A stretch of DNA of 64,000 nucleotides from Tribonema minus. Its lineage: Eukaryota; Sar; Xanthophyceae; Tribonematales; Tribonemataceae. The notes beneath the pieces are model-generated. The model was given only the letters and a program-made list of their open reading frames with translations. It was not told the origin of the DNA and made no database searches. Of the stretch, positions 1-64,000 are shown one piece after another (positions within the stretch are counted from its first letter, which is position 1; each line of letters begins with the position of its first letter). Made by a program: the position numbers and the translations under genes. The stretch is from assembly GCA_017506865.1 (NCBI GenBank), contig JAFCMP010000514.1:930001-994000 (forward strand). The letters are read 5' to 3'.

Positions 1-46
1 AATCCTCAACACCACACACATCAACTTCAACTGTGGCAGCGCTCAC

Positions 47-2019
47 CGGGCCTGCTCAAAGTCGTCATCCCCCGTGTACGCCTCGAACTCGCTCACGTCG
101 ATAAAGTTGTTGACGCGGCCCTCGATATCCGCGACCGTAGGCTGATCGGGCGCGAACCGCCACTCGTCGTCCACTATGAACTTGAAGGCGTGCTTGCCGC
201 GCTTGAGGTCGTGTATGTAGGTGAAGTCGTTGCCGCTGCGGTGCATCGGTATCTGCTTCTCCCAGTTGTTGAAGGTGCCGGTGATGTACACCTGGCGCCC
301 GCCGTGCTCCCACCTGCGGCACAGTCGTAGCGTGCCAGTGAGATGAGGGATTGGAGCCTTATGGATGCTGGCATCATATTCCAGCCCCGGTCAAAGTGAT
401 GAATCGCGTGCATGGGAAGATCAATGCGTAGTGAGCATTGATACCACCTGTGGCGCAGTCGTAGCGCAGCGACGAAATGAGGAATTGGAGCCATGTGGAC
501 GTTGAGGTCATGTTGCCCCGGTTGAAGTGATGAATTACGCGCATGTAAAATTATATGCGTAGTGAGCATTGATACCACCTGCGGCGCAGTCGCAATGCGA
601 CGGGGGGTGAGGCAGCATCGCTGTGTGGATGGTGGGATCATGTTGCAGCCCCGGTTGAAGTGATGAATCACGTGAAGTTGTTGTCGTTGCGGTGCATTGG
701 ACCTTGTTATATATGCATGATGAGCACTGATCCCACCTGCGGCGCGGTCTTAGCGCAACAGAGGGGAGGCAGTGTAGCCATTCTTGGGGCTCTAGTACAT
801 CAGGCTGACGCAGTACTGCTTGAGGCTCAGCCACTGCCGTGTACACATGGCAAACTGCGTCTCCCGAGCAACCGATGATGGCAACCTGCGCTCATCCCAA
901 CCCTAATCCTCATGCTGCACCACCCTCCTGACCCTAGGCAGGCACGACAATGGGGGGCAGCAGCAACCTGCTCACCGTGCTGCAAAAAAAAATGGAACGG
1001 CCATCACTTCATACCAACTCAGCAAACTGTGACACAATGCGCAAACAGCACGGCCATGGCGGGTGTGGTACAGCGATGCGCGACCAAGCATCGGCCCACG
1101 CGCAGGCGAGCTGCAAGGATGCCGCTCACTGCGAGAGGCGCACATTCGCATGAGGTGTTGACGCGCTGCACACCATGCACGCGCGCTAGCGGGACGCTAG
1201 CCATCCACGACTGCCCGCCGTCATTACGTTAATCATCATCATCATCATCAGGTCTAGGCGATTGCGCTACGGTGCCCGGTGGCTCGCTGTAGGGCGCCTG
1301 CACACAATGTGAACGGTCGGGCGCCATCCTCTGTAACTGTTACCGTAACCCTAACTCTGATTCTGAACCTAACTCTAAGGAGCACTTCAACAGCAGTGGG
1401 GGATTGAGAGCGCCATCGCACGTGTGCTTGTGGCCCCTACGCCGCTCGCATCCGCGCGCCTGACCCTGACCTGAGCACGAACCCTAACCCTAGCCCGCAC
1501 CCTAAGTTCACGAAGCCTCAACGCTCAGCAACGCACCCAATCACAATGTGGTGACACGTTGTCCTCCTCCTCCTCTCCTCCCCCCTCCACTTCTACCTGA
1601 TCTCAATTTACAGCAACTTCATATGCCACAATGCTCAGCAGTCGCACCTAAACACGGTCGGCACCACGTTGTCCTCCTCCTCCTGGTGCTACCCCTCCAC
1701 GTCCACCTCTTTGTACCCTAACCCTACCAACCCTAACCCCTACCCCTAGCCCTGAATGCCACAACGCTCAGCAGCAGCACCTGAACACTGTCGGCACCAC
1801 ATTGTCCTCCTCCTCCTGCTGCCCCCCCTCCACATCCATCTCCCCCGCGGAATCTAGCCGATCCAGACCGACGCTGTCCAGTTTGTAATCATCGTCAAGC
1901 GGCGTGGCAAACGAATCGGAGAACCCGCCCGGGGCGCCGGGCGCAGTCCTGGTTCCCGAGTATGTTCCCAGGCCATCGCCGCGCAGGTCCCCCCCTTCCT
2001 TGCCGGACCCGTTCCCCAT
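47..2019 (-). CDS. AMPK/SnRK1 beta subunit, 5' part (myristoylation motif and CBM48 exons)
   Basis: Regulatory and scaffold subunit of the SNF1/AMPK/SnRK1 energy-sensing kinase. Two coding exons are visible: exon 1 at 2019-1781 and exon 2 at 313-47. Exon 1 starts MGNGSGKEGG, a plausible N-myristoylation signal as in other AMPK beta subunits, then an acidic stretch (EEEDN) and VPTVF. The donor after TTCAG (intron from 1780) joins the acceptor CCGCAG at 314, giving FRWEHGGRQVYITGTFNNW, the classic start of the CBM48 glycogen-binding module. The module continues through KFIVDDEWRFAPDQPT and NNFIDVSEFEAY. Exon 2 ends at 47 before GTGAGC, so the C-terminal ASC domain lies off the left edge. Phases agree (79 codons +2 nt, then 1 nt). 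The 1.47-kb intron contains tandem copies of both neighbouring exon ends. The family call is firm; the gene is incomplete here. Confidence 0.88.
310..760. repeat. tandem decayed copies of the exon 2 acceptor in the AMPK beta intron
   Basis: Units of about 130-160 bp begin near 310, 438, 569 and 731. Each opens with a variant of CCACCTGCGGCGCAGTCG, the reverse complement of the real acceptor CGCAG followed by GTGG of exon 2. Each also shares an interior stretch that ends GTAGTGAGCATTGATACCAC. The segment 672-700 is a diverged copy of coding sequence inside exon 2 (222-250). I read these as tandem duplications of the exon-intron junction, not as extra exons, because their reading frames are broken. 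Confidence 0.8.
1340..1755. repeat. interspersed CCCTAA telomere-like words
   Basis: Short runs of CCCTAA/CCCTAACCCTA occur at about 1340-1372, 1478-1500 and 1713-1755 within the AMPK beta intron. They are imperfect and short, so they are interstitial repeats and not a chromosome end. Confidence 0.6.
1516..1800. repeat. tandem copies of the exon 1 donor end in the AMPK beta intron
   Basis: The real exon end (1781-1830, acidic EEEDNVVPTVF and donor) is repeated with decay at about 1648-1709 and 1541-1604. Each copy is followed by a shared GCTCAGCA-containing intronic flank (1759-1780, 1626-1647, 1516-1540). The period is about 110-135 bp. The copies lie inside the intron, on the downstream side of the true donor in the minus gene. 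Confidence 0.8.
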
Positions 2020-2898
2020 GCTTGCGCGCCGGTGGGGCTTTCAAGCAGGAAGTCTGGGCGTGTTTTGAGTATCTGTGATGATGAGAACAGAGCGGTAGCG
2101 GGGGCCTGGAGGGGGTGGGTTGTGGCTGCACCTGGTGGGCGATGAGGTATGTGCCACGAGCCGGGTGCATTCATCTGACAGCACTGTCTGATGAGCATAT
2201 GATCGGGTACAGCAGTGCGGGGCAGCACAGGACCTGTAGTGAAGCAGCAGTGATGGGCGCGAGAAATGCACCAGCGCACAAAGCTTGACGGGACAAGCTT
2301 GCACATTATCGACCAATAAAAACCACATGTCTTGCTTGAAAGTTGCAAAACAACTCAGAAATCTGCTTGAAGTGAGAAGTCCCCACAAGCCGCGAGTGCA
2401 GTAGAGGCCATGACTGTGCCTTGATACAAAACCTGCGAGCGGAAGGTTTGCTGTAATCGCAAAGACGGCGATGTGCATGGTTGCAAACAAGAACGCTTGG
2501 ACACCAAAATTGACTGAATCACATCACACTCTGAAGGTGGCAGCATTCCAGCTGCTGGTAGCTGGGATATGGATTTGCCATTATGCAACCGCAGAAATGT
2601 TGCGAAGATGTGCAGATGCGCCTGCACCGAGCGACCATCATCCTAAGGGACAACAAGGATTCGGGCCCAGCGCAGTGGGATGATTGATTCGGGCACGCAC
2701 CAGACCGGACCGGACGCACCTGTTGAAGCTCTGCGCCAGTACACCGAATCCGTGTAGGATAGGTACTCAAGGTCTCGAGCCTGTTGCGCGCCTGCTGCTG
2801 CCTCTCCGATTTCCTCGTCGCGTGTTTCTTCAAGGCCAAACTAGTCAACTTGCACTTGAAGCTTGAACTTGTGAGTTCAGAGTTCAGTTGCGTGCAGC
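2020..2898. other. divergent intergenic region between the AMPK beta and WD40 genes
   Basis: The two start codons (2019 minus, 2899 plus) diverge across 879 bp. I see no convincing coding sequence or RNA gene. The region probably holds both 5' UTRs and promoters. No clear TATA element can be defended by eye. Confidence 0.5.
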
Positions 2899-4172
2899 AT
2901 GCCGCCACTGCCCAGCAAGCCGACGCGTGTGGCGAAGGCTGGAGAGGGACCTCTGTACATCGCCAGGCTCACAGCGGATGGCAAATATCTACTCACAGGT
3001 CAGTGCAGAAAGGGGATGTGGATGCGATCTGAGGCAGGATTGGTCATGAGGCAAGGAGCAAGGCCGCAGACTGACGAGCTCTCGAAGCACACACTTGCTT
3101 CCTTTGCACCCTCACGTGATGTTGCAGTTTATGCACAAGAAGCGTGTTGAGATTTTTTGTTGTCCTTCACGATTTTTTTTGTCCTTCACCGCATCCCACG
3201 TGCTCAAAGCCAAGTGAGCGGAGGGGTGGGGTGCAACAGGAAGCCAACTGGCATGCTCTCGGCTGCAAGAAAGCATTCAGAGAACGCGCCACCATGACAT
3301 GTGCATTCTGCCTTCCGAGTCTGCCCCTGCTGTCACCATAAATTCTGCTGCAGGAAGCAGCACAAACGCAGCACTATTCATACATGCAGATTTGCAGCCC
3401 CCAACCCACACGCACAAGCTCTACCGCAGCGCCGCCGCAAATTATCACAACCCTCACTCACCCCCCACCACATACATACTCTCGCGCACAGGCGGCCAGG
3501 ACCGCACGGTCCGCCTCTGGAACCCCCACAAGCCAGACCCCGCAGCTGCCCCCCCCCCCCCTACCACTGCCGCCAGCGCCACCAGCGATGAGCCCCTGGA
3601 GGCAGCGCTCATGATCAAGGCCTACGGCGGCGGGCACGGTCACGAGATTTGCGACTTGGCGGTGGCGGCGGACAACTCCAAGGTGGCGAGCTGCGGCGGG
3701 GATAGGGCGGCGGTGGTGTGGGACGTCGCCACGGGCGCGCTGCGCAAGCTGCCGGCGCACGACGCCGCGGTGAACGCGTGCGCCGCGACGGCGGACTTTG
3801 CGGTGCTGCTGACGGGGTCGTACGACAGGACGGTGCGCGCGTGGGACCTGCGCGCGCACGGGCGCGCGCCTGTTCAGGTATGTAGGTATGCACTCGTGGC
3901 CAATGACTGCAGCAGCGGCGACCACTGTCATTGGTGGAAGGCACTTGCGACTTACCACTCCTTGTCACCCAGAGCTCTACGTTCTTTTGAATTACTTCTA
4001 TGTTGGTATGCACTGTCTGGTAAACAAGAGTGCACTGTTAATGTTTCTGCAATGCTGGTGTCGGCATGCGCATGTAGGTATGCACTGTCTTGTAGACAAG
4101 AGGGCACTATTCTAAAAAGGGTTTCTGTTTCTGTAGTGGCGGTCGCGGCATGCACGGCACTTGGGTCTGTAC

Positions 4173-4226
<54 letters not shown>

Positions 4227-5351
4227 ACCTAAGAGTCTTCTGCGTGTGGTGGCGGTGGCGGCACGTATGGCACTCGATGCTGATCGCACCAAGCATGCAG
4301 GAGTTTTCTGTATGTAGCGGCGGTGTCACCATGCACGGCGCGTAGTGCCAATCGCCCTAAAAATGTAGACATTTGATAGGCCTCTGTATACAGAGGCGGT
4401 GGCGGCATGCAAGGCACTCGGTGCACAGCGCTCGGGGCACGAGCGGCAGCAGCAGCACACAACCATACGCCGCGCCGAGCGCCGAGCGCTGATGCGCTCG
4501 CGCGCCACATGCGGCGTTACAATCAGGGACGGCAGCAGCGCGCAGTCGGACGCCCCCCCCTCAGCCGCTGCCACCGTCGCGCTCTGCCTGTGATGGAGCC
4601 TCGCGGCCGAGCCACGTCGCACAAGCGGCGGCAGCAGCGCACAATCTTACGCCGCGCCATGCAAATCGGACACTTCCCTCACCCGCTCCCACGGCAGCAG
4701 CGCGCAATCAGACGCTTCCCTCAGCCCCTGTCGCCCCCCCCCCCCCCCCCTGCACGCGCGCAGGTCCTGGAGGGCGCGCACGACAGCATCATCGCACGCT
4801 GAGCGCTGATGCCCCCGCCCCCCCCCCCCCCCCCCCATGCGCAGGTCCTGGAGGGCGCGCGCGACAGCATCACGTCGCTGCTCGTCCTGCCCTGCGGCGC
4901 GATCGTCGCAGGCAGCGTCGACGGCCGCGTGCGCACGTACGACGCGCGCGCCGCCGCGCTCATAGAGGACGACTGCCGCGAGCCCGTCACGTGCGTTGCA
5001 GCGTCGCACGACGGCAAGTGCGTGCTCGCCTCGTGCCTTGGCAGCGCGACGCTGCGGCTGCTGGAGCGCGGCGGCGGCGGCAGCGGCGGCGGCGGCGGCA
5101 GCGCGCAGCTGGCGGCGTACCGCGGCCACGCGCACGCGCGCTACCCGCTGCGTACGGCCTTCAGCGCCGACGACTCGCACGTGCTGAGCTGCAGCGAGGA
5201 CGGTGACGTCGTGGCGTGGGACCTGGTGACGGGGGCGGTGGCGGCGCGGCTGCGGCGGCACGCGCGGCCTACGAGCGCAATCGCGGCGCACCCGGGGGGG
5301 CGTATGCTGGTCAGCGCGTCGTACGACGGCACCGCTGTCGTGTGGACATGA
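2899..5351 (+). CDS. WDR83: WD40-repeat protein, WDR83/MORG1-like
   Basis: Three exons, 2899-2998, 3492-3877 and 4845-5351, join in phase to give about 330 residues. WDR83 orthologues have about 315. The product is a seven-bladed beta-propeller scaffold; in animals WDR83/MORG1 acts in MAP-kinase scaffolding and is found with spliceosomes. Visible WD signatures include LLTGGQDRTVRLWNP, VASCGGDRAAVVWDV, LLTGSYDRTVRAWDLR, IVAGSVDGRVRTYD, VLSCSEDGDVVAWDL and a final LVSASYDGTAVVWT. The segment VLEGAHDSI..., the DGRVR blade and SCSEDG follow the WDR83 order, which favours that orthologue over other WD40 families. A glycine/serine-rich insert lies in a loop near residue 230. Intron 2 holds a (GT)25 run, a dispersed repeat copy and a duplicated acceptor. 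A TGTAA word follows the stop at 5438. Confidence 0.85.
3892..3996 (+). repeat. dispersed ~110-bp intronic repeat, copy 1
   Basis: Begins 14 nt after the WDR83 intron 2 donor. It shares the order GGCCAATGACTGCAG, ATTGGTGGAAGGCACTTGCG, CTTGTCACC and AGAGCTCTACG with copies at 20,297, 20,719, 20,891, 29,409, 30,003 and 31,957. I see no terminal inverted repeats and no coding capacity. It could be a non-autonomous mobile element or an introner-like sequence. Confidence 0.65.
4175..4224. repeat. (GT)25 microsatellite
   Basis: Uninterrupted GT dinucleotide run inside WDR83 intron 2. Confidence 0.95.
4735..4870 (+). repeat. duplicated poly-C tract, acceptor and exon 3 start of WDR83
   Basis: A poly-C tract followed by GCGCAG and GTCCTGGAGGGCGCGC occurs twice. 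The first copy (poly-C about 4734-4750, acceptor about 4763) runs into a stop within a few codons. The second (poly-C 4815-4836, acceptor at 4844) opens the real exon 3. The upstream copy is therefore a decoy acceptor. Confidence 0.8.
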
Positions 5352-5437
5352 TGATGGCGTGCGCCGGGCGCGGTAGCGGTAACTCGCCGCTGTGATGGCG
5401 TTTGGGGCGCGGTTCGGGCGGCGCTCAGAGGCTGCAT

Positions 5438-5442
5438 TGTAA
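5438..5442 (+). promoter_or_regulatory. TGTAA polyadenylation-type signal after WDR83
   Basis: TGTAA lies 87 nt after the WDR83 stop. TGTAA is the usual polyadenylation word in chlorophyte algae. This is an inference from position only. Confidence 0.4.
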
Positions 5443-8329
5443 GTGGCGGCGGCGGCAGCGGTCATGGCAGCGCGTAGTTGGAGCGGGGTGTCATGCTCGC
5501 TGGCACAATGCGCCATGGCTCCTTGACGGCTGGCAGCAGCGGTGATGCAGCCGCATTCGCAGTGTGCCGGAGGGGCTCGCCAGCCGGAGCTCAACCGGCA
5601 GCAGCAGCAGCAGTAGGAGCCACAATGGTGTGGCTCTTTCCTGCGTGCACACGCGTGCGCCAGCACAAAGTGCGCCGGCACTGCGTTTTCTTGGACACAC
5701 ACTTGCAATCGACAGCCGCGGCGCTGGGGTATCGCATGTTGCCGCAGCTGCAGCCGGGCTCGGAGGTACTGCGGGGGCATTTTGCCCTGACAGCGAACTG
5801 CCTGCACTAGTTTGTGCGCGAACTACTTCGGTCCTCGTGGCTACCCTACCTAGCACCGCAGCCAACGCCAGTGCTGCCCTCACAGGCGCACGTGCACATC
5901 ACCGCTGTGGCAGTGTTCAGCTGCCACTCGATTTCGAAGCCGCGGCAAAGGGCGGAGGCAGCAAGCGCGTGGCCGTGGCAGCAGCGGCGCCGGCGGCAGC
6001 GGCTGCGGCAGTGGTAGCGGCGACAGCAGGTCACACAACGTGCACCAAAGCAGCACAGTATGCAGCTGCTGAGGGGGCCAAAGACGCCGGCAAATTTGCT
6101 GACTTCAGCTCGAGGATGGTATGGCGATGGTGCTGCGGACGTCGGTTTTGCGCCGCAGCAGCGCTCACGTGTATGGCGGCAGCGACGGCGGCTGCCGCAA
6201 CGATCCGGGCTTGAAGCGACGGTGCTGTGCGCTCGAGCACCAGTGACACAAATCACACAATCACATGAGTTCATGTACTTGTTGTGGTCCACGCCTTTGT
6301 TATGCCTGGCATTGTGTCTCACAAAGTAGCCTTGCTCCGCTGGCATATTGGAGGGGGGGCGGGGGGGGGGGGGGGTCACTACAGTTCTCAAGTGTTGTGG
6401 CGCAGAATTGCACCTCAAAGAATATGCAAGTCACCTTGCCATTGCTTGAAAGCATGCGTTTCAAACCTTGTGATGGTGCACTGCTGGCTATGCGCAAGGC
6501 TTGACCATTCATCACAGATGCAAGCCCCCCCGTGCTTTCACATAGTTGACAACAATGCCCTGTGTCGGCAGGCCTGCACACCTTGTCTCCCAGGGGGCTT
6601 CCAGCCATATACTTCAAAGTATGCAAGTGCTTCAAGTAGAGCTTTTCTGTCCCCCCCACACAGCTTCATAGTTCAGAGTCATGGCTTGCAGCCCCTCTGA
6701 GCCGCTGGTCCTATCAGTCATTGCAGCTGTTGCGACTCTGGGTGCACGACAGTTAACGGGCGACACGCCATCAATGAACTCCAGGAAACCAGCGGCCAGC
6801 TGCGGCTGCCTGATTCAACACCGCTGGCGCTATGCTCATGGCTACAGGTAGTAGAATACTATTCAGCATTTGCAAAACAAACCTCATCGGCGTGTTGAGG
6901 TTGGACATACCCTGCATCAACGTTGCTGTTGCACTGTTACGGCCGCACATGGCAACAATGAGGGATCCAGAGTGGACACTAGACCCTCAATCAAGCGCGC
7001 GCAGTTTGACGTAGAGCACAGGCAGAGGTAGGTGCTGGCAGCCGAATGGAGAACACCGACACATCAACTTTACAAAACCACATCATGCACAAACAGAATG
7101 GGCAAACAGGGAGAGCCACCACAAGCACACCAGCCACAAATGCCGCACAGAGCTCAGGGTGCTGATGGCAGACACTCAGTCATCATCAGAAGCAGTGCAG
7201 ACAGAACAAAATGCAAAACGCAGCCGGCATGACAGGAGAGCAGCGCGTCGCATTAGTTGATCGGACGTTACTGCACAGGCAACTGAGGTCGCCGCGAGTG
7301 TAGTAGCCGCCGCGTCACAACTTCAACTTCCGCAGCAGCCGCGCCGACGCGCCAGCAGCAGCAGCACCCCCGAATCAGCATCTACTTCAGCTGCAGCGTG
7401 GCGACAACCAGGCAAACGTGACAGCAAATGTGAGCGAGGCACAGTAGCGCGTCAGCAGGCTATAGCGGTGCTGCAGACACTGCAGTGCAGAGGACCGTGG
7501 TAGGCACTGAGATGCTTGGCATTGTGTGCGATGGCAGGGGGCGACAGATGGGCAAGCCAGCACTTCTAGAGAGGATGTGTGACGGGCAGTTGTTGGAGAA
7601 ACCGCGGTCAGTGCAGTTGGAAAGGTGCAGTCGCTGTGTTCAAGCCCCGGCAGGGTGGGCATCTGCAGTACACATTGACATGTGATACTAAGCTGCGGAT
7701 CCACTGATACCTGCAGAAGGTGTCACAACCATCACCCTCAACCTGCGTATTAAATGCTACACATGTACATCCAGGGTGACCGACCACGCACATCCTGCTG
7801 CAGAAGAAGCATCCTTACTCATACGACATAGGAGGCGTGACCCTGGCCTTAACCTAGCAGTGATCTCAGCCTTGTGCACCAGGATTGGACCCAGCCCTAA
7901 GTATACCATGTGCACCTTTGAAATTCATAGCCGTAGTTGGGGGTAAACAAAACCCAAGGACTCTTGGATCATATCAACCCACACCCCCATGAGCCCGACT
8001 ACCCCTGTGACGGCAGCTACACCCTGGGGCTTGTGCTGTTGGGCCCATACACAAATGTAAGCCGCACATTCTTTTCGGAAAGAAAATAGTACGCGCGGAA
8101 ACAGGCCTTCTGCGGCTCCCAGCGCCCTCTGACGTCCTGCTTCTGAAGAAATCTGCCACATGTTCTGCACAAACTACACCGTGCCAGGAGTGCTCAGCAT
8201 GATGCGCCCCCCCACGCCATTCGGCAATCTCCTTCTGAAAACACCTGCAGCGTGTTCCGCACAATACTTCATCGTGCCAAGAGTGCTGACGGAGCAGTAG
8301 TGCCGTTTGACATCCATCACTTACAACTA

Positions 8330-8736
8330 CAACAGCTTCGACGCGCTTCGTACAACGAACACTTCAAAATGCCAAGCGCGCTGAGCCTCCTGCCCCGCGC
8401 CGTTTGACGTCCATCACCATCTACTACAGAAACTCCAACGCGCTGCGCACAACAAACTGCGTCGTGCCACATGTTGCTGAGCACTGTGATGCGCAGCTGG
8501 TTGGCGTCCACCACTTTCCACTCCAAAAACTACAGCGTGCTTCGCACAACGAACACTTTAAAACGAACTTCAAAATGCCAAGCGCGCTGAGCACTGACCT
8601 TCTTCTTGACGCGCAGCTGGTTGGTGTGGCCGCACTTCTTCTTGTGGCACTTCTTCGGATACCAAAACTTCAACGCGCGCTCCGCACAACAAGCTTCAAA
8701 ACGAACTTCAAAATGCCAAGCGCGCTGAGCACTGAC
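8330..8736. repeat. tandem copies of the eL40 exon end and donor
   Basis: The real exon end and donor (encoding [12 protein letters not shown], then GTCAGTGCTCAGCGCGC) is repeated with the same flank at about 8559-8692, with more decayed versions around 8454-8558 and 8330-8450. The period is about 130 bp. The frame stays open through the first copy, which makes an intron-retention ORF that repeats CGHTNQLR. Confidence 0.8.
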
Positions 8737-11700
8737 CTTCTTCTTGATGCGCAGCTGGTTGGTGTGCCCGCACTTCTTCTTGCGGCAGTTCTTGGCGCGC
8801 GGCGGCAGGCGCGCGTAGCACTTGCGGCAGATCATCTTCTCGCAGTTGAAGGTCTTGGCGAGCGCCGCGAGCGAGGGGTCGTACACGCCGCCGCGCAGCC
8901 TGCGGAGCGTCACATAGAGCAGCATGTTCAACATGAAGAGGGGGTACTTCAAGTTGAGGCAGCGCTCAGCGAGAGGTCGTGCAAAGCTGCGTGCAGCCTG
9001 CGGAGCGTCACACAGGGAGCAGCATATCCAACATGAATGTAGTGTACTTCTATTTGCGGAGTGTGTCATACAGTAAGCACCATGTGTTCAACTTTGTATG
9101 CAGTGTACTTCAAGTTGAGGCGGCGCTCAGCGAGTGGGGTTCGTACATGCGGTCGCGCAGCCTGTGGAGCGTCACACATGGAGCAGCATGTTCAACATGA
9201 AGATGGGGTACTTCAAGTTAGCCAGCGTTCGAGCGAGGGGTCGTACACACCGCCGCGCAGCCTGCCGCGCGTCGCGCACCATGTGTTTAACATGCATGTA
9301 GTGTACTTCAATTTTGCGGAGTGTGTCATTCAGTAAGCACCATGTGTTCAACTTTGGTATGCAGTGTACTTGAATTTCAGACAGCGCTCAGCGAGAAGTC
9401 GTACACGTCATCGCGCAGCCTGCGGAACGTCACACAGAGCACCATGTTCAACATGCAGTAGGGGTACTTCAAGTTGAGGCGGCGCTCAGCGAGCGGTCGT
9501 GTACGTGGTCACGCAGCCTGCGGAGCGTCAAATGGAGAGCATGTGTTTAACATGCATGCAGTGTACTTCAATTTTGCGGAGTATGTCATACAGCAAGCAC
9601 CATGTGTTCAACTTTGGTATGCAGTGTACTTCAAGTTGAGGCGGCGCTTAGCGAGGTGTCGTGCACGCCGAAGGCGCAGCCTGCGGAGTGTCACACATGA
9701 ACCGCGTTCAACGTACGCACGCGGTGAACCGCGACGATGACCCAGGAGCGCCTCTTGCTGATGCAAAGAGTGTCCACCCCCCACCTGATCATAGTCTCTA
9801 CTAGAGCGGTACCCCTAGACATCTAACAGGTCACAAGTTTTCATGTTCTTCATGCAATACTTCGCCCCCGGTCGGATGCAGCCTGAAGTCGCCAAATGAG
9901 CATGCATACATGCCTACCTGAGCACCAAGTGGAGGGTGGACTCCTTCTGGATGTTGTAGTAAAAAAAACATCCAAAGATTATATGCTCTCTATGCAATAC
10001 TTTGCACGCGATCGGCCGCAGCCTGAAGGCGCCAGACAAGCATGCATACATGCCTACCTGAGGACCAGGTGGAGGGTGGACTCCTTCTACATGTTGTAGT
10101 AAGAAAAACGTCCAAAGCTCATATGCTCTCTATGCAATACTTTTCACCCGATCGGTCGCAGCCTGAAGCCGTCAGACGAGCATGCACATATGCCTACCTG
10201 AGCACCAGGTGGAGGGTGGACTCCTTCTGGATGTTGTAGTCGCTCAGGGTGCGGCCGTCCTCCAGCTGCTTGCCAGCGAAGATCAGACGCTGCTGGTCAG
10301 GGGGGATGCCCTGCAGACCATTGAGAAGGTGCAATGGGGGGGGGGGGGGGGGGGGGAGGGGGGGGGGGTCATCAAAGAGGTGCCGACGGAAGCCAATCAG
10401 AAGCTCTGGACGTAACTGTTTTCTGTCGCCATTCAAGGCTGTAGATCCAGGAGCACAGGTGTTCCACGCGCGATCTTGCACAGGCCGCGGCTTGTGACAG
10501 ACCGCAACAGCCGCCCAGTTTTGTCACGGGTACAGACGTTTCGAGGTGCTCACAAAGAAACATTTAGATTCTGGTTGCAAGCTGGACATCCACCATCTGG
10601 GCTTTTTTGTGTCCTGAGCGAGAATTACTGAAAAGTACAGACGACTGGGTCTGCGTGCGCGCTGGGCCGCATATTCAGCAGTTGCGCTTGCGGTTTTGCG
10701 GCGCAAGTTAAGTTGCTGCAGGGGGTGACATGAGACTAGTGCACGCGCTCTGCAGGCATCGCACCCGTCTAACAGCACATCAAACGAGCGAATAACCAGC
10801 TTCAGTCGCGCACCTCCTTGTCCTGGATCTTCTGCTTGACGTTGTCAATGGTGTCAGAGGGCTCCACATCCAGGGTGATGGTCTTGCCCTGGAAGGCGCA
10901 CGCAGCGCAGCAGCAGGGGGGTGGGGGTGAGGCGCATGCGAGCGAGCGTGCATGCTAAGTAAGGGTCAGGGGTCAGAGGACGCAGCTGGTCAAGCTCTAG
11001 CTGGTTATTCCAAGACAATATTTGTTGAAGTTGTGATGTTGATGTGATGTCTGACCTGCCGCAATTGCAAGCATCACCGTGCAAATCACCACAAAAACCG
11101 TCGCTCTGCGTAGGCCCTTCCTTGCCTGTACTGTCGTGTCGAGCCACAGAGGCGTTGCGCTGGCCATGTGGCACACCCAGCAGGGCAAGGTGGCGGCGCA
11201 ATCTACAAGTTGAGTATCTTCACATAAGATTCGGTTGCATGTGCGATTTTGATGGCAGTGGCGCGCAGAGACATGTGCCACCGGCATGCCGCAATGAGTG
11301 TGAGCGCAATGAGCACAGCCGCCTTCAGGTATGGCAGCAATAAGCGACAGGGCCCGGCGTAATGCAGTGTTCTGAGCGTTCTCAGGCGCGAGAGAGGGGC
11401 TTGCATACTGATCTGTATGGTGTTCTTGTACGTAAATTGCACTGCGCTGATCCTGGGTCTGCACCAAATGACACACAAGTGGGCCATCCCGTGCTCATAG
11501 GGTGAGCTGTGGCATTCGACACTCTTGACTTGAGACCAACAGGCAGGGAGAGGTTATATGGTGTCAGCCAAAAAAGTTTAGGCCGATAAAATTTTATTGT
11601 GATGATTGCAAGCACAACGCATTACATGACTTCATAAATCGTTGGAGTAGCAGGCTTGTTGCACAGAGGCGAGCATTTGGCTGCACAACGCCTACACTCT

Positions 11701-12116
11701 TTAGCGCTGCGCGAGCGTGCTCTGCTGTCGAGTGGTACTAGGCCTGCCTCCCTCTTGCAAATCTCTCTTGTTGCATTCATACGAATGCGATAAAAAGGTG
11801 TTCAGGGTTTCGCCTGCTGCCGTGCCGCGACATCATTGGCGCTCGAAATGCCAAGCTGGCACTGGGCAACACCCAGCGCAGCTGCACCATTGAGGTATGC
11901 CTCGACGTCGAAGGTACACCGCAGATATCATAGTCAGCTTCTGCAGCTCGCTAGCAATGAGAATACATCAGCAGCAGGCTACTTTATTGCCATCTGCAGG
12001 ACACTTTCAAACTCTGCAGCCTCTGGACGGCGGTGATAGCACTTCCCTAGGCAACCGAGCAGTATGCGCACTGGCGACGTGCGGCTCACCGTGAGGGTCT
12101 TCACGAAAATCTGCAT
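8737..12116 (-). CDS. RPL40: ubiquitin-60S ribosomal protein eL40 fusion
   Basis: Encodes one ubiquitin fused to ribosomal protein eL40, cleaved after LRGG to release both. Exons on the minus strand are 12116-12090 (MQIFVKTLT), 10888-10814 ([12 protein letters not shown] to QKIQDKE), 10310-10198 ([20 protein letters not shown] to LHLVL) and 8899-8737 (LRGG, then eL40 with [27 protein letters not shown] and IKKK). All phases fit. The ubiquitin is normal except for Gln at the usual Ala28. The eL40 zinc-site cysteines are present. After KKK there is a donor GTCAGT; eL40 normally has one to three more residues, so a tiny final exon is missing from my model. Introns contain many copies of the exon ends. 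The gene diverges from the first RING gene across 282 bp. Confidence 0.93.
8906..9745. repeat. six decoy copies of the eL40 acceptor junction
   Basis: The junction of eL40 exon 4 (coding LRGGVYD, with acceptor CCGCAG) recurs at about 8968-9020, 9117-9190, 9222-9300, 9379-9450, 9477-9550 and 9636-9710. Most copies keep GCGCAGCCTGCGGAGCGTCA or a close variant and a shared flank containing ATGTTCAACATG and GTACTTCAAGTTGAGGC. They sit upstream of the real acceptor in the transcript. Confidence 0.85.
9895..10240. repeat. 140-bp tandem copies of ubiquitin exon 3 end and donor
   Basis: Units start near 9899, 10039 and 10179 with a regular 140-bp period. Each carries CTACCTGAGCACCAGGTGGA followed by GGACTCCTTCTGGATGTTGTAGT. 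On the minus strand this codes [14 protein letters not shown] plus donor GTAGGC. Only the copy at 10,198 continues into the full ubiquitin exon; the other two are intronic decoys. Confidence 0.88.
10336..10367 (-). repeat. homopolymer G/C tract upstream of a ubiquitin exon acceptor
   Basis: Nearly pure G on plus, hence pure C in the minus transcript, ending 26 nt before the exon 3 acceptor. It sits where a polypyrimidine tract is expected. A similar C run precedes WDR83 exon 3. Confidence 0.7.
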
Positions 12117-12398
12117 GGCCGCTGCTCCGTTTGCGCCACCACCGGCTCCGTGCTGCTGCTGCGCTCGCCAGAGACACTGAAGGTGGGCACTGCCGTCCGA
12201 GAAGTTGGCGGAAGTTCGCAGTTGATGTTCTTTTTCTTTTCCGGGAATGATCACAACAAAGGTCCGAAATTGGGAGCGGACGAGGAGCTCGTCATCTGCA
12301 ACAGCACAGCGGGAGGCTTCCTGGCCACAACAGGCACAACCTCTGCGTTAAAATAGATCTACCACAAAGAACCACGGCGCAACTTGAAGCAGATCATC
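12117..12398. promoter_or_regulatory. 282-bp bidirectional intergenic region
   Basis: Lies between the divergent start codons of the ubiquitin-eL40 gene (12116 minus) and the first PSI-CUB-RING gene (12399 plus). It must hold both 5' UTRs and promoters. No canonical box is obvious. Confidence 0.5.
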
Positions 12399-15300
12399 AT
12401 GCGATGGCGCGTCATGATGGTGTCGACAGCGCTGGCGGCAGGCTTGCCCTCTGTCACCGCCGCTTCTAATGCGACCACCTGCCAGCAATGCTTGCGTTCT
12501 GGCGGCAACGCCTGGTGAGATGACCCACAATTTCTTGACTCAGCTTCCGAGACAGTTCAGGCGAGGTGTCTAGCGCGCCTGCGTGAAAGAAAAAGGAACT
12601 GTAAGCAACCGTTGCCTATTATCTATCACTGGTGCGGTCGACGCGGTGCGCGTTACCACGAAAACTCCCTGCTCCGCGTTCGTGATGACTCACGAAAGAG
12701 CTGGGGCGCGCAAGACAGCCGTTTACTGTTCTGCATCTTTTGCAGTACTCACTGCCAAAGTTTGCTCCCGCATTTACACCCTGCGAACAGGCTGCCTGCG
12801 AATGCTGCCGTCCGCGCAGCAGCGCTCACTTCACTCCCCCGGCCCCGCCTCGCGCTGATCGCCCCCCGTCGCTGCGCCGCCGCCGCGCGCCACCAGGTGC
12901 GGCTTCACCCGAAGCTGCGTGATCCGGTCTGCTGTCGCCAAACTAGACTGCTGGGGCGGGCCCGCGGGCGGCGGCGCGCGCGGCGCATCCACGCTCAGCA
13001 GCAGCAGCAGCAGCGGCGGCAGCGGCGGCAGCAGCGCTCAGGACGGCAGCGGGTGGGTCGCGGGCGCGGCGACGGCGTGCGCAACAGTGTACCCGTTCGC
13101 TACGTGCGGGGGGGCAGGGGTGGGGGTGGAACAGGGGACGGCGCTGGTTCTGGCGGATCAAGTGGGCGACGTCACGCTGACGCCGACCAACAGAGGTGCG
13201 CGCGCTAAGCGGTGCTGAGCACTGCTGCTCTGATGTGGCGCTGCCAAAACCACAGTATGGGTGAGACACCAAGGGAGAGCAGCACGAGTAGCTCGTGTGG
13301 TGCTTGCAGCAGTCGGCGCTCTGTACAGCAACCCCGGCAGCGGCAGCGCTCTTCAAGCGTACTGCCCCGTTCCAGCGTGCTGATTGCTTCGCTTCGTGAT
13401 GTGCAGCTTTGCGAGCCCATGTGCGGCATGCCAGTCAACGGAGAATATGAACCGTTGACGTGCCGCATCTGTTACACGGCACAGCTGCATAGGCACTGAT
13501 GCTAAGTGTTTGAATATGGGGTTGAGCTATGTCTAGCCTCTAGTTCCGTGGCTCACATCTGTCCACAATGACAGTCACGACCGTTACATAGCCGCCCCAA
13601 CAACCAGTGTTCCGTCCTTGTGCCGTCGCCCTGAAACAGTGTACTCCGCAGGGCTGGACTGCCTGTGGCTCATCAGCCCCATGTATCCTAGTGGTACACA
13701 GCAGCAGATGCTCATGTCCTATGACATCACCAAGGTGACGGCCGCAGCGGCGGACCTGCGGCCAGGTGACACGCTTCAGCTGCTGGAGGCAGTGCTCGGA
13801 CCCATGGTGCACCTCCAGCCGGGCTCTGTGCTGATGGAGTACACCGGCGGGCAGGAGGAGAAGCTCGATACACGCTCTTTCTCGGTGAGTGCGCTTGCAT
13901 TCCCCGCATGCCATTCTGATGGTACCATTGTCCGTTAGGAGTATACTATAGGTATTGTGGTACTGCTCATGTGAGATTCGTCTGTGTATGTCAGTACGTT
14001 GTATCGTCTCCACTGGAGCTTGCATGCTTTTAAGTGTCGGCTGTCTGCGGACGCATCCGCGCTCTGATTCCACTTGCGTAGCCGTCGCTCATGCGATATG
14101 CATGTGAATCAAGGCTGATACAGACACATGCATACACACTTGATACGTACACATGCATACATGTAGTTCGTATGTATGCATGTATTTCTATAAGCACATA
14201 CTTTGATATACATGCGCAAAAGCGCGCCACTTGCGCAGCCATGTGTTCACGCACTTTTGCGCCAAGATCCGTGCGCAGCTCTGCAGTGCCGCCCGCTGCT
14301 GTCGTCCTGTTTGCATCTTGGATACCTATCCCTCACTGTACATACTACCCCTTGCCGCGTGACTCTCATCTTCACACGCTCTCGCTGCCGTGCAGGTCGA
14401 CGGTCCCTGCTTCTTGCGCTTTATATCCGTCAACTCAGGATCGCACCTCACGGCGAAGGGCTTTCACGTGTCGTTTGAGGGCCAGCAGACGCCTGGTCCG
14501 CGGACCATTCTCTTCCTGTTCCTGGGCGTGGGGTGCGGCTGCAGCGTGGCGTTCGTGTGGATGGCCACGACGCTGTCCAAGTGGCACCAGCGGCGCTACG
14601 CGCGCGACAGGCGCATTGCGGACACGGTGAGAAACGGTCATGAGCTGTTGAAGTTCGAGAAGCTCACCATGTTGACGAGTGAGAGTCAGGCGAATGATGA
14701 TGGCGAGTCATGGTGCTTTGAGGGTCACCTCAGTATCGTGCTTCCACATCAGGCGCGACTTGCTTTTTGTACATACTATACCGTGTCAAAACGTCAGCAT
14801 TCGATGCAGTGGGTTTTGAGGGTCTCATATTCATATCTGCACTTCAACTTCATCCATTTCAGGCTCGCTCCCCCTCCCCCCCCCTTCGATCATTTGTTCG
14901 TGCTGCTCTTCGTGCCACAACCTGAAGCGCACGACTGCAGCGCCTAGCTGCATCAGGGTTAGGGTTGAAGTTTGGGCGGCGCCCTTATACGCCGCCTGTA
15001 GCGCCTTGGTCACTGCAGCGTGGTGGCGTCGTGGCTAGGCGACATCAGCCTTGCGCAGCGGGGGCGCTCCGCCACTTGCTCATCCGAACTCTGTCCTAGC
15101 TAACTATGCACATGTCAGGCAGCGCCGCCGTCCTTTACGCTCCCACACAACGTCGCGCTTCTGCCGCCCTGCTCACAATCATCGCTCTGTCCATGAATCT
15201 CCAAAGAGCTCGCAAGCACACACCGTGCAAGCACTCTGCGTCACGCACTGCCGCCGCTGCGCCTGCTGCCGCTAACTCAAACTTGCCGCGCCGCGCTGCG

Positions 15301-15794
15301 CCGCCGCGCAGCTAGACGAAGAGCGCGGCACCGTCTCCGCGTGCCCGCGGCGCCGCGGCCTGTCCGCGCAGGACCTCGGCACCTACACGCAGGTCATTAA
15401 ATACGATTCCGCGCGCGCAGGCGCCGCCGCCGGCGCCGCTGGCGGCGCTGCGCCCGTCGCGACCGTCGCCGCTGCGGAGGAGGGGCTGGCGGGCGCGGCG
15501 GCGGCGGCCGCGGCGAAGGGGGGTGCTGAACAGGGGGAGGGAGTGCTGAGCGCTGTCACGCAGACGGACTGCGCCATCTGCCTGGCGGCGTTCGAGGACG
15601 GCGACGAGCTGCGGCGGCTGCGCTGCGGCCACGCGTTCCACGGCGCGTGCCTGCAGCCGTGGGTCGACCACCACAGCGACTGCCCGCTGTGCAAGGCGAG
15701 CATACGGGGGGGCAAGGCTGTCCTGGGGGACGGGGGGCAGGGGGGGGGGGGCGAGCGTCTGCCGCAGCAGCAGCAGCGTCCGCCGCCAGCATGA
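12399..15794 (+). CDS. membrane RING-H2 E3 ligase with PSI-like and CUB ectodomain, paralogue 1
   Basis: Five exons, 12399-12514, 12897-13195, 13640-13884, 14396-14626 and 15312-15794, join in phase to about 457 residues. Order of parts: an N-terminal signal peptide (MRWRVMMVSTALAAGLPSV); a Cys-rich PSI-like module (TTCQQCL, then NAWCGF, SCV and LDCW); a Ser/Gly linker; a CUB-like domain from VYSAGLDCLWLISPMY to LRFISV and GFHVSFEG; one membrane helix at about 258-282 (TILFLFLGVGCGCSVAFVWM); a basic stop-transfer KWHQRRYARDRR; and a C-terminal RING-H2 at about 384-426 (CAIC, CGHAFHGAC, CPLC). The inferred product is a type I membrane ubiquitin ligase. The start is the first ATG before the signal peptide. 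A tandem paralogue follows with the same exon phases. I do not know a named orthologue. Confidence 0.82.
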
Positions 15795-17598
15795 CAGTCG
15801 CAGGGCGTGGGGACCTGGGTGATTGGGCAACGCGTGTTCTGGCGCGCCGGGAGCAGTCTCGGGGCAGGCAGCTCCAGAGCACCTAGAGCTGCCTGGCCTT
15901 CGCTATCATCAAGCGTCCAAAGCACTGGCTGCCGTTTGCTTGACGCACGACGTTGCAGGCAAGAAGATGGCAGTGCGCGGACCGCATGACCCATTAGCGC
16001 TGCTGCAAGCCTTACAAGCGCTTGCGGCGGCAACTGCAACACTTTTCGGTCGGCGGGGGACTTCTTGAGACGCGCGTGCGCTGATCACGCGACCGGCGTC
16101 CTTGCGGCAGACAGCTGGCATGGGCACCGGACAGCACATGCCTCAACAAGGCGTGCACTTTTGTAGGCTAGCGCTCAGCGCTACCGCCAGACACCTAGTT
16201 TTGCGGCACCAGCAGCGGAGCGCTGCGTTGCTTGCGGTGGCGTTGGCCCGCGAAGCGACCATGTCGCAGCGCCCTTAAGAGCTCGTCCGCAACGTCCGTG
16301 CTCATCGGAGGCTCGTTCAGGGCGCCGCTGCGCAGTGCGCGCAGGGTGCGGTGCGGCACGCGCGAGCGCTTCCTGACGGTCCCGCTTGCTGCGCGTCGCC
16401 ACGGTTGTGGCGCAGCCTGTGCTGTCACCTGTGGGGCTGGGTGCTCAGCACGTCGCGACATCCTGCCCTGATAAAACAGTGTGAGTCCTTCTCAGTGCGG
16501 TGCAGCAAGGGGGGGGGGGGGGGGGGGGCTGCGCTTGTGTCAATATGTGTTCTTTTCCAGAGCTACGGCGCAGGTGATCGCGCTGAGAGCGCACAGCTGA
16601 TCGCGTCAGACTGTGCATACGCAAAGCCGGATTTTGCTCATTAGCACTGTACATAAGTACACCTGCGTGTGCTAAGCAGCATGCTGTCCAGCACCAGGCG
16701 GTCACGTCACACCGCTTGCTGATCAGCGGCGGACAGACGCATAAAGCTGCACGAATGATTTTGGTGCCTTGCTCTTGCCTTGGCAAAACGAGAAGACTGC
16801 TGATTGGCTGATCAAAGCCAACTTTTTTCCATCAACAGAGATTTGATTTATTTGCGTTGTTTTACAGCATGCTGTTGCCGTGTACATAGTCTTATGCTGC
16901 TGGTGTGTGTGGACAGCACATTATCCCTTGCCATCAGCATCAGTGCTGCAATTCATAATCACAGCGACTTTGCCACAGTGCTGCTCCTTGCAAGTCAGGA
17001 TTTATGTCGCTGTCGATGTATTGTAGTTGCCACCACCGGCAGCACTACCTGCAAGCATCTGCTTGCATGTGATGTATGACTAATGCAGGCCATACACACC
17101 AGCTCTTGGCCACTCACGGCAGAGCATTGCGTGCGGCTGCACCAGCTAGAAAGCCTGCAGCGCATGCCGTGACACCTCATGTTGATGAGACCTACCAGAG
17201 GTATGGAGCTATGCTCTCCTGCAAACTTGAGCCTACAGCAGCAGGAACCTCGGTGATGTCAACTCAGAGTGCAGGGCGCAACTGCGTTAAGCGGGACTCC
17301 CACAAAACTAAATGCCGTCCCTGGCCTGGCTATGTGCTTTTGCGCGCCCCCTGCTCCATTTCATGCTGCAGCTTGGTGCTGTGCTGTGTTGTGCTGAATG
17401 CTGTTAGCTCGCTCGCAGGGTCTCTCTGCAAAATGCAACTTGAAGTGTCATGTCTGGAAAATTATCCGAGCAAGTGCGATGGCTATGTACAGCAACACAG
17501 TGCTGTGCTGCTGTGTCGGCGTTGAGTGCTGAAGCCACGAAGCCGCGTCGTGCCAAGCAAGTCTTGTTGTACGGGTCATTCAACAGAGGAGCCCCCTG
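15795..17598. other. intergenic region between the two RING paralogues
   Basis: Contains no open frame with a recognisable domain on either strand. A poly-G run lies at about 16510-16528. The sequence probably includes the 3' UTR of the first gene and the promoter of the second. Confidence 0.5.
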
Positions 17599-20500
17599 AT
17601 GTCACGATGGGCTAATCTTGCTGCCTCGGCCTATGCGATTGTGGCGCTGGCGCTAAGCTTGGTTTCAGTGGATGCTGCAGACCCTGCCACGTGCCACGAG
17701 TGTCTGTCGTCGAATAATCAAGCCTGGTGAGAGCACGCTCCAATCATTGTTTAGTGGGACACGGACGCGGGCGGTGGTGGAGGCGCTGATCTGATGAGAC
17801 AGCACAACAAGTTTGTCTCACAGCCAGGCGCCTCTGACGCTTCCTGCTTCATTTTTGTCGTCCATAGCCCCTGATAGCATGTTCATTGGTTACGGGTGTG
17901 TTTGTTTCTCATCATACTAGTTGCATCACATCGCAGAGTTCATCACAAACACATCTCTGTTTGCCTTCCGTAATTCCATGCCGGATTCTACGCAACGCTA
18001 TGTATGCATCCCTCACCCGCCGCCAACGAGCACGGCTGGTAATTCTCTCTTACATAATGCCAGAACGAGACGTAGGCAAGATACTCCACAGAAAAGCAGA
18101 TACACTTCCTATGCCTGTCAAACTGTCAGTCGCCATCCTGTTGTGCCCCTTGCAGGTGCGGCTTCACGCAGCGCTGCGCGACCGTCGCCGCAGCCCAGGG
18201 CGTGCACTGCTGGCCCGGCCCTAGCGGTGACCTCTCCTACAGCAGCAGCACTGTACATGCCCCCATCGTCACCAGCACCAGCAGCAACACCGTTGAAGGG
18301 GGCGGCGTGAATGGGTGGGTGGTGGAGGCGATGGCGTGTGCGGCTGCGTATCCATTTGCGACTTGCAAGGGGGGCGGCGCGGGGGCGCCGGTGGTGCTGA
18401 CGGACTCCCTGGATCACATCACGCTGACGCCCCCGAACGCAGGTACGATGCGTTTCTCATTCATTATTTCATTAATTCATCCATTCATGCAGTACGTACT
18501 TTTCATTGAAGGTTGAAGTTCGTCGGAGGACTGAAGGATTCCAAGTCACATCACGCTGACGCTCCCCAACACAGGTACGATGCGTTTCTCATTCGTTCAT
18601 TATGCAGTAAATACTTCTTGAAGTACTGTTTTTTTTGTTTTACGATGAGGTTCTGCAAGGTTTTGCTGCATGGTTTGTGGTGCCCTGCAGAAGCCTATTC
18701 TCTGTGATTTACATACTTTTTGCTGGTAGATGGCAAGTCATGACTAAGTGGAGATCACTTCATCATTTCATATGCATAGTGGGAGTGTGTGCATGGCAGC
18801 ATCACGTAGACTTGATCACGCTCCGCCCTTGCACTTGCATGGAGTGAGCTTTGCGGCGTCATGCCATAGGTGGCACGCCAGTATATACCGCATGTGCTTC
18901 GGTACTCGCACGTCTGTAACTACCGTGCCACCATTCAGCCAACGTGCCCCTCGGTAGTCCGATGCTCTTGCTGCTGTTGCTGCTGCTGCTGGTGGTGCCG
19001 CTGCTGCTGGTTCCCCACAGCTTGCGTGCACATATTGCCGAACCGCTTCCGCTGCTCACTACCACTCCCCGCTGCACTGGTGCACAGTTGTACAACCAAC
19101 CCCCCCTTCCCCCTCCCTCGGTACAGTGTACTCCCCGGGCCTGGACTGCCTGTGGCTCATGACCCCCATGTACCGCAGCGGGTGGGGCGTCAATGAACGC
19201 ATTACCAAGGCCTACAGCCTGACCAAAGTGCGCTTATTAAGGGCGGATCTGCGGGTGGGCGACAAACTTCAACTCATCGCGGCACTTCCCGGCCCCGATG
19301 ACGGATCGCTGCCGCAGCCCGGCGCGATGCTGGTGGAGTACATTGGCGGCGAGGTCGTCGGCGCGAAAGCGCTTACGGTACGTACCTACCCCACCGCCGC
19401 CCTCCGCGTGAACTTTATTTATCTTCGCTTTTGGGGGCGAAAAACCCTGTAGGATGTGGAGTACAGAGAGTGCAGAGCATGTGCGGCATTGACACCGTAG
19501 TGTTAGCGATTGGCACTCAGTGCGCACAAGGCATGTACCCGACCGCCGCCCTTCGCGGCTCTGGGTGTGCACTGCCATGTGAAGACCACTGTAGATGTAC
19601 CCAGTGCGGGAGGCACAGAGGGTGCAGCTTCAGTACAAGCAGGGTCGCATAGCTTGTAAGTCGGACTCCGTCTCCGGCACTGGGTAAACGGAGCAGTCTG
19701 GCATTTCCTTTGACGTTAATCACCGGGCTGGGTAAAGGTTCCGTTGAAGTGGATGATATTCCAGTTGCCGGGTGACATGCATACCTTCAGCGCAACGACG
19801 CTGCGTAGGCCCTGATGTGCAGTTGCGCCAGAGCGTCGTGCTGACGGCGGCGGTGTCGTGGAGCAAGCTAGGGCATGCAGTACGTATGGGTATCATGCAT
19901 ACTTCAACTTCAGGCAGCTGGCATTTCAATGTCGTCAGAGCACAGTGAGAAGTCACCTCTCCCAAAAGTGTTGCCACTGTTGCTGATGTAGCACGCTGCG
20001 GCAGCCGCCGCCATGCATACTTGCATACCCATACTTGTAATCTTCATGGTGTGCACGGCTTCGCACTCGAACTCACAAACCCACCATGCTGCCCGCGCTA
20101 CATACCGCTTCAAGGCGCGCTCTTGTGTCGCACGAACTGCGTCTCTGTTTCGTCACGGTGGGCACTGATGGCGCTGGCAAGCCGAAGTGTTCCGCAAACT
20201 AACTTTTTTCCTCGCTGGTCAGCGCTGCTATGTACTGCCGCTGTCATTTAGAAAGCACGCGCTGCTGTCACCCGCCTCACTCAAATCTACGGTATGTATG
20301 GAAACGAATCAAACGATCTTAGAGCTCTAGGTAACAAGGTGTGGTCAGCCGTCACATCGAATGCCTTCCACCAATAACCGTGGATGTATGTTTTTCCTCT
20401 GCGCCCTCTCAAAATCTGCGCAGGTCAATGGCCCCTGCTACCTGCGCTTCATATCTGCGGCCGGCCCGCCTGCCGCCGCCAACCTCATGGCAACAGGGTT

Positions 20501-22202
20501 CCAAGTGTCCTTCTCGGGACAGATGACGCCCATTCCGCAGACCATTCTCTTCCTGTTCCTGGGCGTGGGGTGCGGCTGCAGCGTGGCGTTCGTGTGGATG
20601 GCGGCGCTGCTGCACAAGTGGCACACAAGGCACATCCGCGCGCGCCGCGCGCTGCACGACGAGGTGGTGAGTTTCGCGCCTTTGTATAGTCTATATGCTT
20701 GATAAATGTATGCATTATGTGGTTGAAGGCACTTGCGGCTAACCATCCCTTGTCACCTAGAGCTCTACGATGTTTTGGTTTGTTTTCATGTATAGCGTAT
20801 ATCCTGGCAGTGGCACACGCGGCACATCCGCGCGCGCCGCGCGCTGCACGAGGAGGTGGTGACTCGCGCGCCTTTGTATGTATAGTCTATATGAACAACG
20901 AATCAAAAAGATCGTCGAGCTCTAGTTGACAAGGAATGCTTAGCCGCAAGTGCCTTCCACCAGTAACCGTGGTCGCCGCTGCTGCAGTCATTGGCCACGA
21001 GTCAAGCAGTGCCACCATGACCACAGTAGACAAAGACTTCTGTGTGCAAGCTATATATGCTTCATGTCCTTTGAAGTACTTCGAAGTATGATATATTATT
21101 ATAGTGTGGCGTATCTTCTGGGTGTGGAACACAAGGCACATCCGTGCGCGCCGCGCGCTGCACGACGAGCTGGTGAGTCGCTTGCCATTAGGTAGGGTTA
21201 GGGGGAGGGTTAACTTAACCCTAACCCTAACCGTTCACCCTGGCCCTATTCCTAACCCTGTAGGTTCCTATGTGTGGCGCATCTCACGGGTGGAGCGACA
21301 TGCCTGGGAGACGATGAAGGAGCGGTCGGATGCGTCAGGGGGTCTCGCCGCAGCTCACGGGTCTTGCGGTGCTCGCTCGTTGAGCCGGTCCTCACCGCCG
21401 CCGCCGCCGCATGTTCTGCGCGCACCAGCAGCACACAAGCGGCAGCGCCAGTCTCCGCAAACATTCTGAGGCGCCCTGCGCTGCGCCTCACACGGAACCC
21501 TGACGACACAACACATCTCACAGGCCGCCGGCGAACCCATCACAGCGCTCAGCATCAGCGTTAACTCACACGCACCCCCTGTGCTCCGTATGGCGTCATG
21601 TCGCGCAGGTCGCGGCGGCGCCCTTCGATTCGCACCCCGCGCGCCGCGGCGGCGGCCTGTCCGCGCAGGAGCTCGACGCGCACACGCAGTCGCTCAAGTA
21701 CAGCGCCTCGGCGCACGCGTGCGCGGCGGCGCCGTTCGCAACAGTCACCGCCGCCACCGCTGCCGTTGCGCCGGAGGCGGCGGCGGAGGAGGGGCTGGCG
21801 GTGGCGGTGAGCGCTGATGAGGGGGAGGGGGAGGGGGAGAAAGGGGGGCGCATGCTGAGCGCCGTCGCGCTGACGGACTGCGCCATCTGCCTGGCGGCGT
21901 TCGAGGGCGGCGACGCGCTGCGGCGGCTGCGCTGCGGCCACGCGTTCCACGGCGCGTGCCTGCAGCCGTGGGTCGACCACCACAGCGACTGCCCGCTGTG
22001 CAAGGCGTGCATACGCGGGGGCAAGGGGGAGCCGGCGGTGGGGGGGGGCGCGAGCGCGCCGCCGCCGCTGCCGCCTGCGCAGCAGCAGCAGCAGCAGGTG
22101 CCGGCGCGCCAGTCGCAGGGTGTCGCGAGCTGGCTCATCGGGCGTCGCGTGTTCTGGCGCGCTCGGAACGGCCGCGTGCAGACGCAGGCGGCGCCGTGGT
22201 AG
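17599..22202 (+). CDS. membrane RING-H2 E3 ligase with PSI-like and CUB ectodomain, paralogue 2
   Basis: Five exons, 17599-17726, 18156-18442, 19127-19377, 20424-20666 and 21609-22202, give about 500 residues with the same intron phases as the gene at 12,399. Parts: a signal peptide (MSRWANLAASAYAIVALALS); a PSI-like module (CHECL, QAWCGF, RCATV, HCW); a CUB-like domain from VYSPGLDCLWLMTPMY to LRFISA and GFQVSFSG; a membrane helix TILFLFLGVGCGCSVAFVWM identical to paralogue 1; and a RING-H2 from about residue 394 (CAIC, RCGHAFHGACLQPW, CPLCKAC). The C-terminal tail is longer (ASWLIGRRVFWRARNGR). The RING and membrane segments are nearly identical between paralogues while the ectodomain has diverged, which suggests tandem duplication with ectodomain divergence. 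Introns 2, 3 and 4 contain copies of the exon ends. A TGTAA word lies at 22392. Confidence 0.82.
18409..18640 (+). repeat. duplicated exon 2 end and donor in paralogue 2
   Basis: The real segment (TCACATCACGCTGACGCCCC, donor GTACGATGCG at 18443, then TTTCTCATTC) is repeated at about 18543-18620 with a few changes, including the donor and its flank. Confidence 0.85.
19378..19560 (+). repeat. duplicated donor flank in intron 3 of paralogue 2
   Basis: The sequence just after the donor (CCCACCGCCGCCCTCCGCGTG at about 19389) recurs as CCGACCGCCGCCCTTCGCGG at about 19537. This is a short, decayed junction copy. Confidence 0.55.
20297..20383 (-). repeat. dispersed intronic repeat, copy 2
   Basis: Minus-orientation copy (TATGGAAACGAATCAAA, AGAGCTCTAGGTAACAAGG, GCCTTCCACCAATAACCGTG) in intron 3 of RING paralogue 2. 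Confidence 0.65.
20719..20792 (+). repeat. dispersed intronic repeat, copy 3
   Basis: Partial plus-orientation copy (TTGAAGGCACTTGCGGCTAA, TTGTCACCTAGAGCTCTACG) in intron 4 of RING paralogue 2. Confidence 0.6.
20891..21002 (-). repeat. dispersed intronic repeat, copy 4
   Basis: Near full-length minus copy ending CAGTCATTGGCCACGAGT, in intron 4 of RING paralogue 2, between two junction duplicates. Confidence 0.65.
21190..21265. repeat. telomere-like TTAGGG/CCCTAA repeats in inverted arrangement
   Basis: GTAGGGTTAGGG on one side and TTAACCCTAACCCTAACC on the other lie within 40 bp in intron 4 of RING paralogue 2, followed by CCTAACCCTG. Confidence 0.7.
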
Positions 22203-22391
22203 GCCGGCGCGCGCGGGTGCGGTGCGGTGGATCGCACACACGCGCTTCAGCTGGCGCTGCGGACGGCGCAGCGTCCGGCGCCGCTGTGCCATGGCGCCTG
22301 CGCCGCCAGCTCGGCAGGCGCAGCGCCTGCGCCGCCGCCGCTCGTGCTCCGCAGCGGTCGTCGCAGCGGCGGTGCATGCCTCGTGTGCGTT

Positions 22392-22396
22392 TGTAA
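22392..22396 (+). promoter_or_regulatory. TGTAA polyadenylation-type signal after RING paralogue 2
   Basis: TGTAA lies 190 nt past the stop codon. Inferred by position and chlorophyte usage only. Confidence 0.35.
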
Positions 22397-23573
22397 TTGA
22401 AGAAGCACCGCGTCGGGCGCGACCGCAGGGCGACTCAGCTGCGCATGGCCTCCTGCGCGCATGCGGTCTGCGTGCAGCAACGCTCAGCTGCGCCAGGCGC
22501 AAATTTGCCGCGTGCTGCGGCGCCGCCCTTTTTTTCATGGTGCGCTCAAGCGTACGCTTGCGCCGCGCCGCGCGCTCCGGCACATAGATTATTCACCGCC
22601 ATACTAGCCGTCCCCCACTGCTCAGCCTTGCAGCGCCAAATGGCAGTTGGTGCTGAGGCACAGTGGCGTTTCTGTCTGCGCGCAACGTGGCCATGTACGT
22701 GTTTTCAGTGGTCTTGCTGTAAGGTGCCACGACCTTAGGGCAGCAGCCACTGCGCCCATGGGGGATCCCGAGGCGCTGCATTACTGGTGCAGGTTCTTAT
22801 CAAGGCCGGAGCTTCGGGCAGCACACACCAAGGCGGTGCTGTTGGTTCACCCAATGTTTTATGCATGGACACGAGGCAGATGCTGCTTTTGCCGTGGTAC
22901 CGATGTTAAGCTGTTTTCCTCAGTTGTGAAGAAGCTCGTAGCGCGAAACGCAGCGTAGGTGGTTTGGTGTTTTCGCGCGTTGCCCCCGCCAACCTGCAGG
23001 CTGCATCCGCGTCTGCACATACATACACCGTCCTGTTCCTTGCTCTATTCCGGGTGTGCACTGCTTGCGTTCTTTGCGGCTGTGCAACTCTCGTTGTGAG
23101 CATTGTTTTGGTCATTGGAACCATTGTTGCTGTACTCCTGCTGATGTGAGGGCCACAGTAAGGCGCACCTATCCATGGATCGTTCCTGCTTGCATTATGT
23201 ATGCTGTAGATCGTCATGGTCGTGTCTCTTCGCATTCGGTTGGCTGAAAGTTGCGCTGGTCATGCTTCGATGTCAACTGTAAGCATAATGGGGGGGGGGC
23301 TTGTTCACCTTGCATGTGCCTTTTCCGCTATGTCAGCAAAGATGGTGCTCCACTCCACGTAGCAATAATGCAACAGCTTTGCCTTTTCAGTCATGCAGCA
23401 TTCGTACTTGTACATCATCACATTTCACCACATCCCCGCTTGTGATACAAGATGTTTTAATAGTGGACCATTGCTGGTTGACGAAGTGATGACGCCATGA
23501 AGCCTGACTGTACATGGCATCTGACAGCATCTATCAAGGATATAATTTTGCAAATCTTCGTAATGTGACGCGT

Positions 23574-23646
23574 GGGGTTATGGTGTAGTGGTTATCACGA
23601 ATCGTTTGCAACGATTAGGTCGTGGGTTCGAGCCCCACTAACTCCT
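23574..23646 (+). tRNA. tRNA-Ala (anticodon UGC)
   Basis: A 73-nt cloverleaf: acceptor GGGGTTA/TAACTCC; D arm GTGTAGTGGTTATCAC; anticodon stem AATCG/CGATT with loop TTTGCAA (anticodon TGC); variable AGGTC; T arm GTGGG TTCGAGC CCCAC. The acceptor has a G3-U70 wobble pair, the alanine identity element, which supports the assignment. The D stem has only three pairs, and the discriminator base appears to be T instead of the usual A. There is no intron. A Pol III T6 terminator follows at once. Confidence 0.87.
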
Positions 23647-23648
23647 GC

Positions 23649-23654
23649 TTTTTT
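23649..23654 (+). terminator. Pol III terminator of tRNA-Ala
   Basis: TTTTTT three bases after the tRNA 3' end. Confidence 0.8.
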
Positions 23655-24950
23655 CTGCGTTCTTGGGTCTACGTTCAATTTTTTTCTGCACCATGACATT
23701 CTTGCTACCTCTGTTTTCCAACTAAGTCTAATTGCATATGTGCTGTAGGTTGTCTATGGTGATGCATAACACCTACAGCCATCCATATACTACAGAGGCT
23801 CGCAGAAGTTCATGCTGCATGTCCACATGATCACCTTGAATTGACAATGTACAAATCTGCTGCAGCACGAAGGAAGAAGCTGTGGTGGTGCTGTTCGTGT
23901 GTGTGGGTCATGGCTGAGCTTCAGCTGCACCACCTGTCTTCTGTGAAGAAGTGAAGTTATCATATCGCTGAAATACCAGATGTTACTCGGCATAATAGCA
24001 GCGGGAGGCACTGTAGGTATGCCACATCGCTTGCTGCAACAGTTGTAACCCATGCACATTGCACATTGCCCTGACCGTCTGGTCAGTCGTTCAATCACGT
24101 CTACTGTACAATCCCGTCTAAAAGCACGTCCCTACTACTCAGTGACCAAGTCGCCTGTTGAACTTCGGGCATCTAAAAACAAAAAATCGTGAGCGCTCCA
24201 GCCCAGCAAGGCTAATATCTGAGAAAGTGCAGAGCGCGCAACGCCCCCTTCTCTCCAGCAATCTGGGCGGCATACCTCGCGGCGGTGGTTGCCTGGTAAC
24301 TTGATTGGCGTGCAAGGATCAGCGTGAGGCGGCTGAGAGGACATCTTCGTATCGCTGAACACCCAGCTGAAGGAGCCATCATTGGACCACGGTGAGTGTG
24401 CAAAGGGCTTTGGTTGTGCAATCTGATCGCAAGCGTGCTGTGTTGCGCGTGGGTGGCGCTGAGCGCCGCTTTGCTTTGCCTCTGCTGCCGCTTTGCCCAT
24501 ACGAGGAGACTTACCCAAGCTCCTTCTGTTTCTATTGCTCTCGTTCATTCATATACCTTAGCACCCCCTGCTGGTGTGCAATTTGCGCTTCACATTGACA
24601 GTAGTTGACATAGCAACTGTTGAAGTAGGTTTACTCGCGCCAATTGCCTGCATTGCCTGCTGTGGTGATGGCGCATTGGGTGATGGCGCGTTTGTTGCAC
24701 TGCTGAAGCAATTTCAGCTCCACCGGGAGCATCAGTGCGCTCAAGGTTCTCTCTATATGACTTGCGCAGCACTTCCTTACAGCATCTGTACAGCAGCAAG
24801 TTGCAGCTGCGCTCACACATTGCATCTCACAGCAAGCCTCTACTGGTCAGCCCGCCGCTCTGCACCCAGCTTAATGCAACCTGTTCCCCATCACTGTTGC
24901 TGCTGTGCGCATCCTCAGGTGCCGCAGCTGCGCGCCTGCTGCGCACGCAC

Positions 24951-27900
24951 ATGAGGAGATGCAGGCTGTTCGAAGACGAGTGGTGGCTGCGACCGGTGAA
25001 TAGGGTGCGGATTTTGAGCGGTTTCGCAATCGCCGCAGTCCTGGCGCTGAGCGTGCTGATCACGATAGTGCCACGGGGGCGAAATGCGGATCTGGAGCTG
25101 GTTCAGCCGGAGCTTGCGGAGCTGAATGCGGGCGATATCGCGTGGATGCTGACGGCCACGGGACTGGTTCTTCTGATGGTGAGTGCAGTCACATTGTCGC
25201 ACGTGTTGTACGTCGCAGTCATGTGCTGCAATGCGGTGCACGGCTCGTGCAGGCCGCCGCTTCGCCACTGCTGAAAGGGCAGGTAGCTCTGTATCTTCGG
25301 CTCATAGAAGATCAGAGCATGTCTTCGTGTGACATTTTGAAGCGCCTTCATGCTGAGCATCATGGGCAATCATGATGCGGCGTGCGCCTACAAACGCATG
25401 AGGCCTGCATATTGGATTATGTCATACATTTATGTCAGTGTGAACTTGCCTTGAGGTAGGACAAGGTGTAGTTCCGTCACCCATTGTCAACATCATCATC
25501 AACGCTTGTGGTTGCACTCTCCCGGTCTCGCAACCCCCGGCATGCACTGGCGCTCTCATTGCACTTGAGCCTGTCAGATGATCGAATGATGGCCACCCTC
25601 TGTTGCTCGCTACACGCCGCCGCTATGGCTTGCCAGCCGCCGTCCCGCATCATAGTCATCGCACCACCAAAGCATCATCGTCAGCGTCAACCATGAGAGC
25701 TTCATCAACACTTTCATAACCTCACGCCTCAGTAAACCCGTAGCGCCGCCGCGCTGCGCAAAGGCGCGTGACATCAGCAACAGTGCGCACGCAACGCGCC
25801 CACCGCCACGTTCACGCACCTCGTTGTCCATACTGCCACCGCGCTGCGCAACATCAGCAACCGCACCGCTGAGGCCGCGCCAGTTGCCGCCCCCGCAACG
25901 GCGCGCACGCAACGCGCGCCGATGAAACTGCGCGCGTATCCCCTTCCCCCCCCACCGTGCCTCGCTTGCGCCACAGACGCCAGGAGTGGCCTTCTTCTAC
26001 GGAGCGATGGTGCGGCAGACGAGCATCAACACGACGCTGCTGCAGTCCTTCGGCATCATGGCCATGGTGACGATACTGTGGGTGGTGGTGGGCTTCAGCC
26101 TCGCGTTCGGGGAGTCGGTCGGGGGCGGAGTGATTGGCAATCCGTCTACGTACTTCTTCTTCAAGGACGTCGGCGCCGCGCCTAATAAGGAGTGAGTGCT
26201 GGCGAGTGCGTTGCATTAGGCGTCTCTGCGTAGGGCGTAGCGGCTCGGGCCGGCATGCTCTGAAGGCGGCCATTGCATTGGCAGGGGGAAAAGTGGCAAA
26301 GTGTTCCGACTCGCCATGTGCGGAGCGGAGCAGTGTGTGCAGTCGTGTATGCTTTGAAGGCGGCTATTGCACTGGCAGGGGAGAAGTGGCGCACGATGAT
26401 TTAGTCCGCCACGTGCGGAGCGGATGAGTGGGTGCATCTGTTGAACAAGGGGGAGGGGGGGGTACAAGACCCCTAACAAAATACATTGCTCTCCATCAAG
26501 TGTACGATTGCGCGTGAAGTGCATGCGACGGTGGCCCTGAAGCCTGGTACGCCGTGCCCGTCACATCCACATGCAGAGGGGAGGGGGGTAAAAGGTGCTA
26601 TCAAGAGTGCAGAGCAAGTGCCATGCAGAAGTTTGTGGCTTGCAATCTGTGGCAGTTCTTGATTTCATGAGTTCGGCAGACACCCAGCGTATCTGGCCGG
26701 TCAGCACGGATACGCTCATGATGTGGCATGTGCATGTGAAGTAAGCATTTGACGTACGCAATGTGGCGACGCCGGACGATGGCTGCACCACTGCCCTTTT
26801 ACCATATCTGTATCATTTGCCCCGTTCTTGTGCAGGCTCACGGTCATGCTGCCGCTGACGCTTTACGCAGCAGCAGTCTCCTCATTCTAATACTTTCCGG
26901 GGCATCTACTTGCCACTTGTCGCCACAATCCTCTTATTAAGGTGCTAGTGTCATTTGCCTTGCGCAGCGCCGTGCCCACGCTGCCGCTGATGCTGTACAC
27001 CACACCTTGAACACGCTAACTTCCGAAGTATCAATATACCACGGATTGCCACAATCCCCAACACCCAACTCACTTCCAAAGTAACTATAAACTACGAATT
27101 GCCACAATCCCCTTGTTAACAATTCTCTATCGCCTGCCTTGTGCAGGCTCGCGCCAACGCTGCCGCTGACGCTGTACGCCATGTACGAGGCTGCGTTTGC
27201 GATCCTCACGCCAGCGCTCATCGCCGGCGCCGTGGTGGAGCGGGCTCACTTCAGCGCACGTAAGTAGGGTTTGTGCTGTAGGGTTGGTAGGGTTTGAGTT
27301 AGGGTTAGCAAATCGGCGTTGGCGATTCTCACGCCAGCGCTCATCGCTGGGGCTGTGGTGAAGCGGGCTCACTTCAGCGCATGCAAGTAGGGTTTGCGCT
27401 GGGACTAGATTTGCCTGGCAGCGCGTGGGTCAGCAGATTGGCATTTGGGGCGCGCCCATGTCAGCGCATGTAAGTAAGGGTCACGCTGGGAATAGTTTAC
27501 CTACATGCGCGCATGTAAGTAAGGTTCACGTTGGGAATAGTTTACCTACTAAGGGCTTGGGTTAGCTGGGAATAATTTGCCTACTAGGGCTTGGGTTAGG
27601 ATTGGCAATGCGGAAATTACTATTATCACGCCGGCGCCATGGTGGTGTACGCCCACTTCAGCGCACGTAAGTAGGGTTTGCGCTGGAACTGGAAAGTAAA
27701 GTGGGGTTGAGTTAGGGTTAGCGATCCTTCAGCGCTCATCGGCATCACTGAGCACTGATGCGTTGACGCTGACGCGCATTCGCACGGTATGCGTTACAAA
27801 TGGTTGGATATGATGCTCAAGTTTCAAGCGCGTATACCAACGCCAGCACTGTGCTCACGTGCTGCCCCACCACAATAACTGCTGGAAGTGATTGATATCA

Positions 27901-30900
27901 CATCTCGACTGACCATCAGTCATGCATGGCAGCAGAGGTGCTAGTTTGACATGCATATAGATGCGCAAAGAGTGAGGGTTGGCGTTTGGGTGAGGGTTAG
28001 TAATAGAACGAGTGAGTGACATTGGGATGTAGGGCCTGGTACCATCAGGGATCGTACACCTAACTTCAAGTTGCCACTACACCTGGTCGAACCCTTGTTA
28101 CAGCACTACGAACACTTCTAAATCACCCGCAAACGATAATCATATCCCTCAGAAAGTACTGCAAGCACATGGAGGCACCGCCTCCCAGTACTTTCATCTG
28201 GATTGCCGAGTCTCACTGCCCTGTCTACCGGCTGCCTTTTGTTTGGCGTGTGCTACACTCGCAGTGGTTCTGTTCTGCGGAATCTGGCACCTCCTGGTCT
28301 ACTGCCCTATCGCCCATTGCACCTGGGCTCCTGGGGGTCTCTTCAGGTAAGCGACTGCTGTTTAGAAGCACGAGTCTGGTCGAGGGCTGTAAATCGCTCT
28401 CAACCTTGCCACATTGCGCCTTGGCATGCAGAAATATCCGCAGGGGGGCATCTGCCCTCAGCTGAAGCTTGCTGTATGACAACAAAGGCATCTTGAAATG
28501 TGATTGAACACACACCCACGCAGGCGTGCCTAACCCAACCCTCTCCTATGTAGATGCAAATTTGCTGCACGCCAGATTCAGATCTTGCCAAGTCTATAAT
28601 TTCCTAGCATTGCAGGATTGCGCGCAGCATGCAGTTACAGTTTCAGGGGTACGTACACTGAGCTCAATGTTTTGGGCGGCAATGCTGTCATCGAACTTGC
28701 ACGGCACTACTTCAGCAGCTAAATGCACTCGAGCGCTTGCGTTCTAAAGCGTCATAGTACAGAGAGCTCGGCCGACCTGCAGTTCGTTGTTTTTCTGTAT
28801 TGCTTTTTTACAAGAGTGTAACAATAATATGCGATCGAGCGGTGTGGGGGGGTCTCATTGCACATGACGATGCCAGAGATTCCGCATTTGAATGGTCTAG
28901 GAAGTCCGTTGCTTCATGTGCATACTCACGAAACTTTACATGTGAATGCGCCACTGATGTCAAAAAAATATGCTGCATGCACCAGGCGCGTACTATATGA
29001 GAATCCCCTGGCACAAGAGCTCTTTACCGCCTTTAGCTCGCTTTTCAGTAGCTTGAAATTGACAGCACAGATGTCTGAACCCCTAACGCACAGTTTTGGG
29101 GGCCAACATTCCGCATCCTCCCACTTTGCGCATGAGCATGCACGTGCGTTATCTCATTTGCTCGATCTGCAACCCCTGGCCCTGCAGAAAATTTGGCCAA
29201 CTGGATTTCGCTGGCGGCACTGTCGTGCACATGTCCTCTGGCTACAGCGCCCTGGTTCTCGCCAAGCTAGTGGGAGTTCGCCTGTGAGTCATCCATTGTT
29301 GATGGGGTCTGGCTGCGAATTCTCTTTATTATTTGACGTTAACACAACATGAATCACGCTGAGGTACCCGTTGAAGTGTGTGCGCTCGAGACTGCTTCTG
29401 ACAATGCATGGTGGCGAATCAAAAGATCGTAGAGCACTAGGTGACAAGGAGCGGTTAGCCGCAAGTGCCTTCCACTATTGGCGCAGAGCCAAGAGCGAGA
29501 TGCCAACGTTGAGCTGGATGCCCAGCATGCGTGATCTCAATACTCCTGCTGACGTCACTGGGGGGTTTCTACTTCAAAATTCTCTCATACTCCCAAGTAT
29601 GTACAGTTCTTCAAGAGCGTGTTTGATCTTACGCTGTTCACTATGACCAGCAGTGAGCAGCTGCATGCCCTTTCTGCTGTTTAAAACTTCAACACAGCAA
29701 CCTCATGTGCACTGTGCCACTGCGGCCAGGCATCTTTGTGTATGCTTGAGATGTACCGTATTGGTAGTATTCAGATGCAGCAGCATAGCACCGCATGCAA
29801 TATGCTTACACATTATCTGGTGCACTAATGGTGTCCTATCCCCCCCCTTCCCCTGCCCCGCACTCCACCCTGCTCCATTGTGCCCTGACAGCATCGACGC
29901 AGACGAGAAGCCCAATGAGAAGACTGCCTACATACCCTACATGATGCTCGGCACAGCGCTCATGTGGTTTGGGTGGCAGGTACTACAAATACATAATATG
30001 TTTGGCCAATGACTGCAGCATCAGCGACCATGGTTATTGGTGGAAGGCACTTGCGGCTACTCGCCCCTTGTCACGTAGAGCTCTACGATCTTTTGATTCA
30101 TTTCCATACATACCTTGCATGCGAATGCTTACGTTGCATCTAGATATGCACCTTACATGGGTATACATACCCTACGTGATGCTTGGCGCAGCGCTCATGT
30201 GGTCTGAACGGCACATAGGTGCAGTGCACAGTGCTTAGTTACAGAAGCATACTTCCAAGTATGCTAAATGTGAAGCATGTCTGCATACTGCTCGGCACAG
30301 TGCTCATCCGGTTTGTCGGGCAGATGTCTGTCAGTGGCGAGTGTGAATAAGCACAACACTGATTACTCACTATGTATGTACTGATTTTAGTGCTGGTCGC
30401 CCGATTTCAGGCTTCGTCTGCGAGTGGCCAGATGCACACACTGTTTCCGACAGCCACGTATCATCTGGGACTTCCAAGTCGGACGCTTTACGCCCACTCT
30501 CACCAGCAGCGCCATTGCGAGCTCAGAGCGTTGCACGACATCTTGAACAGAGGGCTATCCGCTCTGATAACAGGCTCGAATTCAGTACTCCCTCACAGTG
30601 TGCTGCTGCCTCGATTTGAGCGCTGACGCAGGGCCATTCCTTCACATCCTTACGATCTAAGACTTGCATCCGCTTGCAGCCACGCGCCACCAAACGGGCG
30701 CCTTCATTCTGAATAAATGCATGCCTCAACCTGAGCGCTGCTGCAGGGCTTCAACGGCCATTTCTTTAAAATCGTGCAGTCTGCGGCTTGCGCCCATGAG
30801 CCACCAGACGGTCGCCTTCATTCTAATTAAATGAAAACGAACCAAGATATCGTAGAACTTGAATGTTTTTCTCGTTCTGAGCGCTGCTGCAGGGTTTCAA

Positions 30901-33900
30901 TGGTGGCAGCGCTCTGCACGCCAACGCCCTCGCCATCATTTAACTTCCACTACATGTATGCCTGTCATTTCATGTCCACCAAATGTCATTTCCACTAAAT
31001 GTGTGCCTCAACGCCCTCGCCATCCTTTCATTGCACTAAATGTAAGCCTGTCATTTCATTTCCTTAATGTTTTTCTCAACCTGAGCGCTGCTGCAGGGCT
31101 TCAACGGCAGCAGCGCTCTTCACGCCAACGCCCTCGCCGTCATTTTCATGATTGATGTATAAGTGTATGCCTCAACCTGAGCGCTGCTGCAGGGCTTCAA
31201 CGGCCATTTCTTTAACAACGTGCAACCTGCGGCTTGCCCCGGCTTGCGCCCATGAGCACCAGACGCTCGCTTTCATTCTTATTAAATGACAATGAACCAA
31301 TATATCGTAGAACTCAAATGTTTTTCTCGTTCTGAGCGCTGCTGCAGGGATTCAATGGCGGCAGCGCTCTGCACGCCAACGCTCTCGCGTGCCAGGCCAT
31401 CCTCAACACCAACGCGTCCGCGGCGACGTGCATGGCGGTGTGGGCGCTGCTGGACAACGCGCGGGTGAGTCACTGCCCCTCAGCTAATTGAAGTTCAATT
31501 TGAAGTCAGTCTGAGAGCTTGCCGCATTTTAAGCTCCTCAGCTAACTCTAGGTCAATTTGAAACAAACCTGAGAGCTTCCTCCATCTAGAATGCGCCGGT
31601 TGCATCACGGCTTCTAACATGACGTAACCCCACTCAATCAAACCCCTTCCTTGAAGCTTGCCGCATCTGGCCCTGGTCGTATTCAGGCCGTAGCCTTAAC
31701 CCTTGCGCCACACCTACAGCGGCTAGCCTTGGACAATGCACGGGTGCGTTCACGGCCTTTGCTGCAACCCTAGTACATCTGGCCCTAGCCCCAATCCCTG
31801 CGGCGATTGGCGCTGAGTAGACCTTGCTCGCGCTCCGCCTGCCAGATTTGCATAGACTTGTTTGATGGCAGGGCTCGAGACAGGCTGGGGCGAGTAGCAC
31901 ATTGACATCCCTGCAGACACCCCTCGTTCCGCTACTCAGTTGCAGCGGGCCTTATATAATGGAAACGAATCAAAAGATCGTAGAGCTCTAGGTGACAAAG
32001 GATGGTTAGCCGCAAGTGCCTTCCACCAATACCCGTGGTCGCCGCTGTTGCAGTCATTGGCCACGAGTCAAAGAGTGCCATCATATCCACAGGTCAAAAG
32101 ACTTCTGTGTGCGAGCTTTGTAGCGTTTAAGGGCATAATGTTAGCCTGCGGTGCACAGCCATGTGTGAGGTTTACGCTGCGATGGGCAAGGTGTCGTTTG
32201 AGATTTGCAGCAGCTGTGCCTGGGGGAAGAGTACGACTCGCGACTCCCACTGAGTCAGGTCAGACTCTTGGGCCATCGCGCCACGGCGCATGACGTCGGA
32301 TGCTGCTGCCGCCTGGTTATCAGCATGTACTTCACCTGCTTTGCATACTTCAAATGGCTCGACGTGTGTGCAACGCCAGCAGAAAGCGCCGCCACATTGC
32401 GCTCAGTAGTGCCGCACGGCGGCGCTGTTGCAATCTTCAGGCGTCAAGTGCTCACAACACTGCGGCAAACCGCTGTCGCTGCGACCCTTCATGCACGGTA
32501 TATGGGTCTGCACACATACATACATACCATCATCGCACGCTGCCGCTGCATACCACCACAAACTTGCCGCTGATGGCCACCACGCTCTAACCCTAACCCT
32601 AGTTCGCCCTGCCCCACCAAGTAAGTCGCTGTTCCGCGGCGCTGTTCCCTGCAGACATGACTGCAGCAGCACTACCCCTAAATTACTCTTACATGCCCAG
32701 AGCCGTCAAGCCTATTGTGGTGACTCACACATTGCGACTGTTGAACTTTGGTGTGCCGGGCCGGCAAGGCACCGGCGAGTTGTCCAATCCTATCCTGGCG
32801 ACTCTTGACCGTAACGCCTGTTGAACTTAACCGAACTCCCTGCAGGGGCGGCAAGTCACCGGCGTCAGCATGTGCGGCAGCATCGTGTGCGGCCTCGTCG
32901 CCGTCAGTCCTATTCTGGTGACGCTCAAACATTTTTTTGCGACTGCTGAACTTGAACTTTACCAAACTTCCTGCAGGGGCGGCAAGTCACCGGCGTCAGT
33001 GTGTGCGGCGGCATCGTGTGCGGTCTCGTCGCAGTAACGCCCGCTGCGGGCTACGTAACTGTGGGCGCCGCCATGGTTATTGGTGCCGTGAGCGCCATCG
33101 TCTGCAACACGTTCATCCGCGCATTCAGGAATCAGCGGATGGTGGACGACACGGTCGACGTCTTTGGCTGCCACGGTGCGTTTCTTTGTAACCGAGGGTT
33201 GCGAGTTCATTCGCGCCTTCAGAAACCAGCGGGTAGCAGACGACACGATGGTTGTCTTCGGCTGCCACGCTGCACTTGCGGTTGCCACTAGTTACAGCAC
33301 TGCTTTGGAGCATGTGAAGTATTCCCTAATGACCATTGCATGAGCCGGCGCCGGCGCGTGCTGGAGGTTATGGACGATGTCTTTGGCTGCCACGATGTTT
33401 GTGCTCGTGTGATCGCCTCTGATGCTTTAAAGTATTTAACAACGTGCTTTGAAGTATTTAACAACGAAGGTACACCGGCTGTGGATACATCAGCACGCTT
33501 TCAAGCAGACCGCATACATTCACATAGCTGAAGCGTCATTCAAAGAACAGAGTGGCACACTTCAAGTGTGCGCATGTAAAAATAGTCTACAGAGTTATCA
33601 CAGCCATGTGATCCAACGTGATCTGTTGTGGCCTTTTACCTTGTGGTATATTTTTCATAGACAAAGGCAACACATCTTGCCAGCATGTGAAGGCCTCTAT
33701 CCACATCACCGCCAGTCTTATATGTAAGCATCAACACGTCATTAATCCTTTGTTTGCTACTTCATGTGCGCGACCACCATCTAGCCACCCTCGCTGTACA
33801 AGCAAGCAAGCGACATGTCTACTAACCCAGCCAACGCCTGGCCGTGTCCGCCCCTTGCAGGCGTTGCCGGCACATGCGGCATGGTACTGACGTCCATGTT

Positions 33901-36157
33901 CGCCACCGACGACGTCAACCCCGACGACGAGTTTAACGGCCTGTTCTACGGGGAGACGACGCTGTTCTGGCGCACGCTGTCGGTGGCGGCGGGCGTGATC
34001 GTCTACGTCACCGCCATGACGTACTTGACGTATGCGCTCGTTAGCGCCGTGATACCGTTCAGAGGTGAGACGCGCCGCGCTTCGCCGCCTGTTGCTTTGC
34101 GTCTGAACGCGACCTCTGAGAGAGGACGAGACAGGTTTATGATGAAGGTGATGTGCTCGTGGCGAACCCAATCAGGATGCAACGCACCTCTGCTGTGTGC
34201 ACGTCACCACCTGTCAGTGCCACAAAATGTTTTGTTCGCCGGCACAAAACGCTTGGAAATAGAAGTACTTGGGTGCTCGTGCCATGTCGCACTTTTGAGT
34301 ACCCAGGACCCCCTATAAAGCGACAACCTGTTTAACAACAGTGAATGCTTTGGAGTAGAAGTGCGTGGGCGCTCGTGCTGTATCATAACGCACTCTTCAG
34401 GCACGCTCTAGTGCCCACCAACGCATCAGGACCCGCCTGATTGGGGGTGCCTCGCGGCGCGCGGTGGAGACAGTGCTCAGGAGACAGTGCTCGTGAGCGA
34501 TCCCAATCGTCAACATGATGCAGCCGTCCCTCGCAATGTTCGATCCCACCCTTCCCTTCGCAGTCGGCAATGCAATTGAAGTGGATGTACTTCAAGTAGC
34601 AGTACTTGGGCACACATACTGTACAAAAAAGCTCTCTGCAAGCACGCTTTTAGTACCCTCCACTGCACCAGGACCCCAAACCAGGGGGTGTGGGGCCCCC
34701 CGTGGTAAACGGTGGCGACGGTGATCAGGAGTGTTTGCACTATTCAATGTTATGCAGTCATCTTTCACGGTATCTGCTCCAACTTCATCTGCTTCAACTT
34801 CATCCGCAGTTGGCAACCCAACGTTTGCCAGAAGTGACAATCGAATGGTTTGTGCCGTCATTCATCACCACAGCTATGCAGAAATTGGCGCCGAGCATGT
34901 GGCATCAACTTCAAGTTCTCCAGTGCACTTGAAGTTCAATGCCTACCACTACGTGCCGTGTGTTGCAGTGACGCTCAAGCAAGAGCGGGCGGGACTAGAC
35001 GCCTCCCTGCACGGATCCCTGCACGGACTCTCAGACATCATCAAGAACCTGGACGAACTGTGGAAAGATGGGTGAGCGGAGAAGTTGAACTAGGAACTTT
35101 TTCACTGCTCTACTACGGATTGCACAACGATTGAGAGCTTTTGCCAAAACCAAAACACAAAAAACGGTGAAAAACACGTCAATAGCCTCCCTGCACGGAC
35201 TGTCCGACATCATCAAGAACCTGGACTGTGGAAAGATGGGTGAGCGGATGAAGTTGAACTTGAACTTTTTCACCGTTCTACTGCGGATTGCACAAAGATT
35301 GAGAGCTTTTTCCAATGTAAAAACGCAAAAACGGTGAAAAACACAACGTGTGAGCGCATACATAAAGTTGAATGTGGAGTTATTTGCCGCTCTAGCACTT
35401 CTGCCGCTGCGCCTCTCAGGTTCACGGTGTGTGTTTGTCTTCTGGTGCTCCTCTTACTAAAAGGCAGCTTATCGCATCTTGCATCTCCTCACAACTCCCC
35501 ATAGATAACTGTATGACCGCCCAGGCGGGCAGATGCACTTAGCCTGCAGAAAAAGAAGGGGGTTGTGATGCGTTCGCCCATCGGTGCCAGACTGCGCAAC
35601 TGTGTCGATGGCCAAGCTCAAAAGTGTCAGGCATGCCGGTGAACACTACTGAGAACCGCAGTTTAGGCGTCATTGGCGTTCGTTTTAGCAGTTGCTGTGT
35701 TTGATGGCCATTGACAACTGTGTCATGGTGCATCCACTGTGGCATGGTGCTTCCACCCATCCGCAGATTCCTTGACTGACGTCACCATTGCACATCTGAG
35801 CTGGCACACACACTTGCATGCTTCAAGATGAATGCGTGCTTCAAACCGAAGAGAAGAAAACATCGCTGAGCACGCGCACAACAGTTGGTCCTTCACTACA
35901 AGCGGTACACGTCAGACGCACAACCTTCAACATGCCGCCATCACTACATGCTTTCACTGCTATCGCAGTAGCTGACGCAAGGCGCCCGCCCCTTGCCCCT
36001 GCGCAGAGTGGCCGCAAGTCTCGGCGCCATGACCCCCGTCAACCTCCGCCTGGCCGAGCCCGCAACTTCCGACGAAAAGTCCGATGGCGACTCTCCCGCT
36101 CCCGTGCACGACCTCCCCAACGCCCTCGACAGCAACAGCGCCAGGCACCTGTGCTGA
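24951..36157 (+). CDS. AMT: ammonium transporter (AMT/Mep family)
   Basis: Eleven exons join in phase to about 531 residues: 24951-25178, 25977-26191, 27147-27259, 28265-28346, 29188-29283, 29892-29979, 31348-31464, 32977-33175, 33861-34064, 34969-35071 and 36007-36157. The product is a plasma-membrane channel for ammonium. A short cytosolic N-terminus and an extra hydrophobic helix ([18 protein letters not shown]) precede the first family signature [18 protein letters not shown]. Next come [39 protein letters not shown] and [14 protein letters not shown], which holds the first pore His. Then [20 protein letters not shown] and DVFGCHGVAG (second pore His). The C-tail has the AMT-like [12 protein letters not shown], then an acidic end. 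Many introns contain decayed copies of neighbouring exon ends. The start is the first ATG in the opening exon; a further 5' non-coding exon is possible. Confidence 0.92.
26255..26425 (+). repeat. tandem ~90-bp repeat in AMT intron 2
   Basis: Two copies of a unit containing GCTCTGAAGGCGGCCATTGC or its variant and GTGCGGAGCGGA, at about 26258-26340 and 26350-26425. Confidence 0.75.
26831..27180 (+). repeat. three acceptor copies before AMT exon 3
   Basis: The acceptor plus exon start (GTGCAG, then coding PTLPLTLYA) occurs at about 26836-26870 and 26968-27000 as decayed decoys, and at 27147 as the real exon. The spacing is about 130-180 bp. Confidence 0.85.
27198..27690 (+). repeat. copies of AMT exon 3 end and donor
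   Basis: The real end (coding [19 protein letters not shown], donor GTAAGTAGGGTTTG at 27260) is followed by copies at about 27318-27395, 27425-27495, 27505-27540 (donor only) and 27602-27690. The donor and its flank (GTAAGTAGGG, GCTGGGAATAG) are best preserved; the coding part decays. Confidence 0.88.
29409..29482 (-). repeat. dispersed intronic repeat, copy 5
   Basis: Minus copy (CGAATCAAAAGATCGTAGAG, GCCGCAAGTGCCTTCCAC) in AMT intron 5. Confidence 0.6.
30003..30110 (+). repeat. dispersed intronic repeat, copy 6
   Basis: Near full-length plus copy beginning about 24 nt after the donor of AMT intron 6. Confidence 0.65.
30150..30325 (+). repeat. two decoy copies of AMT exon 6 end
   Basis: Copies of the sequence coding [13 protein letters not shown] lie at about 30165-30215 and 30280-30325, downstream of the real exon (29892-29979). 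The second has lost most of the coding frame. Confidence 0.8.
30725..31400 (+). repeat. five copies of the AMT exon 7 acceptor
   Basis: The motif GAGCGCTGCTGCAGGGCTTC (or a close variant) with following coding sequence for [14 protein letters not shown] occurs at about 30733, 30878, 31080, 31171 and 31332. Only the last (exon from 31348) stays open into a full exon. Two copies (30733 and 31171) share a different tail (GGCCATTTCTTTAA) and flank, so the units were duplicated in compound blocks. Confidence 0.9.
31722..31750 (+). repeat. decayed copy of AMT exon 7 end and donor
   Basis: CTTGGACAATGCACGGGTGC matches the real exon end and donor CTGGACAACGCGCGGGTGAG at 31450-31469. Confidence 0.6.
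31957..32068 (-). repeat. dispersed intronic repeat, copy 7
   Basis: Near full-length minus copy in AMT intron 7, from AATGGAAACGAATCAAAAG to CATTGGCCACGAGT. Confidence 0.65.
32699..33040 (+). repeat. three copies of the AMT exon 8 acceptor region
   Basis: A unit of about 130 bp (exon start coding GRQVTGVS, then CCTATTCTGGTGACGCTCAA, GACTGCTGAACTTGAACTTT, CTGCAG) is present at about 32,750 (very decayed), 32,846 (well preserved) and 32,977 (the real exon). Confidence 0.85.
33125..33402 (+). repeat. copies of AMT exon 8 end
   Basis: The real end coding [17 protein letters not shown] (donor at 33176) is followed by copies at about 33208-33272 and 33345-33402 in the intron. The latter keeps GATGTCTTTGGCTGCCACG. 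Confidence 0.85.
34230..34740 (+). repeat. triplicated block in AMT intron 9
   Basis: Three diverged units share AAGTACTTGGGTGCTCGTG-like, CACGCTCTAGTGCCCACCA-like and GGGGGTGCCTCGCGGCGCGC-like segments, starting at about 34260, 34355 and 34590. They contain no exon sequence I can recognise. Confidence 0.6.
35010..35345 (+). repeat. tandem duplicate of AMT exon 10 end and donor
   Basis: The segment coding [18 protein letters not shown] with donor GGTGAGCGG and a ~100-bp flank (GAAGTTGAACT, GGATTGCACAACGATTGAGA) is repeated at about 35182-35345 with a small internal deletion. Confidence 0.88.
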
Positions 36158-37457
36158 GATCCCCATAGTCCATATACACCCCAAATGCGCGCACGCATGT
36201 GCTTCCGGATAGTTGAAGTTACTATTGCAAGTGCAAACACGGCAGACTCGCGATTGCGCGCGTACGCGCACTCACTAGGCCTCGCCTTCTTTGTCATAGA
36301 GCTGCCCGTTGGCAGCCCGACAGCATAATTTCTCGCCCCCCATCTGTACTCTTCCAAGGTCGCTGCCCGATTCATTTAACTCACAAAGCGCGCAAGCACG
36401 CGTTCACCCTCCGGAGGCCGTGCGCGCTCCGCACAGCGCCAGGCACTGCCCAATACCCTACATACCCTCCCCACCGCACAGGCCGTACAAGTGCTCCACA
36501 CATTGACAAACGCGCGCGAAAATGTCACGCGCGCCGCCAGCGGCCTGCCGCTGCTGATGCTGAGCGCTGCTGCTTATAGCGCGGCGCTTTCGCCGTGTGA
36601 AGCTGCACTGTACCCAGGTTTCGCTTTACTTTCCCTCCTTGTCGTGCAGAGCCTATTGGGCGTTCCTGTGCGATCGATCTTCCGAGAACCGCAGGCATGT
36701 AAAATCAGTCATGGCTGTCTGTACAGTAAAGCCTTTACTTTTTGGGCGGGGGATCAGACTGCCTTTGAGGCAGGTGCCAGTGTGCAAGTGACTCGTATTG
36801 TGGCTGCGCGCGCGCGCCAAATTGTCAATGTGACTTATTCGAACATCCTCCTGACTCAAGTGTACCTGCCTGTCTGCGATTGCGCTTGCTCGCCTGAACA
36901 ATCAACGAGTCAAATCTTTTTCTGGACTTCTTCAGTCAGCATGTGGCAAGCGAGCACGCTGCATGTTGCCTCTGCTGCTGCAATGTTCAACGACCTCATG
37001 AGAAATATGTGTTCTCTTTGGCTGTCGCAGAAGATGCATCTTGCACGCGCTTGCTGTGTGCAATTTTTTTTCTAAGTGCTGGTGTTTCATGATGGCTGCT
37101 GCTCCGCCTGATTGCCTGTGGTGCATCGAGTGACGCGAATACATGGTGTGCAGGGCGTTTTGGTTGTTCAGTGAACTCTCTTTTGATGGCTTCTGGAAGA
37201 ATGTGGTCCTTTCAGGTCGTCATGACTGTGCTGATGGTATGGTGCAGATGTCAGCAGGCACGTCTGTATGACGCACACGACTGGTCCATCACCACTGACG
37301 TGCTTTCAAAAATGCAAACAAAATGACTGCCCGTTGAACTCAGCCACCGTGCATTGCGGCTTTGAACGACCCTCTTGAAGTTGTAGTATCGTCATCCAAA
37401 AGACCCCCCTTGAAGTTGCGGACTGAAACTTGACGCCCTCCCACGGTCCGGCACTAC
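36158..37457. other. region between the AMT gene and the retrotransposon nest
   Basis: One plus-strand open frame runs 36491-37075. A possible exon within it (after an AG at 36480-36481, coding TNARENVTRAASGLPLLML) ends near a CCCAGGTTTC donor-like site at 36618. I recognise no domain. It could be part of a gene disrupted by the insertion at 37,458, or chance. Confidence 0.3.
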
Positions 37458-37870
37458 TGATACGGCTTGGGGGTGTATTCAGACAGTTACAGGCAGTTAC
37501 ACCTCACAGGTTGGCACAGGTCTCAGTAGACCTGTGTAGTCGGTGTAGACCTTGACATGTGATTGAGAGCTGGCCTGACCTTAGTTGAAGGCAGGTGCAA
37601 CTAGTTGGGTCACATGCCAAAGGGCACATCAAAGTAGTATGCACAGCATCAGAACCTCCCCTGCAAGCAGCAAGCCCGAACCTTGCTGTGCCAGCCATCG
37701 TCCAGCCCCAAGCCTTCCGTCTCTCAGCAGCAGAATAAAATATCCGGTAAGCGCATCGCGTTTCCTTTCGCATAACATTTCATTTGAGTTCTCTGAAGCG
37801 TGTCTACTTGTTTTGCTCTTCCAGCTTGCTTGTTTGCATTCATGACAGCATCACAAGGTAAGCCGCTTCA
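37458..37870 (+). repeat. 5' LTR of element A1 (413 bp)
   Basis: Starts TGATACGGCTTGG and ends GTAAGCCGCTTCA. It matches the reverse complement of 43364-43776 over its full length with two transitions that I can see. An AATAAA word lies at about 37733. A consensus splice donor (AAG/GTAAGC, GT at 37858) and an ATG at 37842 fall near its 3' end. Confidence 0.92.
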
Positions 37871-38042
37871 ATTTGGCACCCGAAGACAGTCCTTACCTCG
37901 TGCTAACCCCGCCCGCAAGGGCAGCAGCGTGGTGATCGCTGTCCAATGTATCACTGCTCGAATCGTGTCAAAGCCTTTCGAGGACCCAGATTACGTAAAG
38001 CAATACGTAAAGAACAGCCGTGGGAAGCGAGTTAAACGTTAA
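37842..38042 (+). CDS. short upstream ORF in the A1 leader
   Basis: A 66-codon frame beginning ATGACAGCATCACAAG in the LTR, crossing the primer-binding site and ending in a basic tail (KNSRGKRVKR). No similarity is recognised. It may be a regulatory upstream ORF or chance; the frame is cut if the LTR splice donor is used. Confidence 0.25.
   Translation: MTASQGKPLQFGTRRQSLPRANPARKGSSVVIAVQCITARIVSKPFEDPDYVKQYVKNSRGKRVKR
37874..37890 (+). promoter_or_regulatory. primer-binding site of element A1
   Basis: TGGCACCCGAAGACAGT starts 3 nt after the LTR and begins TGG, as expected for pairing with a tRNA 3' CCA end. The tRNA species is not identified. Confidence 0.65.
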
Positions 38043-38076
38043 TCACGCTAGGTTCCTGCACTAGAATGCTTATGAC

Positions 38077-38117
38077 GGGGCGGCGTAGTGGTGCACCGCT
38101 ACGTCGTGACCCGCCCC
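38077..38117 (+). other. leader hairpin with palindromic TGCA loop
   Basis: Outer stem GGGGCGG/CCGCCCC is perfect over 7 bp. Inner stem CGTAGTGG/CCGCTACG has 8 bp with one G-U and closes on TGCA. Its position between primer-binding site and Gag fits a packaging or dimerisation signal (inference). Confidence 0.45.
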
Positions 38118-38857
38118 CTTGATGTCAACGACGCAGTGCGTGCTGCACGGGTCTGAGCAGCAATGAACATGCAACTTCATTTAGCTGGCCTTATTCTGCG
38201 GCTCATCTGTGGTTGATGAACGTGGTCACGTGGACCCATATAGGGCATCGAGGGTAGACCCGTGCGGTAGCGCGCTGTGTACACCAGCTTGCGCGCCGTA
38301 CACTATCACGTCACGAACGCACCAGAGTCTCCCGGGAGAACGCGCGGAGATCCTTTAGGGGGGACACGTGATAGCTTGTGTATCAGAAGTCACAGAAACG
38401 GTAGTGACTTGTCATAGACAGTGTTAAGTGGTTGCACTCGAGAAGTCTCGAGAAAAAGCGCACAAAGGGGCATGCGCTGCCACTTTTCTGGCTGTAACGG
38501 TTGCCTATGACTAGAATAAAAACCCTGCCGCATGCTCTTCCTTAGTAATTTGCTCTAAAGCTGATATGACTAGCTTTTTGCAAAGAAGGGGGAGAGGAGT
38601 CTAGCTTAAGAGCAAAGCGATGCAATTTTGCTTCATGATTGTACGGCCGCAATTGTGTTGCAGAATTGACAACGCGGTCGATCTGTACAACTGCTATGTC
38701 AAACTGGCTGGCTTGCAGTTCAGAGTGCCCTAGTAGCATCAGACCTCGTGCAGAGGCGTGCGGGGCATAGACGGCTCGTGCGCTGACAATTTAAAATCAT
38801 GGTTTTGTCGTCGCACTCAGCTTCATGCGCGTGAATCGTGTGCAGGATACACCATAA

Positions 38858-41800
38858 ATGGTCAAGACTGACCATGGCTCCAAGAAGCCAACGAGTGGGT
38901 CAAGCCGCAGCGGAGGTGTTAGTGGCGGTGCTAGGCCTGCTGGCAGCACTGCTGCTAAGAGCAACAAGGGCGGTCAGCGCTCCGCTACGCGCCCCGCACC
39001 AAGCTCGGGTGACAAGCCGTCACGCCCCCCTCCCCGGCCCGCGGCAGCGTCCGCACAACCCAGCCAGGTCGGTGCCAGCGCACCCGACACGTCTGCCTCG
39101 GTACGGTCCACAGAATCAGTAGTCACTGGTGCCGCACCTCCTTTTATACGTAATTTCGCTGAGTCCAGCGACGAGCCCGGCGGTGGCGGCTCAGAAGCCG
39201 AAGCCATAGTGGCAAGGCAGTTACGTTTGAGGCAGAAAAGAGAACAGCTTGCAGCAATGGGCATTATGCTTAGCGAAGCCCAGGTAGCAGAAGGCGAAGA
39301 AGCTTTTGCACGTGCAGCTGTTGAGAAAAAACTCGCACCAACGAAAAGCCCACGCAAGACACCGCGTGCAGCTGCAACAACCGCGCCAGTTGTGCCGGTA
39401 GCCGCGCCAGCTGTGCCGGCAGCGCCCGCGAAGTCTGCGGCGCCAGCACCTGCAAAGTCCACAGTGCCAGTTGCAGCACTGGTTGCGCCCGCGGTGGCCC
39501 CACCTAAGGTCGCGCGCAGTCAGCCGGCCAAGACGTCGGTTACGCGCGGTGCACGGGCCCCACTTGCGGCGCCTGAAGTAGCACCGGCGGCTCCGACGCC
39601 TCAGAGCTCCAAGCCGTCAGCTAGGCTAGTGGCTCCCACATACTATACTGCACCAGCGAGGGCCCCTGAAGCCTCAGATAAATCGCCTGTGACGCAGCCG
39701 CGTCGGGGTGCAAGTGGTAAGGCGCGGCGTGTGCCAGTTGTGCCACGTAGCGTGCCAGTCGTGCAAAGTGCGCCAGTTGTGCCACGTAGCGCGCCCGTCA
39801 TACCGCGAAAGCCAGTTGAGCAACAAGCGGCAGAGCGACGGAGGGCAGTTAGGCAACTGCTCGAGTCTTCTGAGTCATCTGGTGATGAGGGTGGTGTGCC
39901 CTTTGATCCTGAGGGCACAGATGAGGCTTATGACCAGTGGCGTGAGGGCATCGAAGCTCGCGTCGAGGCACATCAGCGAGCTGCCAAGGCCGCCAAAACG
40001 GCTGCAACGTTCGCCGAAATTCACGAGCGTGCCCTTTACGAACGCCTTGGCGAGCTCCAGCTTCGCGTCACCAGAGCTCCTAGTGAGAGCAAGAACATGG
40101 TGAAGAACTCACTGCTGCCGATGGCGCGGACGTTCGCTGCGGAGCAGGCCGAAGAGGTGCGCAAGCATAATGTTGCACTTCTGGAAAAACGTGGTCATGA
40201 CTTCAAAGCTAGCCAGTTCGGCGAGCTGCTGACCATAGGTGAACACCGTAAGCGGTCCAATAGTTGGCATCGCTTCGCCTTCGGCACAGGCGACGGTGAG
40301 GAGGCGGAACTCTGGCGAATGCTAAGGGAGTTCGAGAACACGCCTCTGGTCACCGAGGAGGCGCGCCTAGCTGCGGACACTTACCCGCGCAGCTTGGTGA
40401 CGCACCCGTTCCTCAACACTGACGGGCACTCCGACACGTCGGACGACGACGCAGCCGGCGCAGCTGCGAGTCCGCGTGAAGATGGCGCAGTGGCCGGCGT
40501 AGCCACCAGCGCATCGGCTCTAGGTGAGAGCATTAGGACTGCGGGGGCAGTAGAACCCTCGTACTCCTCAGTTGCCATGACGGTGCGGAAACCCAAAGTT
40601 GACTTGAGGGGTTTCGGCGGCACTGGCGTCGTCATTGTAACGCAAGTAGGCAGGCTTGAAGCTTCCATTAGAGCTTTTGAGCGTAGCTGCGACACGCGTG
40701 GCGTGCCCAAGTCGGCCTACTCAGAAGCGCTGTTGCAGAGTCTGACCAAGAGTCAGTACGCTGATCTGACCAGCGCAGTCACCAATGAGCGCACGGGAAT
40801 GCTAGAAACTCGTGCGTTTAGTGATTTGTCTTATGAGCAGATGGTGCAATGCCTTACGGCAGCGTACGATAGCACATCTGCCAGGCAAATAGCACTTCAA
40901 AAGTATCATGAACTCACGCGTACCTCCGGTACCAGCCCCGAAGTGTGGGGCAGGGAGGTAGTTGCAGCCGCGCACGACGCCGGCTGCGCGGACAACCAGC
41001 AAATTGTTCGTATGAAGTTCGTTCATGAACTGCCATTATGCTGCCGTCAAGAAGTAAACGGCATGTATGAGACCTGGGATCTAAAGAACACCGCTTTTCC
41101 CAAGGTCGTGGCAACTGCCCAGCAAAAGTGGCAGGCAGCGCCTATTGACGAGCGCGAGACTCGAAATGTTGTGTCTGCAATGGCCGCGGCACACATCTCA
41201 ACCCCCCCCTACTCTGACACAGGCAAGCGCCCTGCCAAGGATGGGTGGAGCGTGGTCAGTAACGACCATCGCTATAAAAAGAAGAATAAGCTTTCGGCTG
41301 TTCGCGCTGTGTTGGCGGGGCTGAGCGCTAACGAGCGTCGCCAGCTTGGAGTCAGCGACCGCGCGCCGCAGGGCAAGGCTAGCTCCGCAGGCGATAACGG
41401 CGGCGGCGGAGCCAAGCCCCAGAGCAACTTCAAGTGTCTTGGCTGCAGAGTGAACCAGGGAGACTGGGACACACTTATGCGGCACAAGACTACCTGCCCT
41501 CAGTGCATTGCGCACCGAAAGAGGATGGCAGAAAAGCACCGCCAAGGTGAATCACACTTGCAGTTGTCTGCTGCCTTGGTAGAAAGTGACTTGCCTGCTG
41601 CAAGTTCAGCATCAGCAATCAGTGAATTGCCTGGTGTAGTTAGAGCAGATGCATGTTCGGCACAGGTAGCTGAGCATGCCACTGACGCTGTTTACGATGT
41701 CTCTTTGCGCGCGCAGATGGCGGCAATTGAGGGTGGGCCAGAGCCACCACCCAGAGTTATCAAACACGCGTCTATCTGCTGTGGGGCGCTAGGAGGCGCC

Positions 41801-43363
41801 ATAGCTGGGGGTAAGTTGACCTCCAGAGCAGGTTTTGTAACACGCACGGTGCTCGCAGTTGACAAAGACGTCAAGGCAATTGAGGCTCTGCATGAAGTTC
41901 ATCCAGAAGTGCCCACGCTCACTGCATGCATCACTGATGCGAAGGTTGTTGCACGTCTCATCGACGAGAAACCTGACGTCACCACCATCTCGCCGCCCTG
42001 CACAGATTTTTCTGCGGAGGGCAAGAAGGTCGAGGGCGAAGCTGCCGAGTGCACGGTCCATGCCGCACGGCTCATCGTGCGGGCCAAGCTTCGGGTGGTG
42101 TTGTATGAGAATGTGCCAGGAGTGCTAGTGTCACGCGCGTTTGCACGCGCAGTACGCATTCTCAAGTCGGCTGGTTACATGCTGTACATTGCCAAGTTAA
42201 AGGCTTCTGAGTTTGAAGTACCTTGCAGGAGGCAGAGGGTGTACATTGTCATAGTACCAGCAGGGGTGGCCTCACGTGAGGCGCTCCAGAGGTTCGGTGC
42301 GGTAATAAATACCAAGCGTTTACAAAGCAGACCCACATCTGTTCGCTCTCGCTTGCGCTGCCCCGAACGCACATTCTTCTTGCAACCACGCAGTGCTCAG
42401 CACCCTGGTGTTTTGGATGCTGATGGCTTGTTGCCTAGCCCAGTGCGCAGACTGCCTGGTAGGCCCACTGCGAGTTATGCTGCACATGCAAAAGACGCTG
42501 GTCCAGTGGCATCTGCCCGCTTGCTGTCGCTTGCGGAAATGGCAGTGCTCATGACTTATCATCATGAATTACCAGCGAGTGCATGCAGTAGTGATGTACG
42601 GCGTTACATTGCAGACTTGTTCATCCCAGAGATGGCATTTCACTTGTTCGTGGCAATTGAGGCCTCAGGCCTGTGCACACTGCCAGAACAACAGGTACGT
42701 TTGCCGCGTAGGTCAGACTCTACGTTGAGGCATTCAGTTGACTGCCCGCCCCCGTCTTGGTTGGCTGGTCAGAGTGGTTCGCTGGTGCAGGCCGCTACCG
42801 CGGTACACGCAGCGCCCTCGTCAAGTGCACACTGCTCAGCAGCAGTGGCGCGTAGCATACATGCAAAGGCGCATGATGCAGGGTATGCAGAGGTACCCAT
42901 AATTCCGATGCGCAGTGCATGGGAAGAGCCAGAGGTAGACTTGGCTGTGGTGCAGCCCGGCATGGCTGACATCGAGGAAGTCGATGACTCTGACTCAGGG
43001 TCTGACTCTGAGTGGGACTCACAGTCAGTTATGAGCGTTTGCAGTAGCGCAGACGACATGGACATTGACACAGAAATCAGTGCTCCACCCATTGCGGCCG
43101 CAGCGGCACGCAAGAAGCTCGGCGGCGGTACAGACCCGCGCCTTGCCCCAGGTGAGTTGAAGGCAGCGCTCAGGCGCGCTGGCCTTGATGCTCAGTCTCT
43201 AGGCATATTAGACCATGTGCCAGGTGTCAGCAAGTTAGACACAGCCCCACCAGTGAGTGTGGCAGAGACAATTAAGAATCTCACAGAAGAGATCACAAAA
43301 CCGAGGGAACCAGTCAAGTTACCTCATGTAGACCTTGCAGTAGGGTCCCCTGAGCCTAGCTCG
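38858..43363 (+). CDS. A1 Gag and DNA cytosine-C5 methyltransferase, N-terminal 1502 residues of the polyprotein
   Basis: The open frame starts at ATG 38858. Residues 1-330 are Ala/Pro/Ser-rich and basic, probably disordered. A Gag-like helical region lies at about 585-760. A Cys/His cluster at about 860 (CLGC, RHKTTCPQC) may bind nucleic acid. From about 966 to 1270 there is a full-size C5-MTase domain: motif I ICCGALGG; motif IV SPPCTDFS with catalytic Cys1048; motif VI ENV at 1084-1086; motif VIII CRRQRVY; and motifs IX-X (RLLSLAEMAVLM to YIADLFIPEMAFHL). The frame ends only because A2 was inserted after codon 1502 (the TGA is the first base triplet of A2's LTR). In the intact family the frame goes on to protease, RT, RNase H and integrase, so methyltransferase sits between Gag and Pol. 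Confidence 0.9.
43359..43363 (+). repeat. presumed target-site sequence of A2 inside A1
   Basis: GCTCG directly precedes the A2 LTR end. The matching duplicate should follow A2's 5' LTR beyond the window. Length (4 or 5 bp) cannot be settled here. Confidence 0.45.
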
Positions 43364-43776
43364 TGAAGCGGCTTACCTTGTGATGCTGTCATGAATGCAA
43401 ACAAGCAAGCTGGAAGAGCAAAACAAGTAGACACGCTTCAGAGAACTCAAATGAAATGTTATGCGAAAGGAAACGCGATGCGCTTACCGGATATTTTATT
43501 CTGCTGCTGAGAGACGGAAGGCTTGGGGCTGGACGATGGCTGGCACAGCAAGGTTCGGGCTTGCTGCTTGCAGGGGAGGTTCTGATGCTGTGCATACTAC
43601 TTTGATGCGCCCTTTGGCATGTGACCCAACTAGTTGCACCTGCCTTCAACTAAGGTCAGGCCAGCTCTCAATCACATGTCAAGGTCTACACCGACTACAC
43701 AGGTCTACTGAGACCTGTGCCAACCTGTGAGGTGTAACTGCCTGTAACTGTTTGAATACACCCCCAAGCCGTATCA
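43364..43776 (-). repeat. 3' LTR of element A2 (413 bp)
   Basis: In element orientation it reads TGATACGG...GCTTCA. It is the inverted counterpart of the A1 5' LTR, with two transitions in 413 bp. Confidence 0.92.
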
Positions 43777-43790
43777 GATCCCCCTTCTTT
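43777..43790 (-). promoter_or_regulatory. polypurine tract of element A2
   Basis: In element orientation AAAGAAGGGGGATC lies directly before the 3' LTR, as needed to prime plus-strand DNA. A near copy (AAAGAAGGGGGA) occurs in the A1 leader at 38582. Confidence 0.7.
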
Positions 43791-44018
43791 GCTGAGCATC
43801 GCCCTCGATGCGGACTTGAACTCGAAGCAGCAGATCGCGGTCCCTAGTGTAGTTGCAGCATGCTCGCACTAAGTGCACTACTAAGCATGGAGGCCAATAT
43901 AGAACTGGTTGGAAACCCCATTAAAAACCTGGGAGGCAAACCTGCTAGTCAGGGAAATCCTCTCTGCAGGAAAAGGGAGTCGCCGGCCTCAGCTTTGACT
44001 CAACTTGAGTCCCCACAA

Positions 44019-44819
44019 CTACTTCGCACTCTCCTCTGAGGATATACTGCGAGCGGCGAGCACGTTCCATGATGAGTATGGGCTGTCTTTTGGCGTGCGG
44101 TAGTCACCCGGACGTAAGCGCATACGCCTGACAGTCTTCTCACCGTCGAATAGTACATCAAACGTGAACTGCGACCTGGCGGGGTAAAACTCACCCAGGA
44201 CGCCGCGGCTCCAGCCTGTTGGAAAGTGATACCAGATCACTTCACCCTCAAAGTCTGATCCGAAATCAGATGGCAGTTTGGGCAGCCTTACCAGCGAGAT
44301 CTGCGGCCGAGCAGAATCTTGGGCTGAGCTTGCCTCAGAACTAGTTTGGGAAGATGGCAGACCTCGCGTGACCTGAGAGTTGGGACTTGCACTACTCACG
44401 CTGTCCGGCGCGCTTTGCGCCTGCAACTTCTTGGCTTTGTCACGCACTGCCTCTGCCAACTGTATGGCAGACTTGACCTGTGTACGGGTCATCTGTTCCC
44501 ACTCACCATCCTCATATCTGATCCTCCAGTATGGTGACACAAAGTTCTTAACGGCCCCCCACACGTAAGTGATCGGGCCGCCCACTACCGTTCTGTGCTC
44601 CCTGACCAGCGCCGTGCCGATGGGATAGAGTTGCAGCGCGCTCTCTCGGCGCATGCCAGCATCCTCCTTAGGTGTGGGCCTGATGGCATATGCCGGCAAC
44701 CTTCCTTCGTTGCGCAGCTCATAGAGCGCGTGAAAAGCGTCTAAGGTCCATGGCGTCACTTCTTGCAGCATGTCATCCTCTGACACCCACGCATGTGACT
44801 TGCCATCTATGGACTGCCA
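44019..44819 (-). pseudogene. A2 Pol C-terminal extension (fragment split off by element B)
   Basis: The 266 codons from KWQSIDGKSHAWVSEDDML to SSEESAK and the stop at 44019 continue the frame that breaks at 58,230. Visible features are VSPYWRIRYEDGEWEQMTR, seen in C-terminal regions of algal retroelement Pol proteins, and a second small beta-rich segment (VIWYHFPTGWSRGVLGEFYP, FDVLFDGEKTVRRMRL). Function unknown; a chromatin- or DNA-binding tail is possible. Any methionine upstream of 44,819 is encoded by B's LTR and is not native. Confidence 0.75.
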
Positions 44820-44823
44820 TTTG
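44820..44823. repeat. left target-site duplication of element B (TTTG)
   Basis: TTTG flanks B on the left and again at 58230-58233 on the right, inside A2 Pol. Confidence 0.8.
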
Positions 44824-45221
44824 TGTGGTGACTGGGTGGTGTCCCAGCTCACAGTGTTGACTCTTCAGGAGTGAGGAACTGCTCCATTGCTCCAGTTACA
44901 GCCTAAAGCCTGCGAATGTTGCCTTGAGAAAGCAGCGGCGCTTGCAACTACTCTCTCCAGATACCAAGTGCCATGGCGCCGGTAAACGTGGCGGTGCAAA
45001 AGCAGACAAAAGCCTTCCTTAAAGCATGTAGATCGGTTTCTGATCATTAGGCGAACACAAGCACAAATGCAGCTGAGCGCTGCTGCCATTCAACTTGAGG
45101 TGACTGTTGACAAATACGGGCACAACTCTCCAATTGAGCCCTGGCCACCTCAAGGCGTGCTACGTGCTGCCAACACACATCTATCATCCTAATGCACGCT
45201 AATGGCGGCCGCTTCACGACA
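44824..45221 (-). repeat. 3' LTR of element B (398 bp)
   Basis: Plus-strand sequence begins TGTGGTGACTGGG and ends CTTCACGACA. It matches 57832-58229 with no difference found by eye. Confidence 0.93.
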
Positions 45222-45234
45222 TACGCCCCCATCC
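45222..45234 (-). promoter_or_regulatory. polypurine tract of element B
   Basis: In element orientation GGATGGGGGCGTA directly precedes the 3' LTR. Confidence 0.55.
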
Positions 45235-46690
45235 ATGACGTCATCGACCGTCTGGATCAAATAACAGTGAAGCGTGCAAGGAGCTACTGCAAGCCCGGCC
45301 TACCGCAAATAAGCAATGCAAATCCTCAGCAGATACAGCACGCCTGGCACCACTTTACTGCGCGCCAAGTGTTGTCGATGCGATTGCAACACCTGATTGC
45401 GCATCACAAGCAGATACTACCCCTCTAGGCGGCGGCTGCGGCTACACGGTGGCGGCGACACCGGCAGCGGCAGAGCAGCACCATATGTTGACGTCATGGT
45501 ACTGAAATAACAGAGGGGAGTACTGCCAGTGTGTGGCTATATGCCTCTAATGCTGCACCCGTCAAAGAGGCTGCACCACTTACATACGCCCCGGTAATTG
45601 CCTACACTAGCAAACAAACGCACAACTTGCGATGCAAACCAGCACTCCACACTACTGCGCCCCCGCTTGAGGCACTCACGCAACCCCCACACTACTGTGC
45701 TCCCGCTTGAGGCACTCGCGCAACCCCCCACTACACCCCGTGTCATGCACGCCCTGTTATAGGGATATAACCCCTCCCCAACCCCTAAAAAGTCACCATA
45801 ACGTAGGCGGTGCCTTAAGGTGCGCGCTGGTAGACGCGACTATGCACCTGCTGGAGAAAACGATACACCTGGCGCCTACTCTCCCCGCGTTTTCTTGAAC
45901 GTTACAGGAAAGAGGCTGGAAGTTCGGCTGCGGTCAGTCTCATGGCATACGGCCCGAGTTCCCGCGCGCTACCAACCAGGCTGACGACCCATCCCCCCAT
46001 GACGCCCCCCCCCCCAGTCGGCGGCTACGATGGCCACGTCCCCTGTTCCAAGCCGTAGCAGTGCTCAGCAACGTGAGGAGCACCGCACACTCCGCGCGGC
46101 GCAGCAGCTCGCATGCGCGCCCGTCCTGACTCCCGCAGTACGCCCCCAAGCGCTTGGCACTGCTCAGCAACTTGCTTTGCACGACGTAGCTAGGCCATAC
46201 TATGCAACGCTAGTCCGCCCAGGCCCGTTAAGTTGACAGCGCTCAGCAGCTCGCATGAGTGCGTCCCAAATAGCTTAATCCCCAATCCGCCTCCGGGCCT
46301 TGGGCAGCGCTCAGCGACTGATTGAGGCTGCCCTTGCCTTGGCAGTGCTCAGCAACTCGCTGGAGCACGCACTGCGCCGTGTGGTAACTCACTCACACTT
46401 GCGCTAGGCCAATAGCTGAAGTTGAAGCGCCCTTGCTGAAGTTGAGCTGGTGGTTGAAGTTGAAAGGTGCTTCGCTTGAAAATCTCGTCACCGGTAGATG
46501 CGCATGTAGAACGCCCGCCGCTGCGCGCCAAGACGGAGTTGAATATCTCGTCACCGGTAGATGCGCATGTAGAACGCCCGCCGCTGCGCGCCAAGACTCC
46601 GTCTTCACCTCATATGACACTCCTCCTGAAACATACGGCACGCAAGGCGCGGGGTAGGGAACGCTGCCAAACAACAAGACTTGGATATTT
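45235..46690 (-). other. 3' non-coding region of element B
   Basis: No long frame. Holds a ~45-bp tandem pair at about 45648-45730 (CCGCTTGAGGCACTCACGCA variant), several AGTGCTCAGCAACT words at 46055-46345, and a 63-bp tandem pair at 46482-46597. Confidence 0.6.
46482..46597. repeat. tandem repeat, period 63 bp, in the B 3' region
   Basis: Two identical 53-bp blocks (46482-46534 and 46545-46597) starting ATCTCGTCACCGGTAGATGC, separated by 10 bp. Confidence 0.9.
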
Positions 46691-49600
46691 CTAATTGACA
46701 TATACTATGGTATTGCAGAACCGAACCGCTGGTGCTGTTGCAAGGGGCTGCCAGAAACTGCCAGTGCGCTCGCCAAGGAACGGTGACGAATGATGCAGTG
46801 TATAGATGAGACGTGCCAGATGCTTGTCGCCTTTAGTCGCATGACCTTTATAGCGGTTTGCAAATGAGGGCAGCTGAGCCGTCAACTCATCCGGCTCTGC
46901 TGCATCAATCGGGCATATGAATTCCACCGTGCCATTGGAAGCAATGTGTACCACATAGCCATCACAACTATCATCAGAGCCATCTACCCATGCAGCCAAT
47001 GAAACTCTTATGATGTCACCTTTAGCATATGGGCATTTTTCACGTGGTGCTGGTGCTGCAGCCGCTGATGGCCTGTCAGCCGGGTCACGGGGCACATGCT
47101 GTTGATCACGCGTAGGCAAGTGTACATCTGGTGGAGGCGGCACCGCTACTTCAAGTTGTCGCTCAGTAGCCAGCTTCAGCCTACTACAGTGGATGTACTT
47201 CAACATGACTTGCCCTGCATGCGTCGCCCGCAAAACATATGTGTCTAGCCCAGGTATTCGCCTTTCTACTACAAATGGACCCAACCAGCGTTCTGCTTTC
47301 AATTTCTTACTCAGCCCCTTACGAACGGGCGGATAGTGTACAAGAACATGATCTCCAGGTTCAAAGCGACGAGCAAACCCTTTCTCCTGCGCTGCCGCCG
47401 CCCGTAGCCTCTCCTCCTGCTCTTGTAGTGACACCTGTACCAGCCTGTGTCCTTCCTTGATGAGCTCATGAATTACGTGCAGGTGCTCAGCTGCTGACTT
47501 CCACCTGCGCGACAGCTCAGGTGCACGAAGATCTCCCAACATTGCCTCGAACGGCAGCAGGGGCTCACGCCCATATAACATGCGAAACGGTGACATGCCA
47601 TACGTCGTGTTTGTGCAAGCTCTGTGGTTGAAAAGAGCCATGGGTAAGACTGAGTCCCAATTCTTCTGATTGTCTTCTACCATCATTGCCAGAAGGTTGA
47701 CAAGCGTGCCGTTGGTGCGCTCAGTGAGACCATTGCATGCAGGGTGGTAAGGGGATGTGAAGCGCTGCTCAATGCCCACTAACCTAGTTAGCTCTTTCAT
47801 CAGCAACCCCCTGAACTCCTTAGCATTGTCACAGAGGAACATTTGAGGGCACCCGTGCCTTGGTATGATCTCACTGACTATGACACGCGCAACAGTGACT
47901 GCTGATTTGTCAGGTATCGCAAAGGCCTCCGGCCACCTAGTCAGGTAATCCGTGAAGACCAAAATGAAAGTGTTGCCCCTGGCAGTCTTGGGCAGCGGTC
48001 CCACAATATCGAAGCCTACCAATTGAAACGCATGCTGTAGATCTACATCTCCAAATCCATGCACACGCACACGCATATCGCGCTTGGACTTGCGCTTTTG
48101 GCATGCCAGGCAAGTCAGCACCCACTTGAAAACATCAGAATACATGCCAGGCCAGAAGTACCTGCGCCTCACTTTGTCATATGTGCGAGCAAAGCCACTG
48201 TGACCTCCACCAATCGCACCATCATGACATTCCTCAAACACGCGCTCTCTTAGTGACTTCGGTACCACTAGCAAGTCTGTGCCTGTCTTGTGGGACCTGC
48301 CACCAGCAGCAAAATGCATTCTCCCATTGCGCATGTAGTAGCCAGCGCGCTCAAATGCGCGAGCATCCTCAACTTCTCTAGGTGAGAGGCCATGTGGGGG
48401 ACCACCTGCTCTTAGACTAGTAGTCAAGTACTTCGCTACTTTCCCCAATACCGCATCCTTGCTCAGCGAAGATACCAAGTCGCCCGCTTCAAACACGGCG
48501 CGATGTCGTTGCCTATTACCATCTACTTTGCCACCTGTATCCTTGTTGTTGATGTCTTCATGGCCATCCTCCAATTCAGCCTCAAGGTCCATGTTCTCGT
48601 CGCCATCTTCTGGGAACAGCTGAGCCACCCTGCTTGCTGTGATGTTGATTGACACTATCTTCACTCCAGCTGCATCGTCACATTCACAAGCGGCAGGCAA
48701 AACAACAGACGAAAAATTTCCCGGAACAGGTGCTGGCCGCTGTATCCCCCCATGCTGCGAGGTCGTCGCTGCATCATTAGAAAAGGCCACACCTGCAGAC
48801 ACTGTGACGAAAGTGCCATCCCTGATACGCGAGAGGGCGTCAGCATTACCATTCTCTCTACCAGGCCTGTGCACAATGTCCATGTTGTATTCTTGCAGTT
48901 CTGATATGTAACGTTCCTGCCGCTTGGTGCGCGGTTCTGAGCCACCCATCAAGTGCGCCAATGCAGAGTGGTCAGTTTGTAGGATGAACGTGTTACCATT
49001 GTGCAAAAACTGTCTGAAGTAGTGAACTCCTTCCATTGCTGCTAGCGCTTCCCTATCATAAGTACCATAATTGCGTTCAGCACTTTTCAAAGTACGACTA
49101 TAGTATCCTATCGGGTGCTCTCCGTTGGTGGGGCATATCTGCGTTAACACCGCTCCCAGTCCATAGTCAGAAGCATCAGTCTGCAAAACCAACTTGACTG
49201 AGCCATCGAGGATGCCTTTCAAATCGGGATGTGCTAAAACAGGGGATGTCTTCAAGGCCTCCTTGAGCACCTGCCACGCAGCAATGCAATCATCCGAGAG
49301 CTCAAACGGTACACCTTTGCGAGTAAGGTTGACCAGGGGCTCCGTGATTGTTGAAAAATGGGAGATATACTGCCTGTAGTACGCTGCCATACACAAAAAG
49401 GAACGCACATCATGAAGGTCAGAGGGCAAAGGTATCTTCTCAATTGCCTCTACTTTTGATGGATCAACGCGCTTGCCCTGGGCATCTACGACATGACCCA
49501 GAAATTTGACCTCCCGCATGGCGAAGTGACACTTGGACGGCTTCAGCTTTATGCCTACTGAGAGCAGTCGGCTCAACACTATCTCCAAGTGCTTCATGTG

Positions 49601-52600
49601 CTCTTTGAAGGTTTTGCTGAAAACCAGAATATCGTCAATGTACACCAGGGCGTACACCCACAGCGCATCATGCCCCATAGCAAGCTGCATTAGACGCTGA
49701 AAAGTAGATGGCATGTTCATAAGCCCCATAGGTCCCACCTTCCATTGATAGCACCCCCATTTGGTTTGAAAAGCCGTTATTGGTCTGGATTCTCTGTCCA
49801 ATTCAACATGCCAAAATCCAGCAACCGCGTCCATAGAGCTAAACCACTCAGAGCCATTCAACACTGAGTGCACCTCATCTATGCGCGGCAGCGGAAACCC
49901 ATCCTGACCGCCACCACGCTCTTTCACTGCTTGATTAACCGCTCTCAAATCCTGCACAACTCTCATACCACCGTCTGGCTTTGGTATTATCATGAGAGGA
50001 GAGTTCCAGGGTGAATTTGACGGCTCAATCACGCCCTTCTTCAACAAGAAGTCAATTTCCTTCCATAAAACTTCAAGTTCTTTCAGACTATACTTTCGCA
50101 ATCTGGAACGCACAGGCCTAGCATCTCCAACATCAATATGGTGGCGAACCAACGACACTTTTCCTGGCCTACCATCATGTGAGAAGATCCCCTTACGTGC
50201 CATTTTGCGAAGCAAATCTGTCAACTGCATTCGTTGAACTTCCGTCAAGTGTTCCAATTCCCCAACACGGAACGCAGCAAGCCATTCCAGCTCCCGTGCC
50301 CGTTGCACTGCTTCATCGTCCGTACACTCTTGAGCTGCAGATGAGTCAGCACCAACACCAGGTTGCGATTCTACATCAACCTTCGCTTCCTTTTTTGGTT
50401 TATTGTGAGTTTCAGGGACGGCAGTGCAAGGAGCATTTGGCGGCGGCGGTTCTGCGGGGGGCCGCGCCTTGTGCACTATCTTGTCTGCGTGGGGCTCCTC
50501 TACACTCAATGTTTGCACTCGTGAATCAGAGACTGGGTTTAACTTAGCCGAATTGACTTTGTCTGCCATGCTGCTAGTTGAAGTAGTTGACGTTGAAGAA
50601 GGGTTCACCTGTGCTCCACACCCCCAACCTACGTCGCAGCTCTCAGCAAACAGAGCCTCCGCTGCCGTTCCCGAAATGACATTTGGCGCCTCCGCTTGCG
50701 CCTCAGCTGGTGTCACATAACCAGCAGCAACCATGAAGCAAACCGTGGCTAGACGATCATTGCGCTCTATCTGTGCTATCCTCGCTTTGATCGCCGTCAA
50801 GCGCTTTTCTAGCAACTGCTGTTTCTCGTCTTTCTCCTGTACTGAAGTCAGTGCTATTAAGCTCCGTGTGGTTTCCACTTCACATCTGTGTGATTGTCGC
50901 TTCCACAAATCCTCATCTAGCAAGTGCAAGTGCCCAAGCTTGACGCCCGGTTTCAGCTTACCGGTACGCTTGACAATAGTGAGATTTATAGTGCTGGTGT
51001 GCATACCCTCCTCTACCAACACTCGCTGCCGCCGCACAGCCCAATGCCCCCGTGGGTCAATTGCCCCTTCGAGCACATAGTTCCCCGGTGGTGCGTCATC
51101 GGTCCAAGTCACCACAACTGCAATTCCATCCGCTGTAGCTTCTGTGACGGGGTACTTCTTGGCTATATAGACAGTAGCTTGTTTTTGCAAAGCAGCCCCT
51201 TGCTCTGCAACCAACACAATGTTGTCCCATCCTGGTAGTTCTGTTTCGGCGGCAGCGGCCAACTCAGGGTTGTCTGACACTTGATTCTTGCCAAAGCGCT
51301 CATCTGCATGGTCCATCGCTATGGTGTATGCTTCCATCATTGTCAGCTTACCTGGCGTGCGCGCCCCGCCGCTACGATGGCCATCCTCGTCATCACCTCC
51401 GGCTTCGCCGCTGTCGGTGCTTGTCTCGTCACCTTCGCTCGTGGAGTTGCTGGCTGATGCTTGCGCGCTGGTCTCGCAGGCGGTCTTCTTGGCGTGGTCT
51501 GCTGTGGAGGGCTGCGGCCCTGGCTCCCGGTTGTGGTTCGCCGCCCCCATCGCGAAGCCCTGCTTGTACTTCAACTTGCGCAGGAAAGGCATGCCTTGCA
51601 GGTGTTGTGATACGAGGACAGGCCCCACTGAGGTGCCTCCCTGTGGGTGGTCGTCAGGGAGGTCATAGGGACCCAAGGTCTGCACAAACAAACCATCCTC
51701 GATCATGCGAGGCGGTATGGGTGCCTGCTGGCGCTGCAAGTCGAACAGCACCGGCTCTGTACGCAGAGTGCGAATGATGAATGACATCACTGGGGCAAGC
51801 AGTATCTGACCACTGCCCTTCGCCAGTGTTGACTGTGTGATGCCTGGTGGCACCTTGAGCCACCACAGACCATTGGCCCGCAGTAAGTCTGCCTGCGATG
51901 GAGCATAGCGTTGAGTGGCATTGTACTGCGTGTCCCCCTTTCGCATGTCACTGTCTGATGGTTCACGGAATGCATGAAAGTGACGCGCAACAAGGGTTGG
52001 TACACTGCGCGTCATCTCATGCGTCCAGCGCGCTGTGGCATTGCGAGGTGGCAGCACAAACACTGGGTTAGTGACACCCCACATCTCCATGGGGGTGATC
52101 TGCAGTTCGTGCTTGTCCTTATGCTTTGCGCGCTCCACCTTGTGAGCCACGCGCTGGAGCGCGTCCACCACACTCTGATCACCCTTCATCATGAGGAGGA
52201 ACACTCGGTTGCGCAGGTTAGGGAACCCCAGGTTTTCACCCGAGAGCTCAAATGACAATATGTGATAACCTGCGTTGAGCGCTGCCTCCAACGCGAGAAC
52301 TCCACTGACAGTCAGCCCCAGCTCTGGCGCATTTTCAATTAAGAGTCGCTTCACTCCCTTCTGTACAGCCTTGTGCACCAGCTGTGGTGTGGTGCTTGCG
52401 GTCACCAGATCTGGGTCCAGCTCGACTATCTTGTCCCACACTTCATCAGAGGTGTAGTCCCCTATAAGCGTAGGAACCGTGGGGTGAGATGCACGAAAAA
52501 CTTTGGCGAAGTCTTCACTGGTCTCTACTGCCATTGCCACTTGTGCTCCCCCCATTATTGCACCCATTACGGAGCTGCCAATCCCCCCCCCCAGGTCTAC

Positions 52601-55600
52601 CACCTTTAGGTTAGGTACCAGCATTTGCTCTACGTTTGGGTACTCACCATGTTCAACTGCCGAGATCTGAGACCAGCGATCGACATGGCAATTCTCCAGC
52701 ACCCAGTCTGACCCCCCCTTTTTGTTGTAGCAGCCCAAGCGCCTGTTCTCAGTGAGCTCTGAGGCAGCTACACAAATCTCTGTCTCACTGTCTGAGGGGT
52801 AGTCTGCTTCTGAATCAGAAGTCAAGTCTGTGTCATCATCATCACTTTCCGACCAGTCAGTTGCTTGCACATAGTCATCCACCAACTCTGCGCTGCTTGC
52901 ATCGGAATCAGAGTACACTGACTCTACTTCAACAGTCTTGTCAGTGCGCCAACACGGACATGACACGTCAGTCTCCCAGCCTGTTTTCGGCAGTGCTTCC
53001 ACGCTCACAACACGCTCATCCTGCTCATTGTCGAGGTCAATGGGTGGTTGTACTTGTACTTTCTCCGCACCTACTCCTGTTCCAAGCACAAACTTTGGCC
53101 CCGGCTCTCCATCCTGTGTGAGTGGCGCGTCGAGCAAATCTGCAGGCAGTGCTCCAAACTCAAACTTCAACGTGTCAGGCGCCGACGCTGACCCGTCAGA
53201 CCCCCATTGCAAAGCAGTGTGCAGTGCTGTCTGAGGGCCACTACCACCTCCTTTGATGCCCCCAGCGCCTTGGCGCCACGAATCACGCATCGTAGCTACT
53301 TCATCCGGGCTTAGGGACTTGACCCCCTTTGTAGGCATGTCGGGGTGCTGCACTATGGCAGGAGTGCGGCTAGTGAGGATGTCCAAGCGCATCTTGCTGA
53401 TTGTAGTGAAGCTGATTAGGAATTGGGGGTCAATTTGGTTGCTGACGTGAAAATCAACTTGTTCCGTGACCCCTGCAACTTCAACTTCAACCGTGACCAT
53501 GAACATCACTGCGACCAAGTGCCTGCCCACGCCGCGTATTGCCTTGAAGATTGGTGGTCGCTGCGATTGCTCAAGACGTAGTGCCTGCTGAGCAGTGTCC
53601 GCATTGTCGCGCAGCTTACGCAACAGCAGACAGTATGCGCGGAACTGCATCACGTTGCACCCAGCACATGAGTCCAGGTACACGATGGCGGGCATGATTC
53701 TGTGGACCGTTGCCTGCACCATGAGCACTGTTGAGCGTGGCCTAGGGCCGTTCTCATCGCCAGCACCTGTAATGCAGATCATGCAGCTTACTTCGGCAAT
53801 GTCATCACCTGGTCCTAGGCAACAGCACTGAGAGAATTGCTGAGGGTCGCACGTCAGACACACACCTCCAATGGACGGGTCCTGCGCGAAGAATGCTCCC
53901 GCTGAGAAGGGGTAACAGGCGTCGTCATCGTTGCTAGTGTAGTGCACTGTTGGTGGCAAGGCGGAAGCACCGTACATCATGGCTAGCGCGGCCTGCATCA
54001 TCGCGGGAGACACAGAAGCGGGGTCAAACGCAAAGTTGTTTGCAATACGTCCACCGCTGCCGCCATTGCCCATGTAACCGCCACTTGGCCTCTGCCCCTG
54101 GCCACTGCCGCTGTTGTTGCCACCAAAGCCTCCGCGACCGTACCCCCCCCCAAAGCCTGACCTGTTGGACTGCGCTTGCCCGTATGGCCCGTAAAATGGC
54201 CGATTGGGCGCCAGAGCAGGTTGTGAGGTGCGTTCATATAGGCGCACCAGTGTATCCAAACGTTGATTGATGTCACTGGCCTGCTGCTGTTGGTGCATTT
54301 CAAGGCGCTGCAAGGCACTTTCCAACGATATACCTGAGCTGTTCGATGGCGTAGGAGTTGTCAACGTGGCGCCGCTGCTGCCCTGAATGGCCAGAGCATC
54401 AGCCCCCATGGCGCCGTCACTACCGTTTCCCGCCTCCGACTCTGATCCTTCCTCAAGCGCAAAAGCGAGAGAGCTCTTCTTGTCTGACTTCTTACCTGCC
54501 TCATTCGCCAGATATGCTCTCACTGACATGCCCTTGCTTGCTGCCATTACACTCTCTACCGTGTGTAACCGTCTTTTGATAGCCTCTGTTGACACCTCAC
54601 AGGCCTCACCTGCCTCAAGTGTCACACGGAATGCCACCAACTTTTCCATGAACTTCTCTGCTCTGGGTCTGGCCTCACGAGATCTGCCTATGACTTCAAT
54701 GAGCTTGCGCACATATTTGTCCTTGAGAAGCGCTCCGCCGCGTTCCTGCGGATGCAATGTGTACTCCAGGACCTTCTCAAAGTCCAACAGAAACACTTTG
54801 ACACCTACCCCTGCCTCCAGGCGCAGCTGCTCCAGCCTGCTTGCGGCCCTACTTCTCTGCATAGAGTCACTGTACAGGTCTGTCAATCGTGTATGCAGGG
54901 CCTTGACCTGCTGTCCAGACAGATTGCTGTTGGCCTGCTTCTCACTGATCCATTTCGTGATTTCCCTTCGCAGCTCAGCAGAGAGGCAATATTGCAGCAT
55001 TAGTGGCACGTATGAGGGGCAAGTGCGGTTACTAGAGTTGCCGTCGGGTATTCGTTGGACCCCTTCGAATGACACACGTGCCGCCAGCGAGTTGAGCCAT
55101 TCGCTCATCATGCATGTAATCAGCTCATGGTTGACTGCCTTGTTCTCCGCATTCTTGTACTCCAAACCAGTCTCTGGGGGGTCATCCAAGAAGTATAGCG
55201 TTGCATGTGACACGCCTTTGAGAGCCCGCGGTGCCATCAGGCGAGGAATCACTGCAGATGACTCATCTTCCTCGTCTACACTGCGCACAACTGCCCTGCT
55301 AGAGTGAGACCCAACTTCAACTCTTGTTTCTTGCGCTGACTGTTCCATTGGGACTGCCAGCTGCGACTGCTGCGGCACCTCGGATGGGCGCTGCTGGTGC
55401 CCCTGCTCAACCTGATGCTGTAGCTGCTGTTGCTGCAACATCACCTGCTGTTCAAGACGGTGCAACTGCTGCTGCTGCAACTGCAACTGCTGCTGCAACT
55501 GCAACTCCTGCTGTTGCTCAACGTGACGTTGCTGCAACTGCAGCCGCTGCTGTTCTTCCTCTTCTCGTTGTGACAGCTGCTGCTGCTGCTGCAACAACTG

Positions 55601-55674
55601 CTGCTGCTGCTGTTCCTCCTGCTGCTGCTGCTGCAACAACTGCTGCTGCTGCTGCAACTGCTGCTGCAACAGCA

Positions 55675-55706
<32 letters not shown>

Positions 55707-56974
55707 AGCAACTGCTGTGCCTCTTCTTGCTGCTGCTGTAACTGGGCCAGATCCGCCCCCCGCGGATTGCCCTCCACGTAGCGAGGCACTGCGGCACGAC
55801 CTAACGCATTCTCATGCAAAGTGTGCGGCACAAACCTCCCGGTCACAACATCCACCGGGACCTGAAAGTCCAGAGGTGGTGGAGGAGCATCGAGCCCCAC
55901 CATCTGCCCTTTGCTGAGCGGCAGATAGTCAGAGAGCAGTGGGCCTGCATCCTTGCCCCAAATGAGAGGGTTGACTGGTGGGTGCGAAGGCGTCACGGGC
56001 ATGATCCAGTAAGGTGTCGTGCAGTTTGCGACGCGCGAGGCAGGCACATCATACACTACATCCCCAGCCTCCGTCCTGACGCGAAAGAGCGGGTCGAACA
56101 CATTGGCCTCATCTACCTCTGTGTTAGTGCTCAAGAAGTCTTGTGCCATCCTACAATCCTCCCACTGAGTGGTGATCTTGCAGCGTACCGGGGCGTTGAC
56201 AGGCATGATGCAAGGGGTTAGTCGATGAGCCGCCACTTGACAGACCTCTGCACTCACAACTTTCCTGACCACAACATAATCCATCAGCGCGTGAGCCCTG
56301 CTGAAGCGGCCCATCGGCTGGCACCAGGCTGGCGCCACCTGCACCAGATGCACCTTATCCAACTTGCCTGCCTTGCCTTTAACAGTTGGTGCATGCATGT
56401 CATGCCATAATGCCAATTCGTAACCCGAGGGTCGCCAAACTGAGTAGTTCTTCTCCGCTCCCTCCAGCAGCTTTACTTCCCACTCCTCACCCAGCGTCTC
56501 GTCATCCGCATGCAGACGTGTTGCATACACTTCGCCATCACGCTTCGCAACCACACCCATACGGCCTACGAGTTTGTCATTTCTTCCAAACCACACTACA
56601 ACCAGCTCACCAGAGTGTGGTACTTCTCCTTCGAACAATGCACGTCGCTCGTTGATTGTCCACAGGCTTTCACGACGGGCATGTGAGTACTGCAAGTGAG
56701 CTGCCAAATAGCCTGCAGGGTATTCGTACCAAGCCGTTGTTATGGCTCTACGAGCAACCTGATGTATGCCTGCTGTCAGGGGCTCCCCTTCACGGTACAC
56801 TGAACGCCCTTTCAACGGTGCAGCATCCACCAAAGCCTCTGCCCGTGCCAGGCGAGCAGAATTGATTGAAGTGGTTATAGAGCCAGCAATTGAACCTGTT
56901 CGTCGCTGACCTCGAACAATCGACTGCAACCCTCCTTCGCTCTCCAAACCACTCTGTGCACTGTGTACTGACAT
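46691..56974 (-). CDS. B Gag-Pol polyprotein with degenerate C5-methyltransferase-like domain
   Basis: One 3427-codon frame from the first ATG (56974; MSVHSAQSG) to the stop at 46691. Order: an unrecognised N-terminal region (1-400); a Gln-rich coiled stretch (about 410-530); a Gag-like helical region (about 650-870); an RGG/Gly-rich nucleic-acid-binding box (about 930-977); a retropepsin-like motif LDSCAGC with Asp1101; an acidic linker; a methyltransferase-like domain (about 1450-1740) with motif I VVDLGGGIG, but STTPQ in place of the PPC motif and ENA in place of ENV; RT with YIDD at about 2444; RNase H (TDASDYGLGAVL, about 2600); integrase with HHCC finger (about 2910) and D, D, E at GFDIVGPL, LCDNAKEF and NGLTERTNG; a GPF module; and a C-terminal extension of about 110 residues. 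The frame is intact, so the element could be active. Confidence 0.92.
55385..55745 (-). repeat. CAG/CAA-rich tract encoding the poly-Gln region of B Gag
   Basis: Runs of CTG/TTG on plus encode long Gln blocks with Glu and Leu interruptions, probably a coiled coil. Confidence 0.85.
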
Positions 56975-57831
56975 GATTAACTTCCGAGTCAAGCTTCTTC
57001 TCCCTCGATACAGACCCGAAATATGGTTAGCCAGACACAGAGCTTGCCAACTTGAATGTCAGTTCTCCAACTTCACAAACAAGAATAGGTTATCTCTCTT
57101 TGACACCCCCTTCCTTTGTCTCCTATGGTTGCCAAGCCTTGCCTGATTAGCGCTGTGTATTCCCCCCCCAGCACCGACGTACAGCGAAGGTGATGAAAGC
57201 AAACAGCGCACACCGACGAAGTGAACCGCAAGCGTCAAAGTTCCCCTTTTGCAGTTTCTCCTCAAAATTCCTCCCGCGATAGGCAACGATAGTGCAGGGG
57301 CTACGAATAGTGTGAACAGCAGCAAAGCCGTCGCCACACCTCCAGCCCGAGACAGTATCGCTACCGACTACGCCAGAATATCTTTACCCGTCCCCAACTT
57401 GAAGCACGCAATCACCTTTTTTTGACTACAACCCAACACTACCGCCTCCAAACAGCCACGAATGTAGCAGTATTCAGCAACTCACTACTGCTGCAGCCTT
57501 CGTTCGCAAGGCGAAGCAACAATGTCACCTGGTACAGGCCCAAAAACTCCGCTGAAAATGCCGAGCGTGAAAGCCGCCGAAGCAGCTCGCCGCAAGCCAC
57601 GCCAGTGGAGTCCGTGTCCAGTCGCCAGCAGCGCCACGCCGCAGATGACCGGCAGGCTGCACGCTATCTCGATCTTGCTCTCGAACCGTCAATTGCCCGC
57701 AGCTACCTCAACCTTCAGAAAAGGTGGGCAGCTGCAAGCTCTCGTGGCCCTCCGCTACCGCCGAACCTCGTTGAGGACGCGGGCGTCTGGCAGCTAACTA
57801 TAGTCGGCTAAAACCTGCCGAGATCAGCCAT
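56975..57831 (-). other. 5' leader of element B
   Basis: Leader between the 5' LTR and the Gag-Pol start. It has no conserved protein on the coding strand. An antisense open frame (57422-57811 plus) is noted separately. Confidence 0.5.
57814..57830 (-). promoter_or_regulatory. primer-binding site of element B
   Basis: In element orientation TGGCTGATCTCGGCAGG starts 1-2 nt after the 5' LTR and begins TGG. It differs from the A family's site, so a different tRNA primer is used. Confidence 0.65.
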
Positions 57832-58229
57832 TGTGGTGACTGGGTGGTGTCCCAGCTCACAGTGTTGACTCTTCAGGAGTGAGGAACTGCTCCATTGCTC
57901 CAGTTACAGCCTAAAGCCTGCGAATGTTGCCTTGAGAAAGCAGCGGCGCTTGCAACTACTCTCTCCAGATACCAAGTGCCATGGCGCCGGTAAACGTGGC
58001 GGTGCAAAAGCAGACAAAAGCCTTCCTTAAAGCATGTAGATCGGTTTCTGATCATTAGGCGAACACAAGCACAAATGCAGCTGAGCGCTGCTGCCATTCA
58101 ACTTGAGGTGACTGTTGACAAATACGGGCACAACTCTCCAATTGAGCCCTGGCCACCTCAAGGCGTGCTACGTGCTGCCAACACACATCTATCATCCTAA
58201 TGCACGCTAATGGCGGCCGCTTCACGACA
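57832..58229 (-). repeat. 5' LTR of element B (398 bp)
   Basis: Direct repeat of 44824-45221. In element orientation it reads TGTCGTGAAG...CACCACA. Confidence 0.93.
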
Positions 58230-58233
58230 TTTG
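58230..58233. repeat. right target-site duplication of element B (TTTG)
   Basis: Matches 44820-44823. The insertion split an AAA codon context in A2 Pol. Confidence 0.8.
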
Positions 58234-61200
58234 TACTGCCACGAGCCATTGAGGCCCGCTTGGCGGTCCAGAACTCTGTATAACTTCTCACCATCTGCTA
58301 GCTCCTCCACTTGTCGGGGGCTCAGCATGGCGTGCACACCTGGCTCCAACATGGCACTAGGCCTCATGTGGAAGGGCTTCATGTTCTCAACATGAGCTGT
58401 GGTGTGTCTAACTCTTCTGCCCATCATCCTGCAGATGAATGAGAGGCCTGATTCGCCTGTGCGAGCCTCGATCTGCCAAGGCCCCACATACCTGGCATCA
58501 AGAGCAGCCGACCTGTCTCTTTGCCTGGGTAGCCGTATCATGACATAGTCACCGACGGCGAACTTCACCGCGCGCTTAATAGCTTCATTGCGCTTGGTGA
58601 TCTTCTGGGCGCGCACTTGCAGCGCCTTTGACACCACTTTGTCTGCAAGCTCAAGCATATCTAACTTGTGCTCAATCTCTTCGTGTAGGTCCAACTTCCT
58701 GCTGCCATCCTCGTGCATAAATGCATCATGTGGCAGTGAAGCTTCCCGACCGTACACACAGAAAAAGGGTGTTAAACCTGTTTCACCTCTGGGCGTTGTC
58801 CTCAGCACGAACTGCACAAGCTCTAAGCCCTCGTGCCAGTTGGTCTGTTGAGCGCTGACCCAGGATGCTAGTGCCTTCTTGGCACGACCATTTGCGTGCT
58901 CCGCCACACCATTGGTCTGGGGGTGGTAGGCACTGGTTTCTATGCGTTTCACTTTGAACGCTTTGCAAAGGTCTGTGACCACATTGCCTAGGAAGACCTT
59001 GCCCTTGTCAGAGCACAGCTCCTCCACTAGCGCGCCAATCTCAAGGAACACTGTCATGAGGTGCGGGGTAACATCGCGCGTTCCCTGGCCGTGCATGGCC
59101 GAGAGCCACACGAAGCCGGACCTTGCTTCCACTATGGTCAGGACATATCTGTGCCCTGCCGTGGACTGTATACCAGGCTCTGTGATATCTATGTTGAGCC
59201 GCTGCCACATACGCACGGGCTCAGCTAACCACTGTCTGTACTGAGTGGAGCTGGCGCGTTTGCGCTCGGGGCATGTCATGCAGCTCTGCACGTACGTTCG
59301 TATGTCCGCGCCCATACCAGGCCAGAAATACCTCTCGAATATACGCGTGTGCGTAGCGCCTATGCCGCAATGCATAGCGCTTGCGTCATCATGCCCTAGA
59401 CGCATGACTAGGGTTCGTAGCACCACTGGCACGACCCACTGCAACAACACCATACCTCTCTTGGGGTGGCTCGTTGAACTGTGCACTAAGAGGCCATCTT
59501 CCTCGATGGTATACTGCTCTCTCTGTGCTAAGACGTGAGCGGCTAGCTCCGCGCCTTCGGGTATGTCACCCTCAATGAGCATCTTGCTCACTGCTTGACA
59601 GAAACTGTCCGCTTTCTGAACTTCAAGAAATGCGGCTCTGCTGAGCATTGCTGGCGTGGCAGGAGAGTCTCCCTCGGCCACCCGTTTCAGCAACTGCACT
59701 ACTTCTGGCCTTGGCAGCGTCTTCTTGCGCTTGCCTAAAACAGCTTCGCCATCCGGTGGCTCGTCTGCCTCATCTGCATCAGCAGCAGCTTCTACCTCTG
59801 GAATCTCTCCTTCTTCCAATGAGTCTGCCGCCGGCTGAGCCGTGGTGACGCTGCACTTGGCCCTCTTTGAGCTGATGCTGCGTCGCCTGTCGCATGCGAT
59901 CTGCCTTAAGAGTCGCTGCGCTTGGGAATGCTCCCACGAGCCGGTGTACTTATTGACTGGCTCTGCATACGCTGTGTTGATCTCAACTTCATCAACCTCA
60001 GCTTCCTCCACCGTGGAGTCATCTAGCCTTCTGTCCAACAACTGTGCTAGCTCCACAGCTGTCAGAGCGGCTAACCTAGCGGCCACCGCGCCTGATATGG
60101 CGACGGCCTCGTTGAACTTGAACGCTGGCCCGTAACGTGCGTCCGCCGTGTACCCACGACAGCTGTTCACGTCGGCCACTTTGTGCGTTCTCGTGGCCTC
60201 GTCCGCAAAGCGCACACCTGACGGCGGTGCGTCCATGCTCGGGACTGCGTCTGGCCACTGTTCGTCTGCTGGCTCCGTAGAGCGCTCAGCATCTAACTCT
60301 GCCTGCTGTGGCAGCCTGGATGGGGCATCAGCATTGGCATTCCTTTTGCCAGGCCTGTGCTGAATGGTAACGTCATACTCCTGTATGCGCATGGCCCATC
60401 TTAGTAGCTTGCCGTTGTAGTCTTGTAACGTCAACAGCCACCTGAGCGCAGCGGCATCTGTGACCTCTGTAACGGGGTTACCCCAAATGTAAGGCCTGAA
60501 GTGGTTGAGCGCCAGCACTACTGCCAGACACTCTACTGCCGTCGCTCCTAACTTCGCGTCGGGTTCAGAGTTCAGCTTGCTGAAGTAGCCAACGACTACT
60601 TCTCTGACCTCCTCGCCTTCAGCTATGCGGCGCCTGCCCGTGTGAGCATATGGCTGTCCCGCTGTTGCCCTTTCGACCTCACTCACAGGTCTGAATTGTG
60701 TAAGCACACCTGCCGTCGCCGTCTTGGAGGCGTCGGTGTACAATACGAAAGGCAAACTGAAATCTGGGTGCATCACTATGCGACTGTCGCACATGGCACT
60801 CTTCAGCCGCTTGAAAGCCCGCTCTTGCGCAGACCCCCAAACCATGACTGCTTTGTTCTTGGTCAGGGCTACTATAGGCTCTGATATCGCCCCAAAGTCG
60901 GGTACATATCGCCTGTAATAGTTAAACACTCCCATAACCACTTGTACCAACTGCTTGTCTGGTACCCCGCCTTTCAGTGGGGGGCTCATGTCAAGCATGG
61001 CCTTGACCTTGTCAGGGTCTGGTCTTGTTCCAGCGGCGCCAACTATATGGCCTAGGAACTTGACTTCAGCTTGAAATAGCTGACACTTTGGGCGAGATAC
61101 ACTCATGCCCGCCGCGCCTATGCGGCCAAGAACATCATCTAACTGCTTGATGTGCTCCTCGATGTCCGTGCCATACACCAACACGTCATCTATGTACACT

Positions 61201-63995
61201 AGCGCGTGGGAGCCTAAGGCATCTCCCAGCACTTGGTGCATCAATCTCGTGAACTGCGCTGGCAAGTTCACCAGCCCGAATGGCGCAACCTTGTAGTGCC
61301 ACAACGAGCCGTCTGGGGCTCTGAAGGCCGTCTTGGCCTTAGCCGTCTTGGCCAGCGGGATCTGATGGTAACCCGCTGCCAGATCTAACGAAGATAAGAT
61401 CCTCGCACCTTGCACAGCCCGCATCATGTCATCCATGTTGCCTAAGCCATGACTATCACGCTTCGTGACCGCATTCAACTTCCTGAAGTCTATGCAGAAG
61501 CGGATCTTGTCGCCTTGAACCACTAGTACTGGGTTGCTTGCCCACGCACTAGCTGATGGCTCAATCTGTTGGCGCTTTGCCATCATCTGAATCTGTTTCA
61601 TGATGTACTCGGCTTCTTTGAAAGCCCAATGGCGTGCCTTGTCCGCCACCGGCTTGGCCGTCTGAGTGTCAACATCAATCTCAAAATGCTGAGTGACTCG
61701 AGGGTTTTTAGGGTCCTTAGCAAAGACATTCCTGTGCTTTTTTAGCATGTCAAGTGCTTTTGTTTGTAAAAGTACCCCATCTTTCCCCCTTCCTTGCAAA
61801 TGAGGCGCAAGCCTGCCATCTTTCACAAGGATTTCCTCCAGCTCTGCATCCGTGCAGTTTTCTAGCTGGTCATTGTGGCGCTGGCTAAGGTCTGCCAGCC
61901 GTTGCACTTCTTGTGCAACCTCTTTGGCAGTCTTGCCTATGCTAGCAGCTAATTCTGCCTCTAACTTAGCATTTTCAGAGTGCCTTTTGGCTGCTATTAC
62001 TAGCAGTTTGGCTTCTAGAGCCTGCTGAGTAGCTGTCTGCACTTCTAGCAGATCATCAGCCTTAATTGGAGTCACTTTTCCCCAATACGTGTTGCGGCGC
62101 ACGTAAACCGGGTACATTGAAGTGTTGCTCAATGTAGCGTATATCGTGCCGCTGGCATTTACGGTGAGAGCGGTGATATTTGCCTTAACACCTTTGCCTC
62201 TCATCATTTCTGTAGTCACTGTCTCTTCTGGTATGAGCAATGCCTCATAGGGCTGCACGCGCTTTGGCTTTGGTAGCAGCGTGAGTTCCACAATCGTCTC
62301 CGACGATGGTGCCAGTACAGTGTTATATGCCATCCTAGCTGAGCACTGCTGAGGCTTGTCTGGTGCCTCAGTGCTCTCAGCGCTGCCATTGCCCTTGCAA
62401 CTGGCTAGTGCTGCCGCACGCGCGTTCGCGTTGTCTGCGCGATTCTTGTCGTGCATGGGGCGTATGGCCACACCTTTTAGTCCCCCTGGGAAGAAGGCTG
62501 GGCTACCGCCGTGATACGAGATGACTGAGCCATGCGGGGCAAAGAAATCCGTACCTAAGAGTACGTCCATGGGTGCGTTCACCACATAGAACTTGTGCAA
62601 GAACATCTTGTTCTTAAACCGCAGCCATGCATTGACCACACCACTGATCTGCAGCGACGTCTTGCCGTCTGCCAAGAGGATCTCAGTGTAGTCACCTTGC
62701 TGAGGTGTACATACATAGCTGTTGGGGAGCTTGTCTGCAATGCGCTTGCCCATGATGGTTACGGTCGCACCGCAGTCTACCATGGCGCGCACATAGAGTT
62801 CTTTGGGCGTCTGAGAGTTGCTTTGTACGCGTAACGACGCGGACACAAACATCTGCCCTGGAGGTACAACACCGGCTACTGGGCGTATGTACTCCACTGG
62901 AGCCTCCGACTTGAAGCGCTCTACCGAGCTAGGCTCAGGGGACCCTACTGCAAGGCCTACATGAGGTAACTTGACTGGTTCCTTCGGTTTTGTGATCTCT
63001 TCTGTGAGATTCTTAATTGTCTCTGCCACACTCACTGGTGGGGCTGTGTCTAACTTGCTGACACCTGGCACATGGTCTAATATGCCTAGAGACTGAGCAT
63101 CAAGGCCAGCGCGCCTGAGCGCTGCCTTCAACTCACCTGGGGCAAGGCGGTCTGTACCGCCGCCGAGCTTCTTGCGTGCCGCTGCGGCCGCAATGGGTGG
63201 AGCACTGATTTCTGTGTCAATGTCCATGTCGTCTGCGCTACTGCAAACGCTCATAACTGACTGTGAGTCCCACTCAGAGTCAGACCCTGAGTCAGAGTCA
63301 TCGACTTCCACGATGTCAGCCATGCCGGGCTGCACCACAGCCAAGTCTACCTCTGGCTCTTCCCATGCACTGCGCATCGGAATTATGGGTACCTCTGCAT
63401 ACCCTGCATCATGCGCCTTTGCATGTATGCTACGCGCCACTGCTGCTGAGCAGTGTGCACTTGACGTGGGCGCTGCGTGTACCGCGGTAGCGGCCTGCAC
63501 CAGCGAACCACTCTGACCAGCCAACCAAGACGGGGGCGGGCAGTCAACTGAATGCCTCAACGTAGAGTCTGACCTACGCGGCAAACGTACCTGTTGTTCT
63601 GGCAGTGTGCACAGGCCCGAGGCCTCAATTGCCACGAACAAGTGAAATGCCATCTCTGGGATGAACAAGTCTGCAATGTAACGCCGTACATCACTACTGC
63701 ATGCACTCGCTGGTAATTCATGATGATAAGTCATGAGCACTGCCATTTCCGCAAGCGACAGCAAGCGGGCAGATGCCACTGGACCAGCGTCTTTTGCATG
63801 TGCAGCATAACTCGCAGTGGGCCTACCAGGCAGTCTGCGCACTGGGCTAGGCAACAAGCCATCAGCATCCAAAACACCAGGGTGCTGAGCACTGCGTGGT
63901 TGCAAGAAGAATGTGCGTTCGGGGCAGCGCAAGCGAGAGCGAACAGATGTGGGTCTGCTTTGTAAACGCTTGGTATTTATTACCGCACCGAACCT
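58230..63995 (-). pseudogene. A2 Pol: end of methyltransferase, protease, RT, RNase H, integrase (interrupted)
   Basis: Read from the right edge downwards. It begins with the end of the methyltransferase (RLLSLAEMAVLM, YIADLFIPEMAF), then an acidic linker with DSDSGSDSEWDSQ. A retropepsin follows with AMVDCGATVTIMG (Asp at 62775-62777) and VLLGTDFF, then a beta-rich segment. RT has FCIDFRKLNAVTKRD and YIDDVLVYG (about 61190). RNase H has LYTDASKTATAGVL (about 60730). Integrase has HCGIGATHTRIFERYFWPGM, CMTC, NIDITEPG, LCSDKGKVF and NGVAEHANG. A SWQYK segment precedes the break at 58,230, where B is inserted. An in-frame TAG at 63996-63998 replaces the CAG of A1. The copy is therefore broken twice. 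Confidence 0.88.
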
Positions 63996-63998
63996 CTA
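63996..63998 (-). other. premature TAG codon in the A2 methyltransferase region
   Basis: A1 reads CTC CAG AGG TTC at 42283-42294. A2 reads TC TAG AGG TTC in the same alignment, a C-to-T change. It lies within the last five bases of the window, so it rests on very few bases. Confidence 0.6.
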
Positions 63999-64000
63999 GA

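Follow-up and report, generated by a model that had tools for sequence, protein, structure and literature searches.

Our analysis of introns in the yellow-green alga Tribonema minus, a stramenopile, revealed that about a third of those modelled (19/59) contain direct tandem copies of their own exon ends, holding both exon and intron sequence as in tandem duplication across an exon–intron boundary. The copies decay neutrally, duplication in this sample is biased towards introns, and one array predates a gene duplication. We consider it probable that the pattern as a whole is explained by local tandem duplication within introns, filtered by selection on exons. The DNA at the centre of the analysis is a stretch of 64,000 nucleotides of the nuclear genome (hereafter the window; positions 930001-994000 of contig 511, in an assembly of 158 Mb), to which we added CCT genes from elsewhere in the genome.

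Junction copies in window and CCT genes

The first 36 kb of the window hold an AMPK-beta-like gene (minus strand), a WD40 gene, a ubiquitin-L40 fusion gene (minus strand), two tandem RING-H2 paralogs and an ammonium transporter, and past 37 kb lie a DNA methylase-domain gene and LTR retroelements. In the latter part, a C-5 cytosine methylase domain is encoded by a 1502-aa open frame at 38858-43366, the segment 42285-43363 recurs inverted at 62925-64000 (99%), and open frames of 3455 and 1932 aa, at 46691-57058 and 58197-63995, carry the reverse transcriptase, RNase H and integrase domains of LTR-type retroelements. The names AMPK-beta, ubiquitin-L40 and RING come from translations read by eye, with no family hit behind them.

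Models of the AMPK-beta-like, WD40 and ubiquitin-L40 genes were built by hand, as were the RING models, from paralog similarity, because a protein search with RING-H2 gene 2 as query returned no match at E 0.001. The ammonium transporter, a 99% match to a T. minus protein in a protein search, was modelled with a spliced protein-to-DNA aligner written for this analysis, the annotated T. minus protein P0121 serving as reference. A distant reference, P0123, reproduced seven of the nine introns of the P0121 model and the donor of the eighth; the two models disagree on the remainder of the eighth intron and on the ninth, and P0123 adds two further introns. The four transporter introns counted below as carrying a junction copy are all among the seven common to both models. 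A CCT query, whose first row is from contig 235, likewise matched a T. minus protein, at 97%. For CCT eta, the reference P0001 and P0003, from another alga, gave identical exons, and CCT alpha, beta, gamma, delta, theta and a piece of epsilon were modelled from solved CCT chains. Nine model introns (gamma, 3; beta, 1; delta, 4; theta, 1) were excluded for a missing reference segment or an aligner artefact; the CCT/cpn60 loci at C511:165100, C516 and C544 lie outside the sample, which takes in epsilon in part only. The modelled introns number 59, with 22 in the window and 37 in CCT genes. All 59 entered the junction-copy count, the Tandem Repeats Finder coverage and the junction-versus-interior and repeat-share analyses; 58, without the AMPK-beta intron, entered the cross-gene control and the analyses of copy identity, codon position, coverage, geometry and end register. 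The score threshold was 40 for the cross-gene control, the exon-interior count and the analysis of copy identity and splice dinucleotides, 44 for unit geometry, the junction-copy count and the junction-versus-interior analysis, and 50 for codon positions.

For each junction, a copy of a 120-base window centred on the donor or acceptor was sought inside its own intron. Donor copies were found in 11/59 introns, acceptor copies in 11/59 and either in 19/59, divided between 9 of the 22 window introns and 10 of the 37 in CCT genes. The same junction windows had no match in reversed introns (0/118) or in introns of other genes (0/464; 58 introns, with four random other introns each). Under the looser rule of the geometry analysis, at least one exon-end copy occurs in 23/58 introns, one of them from CCT eta. 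Self-alignment shows diverged tandem copies of exon end, splice site and intron flank within introns of five genes of the window, located on both strands: the AMPK-beta-like, WD40, ubiquitin-L40, second RING-H2 and ammonium transporter genes. The initial annotation, which saw such copies in most introns of five genes, overstated the share of introns, and its claim of genome-wide intron lengthening by tandem duplication holds as far as the CCT genes on other contigs.

Each copied junction has 1-6 copies in the window, as had been described, and up to 7 in the CCT genes; the fourth modelled intron of CCT theta, for instance, has five acceptor copies. The units are tens to hundreds of bases long and lie head to tail, in the manner of minisatellite-like intronic tandem repeats. 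By the geometry of the models the outermost copy is the junction in use, as had also been claimed, and the outer sites are kept in all 59 modelled introns; in the ammonium transporter they derive from the annotated protein P0121. Outside these introns, three copies of acceptor and exon start were seen by eye upstream of the real acceptor in CCT epsilon, and a Pfam exon map gave partial exon duplicates in three CCT genes.

In the AMPK-beta-like gene, self-alignment, Tandem Repeats Finder and a hand model with its translation place one intron at 314..1780 (minus strand; exon 1 ends at 1781 and exon 2 begins at 313). Copies of its real donor-side junction region (1756-1842) lie at 1515-1598 and 1623-1709, and acceptor-side copies occupy 310-772 with a period of ~131; the latter are ~75% identical and below the junction-count threshold, which the donor copy alone passed. 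Intron 2 of the hand-modelled WD40 gene (3878..4844, plus strand) has an acceptor copy at 4732-4791 of the real acceptor region 4816-4872. In intron 2 of the ubiquitin-L40 gene (8900..10197, minus strand; 1298 bp), 87% of interior windows lie in local repeats, with three 140 bp units starting at the donor (9835-10240) and an acceptor array (8867-9712) that has six upstream copies. In the same gene, self-alignment and Tandem Repeats Finder show copies of the 3' end of the L40 exon with the following GTCAGT at 8302..8793 (minus strand; period ~138 bp); the L40 exon downstream of these copies was not located, and the array is outside the 59 introns.

On the plus strand, RING-H2 gene 2 has a donor copy in intron 2 (18443..19126; copy 18531-18597 of 18397-18465) and two in intron 4 (20667..21608; copies 20809-20893 and 21109-21189 of 20617-20697). 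Its tandem paralog, RING-H2 gene 1 (12399..15794, plus strand), serves as a negative comparison, with junction copies in 0/4 introns. In the ammonium transporter, also on the plus strand, the intron at 26192..27146 has two acceptor copies, which precede the acceptor by 179 and 311 bp. The intron at 27260..28264 contains two donor copies (27316-27401 and about 27629-27722); that at 29980..31347 has four acceptor copies, 155, 251, 455 and 601 bp ahead of the acceptor, and an exon-tail copy at 30164-30206; and that at 31465..32976 has an acceptor copy at 32821-32904 of 32952-33035, at a step of 131 bp. A weaker donor copy in the intron at 33176..33860 (33205-33273 of 33111-33179, 80%) is not counted in the 59-intron tally, and the tandem copy at 35188-35344 (within 35016..35344), which by the P0121 model repeats the last part of the coding sequence, stop codon included, is not an intron junction.

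Self-alignment also detected a dispersed element of ~60-150 bp that looks like a MITE; introns of the WD40, RING-H2 and transporter genes contain it, in either orientation (3892-4001, 20303-20383, 20720-20794, 20897-21052, 29415-29475, 30003-30107 and 31964-32117).

Introns, intergenic DNA and the position of duplications

Are local duplications a property of introns or of the genome at large? In five intergenic stretches of the window, 9 kb in all, a partner was found for 2/562 windows, and in the retroelement region for 9/1004. Tandem Repeats Finder, run at the settings of an Ectocarpus study, gave a coverage of 8.8% for the 59 introns, taken together with 60 bp of exon, and of 0.4% for the window intergenic stretches; the retroelement region stood at 2.6%, the CCT stretches at 7.0% and eight stretches of 10 kb, picked at round coordinates, at 6.6%. 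For Ectocarpus itself, that study puts tandem repeats at 3.35% of the genome, evenly spread (PMC12477816). Automatic classes drawn from codon-usage exon finding, which are rough only, gave partners for 717/2960 windows in putative introns, 93/1083 in intergenic DNA, 283/1658 in predicted coding sequence (including windows near exon ends) and 403/5409 in unclassified sequence, and a single stretch, containing a CCT gene, supplies 61 of the 93 intergenic windows. We place more weight on the five hand-picked window stretches because the automatic classification misses exons. The initial reading presupposes that introns are more self-similar than intergenic DNA; this is so by comparison with the window stretches and less clean with the automatic class. 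An intron bias of tandem duplication in T. minus is likely, and intergenic DNA may be younger than introns.

By a measure that counts intron copies whose partner is exonic, local direct repeats account for 26% of the intron sequence sampled, and most of that lies in long introns. Repeat content rises with intron length (rho 0.65): the introns with more than 5% repeat are 1/12 of those shorter than 400 bp, 3/15 at 400-600 bp, 9/15 at 600-900 bp and 15/17 above 900 bp. Copies also cluster by gene (p=0.0045; within length classes, 0.03). CCT subunits are expected to be co-expressed, yet junction copies occur in 0/20 introns of alpha, beta and eta and in 5/6 of theta.

The initial annotation could be read as proposing that junctions are copied in a special way. 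Junctions were copied at a rate of 18.6%, against 20.7% for interior windows when pooled and 14.1% when averaged by intron; the per-intron difference of junction minus interior is 4.6 points (interval -0.3 to 9.3, p=0.09). The pooled interior figure is 465/2244 windows when the intron and 250 bp of each flanking exon are searched, and 400/2244 (11.6% averaged by intron) when the intron alone is searched. The copying rate of junctions thus equals or slightly exceeds that of the interior, and special copying of junctions is not supported. The closeness of the rates argues for a general tandem duplication inside introns that often crosses intron ends. Of exon-interior windows 100 bp or more from a junction, 4/163 were copied.

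The same data bear on the strongest competitor, which we consider unlikely, if well ahead of the other alternatives: a transcription- or splicing-coupled process that copies the surroundings of splice sites, with one breakpoint ~50 nt inside the exon. As a full account, such a process would duplicate in introns and hardly elsewhere, and would have set the length of the longer introns; at that breadth it is just as improbable. The intron bias and the weak per-intron excess of junctions (18.6 versus 14.1%) speak for it, but in the pooled comparison interior windows equal junction windows in how often they are copied. A peak of coverage at the junction also favours it: with exons included, coverage is 24-25% just inside the exon, ~15% at +45 to +90 and 19% deeper. 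With exons masked, however, the peak is absent (14% in the first 30 bp of the intron, 20% in the deep interior), so that the peak is at least partly explained by anchoring on the constrained exon.

The geometry of the units provides the remaining argument for a targeted process. The step between copies is mostly 80-200 bp and the exon part mostly 40-60 bp, with a median of 48 bp (middle half 40-59) over 59 copies, and the longest exon part per event has a median of 52 bp against 72 (54-90) expected from uniform breakpoints (KS p=0.0017). These 59 copies represent only 28 events, however, because arrays copy their own units, and selection against long exon copies would narrow the exon parts equally. 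A short exon fragment, lacking the second splice site, would not be defined as an exon, and we favour selection as the cause of the short exon parts.

Decay and age of the copies

Over 43 aligned copies, identity to the original is 91% in the exon-derived part and 85% in the intron-derived part. Among 39 copies analysed by codon position, mismatches number 41/597, 34/595 and 80/591 at the first, second and third positions (6.9, 5.7 and 13.5%; p about 2e-6), mismatch in the intron-derived sequence is 15%, codon changes comprise 68 synonymous and 67 non-synonymous ones, eight copies are frameshifted and one in-frame stop codon has arisen. When one partner is a constrained exon and the other a free copy, positions 1 and 2 should carry the changes of one lineage, and both lineages should contribute at position 3 and in the intron part; the predicted ratio of 1 to 2 matches the mismatches observed. 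The copies thus decay neutrally next to a constrained exon, and to this extent the decay described in the initial annotation is borne out. Its further claim that redundant splice sites are lost is not supported, as GT or AG is kept in 40/43 copies, with 33.4 expected from pairwise identity squared, and decoy sites are therefore not purged. By type, the dinucleotide is kept at 15/18 donors (14.2 expected) and 25/25 acceptors (19.2 expected); the excess of acceptor AG may reflect chance within arrays or weak constraint.

This pattern also argues against reading the copies as working exons, mutually exclusive or alternative, which we regard as very improbable. If both partners were working exons, changes at positions 1 and 2 would be much rarer than the roughly half of the third-position rate found, which fits a single constrained copy. 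Frameshifts occur in 8/39 copies, and the copies are mostly 40-60 bp fragments of longer exons and do not comprise full exons. The one observation in favour is that P0122, an annotated paralogous transporter (C32:44031-55130), holds two in-frame segments that by eye resemble copies of neighbouring exon ends. A BLASTP self-comparison of P0122 at E 0.1 did not report the two repeats, and P0122 may be a prediction that absorbed a decoy. The protein may contain copy-derived segments, and these may be decoys taken in by the gene predictor or copies that turned into exons.

Birth of the introns themselves, in which exonic AGGT is duplicated in tandem and the new intron then grows, is comparably improbable, although many modelled donor sites read AG|GT and the model is established elsewhere (PMC3443670, PMC4974935). 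The initial annotation had linked the copies to this route of intron gain. If the link were correct, the donor and acceptor regions of the same intron should resemble each other in register, yet over 58 introns they match at 26.3 of 80 positions, compared with 26.6 in mismatched pairs (top scores 32 and 33), and the link is not upheld. Short introns are, in addition, the least repetitive (1/12 below 400 bp), the opposite of what young two-copy introns would show.

Import of splice sites by introner-like or other mobile elements is highly improbable: the MITE-like element does occur in introns of three window genes, but junction windows matched introns of other genes in 0/464 tests, whereas introners would place related sequence with splice sites in introns of unrelated genes. 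An assembly artefact is equally so, as nothing favours it beyond the difficulty of assembling tandem repeats, and most copies differ from each other by 5-30%, carry private indels and recur as a pattern on several contigs.

How old are the duplications? Four of the 239 repeat pairs that span 50 bp or more exceed 95% identity, and the distribution peaks at 75-80%. A ubiquitin-L40 paralog on contig 5 has, in an alignment read by eye, an acceptor array with the same exon-side end point, and the array is therefore older than the gene duplication. Of the two genes, only that in the window was found to have the donor array and the L40-end copies. The ubiquitin-L40 intron at 10311-10813 is absent from the contig 5 paralog, where the flanking exon pieces are contiguous, an instance of intron gain or loss. 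Of the RING-H2 paralogs, gene 2 has donor copies in two introns and gene 1 has none. The transporter acceptor copy that precedes 32977 shares 90% identity with its original, compared with 81% for the contig 32 paralog over that exon start, so that this copy is probably younger than that gene duplication. The continuing growth claimed in the initial annotation is not supported, given the scarcity of near-identical pairs and the antiquity of one array; the process was long-running and may have slowed.

A proposed origin of the copies and its relation to known systems

Weighing these analyses together, we return to local tandem duplication filtered by selection and propose the following model. 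Introns of T. minus would gather local tandem duplications, at steps mostly of 80-200 bp, far above the level in the sampled intergenic DNA of the window. A first duplication may arise from polymerase slippage or from the repair of staggered nicks or breaks, as in the patch-mediated mechanism put forward for rice. A duplication that is wholly intronic, or that crosses one junction, would be harmless provided that the site joined to the intact exon stays in use, and duplications inside exons would be selected away. Those that cross a junction would leave a copy of the exon end and splice site in the intron, with the used site automatically outermost; this outermost site presumably wins in splicing as the only one that adjoins an exon with both splice sites. 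Two-copy duplications could then expand into arrays of up to 8 units, presumably via unequal exchange or further slippage, and the copies would drift neutrally thereafter.

Interstitial telomere-like tracts of the TTAGGG type lie at window positions 1482, 1716, 21216 and 32588 and at other sampled loci, with 35 matches in ~225 kb of sampled sequence and nine in the 58 model introns; single 10-base telomere-like words were counted up to 20 times, with ~0.1 expected. A k-mer search for a shared motif returned telomere-like and low-complexity words. These tracts may mark break repair.

Tandem duplication across intron edges is already known from single cases or genes. Internal gene duplication, including that of segments across intron ends, was reportedly studied by Gao and Lynch in 2009 as a source of new introns. 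Their system and that of T. minus have in common tandem duplication inside genes across intron ends, but in T. minus existing introns are lengthened, arrays reach up to 8 units and about a third of the sampled introns carry junction copies. In the potato RdRp gene, a duplicated segment likewise crosses an intron–exon boundary and a second tandem duplication of 83 bp lies inside the first intron; this was one event in one gene that made a new intron and exon (PMC4974935), whereas in our models of T. minus the copies stay within the old intron. The tandem genomic duplication model of Rogers has tandem copying of AGGT supply extra GT and AG sites (reviewed in PMC3443670); tandem copying does so in T. 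minus too, where no pairing of donor and acceptor ends was found.

The patch-mediated break repair described in rice by Vaughn and Bennetzen (2014) yields insertions of 10-1000 bp that are tandem or partly tandem, according to a later source (PMC7407515). There the mutational mechanism was inferred genome-wide; in T. minus the copies are mostly intronic, and the mechanism itself is only inferred. Repeated exon–intron units inside genes also occur in the LRR genes of Tetrahymena, which are arrays of 90-bp exons (PMC6564038) and multiply whole working exons, whereas T. minus multiplies exon-end fragments inside introns. Introners, mobile elements inserted into many genes (PMC9860276), similarly alter intron content across a genome; unlike them, the junction copies of T. 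minus matched only their own intron in the tests made. None of the papers listed by literature searches was seen to describe the pattern in Tribonema or at this density, and to the extent of those searches, both the density and the apparent bias towards introns look new for the lineage.

What is the relevance of these copies for the alga? Short tandem duplication looks like a main source of intron length in T. minus rather than a rarity. The arrays also amount to a natural experiment on splice-site choice, offering up to 7 extra sites, mostly with intact GT or AG, of which the outermost should be used. On the acceptor side, the used site would be the last of several good ones, a choice that exon definition would make and first-come scanning would not.
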